Below are positions 1 through 27,962 of a stretch of 27,962 bases of DNA, piece by piece. Numbering within the stretch: position 1 is the stretch's first letter; each line of letters opens with the position of its first letter. The notes under the pieces were generated by a model. That model did not search any database and had not been told where the DNA came from. It saw only the letters and a list, made by a program, of their open reading frames with translations. Source of the DNA: a virus; the IMG/VR virus record IMGVR_UViG_3300010157_000203, positions 1 through 27,962 of that record; one strand, 5' to 3'. The position numbers and the translations under genes are program-made.

Positions 1-1
1 A

Positions 2-31
2 ATCACTGAATTAATACAAATACTTAAATAA
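2..31 (+). CDS. Possible C-terminal end of an upstream gene (partial)
   Basis: The first bases can be read as the last nine codons of a gene that begins left of the window, ending ITELIQILK and a TAA stop at 29-31. The other two forward frames stop at once or after three codons. The spacing to the next start (42) suits the tight packing seen throughout. Nothing about function can be said from nine residues, and an uninterrupted stretch this short may be chance. Confidence 0.3.
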   Translation: MTELIQILK

Positions 32-41
32 TAAAATAAAA

Positions 42-215
42 ATGCGATACAAACAATTAGTTTCAGACAAATTAGAACAATTAGATAATAGTTTTCACCA
101 ACTAAATTATTTAATCAATACACAAGATACTTACCAGGCTAAAGATTTTATAGAAGATATGAGAGAAAAGATAGCTGATATTCAAACACTTATTAATACT
201 AATACTGAAGATTAA
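42..215 (+). CDS. Small hypothetical coiled-coil protein (57 aa)
   Basis: This short gene starts with ATG at 42. Its TAA stop (213-215) shares a base with the ATG of the HD-domain gene, forming TAATG, which suggests translational coupling. The 57-residue product is mostly charged and helical: leucine and isoleucine recur at heptad-like spacing (KLEQLDNSFHQLNYLI, then a second helix ending EKIADIQTLI), so a helical hairpin or small coiled-coil dimer is likely. It has no cysteine, signal peptide or membrane segment. I do not recognise a named family. T4-like phages carry many such small proteins, and its position ahead of an enzyme and the late sigma gene says only that it belongs to the same transcription unit. 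The gene is supported by tight packing and neighbour-like codon use. Confidence 0.7.
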   Translation: MRYKQLVSDKLEQLDNSFHQLNYLINTQDTYQAKDFIEDMREKIADIQTLINTNTED

Positions 216-976
216 TGGAATTAAAACTTACAGCAGAACAAATATCTCAGAATTGGGGTATTTTAATATCTAGAATAGATACTTATATTGAGGAACCTAG
301 ACGCTCTCAATTGAAAGAATTTTATAATAGATTCCAAGAACGTATTATAATGATGCCTGCTTCTTATAAGAAAGAATATCATAATGCCTTTCCAGGCGGA
401 TATGTTGATCATGTTATAAGAGTTATAGATAGCGCTCTTAAATTAAATAATGTATGGGCTGAGATGGGAGTAGATGACTCTACTTATACTATTGAAGAAT
501 TAGTATTTTCTGCTCTAAATCATGACTTAGGTAAAATAGGAGACGAACATAATGAATCTTATATCCCTCAGACAGATAAATGGAGACAAGAAAAATTAGG
601 AGAAGATTATATGTTTAATGATAAATTAGCATTTGCATCAGTTCCGGATAGATCTTTATTTTTACTTCAATCATATAGTATTAAATACACTTTTAATGAA
701 ATGGTTGCTATTCAAACACATGATGGAATTTATGATGAAGGAAATAAAAAATATTTAATGTCTTTTACTCCGGGTCAAAAACCAAGAACTGCTTTACCTT
801 TTATATTACATCAAGCAGATTTAATGGCGTCTCGTATTGAATTTGAAAAAGAATGGTTACCTAAATTAGGTAAAGAAAAGAAAGTAGAAGTAAAAGCACC
901 TATTAAATATACTACTAAAACACCTACTTTATCTAATGCTAACGCACCTTTTGCTAACCTTTTAAATAATTTATAA
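215..976 (+). CDS. HD-domain phosphohydrolase
   Basis: Predicted cytoplasmic metal-dependent phosphohydrolase of the HD superfamily. The metal-binding pattern is complete: H66 in GGYVDH, H103-D104 in NHDLGK, H169-D170 in QTHDG, and a last acidic ligand near D202 in LHQAD. The order and the GGYxDH / HDLGK wording resemble HD domains of the YhaM/CMP-binding-factor and HDIG type, which act on nucleotides or nucleic-acid phosphodiesters. The substrate here cannot be read from sequence. Residues 1-60 form a charged helical lead-in. The C-terminal 40 residues (lysine-rich, then TPTLSNANAPFANLLNNL) look flexible. The gene begins in a TAATG overlap with the 57-residue ORF and is followed after only three bases by the next start, so all sit in one unit ending in the late sigma gene. 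A role in nucleotide recycling or in destroying a host signalling nucleotide is possible but is inference. Confidence 0.8.
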   Translation: MELKLTAEQISQNWGILISRIDTYIEEPRRSQLKEFYNRFQERIIMMPASYKKEYHNAFPGGYVDHVIRVIDSALKLNNVWAEMGVDDSTYTIEELVFSALNHDLGKIGDEHNESYIPQTDKWRQEKLGEDYMFNDKLAFASVPDRSLFLLQSYSIKYTFNEMVAIQTHDGIYDEGNKKYLMSFTPGQKPRTALPFILHQADLMASRIEFEKEWLPKLGKEKKVEVKAPIKYTTKTPTLSNANAPFANLLNNL

Positions 977-979
977 AAA

Positions 980-1258
980 ATGGGATTAATTTATATTAAT
1001 ATAGGAGTAATTATATTAGGAATTATAGGATATATAATTTGGAATTTACTTAAAAAAACAGAAAAACTTGAAAAACAAATTGATATTCAAGAAAAATATA
1101 TCCTAGAATTTTATGATTTAGTTAAACAATCTGAAACTAAAATTAAAGAAATAGATAATAAGCAATTATTTCAATCAGATGATGAAGTAGGATTCTTTTT
1201 TACAAATTTAAAAGTAATTCAAGAAGCTCTATCAGATTATATAAAATTTATAAAATAA
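980..1258 (+). CDS. Small membrane-anchored coiled-coil protein (92 aa)
   Basis: Residues 3-24 form one strongly hydrophobic segment (isoleucine, leucine, glycine, with a tryptophan at the end). It is followed directly by KK, giving a typical N-terminal membrane anchor with the rest probably cytoplasmic by the positive-inside rule. Residues 25-65 are a charged helix with heptad-like leucine/isoleucine spacing. The C-terminal part has an acidic turn (QSDDEVGFFF) followed by another amphipathic helix. The start lies three bases after the HD gene's stop, and the stop almost touches the start of the late sigma gene. The family is not recognised. Its position next to gp55 raises the thought of a transcription co-factor such as gp33, but a membrane anchor does not suit gp33 and I see no motif for it. 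Real gene likely; function unknown. Confidence 0.7.
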   Translation: MGLIYINIGVIILGIIGYIIWNLLKKTEKLEKQIDIQEKYILEFYDLVKQSETKIKEIDNKQLFQSDDEVGFFFTNLKVIQEALSDYIKFIK

Positions 1259-1259
1259 T

Positions 1260-2060
1260 ATGGAAATAGAAATAGATGTAAAAAATATATTAATTGTACC
1301 TCAAGAAGAAACTGGGGTACAATTTACAAAGAAAGGAACAGTTCGAAAACGTAAACCTAAAGAGAAAAAGCAATATTTTACTCAAGATACAGAGGATGCT
1401 ATTATAGCTTATTTAGCTGAAACTGATCCTATTAAAAGAAATAGAATATATAATGAACGTATAGATTATGGTTTTCATAAATTAACTGAAAATATAATTC
1501 ATACTTTTAAATTTTATTATACTGAAGTAGAAACAATTGCTGAACTTCAACATGAAGTAACTTCATTCCTGCTTGAAAAACTCCATTTATATAATCAGGC
1601 TAAAGGGAAAGCATTTTCTTATTTTGGTACTATTGCTAAAAGATATTTAATTCTTTATAATAATAAAAATTATGAGAAATTAAAAAGTAAAGCAGAAATA
1701 GAAGCTATAGATGAGGATCAAACTATTGTTTTAAATATAGTTAATAACTCAAAAGGGGCAGATGATATTTTAATGGGTGAAAATTATTTTATAGATAAAT
1801 TTATAACGTATGTAGATTTACATTTATTTAGAATATTTCCTGATCCTGAAGATACTAAAACTGCGGATGCTATAATTCAATTATTTAAACATAGAGAAAG
1901 TTTAGATATATTTAATAAGAAAGGGATATACATTTATATTAGAGAACAAACAGACCAAGACACTCCTCAAATAACTAAAGTAATAAAATCACTTAAAAAA
2001 GTACATTATAGACTATTACAACAGTATCTAAATTATGGGTATGTTAACCTAAACTATTAA
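1260..2060 (+). CDS. 55: gp55-like late-transcription sigma factor
   Basis: Likely counterpart of T4 gp55, the small sigma-like protein that directs host RNA polymerase to late promoters together with the sliding clamp. The recognisable core spans about residues 40-145: a helix with RNRIYNERIDYGFHKL, a segment TEVETIAELQHEVTSFLLEKL, then KAFSYFGTIAKRYLI. The last resembles the sigma region-2 block shared by gp55 and group-4-like sigma factors, where aromatic residues contact the melted promoter. At 266 residues it is longer than T4 gp55 (about 185). The extra length is a basic N-terminus (residues 24-37, many K/R) and a C-terminal helical region with no clear match. It is the last gene of the left unit, and the first TATTTATA motif lies 19 bases after its stop. 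I am confident of sigma-like function and less so of exact orthology. Confidence 0.75.
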   Translation: MEIEIDVKNILIVPQEETGVQFTKKGTVRKRKPKEKKQYFTQDTEDAIIAYLAETDPIKRNRIYNERIDYGFHKLTENIIHTFKFYYTEVETIAELQHEVTSFLLEKLHLYNQAKGKAFSYFGTIAKRYLILYNNKNYEKLKSKAEIEAIDEDQTIVLNIVNNSKGADDILMGENYFIDKFITYVDLHLFRIFPDPEDTKTADAIIQLFKHRESLDIFNKKGIYIYIREQTDQDTPQITKVIKSLKKVHYRLLQQYLNYGYVNLNY

Positions 2061-2064
2061 AAAG

Positions 2065-2074
2065 GTTTATAAAC
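2065..2074. repeat. Perfect 10-bp palindrome between gp55 and the late genes
   Basis: The sequence GTTTATAAAC is a perfect palindrome lying five bases after the gp55-like gene stops and five bases before the first TATTTATA motif. It contains TTATAAA on both strands, so it could be an operator, a dimer site or a second promoter-like element. In DNA this AT-rich, a 10-bp palindrome can also arise by chance. Confidence 0.35.
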
Positions 2075-2078
2075 TCTA

Positions 2079-2086
2079 TATTTATA
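2079..2086 (+). promoter_or_regulatory. TATTTATA motif, candidate late promoter
   Basis: Exact TATTTATA in the 40-base gap after the gp55-like sigma gene, 14 bases before the ATG at 2101. It is the first of a series that marks most gaps in the window. If it acts as a -10 type element like the T4 late promoter, transcription would start a few bases before the ATG and give a very short leader. It is the reverse complement of the T4 late consensus TATAAATA, so its direction of action is uncertain. Confidence 0.5.
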
Positions 2087-2100
2087 ACGAAATATATATT

Positions 2101-2466
2101 ATGGATTTTAATTCAATAACACTATTCGGTAAAAAAACATTTGCTGATTTATTAAAAGAAATACATACCAATTCTTCAAATAAGGAGAAAGAAATTAAAA
2201 ACTTGATAGAAAACTTAAAACCGTTCATCACCTCAGCAGGTGATGCGGTTATTATTGTTCCTCTAATTAAAGATTATTTAGATGTATCAGTTAAAAATGA
2301 TGATTTATTAATTAAAATGGCAGGTATAGTTCAAAGAGCCATGAATACCAAAAGTGGAGAAGATGAAGGATTTTTATCTGATGGAGATAAAGAACAACTA
2401 TTTATGTCTATCCAACAATTAAATGAACAAGTAATAGAATTACCTGCAAAAAAACAGAATGAGTAA
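2101..2466 (+). CDS. Hypothetical phage protein at head of baseplate block (121 aa)
   Basis: First gene after the candidate late promoter. The 121 residues are mostly alpha-helical and charged: LFGKKTFADLLKEIH, then a helix with KEIKNLIENLKPFI, a hydrophobic stretch DAVIIVPLIKDYL, and a polar C-terminus. There is no signal peptide; the hydrophobic stretch is too short and interrupted for a clear membrane span. Its stop overlaps the next start by eight bases (ATGAGTAA), so translation of the hub protein is probably coupled to it. The family is not recognised by name. Its place at the start of a hub/spike/wedge block suggests a baseplate component or assembly factor, which is inference from position only. 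It may be present in small amounts as a chaperone rather than as a structural part. Confidence 0.65.
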   Translation: MDFNSITLFGKKTFADLLKEIHTNSSNKEKEIKNLIENLKPFITSAGDAVIIVPLIKDYLDVSVKNDDLLIKMAGIVQRAMNTKSGEDEGFLSDGDKEQLFMSIQQLNEQVIELPAKKQNE

Positions 2467-3310
2467 TTTATATCCTAGTTTACAGCAAAGTATATCTAAT
2501 ATATCATCAGGAAAGGGAAATGGATCTAAAAGTCTATTTTTCTTTGCTCGTGTTAATGATATTGTTTTATCTTCTAATATTAACACTAAAGATTTTTTTA
2601 CAACAGCTGGGGGCTGGGCAGGGTTAGGTTCAGTTAAATTTACTCCTTTAAATTCAAAACCAGATACCGATAATCCATCTAATTTAATAGCTAAACCTTT
2701 ATTTAATAATATTTCTAAATATCCTCTTTTAAACGAAATCGTTTTAATATTAAGTGCTCCTTCTTATGATTTGAATGAGAAACCTAATGCTAAAACTTTT
2801 TATTATTTAACAACAGTTGGATTATGGAATAGTGTTCATCATAACGCTTTTCCGGATATATCAACGTATAAAGGCGGTGAATTAAAATTTGGTCACACGT
2901 TTACCGAAAAAGAAGATATACGCAGTTTATTACCTGAAGAAGGAGATGTATTGTTAGAAGGAAGATGGGGTAATTCAATTAGATTTTCTTCTACTACTAA
3001 GCAAAAACAACCTAATAATCCTTGGAGTTCAACAGGTGAAGTAGGAATGCCTATTACTATTATAAGAAATAATCAATCAATAGTTGATGTAAATCCTGAT
3101 CCATGGGTTCCTGTTTATGAGGATCCAAATAATGATGGTTCATCAATTTATATGTGTGCAGGGCAAGATATCCCTTTAGAATATGCTTCTAAAAATTTAC
3201 AATCATTTGGAGTAACAATAGGAGCAGCATTTAACAGCTCATTACAAATCCTAGACCCATCTTTCCCTAATTTAGATCAATCACCTAAACAAGCAGATAA
3301 TTTAAAATAA
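2459..3310 (+). CDS. Baseplate hub protein with OB-fold-like domain (gp5-like N-terminal part)
   Basis: Predicted structural protein of the central baseplate hub. Residues about 150-245 carry the pattern LLPEEGDVLLEGRWGNSIRF followed by a GMPITIIRN strand, WVPVYEDPNNDGSSIYM and GQDIPL. This resembles the OB-fold 'valve' domain of gp5/gpV/VgrG-type spike proteins, where E-G-D-V-x-L-E-G-R-x-G is the hallmark. No lysozyme domain is visible, unlike T4 gp5, so if it is the gp5 equivalent the muramidase has been lost or is encoded elsewhere. The next gene encodes a short beta-helix, so the T4 gp5 arrangement (OB fold plus C-terminal needle) may here be split into two proteins. N-terminal residues 1-60 are serine-rich and contain FFARVNDIVL. 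It overlaps its upstream neighbour by eight bases. Confidence 0.6.
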   Translation: MSNLYPSLQQSISNISSGKGNGSKSLFFFARVNDIVLSSNINTKDFFTTAGGWAGLGSVKFTPLNSKPDTDNPSNLIAKPLFNNISKYPLLNEIVLILSAPSYDLNEKPNAKTFYYLTTVGLWNSVHHNAFPDISTYKGGELKFGHTFTEKEDIRSLLPEEGDVLLEGRWGNSIRFSSTTKQKQPNNPWSSTGEVGMPITIIRNNQSIVDVNPDPWVPVYEDPNNDGSSIYMCAGQDIPLEYASKNLQSFGVTIGAAFNSSLQILDPSFPNLDQSPKQADNLK

Positions 3311-3311
3311 T

Positions 3312-3746
3312 ATGGCTTCATCATACAAACCATCATTCCCTTATACAGGAGACCATTTAATTTTTAATTCTGATAGAGTTACTATTAATTCTAAAAAAGA
3401 TTCTATATTATTATTTGCTAAAGAATCTATTAGTTTTTCAGCTGCTGGTTCAATTCATTTTAATAGTGATGACAACTTAATAATAAATTCCCCTAAAATT
3501 TATCTAGGGTTAGAAACCGATATAGATAAACCAGAACCTGCTATTAGAGGACAACATTTATATGATTTATTAAACTATCTAACTACGGCTTTAATGGATT
3601 TAGGAGAAGGTTTATCTTATGCTACTGATAGCAATGGTATAGGGATACCATCAGTTTCAGTATCTGGAGAAAGTTTAATGGCTGATTCATTACAGCTAAC
3701 AAATCTATTAGAAAAAATTAAATCTGAAAGAACCTTTTTATTATAA
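3312..3746 (+). CDS. Beta-helical central spike (needle) protein
   Basis: Residues 14-65 consist of short alternating strands with repeated polar turns: HLIFNSDRVTINSKKDSILL, then FAKESISFSAAGSIHF, then NLIINSPKIYLG. This strand-turn periodicity is what the triple-stranded beta-helix of gp5-C, VgrG and gpV tips shows. The C-terminal 70 residues are helical (HLYDLLNYLTTALMDLGEGL, LTNLLEKIKSER) and probably form a trimeric cap. At 144 residues it is a minimal spike. The start follows one base after the OB-fold protein's stop, and the stop overlaps the next ATG (TAATG), supporting stoichiometric coupling with the hub. I see no metal-binding H-x-H tip, so an extra PAAR-like tip would have to come from another protein. 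The spike role is inferred from periodicity and neighbours. Confidence 0.6.
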   Translation: MASSYKPSFPYTGDHLIFNSDRVTINSKKDSILLFAKESISFSAAGSIHFNSDDNLIINSPKIYLGLETDIDKPEPAIRGQHLYDLLNYLTTALMDLGEGLSYATDSNGIGIPSVSVSGESLMADSLQLTNLLEKIKSERTFLL

Positions 3747-5230
3747 TGGCAGTACCAGCAGGATTATCTAGAATATTATGTGATGTGGCCCCTAAGAGAA
3801 TTAGTAAGGTATCAAATCAAATTATAAAAATCTTAACACAAATAAATGATGTGTTAATGGAAATTAATTCCATTGATTTTTGTAACCCTTTAGGATATAT
3901 TTTAACTAAAGCTTTACCTCCTGGGGGACTTTTAGAAGGTAAACTTTTAAAATATGGAAAAGCTGCAACTGATTTTATTAATAAAACCGGGGATAAATTA
4001 AATCCTGCAAGATTAGATAGTGAAAAATATAAAGCTGGGGATACTACAGAACAAAAAACATCTAAAGATGCTGCATATAAAGCTAGAATTCAATCATATC
4101 AAGCATCTATTGAAGAAATAAGATTATCCTTAGAAGATATCATCCCACCAGATGATTTAATTGATATTATTCCTGGTGGTGCGGGTTTAGCTAAAACTAT
4201 TCAATCTATAAATTTAGCATTAGTTGCTACTAGTGATACTATAGATCCAACAACAGATACAATTAACAAAATCACTATTTTAAAATCTTTTATTAGAAAA
4301 TTATCTCCATTCTTATCTCCAATTAATATTGCTACTTTGGCTATAGGGGGGCAAGAAGAAGCTATAAATAAAAAATTAGCAGGTATTATTAAACCTGAAA
4401 GATTTAGGGAAAGTGTTGGGTTTTTGGTTAGACAAGTAAAATCAGTTGATCAAGCTATAGTCCAAATAGAAGCTACAATTAAATTAATTAATACTATTAT
4501 AAGAATTATTAATACTTTAACTAAAGTATATAAATTTGTAATTAAAATTTTAAAATTTAATCCCACTCCTACAGCTATAGGAGGCCCAACTCCAGTTGTA
4601 TCTGTACCTATAGGAGTAATGAATACTCAATCTGATAGAATATCTAAAAGTAATCAGATGGTTGATGATTTAGAAAAAATAACCGTTATAATTTCTAAAT
4701 TTTTACAGGGTACCATTTTACTAAACATAAAACGTATAAGAAAACAAATATTACAGTTATTAACAGGACTTAATATATTATATCAAAATTTACAAGCATG
4801 CCCTAATACTAATGAGGACAAAGGATTACTAGCCTCTGTTCAAAATAGTATAGATTCCCTAAATAACAATTTAGCAACTTTAAATAATTTATTCCCTACT
4901 GCTAATACTCAAAACCTACCTTTATTACATAAGGGTTATACAATTGATATTATAAAGGAAGAAGTAGTAGATTCGGGTATAAAATTATTAAGAAGAACTG
5001 TAATAGTAGCTGATCAAAGAGGAGTTATTGAATACGAAGGTACTCCCACATATGCTACAGATGATCAAGTTTTAATTAAAGAAGGTCAATATTATATTAA
5101 TAAACAAGGTCAAACTAATACTAGTAATGAGGGTAACGATTCTCCAACAGATCAAGAAATAATAGACATCACAACTCAAACAGGTTTAGATCCTAATGAT
5201 ACCTTAGTAGGACCTGTAACACCAAATTAA
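3746..5230 (+). CDS. Large helical baseplate/tail structural protein (494 aa)
   Basis: Unrecognised by name but clearly part of the baseplate block. Most of the protein is helical with many isoleucines and leucines (for example residues 20-45 and 235-272, with IKLINTIIRIINTLTKVYKF) and long charged coiled-coil stretches around residues 100-135 and 295-345. Around residues 395-450 a distinct beta-rich module appears (KLLRRTVIVADQRGVIEYEG, then ATDDQVLIKEGQYYI). The last 45 residues are acidic, polar and probably disordered. It is too short for a typical tape measure. A hub, tube-initiator or hub-chaperone role (T4 gp27, gp29, gp48 or gp54 functions) is possible from position between the spike and gp25, but no family motif decides. 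The start overlaps the spike gene's stop, and a 30-base gap with a TATTTATA motif follows. Confidence 0.55.
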   Translation: MAVPAGLSRILCDVAPKRISKVSNQIIKILTQINDVLMEINSIDFCNPLGYILTKALPPGGLLEGKLLKYGKAATDFINKTGDKLNPARLDSEKYKAGDTTEQKTSKDAAYKARIQSYQASIEEIRLSLEDIIPPDDLIDIIPGGAGLAKTIQSINLALVATSDTIDPTTDTINKITILKSFIRKLSPFLSPINIATLAIGGQEEAINKKLAGIIKPERFRESVGFLVRQVKSVDQAIVQIEATIKLINTIIRIINTLTKVYKFVIKILKFNPTPTAIGGPTPVVSVPIGVMNTQSDRISKSNQMVDDLEKITVIISKFLQGTILLNIKRIRKQILQLLTGLNILYQNLQACPNTNEDKGLLASVQNSIDSLNNNLATLNNLFPTANTQNLPLLHKGYTIDIIKEEVVDSGIKLLRRTVIVADQRGVIEYEGTPTYATDDQVLIKEGQYYINKQGQTNTSNEGNDSPTDQEIIDITTQTGLDPNDTLVGPVTPN

Positions 5231-5249
5231 AATAAGTTTTAATATTAAA

Positions 5250-5257
5250 TATTTATA
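5250..5257 (+). promoter_or_regulatory. TATTTATA motif three bases before an ATG
   Basis: Exact TATTTATA ending only three bases (TCC) before the ATG at 5261. If transcription began about six bases after the motif, as at T4 late promoters, the RNA would start inside the start codon. Either spacing differs here, the transcript is leaderless, or the motif works at the RNA or translation level. No alternative downstream methionine is available until residue 22 of the gene. Confidence 0.45.
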
Positions 5258-5260
5258 TCC

Positions 5261-5749
5261 ATGAAATTAGACGCATTTAGAAAAGTAATTAGAGAAGAAG
5301 TTAAAAAGGCAATCCAAGAAGAAATGAGAGACATTTTACTTGAGGCAGTTAAGGCTGCTAGTAAACCTACTTTAACCGAAAATAAAACCACTCAACCTTA
5401 TACTAAAGTAGAATCTACTTACAAACCACAATTTTCAGAAATATTATCTGAGATGCCAAAGCCTATCCCTTCTACAGGTAACCCTATGTTAGATATATTA
5501 AATGAAACTGCCCAAGCAGGTGAATGGAGAACTTTAAATGGGGGAGAATATAATGCTTCCCAAGCAGTAGGTTGGGCAGGAGGAGCCCCAGGTATGGTAG
5601 GTGGAGGTTTAAATACTCCAGTAGTAGCTACAGTAGATGAAATGATTAGATCTCAAGGTCCAGTACGTGATATAAACGATGTACATATTGATGTAGTACC
5701 TGATTTTTCAAAGTTTATGAATACATTAAAAGAAAAAGGTAGTTTATAA
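5261..5749 (+). CDS. Phage protein with charged N-terminal helix (162 aa)
   Basis: Residues 1-32 form a strongly amphipathic helix (MKLDAFRKVIREEVKKAIQE, then MRDILLEAV) of the same type that starts several proteins at the right end of the window. It contains I-R-E and L-L-E, both fitting the L/I-x-E cleavage preference known for the T4 prohead protease gp21. The rest is low in secondary structure: a threonine/proline-rich linker, then a glycine/alanine-rich stretch around residues 95-120 (GWAGGAPGMVGGG) and a C-terminal DVVPDFSKFMNTLKEK. No enzyme motif is visible. The stop overlaps the gp25 start in TAATG, so it is expressed together with the wedge proteins. Function unknown; possibly a minor virion or assembly protein. 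The start is fixed by the N-terminal motif. Confidence 0.6.
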   Translation: MKLDAFRKVIREEVKKAIQEEMRDILLEAVKAASKPTLTENKTTQPYTKVESTYKPQFSEILSEMPKPIPSTGNPMLDILNETAQAGEWRTLNGGEYNASQAVGWAGGAPGMVGGGLNTPVVATVDEMIRSQGPVRDINDVHIDVVPDFSKFMNTLKEKGSL

Positions 5750-6162
5750 TGGTATATAACATAGTACATATTAATCCTTTAGACTTACAACCTAGTAAAG
5801 GTGTAGGTATCCAATTACCATTCAATGGTTCAACTGGGTTGAATATTACTTATACTACAGCCGAAGCTACTAAATCTAATATTTTAAATTTCTTTCTAAC
5901 AGGTAAAAGAGAAAGAATAATGAATCCTTCATTTGGGGCAGGTATTAGAGAACAGTTATTCGAACAAATAACTCAAGGTACAACACAAAATATAGAAGAT
6001 ATTATAAAATTTGGATTAAACGATTATTTCCCTCAAGTTAAAGTAAACCAACTTACAGTTAGTTCTTCACCTGATAATAATACCATACAAATCTACTTTA
6101 GTTATACTATATTGAATACTAACATACAAGACGAAATTGCAATAAATTTTAATAATGGCTAA
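5749..6162 (+). CDS. 25: Baseplate wedge protein, gp25/gpW family
   Basis: Small baseplate wedge subunit that sits at the base of the tail sheath and starts sheath polymerisation in contractile tails and type VI secretion systems. Residues 37-75 show the family core: a helix with TTAEATKSNILNFFLTGKRE followed by RIMNPSFGAGIREQLFE. This corresponds to the conserved 'L-x-T-x-x-G-E-R-x-M-N-P-x-F-G-x-G' block of GPW/gp25 proteins. The C-terminal half predicts alternating strands (QVKVNQLTVSSS, TIQIYFSYTIL), as in the family fold. The length of 137 residues is normal (T4 gp25 has 132). It overlaps the preceding gene by one base (TAATG) and the gp6-like gene by eight, preserving the gp25-gp6 order seen across contractile systems. 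High confidence. Confidence 0.85.
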   Translation: MVYNIVHINPLDLQPSKGVGIQLPFNGSTGLNITYTTAEATKSNILNFFLTGKRERIMNPSFGAGIREQLFEQITQGTTQNIEDIIKFGLNDYFPQVKVNQLTVSSSPDNNTIQIYFSYTILNTNIQDEIAINFNNG

Positions 6163-8029
6163 TACTAAAGCGGTACAATACTTAAATAAGGATTTTGATA
6201 GTTTAAAAGCACAGTTAGTTAACTTTGCAAAAACCTACTACCCTAACACATATAATGATTTCACAGATGCCTCACCAGGTATGATGCTTATTGAAATGGC
6301 ATCTTATGTAGGTGATATTCTTTCATTTTATACTGATAACCAAATACAAGAGAACTTCTTACAATTTGCTAAACAAAGGAAAAACTTATTAGCTATAGCT
6401 TATAATTTTGGGTATCGTCCTAAAGTTACTAGTGCTGCCTCTGTGGAAGTTACTGTATTTCAATCTATACCTTCTACTATAGTAAATAGTCAATACATAC
6501 CAGATTTTAGTTATGCTCTAATTTTAGAAGAAGGAACACAATTACAATCTACAATAGGAAACACACCTTTTTATATTAATGATAAAGTAGATTTTTCAAA
6601 TTCAGGTTCATCCCCATTAAATATTTCTGTGTTAAATTATGATATTAATGGTAATCCTTTATTTTATTTACTTCAAAAAACAACGCAAGCTACGGCTGGA
6701 ACTTTAACTACGACTACATTTACATTTAACAATCCTGAGCGTTTCCCTACCGTTACTCTTAATGATACTAACATAATTTCATTGGTTAGTGCAGTTGATT
6801 CTAATAATAATAAATGGTATGAAGTACCTTATTTGGCTCAAGATACTATTTTTGAAGCTACTGAAAATACTGCTACAAATTCTCCATCCCTAGCTCAATA
6901 CAGTAATACTACTCCATATTTACTTAAATTAAAAAAAGTACCTAGAAGATTTGTTTCACGTTTTAAAACAAACAATTCACTAGAACTACAATTTGGCCCT
7001 GGAGTATCATCAGGAGCTGATGAAGAAATCATTCCTAATCCTGATAATATAGGTTTAGGTTTACCTTATGGGGTAGATAAAATGATGACAGCCTGGGATC
7101 CTTCAAACTTTTTATATACACAGACTTACGGTTTAGCCCCTTCAAATACTACTTTAACAGTAACTTATTTAAAAGGTGGAGGAGCTACTTCAAATATACC
7201 TTCTAATACATTAACTAAAAAAATAGGTGGTAATACTACATTTTCTGGAACTAGTTTAGACCCTACTATGAGTACTACAGTACTTAATTCTCTTGCTTTC
7301 ACTAATGATAGTGCAGCAGTAGGGGGTGGAGACGGAGATACAAATGAAGAAATAAGACAAAATTCATTAGCAATGTATCCTACTCAATTAAGAACCATTA
7401 CAACTGATGATTATATTATTAGAACCTTATCTTTACCTTCTAAATTTGGTTTAATTTCTAAAGCATACCCTACCCAAGATACTGGAATAAGTGTTAATTA
7501 CCCAACAGACCTATTAGCTACTCAAAATCCTAATGCTATTTCATTATATATCTTATCTAAGGATACAACTAATAATTTAACTGTTTCTAGTTTAGCTTTA
7601 AAACAAAATCTAAAAACATTCCTTTCCGAATATAGAATGTTAACTGATGGTGTAACTATAAAAGATGCTTTTATTATTAATATAGGAGTAAATTTCGATA
7701 TTATAGTAAGACCCAATTATAATGGAAAACTAATCTTAAACAACTGTTTAACATTACTTCAATCTTATTTCAATATAGATAAATGGCAAATAAACCAACC
7801 TATCATACTATCAGATATTTACAGTGCTTTAGACCAAGTTGAAGGGGTACAAACAGTACAGAAAGTAACTATTATAAATAAAGCAGGAACTAATTCAGGG
7901 TACTCACAATACTCATATGATATTAAGGGAGCTACTATTAATAATATTATTTATCCTTCTTTAGATCCTAGTATTTTTGAAGTAAAAAATTTAACAACTG
8001 ATATTCAAGGTAAAATAGTTACTTTTTAA
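6155..8029 (+). CDS. 6: Baseplate wedge protein, gp6 / baseplate-J-like
   Basis: Core wedge protein that forms the inner ring of the baseplate with gp25 and gp7. The N-terminus has the wording of the gp6/gpJ family: YLNKDFDSLKAQLVNFAKTY, DASPGMMLIEMASYVGDILS, FYTDNQIQENFL and a GYRPK turn by about residue 90. Downstream motifs include LELQFGPGVSSGADEEI (about residues 275-292) and, near residue 400, a NEEIRQNSL segment followed by an LRTITTDDYIIRTL segment, which match the conserved central part of J-like proteins. The C-terminal 150 residues contain the helix-strand domain that contacts gp7/gpI (LSDIYSALDQVEGVQTVQKV). The length, 624 residues, is close to T4 gp6 (660). The start overlaps gp25 by eight bases. 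Followed by a 41-base gap with a TATTTATA motif. Confidence 0.85.
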   Translation: MANTKAVQYLNKDFDSLKAQLVNFAKTYYPNTYNDFTDASPGMMLIEMASYVGDILSFYTDNQIQENFLQFAKQRKNLLAIAYNFGYRPKVTSAASVEVTVFQSIPSTIVNSQYIPDFSYALILEEGTQLQSTIGNTPFYINDKVDFSNSGSSPLNISVLNYDINGNPLFYLLQKTTQATAGTLTTTTFTFNNPERFPTVTLNDTNIISLVSAVDSNNNKWYEVPYLAQDTIFEATENTATNSPSLAQYSNTTPYLLKLKKVPRRFVSRFKTNNSLELQFGPGVSSGADEEIIPNPDNIGLGLPYGVDKMMTAWDPSNFLYTQTYGLAPSNTTLTVTYLKGGGATSNIPSNTLTKKIGGNTTFSGTSLDPTMSTTVLNSLAFTNDSAAVGGGDGDTNEEIRQNSLAMYPTQLRTITTDDYIIRTLSLPSKFGLISKAYPTQDTGISVNYPTDLLATQNPNAISLYILSKDTTNNLTVSSLALKQNLKTFLSEYRMLTDGVTIKDAFIINIGVNFDIIVRPNYNGKLILNNCLTLLQSYFNIDKWQINQPIILSDIYSALDQVEGVQTVQKVTIINKAGTNSGYSQYSYDIKGATINNIIYPSLDPSIFEVKNLTTDIQGKIVTF

Positions 8030-8037
8030 AAAAATTT

Positions 8038-8068
8038 ATCTAATACATATTTATATTATATATTAGAT
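8038..8068. repeat. Inverted repeat framing a TATTTATA motif
   Basis: ATCTAATA at 8038-8045 is the perfect reverse complement of TATTAGAT at 8061-8068. The 15-base spacer between them holds the TATTTATA motif (8048-8055). In RNA this would form an 8-bp, AT-rich hairpin just ahead of the ATG at 8071; in DNA it could be an operator around a promoter. AT-richness makes chance formation possible. Confidence 0.4.
8048..8055 (+). promoter_or_regulatory. TATTTATA motif, candidate late promoter
   Basis: Exact TATTTATA, 15 bases before the ATG of the DNRLRE-like gene at 8071, inside the loop of an 8-bp inverted repeat. The distance would suit a -10 element with a leader of about nine bases. Confidence 0.5.
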
Positions 8069-8070
8069 TT

Positions 8071-9090
8071 ATGGCTGTATACAAAATATTTTCCGAAAAA
8101 GATACTTTTATTTCCTCATATCGTTCGTCTCAAAACTTTGGTAGAGATGAAGTATTAGAAATTTTTAGATCTGCTTATGATTCTTCTACTAACTTAGATA
8201 CTACAAGAGTATTAGTTCAATTCCCTAATTCATCTATTCAAGATGTAATCACTAATACTATTAGTGGAAGTGCTTATAGTGCTTCTCTTAGATTATATTT
8301 GGCAAATGCTACCTTACCTTCTAATTATACAATTTTTGGCCATAGAATAACTACAGCTTGGGATATGGGGTTAGGTAAATCTGCTGATATCCCTATAACT
8401 ACTTTAGGATGTAATTGGAATTCTCCTTGGACTACAGCTGGGGGTGATTATAATGCCACAGCATACACACAAAGTTTCCTTTATATTGATAATAAAGATA
8501 TTAATATGGATGTTACTTCACTATTAAATTATTGGTATAGTAATCCTACAACTAACTATGGTATTTTATTAAAGCAAAGTAGTAGTATAGAAAGTAGTAT
8601 ATCATCTTCATTTGGTACTAAGTTCTTCTCAATGGATACTCATACTATATACCCACCCCAAATCGAGTTAAAATGGGATGATAGTTCTTATACTACATCT
8701 CTAACCCCACAAACTACATCAGATTTTGTAGCTGTAATTTCAAATTTAAAAAATGAAATTCCTGAAGGTACTACTTATACATTTAAAGTAAGAGCTAGAG
8801 ATAGATTCCCTGCTAGGGCATTTACAACTACTTCGGTATATTTAGTTCCAAAAGCATTACCTTCTACTACTTATTGGGCATTAAAAGATGCTAAAACTGA
8901 AGAAATGGTAATAGATTTTGATACTAATTACACTAAAGTAAGTTGCAATAATGAAGGAAACTACTTTACAATGTATATGGATGGTTTAGAACCTGAAAGA
9001 TATTATCAAATAGTATTAAAAACTGTACTTGCTAATGGTGAAACTATAGTTATAGAAGATCCACTAAATTATTTTAAATTAATTAGATAA
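8071..9090 (+). CDS. DNRLRE-like baseplate-associated protein
   Basis: Residues 1-200 resemble the DNRLRE-type beta-sandwich found in secreted and phage surface proteins: a start AVYKIFSEKDTFISSYRSSQ with NFGRDEVLEI, then TTRVLVQFPNSSIQDVI, an ASLRLYLANATLPSNYTIFG strand pair, DITSLLNYW-like wording (NMDVTSLLNYWYSNPTTNYG) and a closing PPQIELKWDD. This fold usually binds carbohydrate or stabilises fibres. Residues 215-339 look like a separate Ig-like domain (TTYTFKVRARDRFPARAF and a final EPERYYQIVLKT). No signal peptide is present, as expected for a virion protein. Placement between gp6 and the gp7/gpI-like giant suggests a wedge-bound ornament or fibre attachment protein. It overlaps the next ATG (TAATGG). 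The domain call is from pattern memory. Confidence 0.6.
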   Translation: MAVYKIFSEKDTFISSYRSSQNFGRDEVLEIFRSAYDSSTNLDTTRVLVQFPNSSIQDVITNTISGSAYSASLRLYLANATLPSNYTIFGHRITTAWDMGLGKSADIPITTLGCNWNSPWTTAGGDYNATAYTQSFLYIDNKDINMDVTSLLNYWYSNPTTNYGILLKQSSSIESSISSSFGTKFFSMDTHTIYPPQIELKWDDSSYTTSLTPQTTSDFVAVISNLKNEIPEGTTYTFKVRARDRFPARAFTTTSVYLVPKALPSTTYWALKDAKTEEMVIDFDTNYTKVSCNNEGNYFTMYMDGLEPERYYQIVLKTVLANGETIVIEDPLNYFKLIR

Positions 9091-9431
9091 TGGCCGAAAT
9101 CATCCCATTAAATAGAAATGTTTATGGTAAAATAACTTACCCTAATATAATTAACACTGAATTCTCTCAATTAACTAAACCTACAACCCAAGTAACTGCG
9201 TCTGTAGTAACCGTAGAACAATTTTTTAAAGAATACAATGACTTATTTTATGAAATACCGACAGAAGGTACATTTAACTCACATTTAGAACTAATAAAAA
9301 GAAGTACTGAATATGTAGGTGTAAACCAGAACTCAGGAGAAATAGATGCCCTGCTAGACGAGATTAATCAATTAAGACTAGAAAATCTAACATTACAACA
9401 AACTGTAGATGATTTAACAAAATCTAAATAA
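9090..9431 (+). CDS. Small structural protein with C-terminal coiled coil (113 aa)
   Basis: The first 45 residues are extended and polar (IPLNRNVYGKITYPNIINTE). Residues 42-80 contain VEQFFKEYNDLFYEIPTEGT and the segment SHLELIKRSTEYVG. Residues 83-110 are a clear coiled coil (EIDALLDEINQLRLENLTLQ, QTVDDL) with leucine/isoleucine every three to four positions. It is joined on both sides by single-base TAATG overlaps to the DNRLRE-like gene and the giant wedge gene. This strongly suggests a fixed stoichiometry in the same sub-assembly, perhaps as a trimeric connector that ties an ornament to the wedge. No named family recognised. Confidence 0.6.
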   Translation: MAEIIPLNRNVYGKITYPNIINTEFSQLTKPTTQVTASVVTVEQFFKEYNDLFYEIPTEGTFNSHLELIKRSTEYVGVNQNSGEIDALLDEINQLRLENLTLQQTVDDLTKSK

Positions 9432-12400
9432 TGGAAATTACCAACATATCAAATATTGATTCAACTCAATTTTCAAACCAAAATTATACTTCAAAAGATG
9501 AAGCTTTATTAAACTCATTAAATGTAAGTAAAGAATTTGGTTTACCTGAAGATAATGTAGAATTACATATAATCTCACCAAACGGTGAGTTATTAGATAT
9601 TGTATATGATTTTAAAAACTATACTATATCAAAAACCAACGAAGGGACCCCATTATATAGTCAAATTATAGTTGATCCTAAAACCGATCTAGAATCATTT
9701 GGTTTAATGCAGGGGCAATATGATGTAGTTTATAATTTTTATAGAACTCTATTCTCAAGCTCAGAAGCTAACCAATTTTACATTACCGAAATATCATCAG
9801 ACAGAACTGAAATTAAAGTTTCTACTAATAATACTTCATATACTGCTTTAGGTCAATCATATTTAACATTTATTGCTGAAAGAAATTCAAGAGCATTTTA
9901 TAGTGATTTCATTTTAAATCTAGGTGATAATAAAACTTTTATTGGAGTAAATGTTGCTTTTGATAATATAAATCAAACATTACCAAGTTTATATATCAAA
10001 TTATATGAACCCTTACCAACAAGCGTTACTCTAAAAGATACATTCTGGTTAGTAGAAAGTATTTCGGATCCCCATGCTTTTCAAGTTACTACAGATTTCA
10101 TTGCAGAAGCCACTACTGATAGTTCTCCATTAAGAGGACCTAATATTAATATTGAATTAGCAGAAAAAGCTAATCTAACAACCCCTTATTTAAACCTATC
10201 TACTCTATTAAGTTCGGATATTTCTTCATCATACCAACAATTGCAATCTTGGTTAGAGGAGAAAAGCATAGAAATCTCTGTTGATTATAGTGATTTTTCT
10301 AATTTTGTACATTTTTCATCTGCAACTGAAAGACTAGATAACTTCCAATACAAATTAACTCAAATACAATCCTTACAAGCTGATATCAACTCTATAAATG
10401 GGTTAAATATTTCTTCAAGTATAACATATACATCAGCCAGTGTAATTACTTTACAAAATCAAATAGATACTCTTATTCAAAAATTAGATGGATACGAATA
10501 TTATTTATATTATGAATCCGGAAGTAATGCTTGGCCTAAAACCAACACAACAAAACCCTATACTAATTATAGTGTAACCTCCCCAACAGCTATTACTTGG
10601 TTTAATACTCAAATACAACAAGCCTCTATTTATGATAATTCCAATAGAGACTATATTTGGAATAATCTACCAGAATATATTACTGTAGATCAGCAAAATT
10701 CAAACCTAGAATTATTTGTTTCCATGCTTGGTCAACACTATGATTATATTTGGACTTATATTAAGGATATCACTGATTTACAGGTAGCAGACAATAGGAT
10801 TGAACATGGTATTTCAAAAGATTTAGTAGCAGATACCTTAAGAAACTTTGGTATGAAACTTTATACCAACTCAAGAGGACAAGACGACTTTTACATCTCA
10901 TTATTAGGGATAAACCCAGATAATAGTACTTTACCTTCAACAGGTTCACTTAAGATTAATAATCAAGTAACTTCTTCTCAATATACTATTCCGGGTAATG
11001 ATATCGTAAAAGAAACATATAAAAGAATTTACCATAATTTGCCTTACTTACTTAAAACTAAGGGTACAAGAAGAGGGCTACGCGCTTTAATTAATTGTTT
11101 TGGTATTTCGGATACTATATTAAAGATAAAAGAATATGGTGGTAATAAAAAGGATCAAGATGTAATTGAGCAAATTACCCCAAAATTTAATTATGGTTTA
11201 AATTTGCATAATACTGATATTATTGAAGTTGAATCATACCCCTCTTATAAACAATACTTAGATACAGGATTTGATGATATAAAATTTGATACTTTAGAAC
11301 TTAGATTTAAACTAGATTCTTCTAATATACAACCTACTCAATCAGTCATATCAAATAATTCGGCATATAAGGTTATTAACATCAATACCACCTCAGGCCC
11401 AAATGCTAAAATTTATTTTGGTTTATCTAATAATTCAACTTATATTTATTCTCCTTCAATAGAATTACCTTTATATAATGATGATTGGTGGACTTTAAAT
11501 TTAACTAGAGAAACAGGTAGTTTAAGAGCTTCCCAAACTGGTTCTAATCAAACCTACACTTTAACTATTGGTAATAAAGACTCTAATGGAATCCAATATT
11601 TGGCTTCTTGTTCAATTTACAATACGGGTTCTGGTAAGGCTGATTATAATAAGTATGGGTGGGAAAGTGATTCAATATCACCTGGGGGATCTGGAGGGTA
11701 TCCCTATCCTTTTAATGGAATATTACAAGAACTTAGAATATGGATAGGGTCTATCCATATTAATGATTTTAAAGATCATATTTTAAATCCTCGCTCTATT
11801 GTTTTTAATGGAACAACGGGTTCATATAATAATCTAATATTTAGATTACCTTTAGGAAGTGAATTAGATCCCTTAAATTCCCCTAGTAGTGGATTCATAA
11901 ACTCAGTACATCCATCTCCCACAGCTTCATTTTGGACAGGGACAAGTGCTATTTCATTCGCTAACAATGCTGGGGGACTTAGTAATTCCACCTTAGATAT
12001 TAATCATGAAACATATTTAATCAATACTCCTAATATAGGAAGTTTTACAGAAATAGATGAAAAAGTAAGAATTTCTACCCCTAATTTAGTACCTGGAGAT
12101 GTATTAACACCTTATATTTCAATACAAAAACCTGAAGAATATCCTTATTCAACCGATTTAAATGTAGTTGAAGTAGCTATTTCACCTCAAGATTCAATTA
12201 ACGCTGATATTATAGAACAATTAGGTTCATTTAGTATAGACGATTATATTGGTGATCCAAGATTAGCTTCTTCGGATTCATATCCATCTTTAATAGATTT
12301 AAGAAATTTTTACTTTAAAAAGTATTCTAAAAAAGAAAATGTATTTGATTTAATCAAACTTCTATCTTATTTTGATAACTCGTTATTCAAAATGATAAAG

Positions 12401-15007
12401 GATTTTGTCCCTGCTAAAGCTAACTTATCAACAGGTTTAGTAATTGGTTCCCATATCTTAGAAAGAAATAAGATAGCGAGACACGAACCTGTAATGACAT
12501 TTGTAGATTATAGTGGTTCAATAGAAACAGCTTTTATAAGTGGGTCAAACGGATTAAATAAAGTATATAACACCTCTTATACATCTTCAACCCCTAATAT
12601 ATCAGGTAGTATACAAAGGATTAATACTCAAAATAAAGAATTATTTACTGGTGAATTAGGGGGTACAGTTTTAATAGCTCACTCTCAATCGCAAGATAAT
12701 ATAGTATATGAATTAAATCATATAGCTACTACTACTACACAAGCCTTACATGATAATTTTTATAGATTACCTTTAAATCCAACGTTAAATAACGTAATGG
12801 ATGCAAGAACGTCTCCAAATTACCTTACCATTGATTACTCGGCTAATCCTATTTTACCTGTTAATCTTAATTATTTAACAGCAAGTTTAATTGCTAACTT
12901 AAATACTAATGCTTTTCCATTCTTAAGAGCAACTGTTCAAGACAGTAATTATACTTTAAAAAGACATATTGACCCAAGATATAATGGGAGTAAATTATTT
13001 AATACTCAAAACAACATCTATACTGATGGGGATATTTCATATGGTAATTCTCCTGTAATTGATTATAATTCAGTTAAATTTGCTTACTTTAAAGAAATAA
13101 CTTCCCAATCATTAACTTTTCCTGGAAGAGTAAATGCAAATATTAAGTACTTAATAGATAGTGCTTCTAATGTAATTGAGTTAACAGAAGCAAATAAAAA
13201 TCTTTTTGATGTACAATCTACTTTTAATAGAGTAGATGCTAATATATCTTTAGATAATGTAAATCAACCCTCAAAACAAAAATCATTAAATGGTTTAAAA
13301 CCAATTTATGCAGGAGGGTTCAAATATTATCCTATATTACAAAATATAAATCCTACATCAGGAAGTATTTCTTTTAATTTATCTACTCCAATGCAGATTA
13401 ATAATCCCTCAGGTTCAGGTTCATCTGCTCCAGTACCTTTAATTGGAGGATTACAAATCCAAAATTATAGTTTAACAAACCCGATTATTTCATCTCCTTT
13501 AAATACTGCTCAAACCACACTTTTAGCTACTTTAGACTCAACTATTACTGTTAGTGTTAAAAAAACAGCTAATTTTCTTGGAGATATATATCAAAAAGTA
13601 TCAGGAAGTATTACATTTGAGTTTTTGATTTCATCAGGAAACCCTACTGGAGCCTTCCCTATATATTATGGTTTTTCTAATCAAATAGTATTTACCCCAA
13701 CAACCTTAGGAAATTTTGGACAAGATTATGGACATGAATTTCCTAATGATGTTATACAACGTGTTGAAGTTCCTGCTGGTTTTCAAGTAACATCTTGGCA
13801 ATATGGAAATGGAAATACCATACAAACCACTATTGGACCAGGTACAGGATCTGGAGGGGTATATAATAACGGATATGAGGGAGTAGATAATACCTCTATA
13901 TCAACTATAGATTCATCAGCCTCCCTAGCTACTTCTAATATTACAAACCAATTTAATCCTTTAGGTATTGTAAAAGCATTTTTAGTAGGGAGTACTCCAA
14001 ATCCAATAGATAATAGTATTTCTTATGCTTCTACTATATTTACAAACCCTACTATACCTTTAACAGGGATTAATGGTAATAATACTTTAGGGTGTAAAGT
14101 TACTTATTACATTGAGGCTATGATTAAAGTTCCTCAAACAGTAGGGTATCTTGAAACTTATACAACAACCTTATTAAATTTAAATAATCTTGAAGCTTCT
14201 ATAAAAGGTATATTACAATTTACTAGTATAGTTAATAATAAGATAAGTGTAACAACCCCACCAAAAATTAATTACCCTATATTTTCTAGCACTCCCTTCT
14301 ATAATGGAACCCCACCAATTTATAATTATAATTATGTTATAGTAGATAATGGATTTGTTTCGGGTTCAGGAGGTGCTAACCATTATTTTGAAAGAGGTTT
14401 ATATGGGTATGATAGTGATTATAATATAACGGGTTCCGACTATTATTATCTAACAGCTTCATATGATTTATCTACTTTTTATTATAATAATATAATAAAT
14501 CCTATAAATAATACATTAAATCCTTTTATTCAAATAGAAACTACATCTTCTCAAGCCTCCTTTGTAAACTATGAAAATATTGAAAATAAATTCCTACCTA
14601 AACCAGGAGATTTAATTAGATTTTATGACCATGATAGAAATATATTCCCAATAGAATTTGAAAGAGAAATTATAAAAATACTACCTCCAATAAACACCCC
14701 AAGTGGTTCAAATAATAGACTAGTATTTAAATTATCAGGTACTATAAATAATCAATCATGTGTTGATTATATAAAATCAATCCAAAACTTTATCTTCATG
14801 TCTAAAGTAGAAGATGAAACTAATGTAATCCTATTCACTGATAAAAACTTAGGACAAACATCAGCAGGTATTTTACTTCCTGAATATTTAGATAAACAGA
14901 CTAAAGACGATGCTGGTAATATTGTTAAAAGATTAAAATCACAAAATTTATTAGATGTTGGTCAAACTACTTACACTATTAGTGATATTAATGGAGGTGG
15001 ATTTTAA
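9431..15007 (+). CDS. Giant gp7/gpI-like baseplate wedge protein with LamG-like domain
   Basis: The longest gene here (1858 residues). Around residues 410-570 it has a segment like P2 gpI / T4 gp7: LELFVSMLGQHYDYIWTYIK, then NLPYLLKTKGTRRGLRALIN and CFGISDTILKIKEYGG. The K-G-T-x-x-G-L-x-x-L-x-x-x-x-G-I pattern is the tail-protein-I signature, and the gene follows gp25 and gp6 in the standard order. Residues about 615-815 look like a LamG/concanavalin-type beta-sandwich (TLELRFKLDSS, DWWTLNLTRETG, ELRIWIGSIHINDFKDHI, LIFRLPLG), possibly glycan-binding. Residues 930-1010 resume a tail-type helical region (YFKKYSKKENVFDLIKLLSY). The rest is serine/asparagine-rich beta structure without a recognised family. 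T4 gp7 is about 1030 residues, so roughly 800 residues are extra, probably surface-exposed domains. No internal stop or frameshift is seen. Confidence 0.65.
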   Translation: MEITNISNIDSTQFSNQNYTSKDEALLNSLNVSKEFGLPEDNVELHIISPNGELLDIVYDFKNYTISKTNEGTPLYSQIIVDPKTDLESFGLMQGQYDVVYNFYRTLFSSSEANQFYITEISSDRTEIKVSTNNTSYTALGQSYLTFIAERNSRAFYSDFILNLGDNKTFIGVNVAFDNINQTLPSLYIKLYEPLPTSVTLKDTFWLVESISDPHAFQVTTDFIAEATTDSSPLRGPNINIELAEKANLTTPYLNLSTLLSSDISSSYQQLQSWLEEKSIEISVDYSDFSNFVHFSSATERLDNFQYKLTQIQSLQADINSINGLNISSSITYTSASVITLQNQIDTLIQKLDGYEYYLYYESGSNAWPKTNTTKPYTNYSVTSPTAITWFNTQIQQASIYDNSNRDYIWNNLPEYITVDQQNSNLELFVSMLGQHYDYIWTYIKDITDLQVADNRIEHGISKDLVADTLRNFGMKLYTNSRGQDDFYISLLGINPDNSTLPSTGSLKINNQVTSSQYTIPGNDIVKETYKRIYHNLPYLLKTKGTRRGLRALINCFGISDTILKIKEYGGNKKDQDVIEQITPKFNYGLNLHNTDIIEVESYPSYKQYLDTGFDDIKFDTLELRFKLDSSNIQPTQSVISNNSAYKVININTTSGPNAKIYFGLSNNSTYIYSPSIELPLYNDDWWTLNLTRETGSLRASQTGSNQTYTLTIGNKDSNGIQYLASCSIYNTGSGKADYNKYGWESDSISPGGSGGYPYPFNGILQELRIWIGSIHINDFKDHILNPRSIVFNGTTGSYNNLIFRLPLGSELDPLNSPSSGFINSVHPSPTASFWTGTSAISFANNAGGLSNSTLDINHETYLINTPNIGSFTEIDEKVRISTPNLVPGDVLTPYISIQKPEEYPYSTDLNVVEVAISPQDSINADIIEQLGSFSIDDYIGDPRLASSDSYPSLIDLRNFYFKKYSKKENVFDLIKLLSYFDNSLFKMIKDFVPAKANLSTGLVIGSHILERNKIARHEPVMTFVDYSGSIETAFISGSNGLNKVYNTSYTSSTPNISGSIQRINTQNKELFTGELGGTVLIAHSQSQDNIVYELNHIATTTTQALHDNFYRLPLNPTLNNVMDARTSPNYLTIDYSANPILPVNLNYLTASLIANLNTNAFPFLRATVQDSNYTLKRHIDPRYNGSKLFNTQNNIYTDGDISYGNSPVIDYNSVKFAYFKEITSQSLTFPGRVNANIKYLIDSASNVIELTEANKNLFDVQSTFNRVDANISLDNVNQPSKQKSLNGLKPIYAGGFKYYPILQNINPTSGSISFNLSTPMQINNPSGSGSSAPVPLIGGLQIQNYSLTNPIISSPLNTAQTTLLATLDSTITVSVKKTANFLGDIYQKVSGSITFEFLISSGNPTGAFPIYYGFSNQIVFTPTTLGNFGQDYGHEFPNDVIQRVEVPAGFQVTSWQYGNGNTIQTTIGPGTGSGGVYNNGYEGVDNTSISTIDSSASLATSNITNQFNPLGIVKAFLVGSTPNPIDNSISYASTIFTNPTIPLTGINGNNTLGCKVTYYIEAMIKVPQTVGYLETYTTTLLNLNNLEASIKGILQFTSIVNNKISVTTPPKINYPIFSSTPFYNGTPPIYNYNYVIVDNGFVSGSGGANHYFERGLYGYDSDYNITGSDYYYLTASYDLSTFYYNNIINPINNTLNPFIQIETTSSQASFVNYENIENKFLPKPGDLIRFYDHDRNIFPIEFEREIIKILPPINTPSGSNNRLVFKLSGTINNQSCVDYIKSIQNFIFMSKVEDETNVILFTDKNLGQTSAGILLPEYLDKQTKDDAGNIVKRLKSQNLLDVGQTTYTISDINGGGF

Positions 15008-15042
15008 TTGAAAAACTTAATTTAAAAAATAAAAACTATACA

Positions 15043-15050
15043 TATTTATA
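15043..15050 (+). promoter_or_regulatory. TATTTATA motif, candidate late promoter
   Basis: Exact TATTTATA in the 63-base gap after the giant wedge gene, 20 bases before the ATG at 15071. This gap is the longest in the window and the rest of it is A-rich with no convincing terminator hairpin. Confidence 0.5.
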
Positions 15051-15070
15051 ATTGTAATTAACAAAAACTT

Positions 15071-15730
15071 ATGGGATTCTTAAATAACACATCTGTAACC
15101 GTAGATGCAATCTTAACCAAAAAAGGTAGAGAATTATTAGCTAAAAATGACGGTTCATTTAGAATTACTCAATTTTCATTATCTGATGATGAAATTGATT
15201 ATACTCTATACAACCCTTCACATCCATCCGGATCAGCTTTTTATGGTGAAGCCATTGAAGCCATGCCTATATTAGAAGCATTTCCTGATGAAACACAAAT
15301 AATGAAGTATAAACTTTTAACTTTACCAAGAGGTACTGCTAAATTACCTGTATTAAATGTAGGTTATACTGCTATTAGTTTAAAACAGGGTGCTACATTA
15401 GCCATTACTCCTCAAACCTTAAACTATTTAGGTGCTTCTACAGCATTTGAATCTTCAGGTTATACAGCAACAATTGGTGATTCTAGATTAATGTCAACCT
15501 TTACAGGTGTAGGTATTAATACTACCGAAGCTACAACATTAAATTCAACTACTACTATTGGAACAAACGTTTCAAGAACTGTAATTGGATCTACTATAAA
15601 CTTAACAGCAACCACTGTTAATACTCTATTTGGTTCTCAATCTACTTTATCAACTATTTTAACTATAATTGGTAGAGATTCAGGAGCAAGAGTGACTATT
15701 CCTATAACAATAACTAAAGTAACTCAATAA
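15071..15730 (+). CDS. Tail/baseplate structural protein (219 aa)
   Basis: The N-terminal 105 residues look strongly constrained: MGFLNNTSVTVDAILTKKGR, then LLAKNDGSFRITQFSLSDDE, IDYTLYNPSHPSG, AMPILEAFPDETQIMKYKL and a TLPRGTAKLPVL end. From memory this is a recurrent structural module in uncultured T4-like phages, where the 'TKKGRELLA' start is also seen in other baseplate and fibre proteins. Residues 110-219 switch to a threonine/serine-rich beta domain (TTLNSTTTIGTNVSRTVIG, VTIPITITKV) resembling an Ig-like or BACON-type sandwich, probably surface-exposed. The start lies 20 bases after a TATTTATA motif, opening a transcription unit of host-contact genes. The stop is followed after four bases by the next ATG. 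Exact virion position unknown. Confidence 0.6.
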   Translation: MGFLNNTSVTVDAILTKKGRELLAKNDGSFRITQFSLSDDEIDYTLYNPSHPSGSAFYGEAIEAMPILEAFPDETQIMKYKLLTLPRGTAKLPVLNVGYTAISLKQGATLAITPQTLNYLGASTAFESSGYTATIGDSRLMSTFTGVGINTTEATTLNSTTTIGTNVSRTVIGSTINLTATTVNTLFGSQSTLSTILTIIGRDSGARVTIPITITKVTQ

Positions 15731-15734
15731 TAAT

Positions 15735-16784
15735 ATGAGCTTTGTAACTTTTAATCCCGAAGATTTTGTAGTAAGTGCTGATTCAATTACTTCAGTACTA
15801 TGGAGTAGCGGACAAACTACTCTAACTAGTTATTATACTTCTTCAACTGTAATTAATAATAATGCTTACTTACCAGTATATTATAGAAGCCCAGCTATAT
15901 ATTCCTCAGATTTATCTCAATTCTCAGTCGCGTATGGTCATATAAATGGTACAGGTTCAGCTCCCATAAATGCCTCTGTTATTGGAAAATCTCCATCAAG
16001 AATTACTTATGGTCAATTTAGAACTTTAGTTAATGGTGATGAAAATACTCCTTTTAACTTTGGAGCAGGTAATACTACTTCTCCTGATGTATTTGTAATA
16101 AATGTTAATAGAGCTAATTATAAAGAAAAACTATTTCCTGGAACCTTTAATTTAGGTCTCTCGGGTTCCGATGGAACCAATTCTATTAAAATTGCCTTAA
16201 CTGACAATAGTAATCAAGTTACAACCTTAACTTATTGTGATGCTGGTAGGGTATTCGATATAGTAAGTGGTTCAAATGGAGTAGCTACAACATCAATACC
16301 AGTTTCTAGTTCAGCTGCTGGTTATACGGTTTCAGGTTCATATGGTAAATTTTTACCGGATGTAGGTTTAATTTTATTAAACCCAAGAGCATTAGCTTTA
16401 TCTGCTAGTCAAGGTGGTATAGGATTAACTTTACCTACTTCTAATACATCTGCTAATTTAGGTCTAATAAATGCGGCTTTAATTAACTCAATGAATTTAG
16501 GAGGATCAACAGGGTTCTCTTTAAATAGTGAAGAAACAATAACCTCAGATTATATATTTGTTAGAGTAAAGAACAGTGATTTTAATTATACTACTAACCC
16601 TTCAATGATAAGTGGTAGTGGAGATTTTTATTACCCAACATTAGTTAATAACCCAAGAACCTACGTTACAACAGTAGGTATGTATAATAATAATAATGAG
16701 TTATTAGCTGTAGCTAAATTATCAACTCCATTAGCTAAAGACTTTACAAAAGAGGCACTTATTAGGATTAAGCTCGATTTTTGA
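15735..16784 (+). CDS. Tail-associated structural protein (349 aa)
   Basis: Beta-rich virion protein. The N-terminus (FVTFNPEDFVVSADSITSVL) and the segment around residues 70-125 (QFSVAYGHINGTGSAPIN, SRITYGQFRTLVNGDENTPF, DVFVINVNRANYKEKLFPG) look like a conserved phage structural core. The last ~85 residues (YIFVRVKNSDFNYTTNPSM, then YVTTVGMYNNNNELLAVAKL) share a domain with the 101-residue protein encoded at 20683-20988, so the two are partial paralogues. It has no signal peptide and no coiled coil. Its TGA stop is followed by a 51-base gap and then a homing endonuclease gene, which separates it from the adhesin gene it probably once adjoined. A role in anchoring the adhesin to the baseplate is inference. 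Confidence 0.6.
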   Translation: MSFVTFNPEDFVVSADSITSVLWSSGQTTLTSYYTSSTVINNNAYLPVYYRSPAIYSSDLSQFSVAYGHINGTGSAPINASVIGKSPSRITYGQFRTLVNGDENTPFNFGAGNTTSPDVFVINVNRANYKEKLFPGTFNLGLSGSDGTNSIKIALTDNSNQVTTLTYCDAGRVFDIVSGSNGVATTSIPVSSSAAGYTVSGSYGKFLPDVGLILLNPRALALSASQGGIGLTLPTSNTSANLGLINAALINSMNLGGSTGFSLNSEETITSDYIFVRVKNSDFNYTTNPSMISGSGDFYYPTLVNNPRTYVTTVGMYNNNNELLAVAKLSTPLAKDFTKEALIRIKLDF

Positions 16785-16802
16785 TTTTTCTTCTTAGTTT
16801 AA

Positions 16803-16810
16803 TATTTATT
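16803..16810 (+). promoter_or_regulatory. Near-match motif TATTTATT before homing endonuclease gene
   Basis: One base short of the TATTTATA motif, located 25 bases before the endonuclease ATG at 16836. It may be the original promoter motif of the adhesin operon, displaced upstream when the endonuclease gene inserted. Weaker than the other copies. Confidence 0.3.
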
Positions 16811-16835
16811 AACGAATACTTAGTAAAATTAAATT

Positions 16836-17690
16836 ATGAATATAAAAAATGTAATATGTCAAATATGTAAGAAAGAAATGTCTTTTGGTAGAATCAAAAG
16901 ACATATTTCTTCTAACCATAAAGAAATCTTATTAGAAGATTATCTAAAATTGTACTGGAATACTTTACCCCTTCATAAACCTTGTGAATATTGTAAAGAA
17001 AATATAGTTTATAAATATAACACTTGTTCTAAGGAATGTAGAAAGAAATTAGAACATGGGCTCAAAGGAGTAAAAAAACCTGAAGGTTTTATGTCTCAAG
17101 AACATATTAATAAGATTAGTAAATCCCACTTAGGTAAAATAGTATCAAAAGAAACTAGGGATAAAATAAGTAATAGTTCTAAAGGGATAAGTAGAAATAA
17201 AGGGAAACAACCTATGCTAGGTAAAAAACAAAGTTTACATCAAAAAGAAACTGCTAGTAAAAGGTTACTAAAATATTATTCTGAAGGTAATGAACCTTGG
17301 ACTAAGAATAATAAACATAGTGTCGAAACTATTGAAAAAATTTTTAAAAAACGTAAAATTAATAATTTAGAACAATTAGTTTGGAACACTTTAGTAGAAA
17401 ATAATATTGATTTTACTTTCCAATTTTATTTAAAAGATGATAAAGATAATTGTAAATCTTATGATTTTAAAATAAAGCATAAACCTATATTATTAGAAAT
17501 TGATGGTGATTATTGGCATGGTAATCCTGAGACTAAAAGTCATTTCAAGTTAGTAGAAGAAACTAAAATTAATGATATTTATAAGGGTCAATTAGCTCAA
17601 GATAAAGGGTTTACTCTATTAAGATTTTGGGAAAAAGATATTAAAGATAATCCAATGATAATCATTGATAAATTGAAAACTATAATATGA
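16836..17690 (+). CDS. Homing endonuclease, EDxHD / Vsr-like with NUMOD3 repeats
   Basis: Selfish free-standing endonuclease. Domains in order: a C2H2-like zinc finger at residues 8-28 (CQICKKEM and HISSNH); a second cysteine cluster at residues 50-68 (CEYC, CSKEC); two short NUMOD3-type DNA-binding repeats at about 87-125 (INKISKSHLGK, RDKISNSSKGISRNKGK); and a C-terminal Vsr-like nuclease domain at about 175-284. Within that, LEIDGDYWHGNP supplies E221, D223, D225 and H228, and LLRFWEKDI supplies E266. This matches the EDxHD family typified by I-Bth0305I, which makes a strand-directed double break. The gene lies between two tail genes that are presumably adjacent in relatives. It overlaps the adhesin gene by four bases (ATGA), so insertion left the downstream gene translationally coupled to it. 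Active-site residues look complete. Confidence 0.8.
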   Translation: MNIKNVICQICKKEMSFGRIKRHISSNHKEILLEDYLKLYWNTLPLHKPCEYCKENIVYKYNTCSKECRKKLEHGLKGVKKPEGFMSQEHINKISKSHLGKIVSKETRDKISNSSKGISRNKGKQPMLGKKQSLHQKETASKRLLKYYSEGNEPWTKNNKHSVETIEKIFKKRKINNLEQLVWNTLVENNIDFTFQFYLKDDKDNCKSYDFKIKHKPILLEIDGDYWHGNPETKSHFKLVEETKINDIYKGQLAQDKGFTLLRFWEKDIKDNPMIIIDKLKTII

Positions 17691-20683
17691 GTTTTTCTTA
17701 CAAAACATTAAATTCGAATGATATAGCACTAACCTCCTATATTGCTAATAAGCAATGGGAGGTTACTGATGCTACCCTATCTCAAAACGGAGTTGCAATT
17801 TATATAGGTGAAAACTTGCCTATTAATAAAACAAATCCCTTTAACCCTAATACTGACTCTCAAACTGAAAATGAAGAATATAGAAGATTAGTATTTGATT
17901 CTATAAAAAATTTGTATTATCAAAACTATGTCTCTGGAACATTATCTGGAGATTTTTACCAATCATCTTCATTCTTTAATTATGAGCAATCCACTCTAAT
18001 ATCAAATACTATTAGAAATCTACCTACAATTTCAGGGAGTATAGATGGATTAAATGAGTATGATATATCCTCTAGTTTATACGACAGTACAACATTATTT
18101 GATTCAGATAAAGGGAGCAAAATAGTAGTAATATCTATAGATCAAAATATATTTGGATCGGGATTATCTCCTAACACAATCAATATTTCAGGTTCAACTT
18201 ACAATCTACAAGACGATGGTGAGGGTAATATAATGGATACTTTAGCTACTTCTTCATTATATGTTGGAAATGTATTCTATTCTCAAGGATTAATAGTAAT
18301 AACTAATCAAGATTATTTATGTGTATTTGGAGCCCCTCCAACTACTACAAACGATAATTTTTCTTATTTAAATGTTAATTATAACCCTCAAACCTTAGAT
18401 ATATTAGCAAATGATTTTGCAGACTGTGGAACAATAGACCCAACCTCAGTCCAATTAATGTCTGTACCTGGTTTTAGTTTCCCAAATTATACTTTAAATA
18501 ATGGTATTATAACAATAACACCCGACCAATCTAGTATAATACCTGGAAACTACCAATTAAATTATACAGCTGGGACTTTTAATGGGGTAAGAAGTAATAC
18601 TAGTTCAATTAATTTAACTATAACATCTCAATCGTTACAGATAACTAACATAATAAGCTCCTCAGTCTGTTATGCTTCTACAGCATCAGTACCTGTAACT
18701 TTTTCTATTAATTATGGGGTACCACCTTACAGTTACTCTTTAAATAATGGAACTACTTATACTGGGATACCTGGATTCTTTAATCAAACTGCTAGTGGGA
18801 GTATAACTGCTTCTTTAACAGACATTATTTATGTTAAAGATTATATGGGAGTTATAGTAACTCAATCTTTCAGCTCTTGGTACCCTCCTGTAACTTATAC
18901 TACTCTTTTAACTAAAAAACCATGTTTTGATACTGACGCCAGTGGTAAATTTACAGTTGATAATACTGGAGGATATACTGGAGTTTCAGCTTCATTTGTT
19001 TTAACCGGCTCAGCAGATTCTTATTATGCTTTACCAAAACAATTTACAGCCTTATCAACTGGTTCTTACACCTTAAAAGTTAAAGATTCTTATGGATGTG
19101 TTACTAGTTCAATAGTAACTTTAGGAATATATCCTGCTTTAACATCTAGTGCAACCCAAGCTAATGTATCTTGTTATGGATCAAGTAATGGCTATATTTC
19201 AGTAGTATTTACTGGTGGTAATGATACATTAATTGTTAATATGACAGATGCTACTGGCAGTTATATATATTCAAATGTTAATTTAAGTAATTTTCCTAAT
19301 AATACTGTTACTGCTTCTAATTTAGTAAGTGGAAGTTATAGTTTAGTATTATTTTCTTTAGGATTAAATCAATGTCAATCTTATAATAATACATTTACAA
19401 TAACCTCCCCAACAACCCCAACAACTGTTGTTACAGCATCTTATATAAATTCATGCTCTAATGCTATAATATTCTCGGGTTCAGGTGGAACTGCTCCTTA
19501 CACCTACTACGCAGTAGAAACAGGTTCTAATGTTACTTATTCATCAACATCAACCCCTTTATCTTTAAATAGTTTAACAGGTGGTACTTTTAATACCTTT
19601 ATAGTAGATAATAATGGATGTGCTTCAACCTCTTCTTTATTAAACGTATTTAGTAGAGCATATCAATATACCGGCTCATTTTGCTCCCAATCTGGAGGTA
19701 ATAATACAGGGTATGTTTCTAGTTCAGGAATACAACAAAATTTTACTACAGGACCTTATTCGGGTTCAATGGTAACTTCTAGTTATTCTATAAACTCTAC
19801 TTTATATGGTCCAACAGTTAATTATAAACAATTATTTGTTTCTGGGACTTTAGATAACATTCAACCTTGTGGAGTAGGTACTACATGGTATAACAGACTA
19901 TATTCTAACCCTACTTTATGCCCACCAGGAGGATGCTTTGCCCCTATTTTAGTAACTGCAACCCCATTAAATTGTACTACAAATTGGACATCATCATATT
20001 CTGCAACTTATAACTCGGGATCAGCTTTAGCTACTAAAACTATAATTGAATATAGTTATAACTCTAGTTTCTCACCTAAAGCTACTCATAGTATAGTTAA
20101 TGCTTCCCCAACCATGCTCCCATTCTATACAGTAACAGATTTTGGAACGTTTAATACACCAGATCAAATAATGTACTTTAGAGCGTATAATAGTTGCAGT
20201 ATAGGAACTACCTCATCTTATAGTAATGTTTTAACTGCAAGTTGTACTACAATACCCCCTATACCTACCTTTACAGTGCAAATAAAAAACCACTCAGGAG
20301 TAACATTAAATTACTCTACAGGTTCAACTACTTACGTTATATATAATAATGCTTCATCTAGTATTTCATTTACTGAACAAACCAAGGATATAAATTTATA
20401 TACAATTAATGGAGTCCATAGTGGTGGTGGAGGTAATACTTACACAGCTAACGTTTCTAGTAGTAACGAAGTGAATGGTAATGTTTATACAGCTCTACAT
20501 TGTCCCGTAGACCCTATTAATTATGTAGATTATACAGTAATATCTGAATATATTGATGGAGGATTTGATTTTACATTTATAGATGATAATAGCAATTCTT
20601 TTACAGACCTACAAGTACATATAGATAGAAACACATATAATAATTCAGGAACTATAACCTTAAATATAACTCCATTCTTATAA
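17687..20683 (+). CDS. Large tail adhesin with SprB-like repeats
   Basis: Probable receptor-binding or fibre protein. Residues 1-210 look like a virion-attachment module (YRRLVFDSIKNLYYQNYVSG, KIVVISIDQNIFGSGLSPNT, LQDDGEGNIMD, GLIVITNQDY). Residues 214-312 resemble a cadherin/Ig-like domain (LDILANDFADCGTIDPTSVQ). From about 320 to 655 come four degenerate SprB-like repeats, each starting near a cysteine and containing a G-G-x-x-x-Y or P-P-Y-x-Y-S-L turn and a G-S/T-Y-x-L-x-V-x-D-x-x-G-C end. Examples are GVPPYSYSLNNG, GSYTLKVKDSYGC, VSCYGSSNGYISV and GTAPYTYYAVETG. SprB repeats are characteristic of Bacteroidetes surface adhesins, including the gliding adhesin SprB. Residues 765-855 look fibronectin type III-like. 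It starts in an ATGA overlap with the homing endonuclease and ends in TAATG with the next gene. The exact receptor is unknown. Confidence 0.7.
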   Translation: MSFSYKTLNSNDIALTSYIANKQWEVTDATLSQNGVAIYIGENLPINKTNPFNPNTDSQTENEEYRRLVFDSIKNLYYQNYVSGTLSGDFYQSSSFFNYEQSTLISNTIRNLPTISGSIDGLNEYDISSSLYDSTTLFDSDKGSKIVVISIDQNIFGSGLSPNTINISGSTYNLQDDGEGNIMDTLATSSLYVGNVFYSQGLIVITNQDYLCVFGAPPTTTNDNFSYLNVNYNPQTLDILANDFADCGTIDPTSVQLMSVPGFSFPNYTLNNGIITITPDQSSIIPGNYQLNYTAGTFNGVRSNTSSINLTITSQSLQITNIISSSVCYASTASVPVTFSINYGVPPYSYSLNNGTTYTGIPGFFNQTASGSITASLTDIIYVKDYMGVIVTQSFSSWYPPVTYTTLLTKKPCFDTDASGKFTVDNTGGYTGVSASFVLTGSADSYYALPKQFTALSTGSYTLKVKDSYGCVTSSIVTLGIYPALTSSATQANVSCYGSSNGYISVVFTGGNDTLIVNMTDATGSYIYSNVNLSNFPNNTVTASNLVSGSYSLVLFSLGLNQCQSYNNTFTITSPTTPTTVVTASYINSCSNAIIFSGSGGTAPYTYYAVETGSNVTYSSTSTPLSLNSLTGGTFNTFIVDNNGCASTSSLLNVFSRAYQYTGSFCSQSGGNNTGYVSSSGIQQNFTTGPYSGSMVTSSYSINSTLYGPTVNYKQLFVSGTLDNIQPCGVGTTWYNRLYSNPTLCPPGGCFAPILVTATPLNCTTNWTSSYSATYNSGSALATKTIIEYSYNSSFSPKATHSIVNASPTMLPFYTVTDFGTFNTPDQIMYFRAYNSCSIGTTSSYSNVLTASCTTIPPIPTFTVQIKNHSGVTLNYSTGSTTYVIYNNASSSISFTEQTKDINLYTINGVHSGGGGNTYTANVSSSNEVNGNVYTALHCPVDPINYVDYTVISEYIDGGFDFTFIDDNSNSFTDLQVHIDRNTYNNSGTITLNITPFL

Positions 20684-20988
20684 TGTCATCAATAACACAA
20701 GATTTAAACGCAACCCTAAGTTTCAAAAACGAATATATCGTTTATGAACAAGAAGTACGTTGTAAAGTAGGAGAAAATGATTTTAACATGACTCTAAACC
20801 CCACAATATCAACCGATAATTCAGGTTCATTAAGAGATTTTGCTACCGGTTCAGACTTTTCTCCATATGTTACTACAGTAGGGCTTTATAATAATAGAAG
20901 TGAATTATTAGCAGTAGCTAAATTAGCTCAACCTATACCTCTTTCCTCAACAACAGATACGGTTTTTGTGGTTAGGTATGATATTTAG
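20683..20988 (+). CDS. Small tail protein sharing a domain with the 349-aa protein
   Basis: The 101 residues correspond to the C-terminal domain of the protein at 15735-16784. Shared wording includes YEQEVRCKVGENDFNMTLNP versus the IFVRVKNSDFNYTTNPSM segment, then YVTTVGLYNNRSELLAVAKL versus YVTTVGMYNNNNELLAVAKL, each ending in P-I/L and a short hydrophobic strand (TVFVVRYDI; LIRIKLDF). It is joined to the adhesin by a one-base TAATG overlap and is the last gene of this unit. A hairpin starts at the third base of its stop codon. It probably binds the same partner as its paralogue and may cap or anchor the adhesin; that is inference from gene order. Confidence 0.6.
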   Translation: MSSITQDLNATLSFKNEYIVYEQEVRCKVGENDFNMTLNPTISTDNSGSLRDFATGSDFSPYVTTVGLYNNRSELLAVAKLAQPIPLSSTTDTVFVVRYDI

Positions 20989-21006
20989 TATTGCATATTG
21001 TAATAC
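20988..21006 (+). terminator. Stem-loop at the end of the tail operon
   Basis: GTATTGCA (20988-20995) pairs with TGTAATAC (20999-21006) through eight base pairs, one of them G-T, around a three-base TAT loop. The stem begins at the last base of the TAG stop codon. No U-tract follows, so it is not a textbook intrinsic terminator. It could be a processing or stability element, or keep the next start codon (21026) under translational control. Confidence 0.4.
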
Positions 21007-21025
21007 GCAATCTAAAAATAAAATT

Positions 21026-21478
21026 ATGATAACATCTCCAACTTGGATTTATAAAGGTAAAGTAATAACAGAACTATCAGATATGCCCGAAAATACTTTC
21101 GGGTATATCTATGAGGTAACACACACCCCTTCTAATAGAAAATATTTAGGTAAAAAACAGTTAATATCTGTTCAAAAGAAAGCCTTAGGTAAAAAAGAAC
21201 TAGCTTTAATCGTTGATAAAAGAGCCTCAAAGAAAAAAACAGTTACTAAAGAATCTGATTGGAAAACTTATTATGGTTCTAATCCTACTATTAAACAGAT
21301 GATAAAAGATGGAAAACAAGATGAATTTACAAGAGAAATTCTTATGTTTGTACCTTCTAAAAAATTATTAACTTACTATGAAGACAAATATCTTTATGTT
21401 AATGAAGTATTAGAAAAAGGAGATACCTACTTCAATGACAATATTAGTGGAAGAATGTTTAAAAAGGATTTTTTATAA
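21026..21478 (+). CDS. GIY-YIG endonuclease, SegE-like
   Basis: Predicted nuclease of the GIY-YIG superfamily in the form widespread in T4-like phages. Counting from ATG 21026, the first motif is FGYIYEVTHTPSNRKYLGKK (G-Y-I-Y and K-Y-L-G replace GIY and YIG). Next comes ESDWKTYYGSNPTIKQMIKD, then REILMFVPSKK and a helix YYEDKYLYVNEVL containing the catalytic-type glutamate. I chose ATG 21026 over the in-frame ATG at 20966, which would overlap the tail gene by 23 bases and add 20 unconserved residues spanning the intergenic hairpin. The 150-residue length fits small family members. It may be a homing endonuclease or a domesticated phage nuclease. It is followed by a hairpin and a 50-residue ORF. 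Confidence 0.7.
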   Translation: MITSPTWIYKGKVITELSDMPENTFGYIYEVTHTPSNRKYLGKKQLISVQKKALGKKELALIVDKRASKKKTVTKESDWKTYYGSNPTIKQMIKDGKQDEFTREILMFVPSKKLLTYYEDKYLYVNEVLEKGDTYFNDNISGRMFKKDFL

Positions 21479-21486
21479 AAAGTTTG

Positions 21487-21501
21487 GTTCCCACAAGGAA
21501 C
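21487..21501 (+). terminator. Short hairpin with AT-rich tail after the GIY-YIG gene
   Basis: GTTCC (21487-21491) pairs with GGAAC (21497-21501) around loop CACAA, followed by TTTATTATATT. This resembles a weak intrinsic terminator. A competing pairing is possible between TTTGGTT (21483-21489) and AACCAAA (21514-21520), which would exclude the first stem, so an attenuator-like switch cannot be ruled out. Confidence 0.35.
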
Positions 21502-21526
21502 TTTATTATATTAAACCAAAAATAAA

Positions 21527-21679
21527 ATGAAAAAATTTGGCCTTTTTAACAAAAATTCTAATGAATCAATAAACCAAATGAGATTTAATTCATTAGCCGA
21601 AGCAGTTTTATTCTTCGCCCAACAGAAAAGATTAATGGTAAATGCTTTTAATGACATCTTTGATGTAAAAGAAATATAA
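21527..21679 (+). CDS. Small hypothetical protein (50 aa)
   Basis: A short gene that fills most of the gap before the primase gene. The product starts MKKFGLFNKNSNESINQ, contains a hydrophobic helix FNSLAEAVLFFAQQKRLMV and ends VNAFNDIFDVKEI. It is helical with one amphipathic segment and no membrane span or cysteine. The stop lies ten bases before the primase ATG. There is no Shine-Dalgarno sequence, in keeping with its neighbours. I do not recognise it. The 'N-x-F-x-x-I-F-x-V-K' end resembles the tail of small T4-type accessory proteins, but that is not diagnostic. Supported by tight spacing and neighbour-like codon use. Confidence 0.6.
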   Translation: MKKFGLFNKNSNESINQMRFNSLAEAVLFFAQQKRLMVNAFNDIFDVKEI

Positions 21680-21689
21680 AACCAAGGTT

Positions 21690-22622
21690 ATGGTAAATGG
21701 AATATTATTAGGCCTATTACAATCAGTAATAGGGAAAGGTAATGTGACTTCAAGAGGTAATTATTCATTTAATTGCCCTTTTTGTAATCATAGAAAACCT
21801 AAATTAGAAATTAATTTAATACCAACAACTAAAAATGAAAATCCTTGGCATTGTTGGGCTTGTGATGCTAAAGGGAAAACCATATCATCTCTATTTAAAG
21901 GTTTAAAAGTAGAAGGAAGTAGATATACTGAATTAAATTCTATATTAGGTACAACTTATAAGACAGATAGAATTGAACTTAATAATAATATTGAATTACC
22001 CAAAGAATATTTACCCTTATATAATATATCAAAATCTAATATTACGGCGAGGCAAGCCATAGTTTACCTTAAAAAACGTAATATAAACTTAATTGATATA
22101 TTAAAATATCAAATTGGATACTGCGAATATGGTCCTTATTCAAATAAAATCATAATCCCAAATTACAATTCAGAAGGTAAATTAGATTACTTTATAGCCC
22201 GCTCATTTGAAGAAGATCCATTTAAAAAATATGATGCCCCCTCGGCTGATAAAAATAATATAATTGGGTTTGAAAATCTTATTAATTGGAATTTACCTAT
22301 TATTTTATGTGAAGGAGCATTTGATGCTATAACTATTAAACGTAATGCTATTCCTTTATATGGAAAAACTTTATCTAAAAAATTAACAAAAAGGTTATTA
22401 AATAATGATATTAAAGATATTTATTTAGCCTTAGACAGTGATGCTTTAAAAAGTACACTTAAAATTGCCGGAGATATACTCCAATCAGGAAAAACATTAC
22501 ATGTGATTAAATTAGATAGTAAAGACCCAAGTGATATGGGTTTTGAACACTTTACTCATTTAATACAACAATCACAAGAATTTACTTTTTCTGATTTATT
22601 TTCACTTAAATTATCTATTTAA
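21690..22622 (+). CDS. DnaG-type DNA primase (gp61 functional counterpart)
   Basis: Makes the short RNA primers for lagging-strand synthesis with the replicative helicase. The N-terminal zinc-binding domain shows C29-P-F-C32-N-H34 and H54-C55-W-A-C58, matching the CxxC...CxxC ribbon of DnaG/gp61 primases. The middle region (about 120-190) includes IIIPNYNSEGKLDYFIAR, the usual RNA polymerase domain wording. The TOPRIM metal site is complete: E208-G-A-x-D212, then LALDSDA with D249 and D251, then K278-D-P-S-D282. The protein has 310 residues, close to T4 gp61 (342), with no helicase domain attached, so a separate helicase is expected elsewhere. The start is the only reasonable ATG, ten bases after the 50-residue ORF. 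A RecB-like nuclease gene follows after three bases. Confidence 0.9.
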   Translation: MVNGILLGLLQSVIGKGNVTSRGNYSFNCPFCNHRKPKLEINLIPTTKNENPWHCWACDAKGKTISSLFKGLKVEGSRYTELNSILGTTYKTDRIELNNNIELPKEYLPLYNISKSNITARQAIVYLKKRNINLIDILKYQIGYCEYGPYSNKIIIPNYNSEGKLDYFIARSFEEDPFKKYDAPSADKNNIIGFENLINWNLPIILCEGAFDAITIKRNAIPLYGKTLSKKLTKRLLNNDIKDIYLALDSDALKSTLKIAGDILQSGKTLHVIKLDSKDPSDMGFEHFTHLIQQSQEFTFSDLFSLKLSI

Positions 22623-22625
22623 ATT

Positions 22626-23384
22626 ATGAGTTACGAAAGAATTTTAAAAATTTCAGATGACCACCAACAGATTACTCTTCCTGATTCACGTTTCTATCAA
22701 AGAAATGGTGAATATTATCCTTCAATTACCCATGTCTTATCATCATACCCTAAAGGTAAACATTTTGAAGATTGGTTAAAAAAAGTAGGATATTCATCAG
22801 AATATATTGTTAAAAAAGCAGCTGAAGAAGGTACTCAAACTCATCAATTATGTGAAGACTATTTAAATGGTAAAGAATGTTCTTTTTTAGACCAGTATAA
22901 TAGACCTAAATACATACCTGAAGTATGGAAAATGTTTATTAAATTTGTTGAATTTTGGGAAACTCATAAACCTAAATTAATTGAAACTGAAGTACATTTA
23001 TTTTCAGATGAACTTAGAGTAGCTGGAACTTGTGACTTAATAGTTGAAGTAGAAGATGAATTATGGGTTATAGATTTAAAAACATCAAACCATTTACAAA
23101 CTACTTATGATTTACAAACTGCTATTTATAGTAAATGTTATGAAGAATGTTTTGAAAAGAAAATAAATAGAAGAGGAGTACTATGGTTAAAATCTGCTAA
23201 ACGTGGTATAGATAAATCTGGTAAGAAAATGCAAGGTAAAGGATGGGAAATAGTTGAATCCGATAGAACACAAGATGAAGATTTAGAAATTTTTAAATGT
23301 GTTAAGAAATTATTTGATTTAGAAAATCCTAATCCTAAACCTCATATTGAAGAATTAAAAACTATAATTAAGAGAGAAATATAA
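22626..23384 (+). CDS. PD-(D/E)XK nuclease, RecB/Cas4-like
   Basis: Predicted DNA exonuclease of the RecB/Cas4/Dna2-type PD-(D/E)XK superfamily. Family motifs appear in order: a helix AAEEGTQTHQLCEDYL with H73 (the G-x-x-x-H motif I); E122 in the strand ETEVHLF; D137 in VAGTCDLIVEVEDE; D150 and K152 in LWVIDLKTSN; and a final motif LQTAIYSKCYEE with Q164 and Y168. The active site is complete. No cysteine cluster for the 4Fe-4S site of Cas4/AddB is evident, so it is closer to stand-alone RecB-like phage exonucleases. It lies three bases after the primase, suggesting a role in DNA replication, recombination or end processing. A gap with a TATTTATA motif follows its stop. High confidence in the fold; partner and polarity unknown. 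Confidence 0.85.
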   Translation: MSYERILKISDDHQQITLPDSRFYQRNGEYYPSITHVLSSYPKGKHFEDWLKKVGYSSEYIVKKAAEEGTQTHQLCEDYLNGKECSFLDQYNRPKYIPEVWKMFIKFVEFWETHKPKLIETEVHLFSDELRVAGTCDLIVEVEDELWVIDLKTSNHLQTTYDLQTAIYSKCYEECFEKKINRRGVLWLKSAKRGIDKSGKKMQGKGWEIVESDRTQDEDLEIFKCVKKLFDLENPNPKPHIEELKTIIKREI

Positions 23385-23409
23385 TATTTATATTAATCAC
23401 ATATTTATC
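23385..23409 (+). promoter_or_regulatory. TATTTATA motif plus a near-copy in tandem
   Basis: An exact TATTTATA at 23385-23392 starts at the base after the nuclease stop, and TATTTATC follows at 23402-23409, eight bases before the ATG at 23418. The two are spaced 17 bases apart. They mark the start of the right-hand cassette. Confidence 0.45.
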
Positions 23410-23417
23410 CAACTATC

Positions 23418-23876
23418 ATGAGAATAATAAATCCTAAATCAAAAAATAAAAAACCTCAAGTCAAAATAACTAAAGTTGATAAAGATGCTTTTGAATATAG
23501 AGGTGGGCCTTTATTACATGAAGGGTTTACTCCTCAAAAAGCACCATTAATAAAAAAATTTGTTGACTATACTTGTAGTAGATTAAATATAGATGAACCT
23601 AAAATTTTTATTATAAACTCACCTACTTACTCTCAAGAACATAAAAGTTTTGGAGGTTATATTCCATCTGAACAAAAAATACTTTGTGTGGTACATAATA
23701 GAAATATGGCTGATATTTTAAGAACATTAGCTCATGAATTAGTACATCATATGCAAAATATAAATGGGGAAGAATTAAATGGAGAAGATGGTTCAAACAT
23801 TGAAAATGAAGCTAACGCTATGGCTGGAGTAATAATGAGAGAATTTGGAAGAGAAAATCCTGAAATATTTGAATAG
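23418..23876 (+). CDS. Small zinc metalloprotease-like protein (HExxH)
   Basis: A 152-residue predicted zincin. The active-site helix LRTLAHELVHHMQ supplies H106, E107 and H110. About 20 residues later, SNIENEANAMAG gives E128 or E131 as the likely third ligand in an E-x-x-A setting, as in gluzincin-type proteases. Before the site lie DEPKIFIINSPTYSQE and SFGGYIPSEQKILCVVHN, the strand region and edge seen in minimal metallopeptidases. The first 20 residues are basic (NPKSKNKKPQVKITK) and lack a signal peptide, so the enzyme acts in the cytoplasm or is packaged. The substrate is unknown; cleavage of host proteins or of head-associated proteins are both possible. It begins eight bases after a near-copy of the promoter motif, and its stop is one base from the next start. 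Confidence 0.7.
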   Translation: MRIINPKSKNKKPQVKITKVDKDAFEYRGGPLLHEGFTPQKAPLIKKFVDYTCSRLNIDEPKIFIINSPTYSQEHKSFGGYIPSEQKILCVVHNRNMADILRTLAHELVHHMQNINGEELNGEDGSNIENEANAMAGVIMREFGRENPEIFE

Positions 23877-23877
23877 A

Positions 23878-24414
23878 ATGATATCAATGAAAGAGTTGTT
23901 TAAAGAAGAGTTATCTAAAGCTTACACTATATATTGTGATATGGATGGAGTATTATGTGATTTTGAAGCAAGATTTGAACATTTTACAGGCCTACCACCA
24001 GATCAATATAGAGCAGAAATGACTAAAAAATATGGTGAAAAAAAAGTAGATGAAATATTTTGGGATGTAATTGATCATCAAGTAGGAATGAGATTTTGGA
24101 GAGGAATGCCTTGGATGCCTGAGGGTAAAGACTTATGGAGTTATATAAAACAATATAAACCTACTTTACTTACAGCACCTTCATGGCATAATTCTAGCAC
24201 TGAGGGTAAAACAGCTTGGGTTGAAGATCATATACCAGGAACTCCAATAGTATTTAAACAAGCTAAACAAAAAGCAAATTTAGCCGGTCCTAATATAATC
24301 CTTATAGATGATAGAGAAGATACTATTATGAGTTGGAAAGCTAAAAATGGTATAGGAATTTTATATAAAAATACAGACCAAACAATAAACGAATTAAAAT
24401 TATTAGGAATATAA
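23878..24414 (+). CDS. HAD-family 5'(3')-deoxyribonucleotidase-like phosphatase
   Basis: Predicted to remove phosphate from deoxynucleoside monophosphates. All HAD motifs are visible (numbering from ATG 23878): motif I YCDMDGVLCDF with nucleophile D21 and acid D23; motif II LLTAPS; motif III lysine in VFKQAKQKANLAG; and motif IV ILIDDREDTI. The helical cap carries GMPWMPEGKDLW, as in the 5'(3')-deoxyribonucleotidase branch. I prefer the start at 23878 (one base after the protease stop, TAGAATG) or the nearby ATG 23887, rather than 23845, which would overlap the protease by 32 bases. The first residues (MKELFKEELSKA) resemble the N-terminal helices found at the start of other genes to the right. 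Likely role: dNMP turnover during host DNA recycling. Confidence 0.8.
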   Translation: MISMKELFKEELSKAYTIYCDMDGVLCDFEARFEHFTGLPPDQYRAEMTKKYGEKKVDEIFWDVIDHQVGMRFWRGMPWMPEGKDLWSYIKQYKPTLLTAPSWHNSSTEGKTAWVEDHIPGTPIVFKQAKQKANLAGPNIILIDDREDTIMSWKAKNGIGILYKNTDQTINELKLLGI

Positions 24415-24417
24415 GTT

Positions 24418-24990
24418 ATGTCAACACAATTAAATAGAGAATTTTCGGAAAGAGACATTCAAAGAATGAGAAATATCATCAGTAAAAATACAGGTGATAG
24501 CACCCGAATTCAAGTTGGTTATAGTAAAGTTAAAGTAACTTACTCCGAGGGTGATACATGGGAAGAAAACGGTAAAACCTGGACTATTCACAACGGTATT
24601 AAGCAAACCATCACCAAACACGATGCATTAAAGGCAATGGTTGAATTTCCACTTACTTGCTCAGGTTGTTCTAAACCAATGAAAAGTAATAGATTAAATA
24701 GAAAAATGTATAATATACATAATACATGTTTTGATTGTGTTATTGAGATGGAAACAAAACTTAGAATAGAAGGTAAATATGATGCTTATGTTAAAGAAAT
24801 GCTAAATTCTAATAAAAACACTTCTTTAGATGACGCTGAACAAATGTTTGATGAATATTTTAATAGTAAAAAAGAAACATATGTTACCGAGGCAGGTGAC
24901 ATAGAAAAATGGGATGGTGGTAGCATTGATCCTGAATATATAAAAATGGTCAAAGCAAACATAAAACGTCTAAGAGAAACAGAGATATAA
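24418..24990 (+). CDS. Conserved zinc-finger phage protein (190 aa)
   Basis: The N-terminal 65 residues look tightly constrained: REFSERDIQRMRNIISKNTG, then YSEGDTWEENGKTWTIHNGI and KQTITKHDA. A four-cysteine zinc site follows: C81-S-G-C84 and C104-F-D-C107, separated by a short basic segment (KPMKSNRLNRKMYNIHN). The remainder is helical (VIEMETKLRIEGKYDAYVKE) with an acidic C-terminus ending in a basic helix. From memory this is a recurrent protein of uncultured T4-like phages with no assigned function. The zinc ribbon suggests nucleic-acid or protein binding. Codons between about 24480 and 24650 are richer in G and C than in neighbouring genes. It follows the HAD gene after three bases and is followed by a palindromic promoter-like element. 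Confidence 0.65.
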   Translation: MSTQLNREFSERDIQRMRNIISKNTGDSTRIQVGYSKVKVTYSEGDTWEENGKTWTIHNGIKQTITKHDALKAMVEFPLTCSGCSKPMKSNRLNRKMYNIHNTCFDCVIEMETKLRIEGKYDAYVKEMLNSNKNTSLDDAEQMFDEYFNSKKETYVTEAGDIEKWDGGSIDPEYIKMVKANIKRLRETEI

Positions 24991-24999
24991 ATATTTATA
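24986..24999. promoter_or_regulatory. Palindromic TATAAATATTTATA element
   Basis: A 14-base perfect palindrome joins TATAAATA (24986-24993), the T4 late promoter sequence in sense orientation, to TATTTATA (24992-24999), the motif repeated in this phage. It lies 14 bases before the ATG at 25014 and overlaps the stop of the zinc-finger gene. It is the one gap where both orientations of the motif coexist, so it could act as a promoter in either direction. Confidence 0.45.
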
Positions 25000-25013
25000 C
25001 CAAAATCAAACCC

Positions 25014-25571
25014 ATGAAAAAAGAATTTTTAAAAAATATAATCAAAGAAAGCATCACTGATTATTTATCAGAATTAAATTCAAGTGACCATTTAGAAGAA
25101 GAATTAATTGATGAGACTCCAACTACTGAAGAAAAAACTTTATTTGAAGATAAAGTAACTAAAGGAGATGGTTATATTTACTTAGTTAAAAAAGCCTTAA
25201 ATGAATCTACTGAAAAAGATTTAGTTGAGAAAAAATCATTAATGGAATTAATAGGTGAAGGGTTATATGAAGGTGCTTACTTAAATGAAGCACAAGCTAT
25301 GAGTGCTGCTAAAAAAGTAGTTAAAGCTAAAGATACTTTAATGAAAGAAAATGTTAAGAAAGGACATGAAAAAGTAGGTGGTTTAGAAAAACAAGTAGCT
25401 GATTTAAAAGTTGAAATGGCTAAACTAATTGATAATCCTGAAATGAGAGGTGAGTTAACTAACTACACTGCTAAATTAGAAAAAGCTGAACAAGTATTAG
25501 AAAAATTAAAAGTAGCATTAGAAAAATCTTCTCCTAAAAAAGAAAAGAAAGAAAAAAAAGATGACGAATAA
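25014..25571 (+). CDS. Charged helical protein with N-terminal targeting-like helix (185 aa)
   Basis: Starts MKKEFLKNIIKESITDYLSE, an amphipathic helix of the same type as in the genes at 5261 and 26954, with I-K-E and L-S-E sites that fit the T4 gp21 protease preference. A short acidic linker (EEELIDETPTTEEKT) follows, then FEDKVTKGDGYIYLVKKALN and a long coiled coil from about residue 100 to 170 (GGLEKQVADLKVEMAKLI, then AKLEKAEQVLEKLKVALEK). It ends with a lysine-rich tail KKEKKEKKDDE. No catalytic motif is visible. The composition is like that of T4-type scaffold or internal head proteins, but this is inference. The stop overlaps the next gene by 11 bases. A TATTTATA motif lies 14 bases before the ATG. 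Confidence 0.6.
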   Translation: MKKEFLKNIIKESITDYLSELNSSDHLEEELIDETPTTEEKTLFEDKVTKGDGYIYLVKKALNESTEKDLVEKKSLMELIGEGLYEGAYLNEAQAMSAAKKVVKAKDTLMKENVKKGHEKVGGLEKQVADLKVEMAKLIDNPEMRGELTNYTAKLEKAEQVLEKLKVALEKSSPKKEKKEKKDDE

Positions 25572-26844
25572 TAATTATACTGAAATTTTATCTAAACATC
25601 TTTATACCTTTATTAAAGAGGAACTTGAAGGAGATGAAGAAGATCAAACTAAAAAGTATACTGAATATGATGTAGTATTGATTCCTGAAGATATTAATAA
25701 GGCTATTGAAGCTTTATCTAATATTAAAAATTATGGACCATATGCTCAAAATTTAAGAGATCCTAAAACTATTGAAAAAATATTTGGACCTAATACTCCA
25801 GCAACTAAGGGTAGAATAGCTAAAGAAACTTGGAATAAATTTTCAGAAGCTGAAAAACGTGCTAAAGTATTAGATATTAAATCTAGAGCTCCTCAAGATT
25901 TTAAAGATGTTGAAACTCAAATGCAATCTCAATTCCAGACTTGGTCTGAAGAAAATAAAGGAGATTTTATTGATTTCTTAGTATCACTTCCTGGAGATAA
26001 ATTACCTATGAATTTTTATGGTAAGTATGGTGCTAATTTCTTTTTAACTAAAACACCTGAAAATCTTAAAAAATATAGTGGTGTAATGTCTAAAGGTGTT
26101 CACTATACTGCTGATGAAAATGAATTAACATTCCCTCAAAATTGGAATCCATTTAAATCTAAAGATTATCTTAAAAAAGTATTAAAACTTATAATGGATA
26201 ATGCTGGACTTGAATATGTTTTTTCTGAACAAGAATCAACAGAACAACCTAAAGAAAAAGCAACTAGCGTTACCTCACCTGATAGACCTGACCAAATAAA
26301 TTTTGTTAAGACATTTACTGATGATGAAGGTGTACCTGATGAAGATCTAGCTGCTAAATTTAGAAAATTAATACCAGATGAATTCAAATTTAAAACCAAA
26401 GTTGAAAATGGTAAAATTACTGTAAGCGATATATCAGCATCTGATAAAAAAGCTTTAATTAACGCTTCAATTAAATTTCAAGAAAAATATAACAATCTTT
26501 ACGAAAATAAAAATACAATGAAAGACCAATTAAGATCTCAATTAACTTCTATGATTAAGGAAGTTCTTATAGAAAAAAAATTAACTCCTACTCAACTTAA
26601 AAAAAGAAATAAAGAAGCAGAAGTTATTAAAAAGAAAAATCCTAAAATGGATAAAGGTGAAGCTTTTGCAATTGCTACTAAACATATAGAAAAGGGAAAA
26701 GCTATGAAAGAGGATTTAGATTCTGCTTTATCTAAATTAGTTAAAGATGATGATGCTTCTGAATTAGTAGCTCTTATAAAAAATTTACCAAATGCCGCTA
26801 GAGAAAAAGTAGCTCAAATGCTTAAAATAGATTTAAAAAAATAA
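25561..26844 (+). CDS. Two-part head-associated-like protein with internal targeting motif (427 aa)
   Basis: Unrecognised by name. The N-terminus (EILSKHLYTFIKEELEGDEE) again carries an amphipathic helix ending in F-I-K-E, close to the F-I-A-E cleavage signal of T4 internal proteins. Residues about 35-300 form one globular region: DVVLIPEDINKAIEALSNI, GRIAKETWNKFSEAEKRAKV and GKYGANFFLTKTPENLKKYS, with a proline-rich hinge near residue 235. At residue 320 an internal methionine opens a second copy of the N-terminal motif (MKDQLRSQLTSMIKEVLIEK). It is followed by a lysine-rich segment LTPTQLKKRNKEAEVIKKKN and a final helical domain. The last 108 residues therefore look like a separate module fused in frame, possibly released by cleavage or made from an internal start at 26518. 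No enzyme motif. Confidence 0.6.
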   Translation: MTNNNYTEILSKHLYTFIKEELEGDEEDQTKKYTEYDVVLIPEDINKAIEALSNIKNYGPYAQNLRDPKTIEKIFGPNTPATKGRIAKETWNKFSEAEKRAKVLDIKSRAPQDFKDVETQMQSQFQTWSEENKGDFIDFLVSLPGDKLPMNFYGKYGANFFLTKTPENLKKYSGVMSKGVHYTADENELTFPQNWNPFKSKDYLKKVLKLIMDNAGLEYVFSEQESTEQPKEKATSVTSPDRPDQINFVKTFTDDEGVPDEDLAAKFRKLIPDEFKFKTKVENGKITVSDISASDKKALINASIKFQEKYNNLYENKNTMKDQLRSQLTSMIKEVLIEKKLTPTQLKKRNKEAEVIKKKNPKMDKGEAFAIATKHIEKGKAMKEDLDSALSKLVKDDDASELVALIKNLPNAAREKVAQMLKIDLKK

Positions 26845-26951
26845 TGTCAAAGTCAAAAAAAGTAGGTAAACAAAAACCTAACCACGGTAATCAAGTTAAA
26901 AGACAAAACATTATCAAGAAAAACGAACAAATCTTAGCCAAATATAAATAA
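26844..26951 (+). CDS. Tiny basic protein (35 aa)
   Basis: The ATG at 26844 overlaps the previous stop (TAATG). The reading frame runs 35 codons to TAA at 26949-26951, two bases before the next start. The peptide is extremely basic (MSKSKKVGKQKPNHGNQVKR, then QNIIKKNEQILAKYK) with 11 lysines and one arginine and no acidic residue except one glutamate. Such peptides usually bind nucleic acid. In this place it could be a packaged DNA-binding peptide or a leader that couples translation to the next gene. Its last codons contain TATAAATA, the sense-orientation T4 late promoter sequence. The perfect fit between its two neighbours supports a real gene. Confidence 0.6.
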   Translation: MSKSKKVGKQKPNHGNQVKRQNIIKKNEQILAKYK

Positions 26952-26953
26952 AA

Positions 26954-27781
26954 ATGGATAAATCAGATTTAAGAAATATAATTAGAGAAACTATAGAACA
27001 TATTTTTCAAGAAAATACTTCTGTACCTCTTCAAGAAAATATTTTATTGACTGAAGATAAAGTTTCTAAAAATCTTCAATATCATTTAGATAAAGAAATT
27101 CCATTACATGAGAATGCCTTTAGATATGGTACTGAAGCTCAATTATCTTTATTTAAAGAAGTAAGAAAACTTTATAATGAAGAAAAATTATACTTAAATC
27201 CTGAAGATAGATGGTTAATTGAAAATACAGATATTGGAAATTATGGTTTATTTGAAGGTCAATTTGTAGCCTTAGATGTACCAATGGTTGAAGAAGATAT
27301 TAATCCAACTGATACAATCACTATGGATGTTCCTTTATTTATTCGTATGTTAGAATATGCTAGAGAAGACGCTAAAACTGATATGGATTTACATGACGCG
27401 ACAGAAAAAGCGCTTGCTTTAAGTACCTCTGGTAAAACGCTGACTATGGCGGATTATGAGAGTATTGTAGGTAAATCGTTAGATGAAGCTGAATATCATG
27501 GTAAAAATGTAGAATTAAATCACCCACATAGAGGTGGCTCTAAAAAATTCTTTGTTTATGTCAAGGATGGAGATAAAGTAAAAAAAGTACAATTTGGTGC
27601 AGCTGGAGGTGGTCAAAACTTATCAGTTAAAATTAGAGATCCAAAAGCCAGAAAGGCATTTGCTGCTCGTCAAAATTGTGATAGAAAAAAAGATAGAACA
27701 ACTCCTGGATATTGGTCTTGTAATATTGGAAAATATGCCAAATCTTTAGGATTTAAATCAAATTTTAATGGTTATTGGTAA
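26954..27781 (+). CDS. Head-associated-like protein with conserved C-terminal phage domain (275 aa)
   Basis: Begins MDKSDLRNIIRETIEHIFQE, the same N-terminal helix as other genes here, followed by P-L-Q-E, another L-x-E site. The middle (about 55-110) has FRYGTEAQLSLFKEVRKLYN, then EEKLYLNPEDRWLIENTDIG and LFEGQFVALDVPM. The C-terminal ~105 residues form a distinctive block: YHGKNVELNHPHRGGSKKFF, VYVKDGDKVKKVQFGAAGGG, then KIRDPKARKAFAARQNCDRK and PGYWSCNIGKYAKSLG. This block is widely found in T4-like phages of marine and uncultured origin; I recall it as a domain of unknown function (possibly the one named DUF5872, from memory). The two cysteines may bind metal or each other. Proposed role in the head or as scaffold is inference. 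A slightly GC-richer patch lies near 27397-27480. Confidence 0.6.
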   Translation: MDKSDLRNIIRETIEHIFQENTSVPLQENILLTEDKVSKNLQYHLDKEIPLHENAFRYGTEAQLSLFKEVRKLYNEEKLYLNPEDRWLIENTDIGNYGLFEGQFVALDVPMVEEDINPTDTITMDVPLFIRMLEYAREDAKTDMDLHDATEKALALSTSGKTLTMADYESIVGKSLDEAEYHGKNVELNHPHRGGSKKFFVYVKDGDKVKKVQFGAAGGGQNLSVKIRDPKARKAFAARQNCDRKKDRTTPGYWSCNIGKYAKSLGFKSNFNGYW

Positions 27782-27789
27782 TATTTATA
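27782..27789 (+). promoter_or_regulatory. TATTTATA motif four bases before an ATG
   Basis: Exact TATTTATA beginning one base after the preceding TAA stop and ending four bases before the ATG at 27794. As at 5250, the spacing is too short for T4-style promoter geometry with an intact start codon. Confidence 0.4.
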
Positions 27790-27793
27790 TTAA

Positions 27794-27962
27794 ATGGCTT
27801 ACTTATACAGACATATTAGATTAGATAAAAATGAACCTTTCTATATAGGAATAGGAACCAGTAATGAATATAAAAGGGCTTATAATTTTCATAATAGGTC
27901 TAATCATTGGAAGAATGTAACTCATAAAACTCAATATGAAGTTGAAATTGTATTAGATAATT
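27794..27962 (+). CDS. GIY-YIG homing endonuclease (partial, runs off the right edge)
   Basis: The first 56 codons of a gene cut by the window end. The translation begins MAYLYRHIRLDKNEPFYIGI followed by GTSNEYKRAYNFHNRSNHWK and then YEVEIVLDN. This is the GIY-YIG catalytic start: Y-L-Y (GIY position), then F-Y-I-G-I-G (YIG position), the R/K-bearing helix with YKRAY, and a strand before the catalytic glutamate helix that lies beyond the edge. Small phage homing endonucleases with the 'YLYRHIRLDKNEPFYIGIG' type start are common in Bacteroidetes phages and T4-likes. It begins four bases after a TATTTATA motif. Intactness beyond the window is unknown. Confidence 0.75.
   Translation, partial: MAYLYRHIRLDKNEPFYIGIGTSNEYKRAYNFHNRSNHWKNVTHKTQYEVEIVLDN

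Follow-up and report, generated by a model that had tools for sequence, protein, structure and literature searches.

Why does a single AT-only word, TATTTATA, recur between the genes of a phage, and which protein would read it? The window analysed here is an IMG/VR record of 27,962 bases, all long genes of which lie on the + strand. A preliminary description had proposed that the word is a late promoter recognised by a gp55-like sigma factor of the phage. The window phage carries virion genes, including T4-like gp6. Its gp6-like baseplate protein is 48% identical to that of Flavobacterium phage immuto and its sigma-like protein, P0001, is 45% identical to the immuto counterpart; both also match phage Mel-JY01, and the gene order of immuto resembles that of the window. 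Relatives are encoded on hundreds of metagenomic contigs, with at least 600 matches listed in searches with the sigma and baseplate proteins, and cultured members, of which immuto, a phage of Flavobacterium sp. LMO8, is one, are few. The clade infects Flavobacterium-like Bacteroidota and is a large, mostly uncultured group.

Two further observations concern the gene content of these phages. The 998-aa protein encoded at 17687-20683 of the window weakly matches the SprB repeat of Bacteroidota surface proteins and is perhaps a tail-fibre adhesin. Positions 1-50000 of immuto encode QueC/D/E, a QueF-like reductase, FolE and a DpdA-like transglycosylase, a set that probably provides for 7-deazaguanine DNA modification.

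Position of the box in the window

All seven exact + strand copies of TATTTATA listed in the preliminary description, and both near-copies, were recovered. They are given below with the candidate sigma gene and a host-type promoter; class 1 and class 2 denote host-type sites and late boxes, respectively.

1260..2060, + strand: gene for P0001 (266 aa), a divergent sigma-70-family protein with Sigma70_r2 Pfam family matches; proposed late sigma
2079..2086, + strand: putative late box TATTTATA of gene 2101; predicted +1, A2090
5250..5257, + strand: putative late box of gene 5261; predicted +1, A5261, which is the A of the ATG (leaderless); 3-5 nt from the ATG in orthologues
8048..8055, + strand: putative late box of gene 8071
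15043..15050, + strand: putative late box of gene 15071; predicted +1, G15054
16803..16810, + strand: variant box TATTTATT of gene 16836 (homing-endonuclease-like); TATTTATT makes up about a quarter of class-2 sites
21484..21514, + strand: candidate host-type (class 1) promoter TTG-N20-TATATTAA, preceding a 50-aa ORF and the primase
23385..23392, + strand: putative late box of gene 23418; predicted +1, A23396
23402..23409, + strand: weaker near-copy TATTTATC, also in the gap before 23418; expected +1 not a purine
24992..24999, + strand: putative late box of gene 25014; overlaps an opposite-strand copy in the palindrome TATAAATATTTATA
27782..27789, + strand: putative late box of gene 27794; predicted +1, 1 nt upstream of the ATG

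The near-copy at 23402 is probably not used, since no purine stands at its expected +1. The gene at 16836-17690, HNH/homing-endonuclease-like (phrog_559), has a variant late box of its own.

The concentration of the word in gaps, which had been called striking, is borne out by counting. The window has 11 gaps of 10 nt or more, and 7 of them hold an exact same-strand TATTTATA; shuffled sequence gave a mean of 0.39, and 0 of 20,000 shuffles reached seven. Over the whole window the word is not above chance (17 copies on both strands versus 14.0 expected from dinucleotide shuffles); what supports the claim is where the copies lie and on which strand. This ordinary total is the one point in favour of the view that an AT-only word gathered by chance in gaps rich in A and T; that explanation is refuted by the shuffles and by the relatives, given the strong strand asymmetry and the conservation at orthologues of 35-100% protein identity, and its probability is negligible. 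Three further + strand copies (10502, 17576 and 23123) lie in coding sequence, as do all but one of the seven copies on the - strand, and the exceptional one (24986-24993) straddles a stop codon and the gap at 24991. In the 11 gaps, TATAAATA, the form of the T4 late box, has a single same-strand occurrence, which belongs to the palindrome at 24986-24999.

Two gaps had been reported to lack the word. One of them, 21479-21526, is real, being the only true window gap of more than 20 nt with complete flanks and without a late box; it holds the class-1 site, which shares its architecture with the class-1 sites of relatives, TATATTAA replacing TAnnTTTG. The other, 20989-21025, is probably no gap, as an ORF opens at 20966 or 20978. 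The seemingly longest gap (26845-26953) is occupied by a Lys-rich 35-aa ORF (26844-26951), the stop of which overlaps a TATAAATA word.

Conservation of the box and its predicted start

An oriented and conserved [A]TATTTATA-N3-purine was found in about 150 related contigs and ten long relatives, so that the TATTTATA core originally described holds, but conservation extends a little further, to ATATTTATA. The relatives are almost one-directional, with nearly all genes on one strand. In the same-strand gaps of 50 closer contigs ATATTTAT is present in 81 gaps versus 9 for the opposite orientation, and in those of 106 further contigs it is present in 211 gaps versus 14 for the reverse complement and 18 expected. 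Among ten long records, which include the window itself and complete immuto, same-strand TATTTATA in gaps numbers 6-31 per genome versus shuffle means of 0.6-6.5; sense copies in coding DNA number 3-16, although coding DNA is about 16-60 times larger per genome. Gap enrichment and strand bias extend from the window to the relatives. Motif discovery agrees with this: unseeded expectation-maximisation returned the motif first or second in most genomes, and in most genomes recovered it beside a host-type motif.

The box is present upstream of 101 of 101 orthologues of gene 2101, the gene after the sigma-like gene, and of 72 of 73 orthologues of gene 5261, 24 of 25 of gene 15071 and 51 of 102 of gene 8071, counts that are phylogenetically linked and come from proteins diverging to about 30% identity. 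It precedes none of the orthologues of the closely spaced genes that follow the sigma gene. Where a gap contains both the late box and a terminator-like hairpin, the box lies downstream of the hairpin in 37 of 41 cases.

Information in the aligned sites is confined to [A]TATTTATA and to a purine 11 nt downstream of its first T, which is present in about 86-94% of sites. Among sites without a -33 element this position is A in 72% and G in 14-15%, values unchanged when ATG positions are excluded. Because the purine is fixed at this distance, we place the start 3 nt beyond the box. Distances from box to ATG range from 3 to 60 nt and have two modes: a broad one at 13-26 nt and a narrow peak, formed by 20 genes of 12 unrelated families, at exactly 3 nt. 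Such a peak would arise if transcription can begin on the A of the start codon. Some late genes would then sometimes start exactly on the ATG and yield leaderless mRNA, as predicted for window gene 5261 and for the immuto gene at 81525.

These distances also bear on the possibility that the box is an RNA-level signal in the 5' leader, namely a translation-initiation enhancer or an mRNA processing site. Such a role would suit its nearness to start codons, at times only 3 nt, in hosts without Shine-Dalgarno sites, where A-rich sequence ahead of genes is favoured (PMC6847099). However, a spread of 3-60 nt with two modes, the complete lack of the box at gap-less genes in tight operons, which need translation too, and the position just after terminators with a fixed purine 3 nt on all argue against a signal in RNA, which we regard as very improbable.

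The second motif in the relatives (class 1), TTG-N18-22-TAnnTTT, is of the Bacteroidota host -33/-7 type; the primary promoter of Bacteroidota has -33 TTTG and -7 TAnnTTTG, the -33 box being weak even in the host (PMC6847099). Gaps with class 2 only and gaps with class 1 only are distributed 114:53 in the structural block versus 59:136 elsewhere (odds ratio 5, p=4e-13). The separation is not absolute, given the 59 class-2-only gaps elsewhere and the 53 class-1-only gaps within the block, and in two of the nine genomes the bias falls short of significance. Mel-JY01 has the canonical TAnnTTTG as its host-type box, and its second box remains ATATTTAT[AT].

The late box might accordingly be viewed as a degenerate form of the -7 element (TAnnTTTG) of host sigma-A, serving the unmodified host RNA polymerase. 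The two have a common frame, sharing A-11 and T-8, T-7 and T-6 with the F. johnsoniae -7 box as well as a spacing of 4-5 nt to the start (PMC6847099), and some copies might be read by the host sigma on account of these shared bases; the weakness of the -33 box in the host itself also fits. Nevertheless, TTG at -33 is missing from 222 of 269 class-2 sites, with no upstream column carrying information; in the late box T-12 is at background (about 35%), A-5 replaces G-5, and T-4 and A-3 are added. Host-type sites form a class of their own in each long relative, and the two boxes are distinct in Mel-JY01. In 37 kb of Flavobacteriia chromosomal gaps TATTTATA is not enriched (5 same-strand and 8 opposite-strand copies, 8.2 expected), whereas TAnnTTTG is (85:40 versus 18.6 expected). 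We therefore consider use of the box by the unmodified host polymerase unlikely. Nor is the box enriched in four segments of Bacteroidota phages without a P0001 homologue, segments that contain few gaps.

Mel-JY01 (PP395634.1), a relative of immuto, is recorded as a Microcystis phage, and its early promoters are of the canonical Bacteroidota kind (CTTGCATAC-N17-TTCGTAnATTTG). It may in fact infect a member of the Bacteroidota that lives alongside Microcystis. On account of these promoters, its use as an annotated cyanobacterial phage to separate host from phage signal was dropped in that form. Shine-Dalgarno-like sites are found at 30% of its genes versus 2-5% in relatives.

The candidate recogniser and the T4 late promoter

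The gene of P0001 sits at the start of the motif-carrying block. As a single sequence P0001 stays below threshold, with no significant match in PHROGs, NCBIfam or Pfam (phrog_234 at E 0.02-0.6), and a PDB profile search gave no match. In its protein family, Sigma70_r2 is the commonest Pfam match (26 of 48 members, best 3.5e-5), and several members match NCBIfam sigma/ECF models down to about 2e-4 (ECF sigma, 1.9e-4). The predicted model is nearly all-helical (pLDDT 76, pTM 0.44), and a Foldseek search of the PDB with it returned sigma factors prominently among the best matches, none of which reached E 0.001. On these matches, P0001 is a divergent member of the sigma-70 family with region 2 present.

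The earlier name for the recogniser, a gp55-like sigma, is partly supported, by the sigma-70 family and the location at the start of the block, but hhalign against the T4 gp55 profile fell short of significance, with a probability of 3.6% and E 0.012 across 83 columns. Direct identification of P0001 as gp55 was dropped, as neither PHROGs, NCBIfam and Pfam searched with the single sequence nor the profile comparison gave a significant match. The box is probably recognised by the phage's own sigma rather than that of the host, and gene position and co-occurrence link it probably to P0001; LR756508 has a P0001 homologue (37% identical) yet no motif. For the clade we found neither promoter nor sigma annotations, the immuto homologue, gp153, being listed as a hypothetical protein, and in the papers searched TATTTATA is not described as a phage late promoter.

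The proposed element resembles the late promoter of T4, which depends on gp55-gp33-gp45, in having its short AT-only box roughly one turn of the helix before the start, in the lack of a conserved -35 element, and in serving late virion genes, as judged by position in the structural block. By analogy, the candidate recogniser would likewise be a phage-encoded sigma-70-type protein working with the host core. Unlike T4, where the 8-bp TATAAATA occupies -13 to -6, the word in gene direction is here the reverse complement, ATATTTATA/TATTTATA, and gene direction together with the downstream purine indicates that the box is read as TATTTATA. In addition, the predicted start lies 3 nt after the box versus about 5 in T4, some starts would be leaderless, and P0001 is larger than gp55. 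The late boxes identified in silico near virion genes of KVP40, 44RR, S-PM2 and Aeh1 also differ from the present one, as they are highly similar to TATAAATA or altered at -13/-12 only (PMC2988020).

A strict T4-type late promoter, with TATAAATA on the opposite strand, a gp55 orthologue and clamp activation, would fit a word whose reverse complement is exactly the T4 late box, in a phage with T4-like gp6 and other virion genes, and T4 late promoters also lack a -35 element (PMC2988020). But all window genes lie on the + strand, so TATAAATA promoters there would face the wrong way; moreover, same-strand TATAAATA is rare in gaps, T4 itself has TATAAATA in gene direction (12 versus 6), and the comparison of P0001 with gp55 gave no significant match. 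A strict T4 arrangement is thus highly improbable. When the predicted starts are aligned, using the published position of the T4 late box (PMC2988020), ATAAATA of T4 and ATATTTA of this clade would fall at the same positions with AA changed to TT, and the late element is probably a T4 late-promoter variant adapted to the Bacteroidota polymerase.

Proposed late transcription in the clade

The late-promoter role first suggested for the word is well supported by orientation, conservation, post-terminator position, the downstream purine, the structural-gene bias and the negative controls in host and phage DNA. With a probability of roughly 0.77, ATATTTATA is the core (-10-like) late-promoter element of the clade, read by the phage sigma-70 protein with the host polymerase. 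Host RNA polymerase carrying P0001 would bind ATATTTATA and start at the purine 3 nt downstream, so that most late transcripts would have leaders of roughly 10-23 nt, and a smaller number of genes, window gene 5261 among them, would start at the ATG exactly. Early and other non-virion genes would use the separate host-type -33/-7 promoter. For immuto, early 5' ends would be expected to follow TTG-N20-TATATTTAG and late ends to lie about 4 nt after TATTTAT[AT]. At 66-77 kb of immuto, small ORFs are preceded by about a dozen class-1 promoters (TTCnTATATTTAGGTATCAATAATTAAAACA) that are nearly identical and remain conserved far into the leader.

The broader proposition, to which we give even odds, is that in a widespread group of phages a late sigma redirects the host polymerase from the -33/-7 promoter to a single ATATTTATA box, with some late genes leaderless. 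It would constitute a second example of T4-like phages adapting late transcription to an unusual host polymerase. The early and late promoter pair and the candidate sigma would provide testable transcription maps for hundreds of contigs, and may offer a possible expression tool for Bacteroidota.
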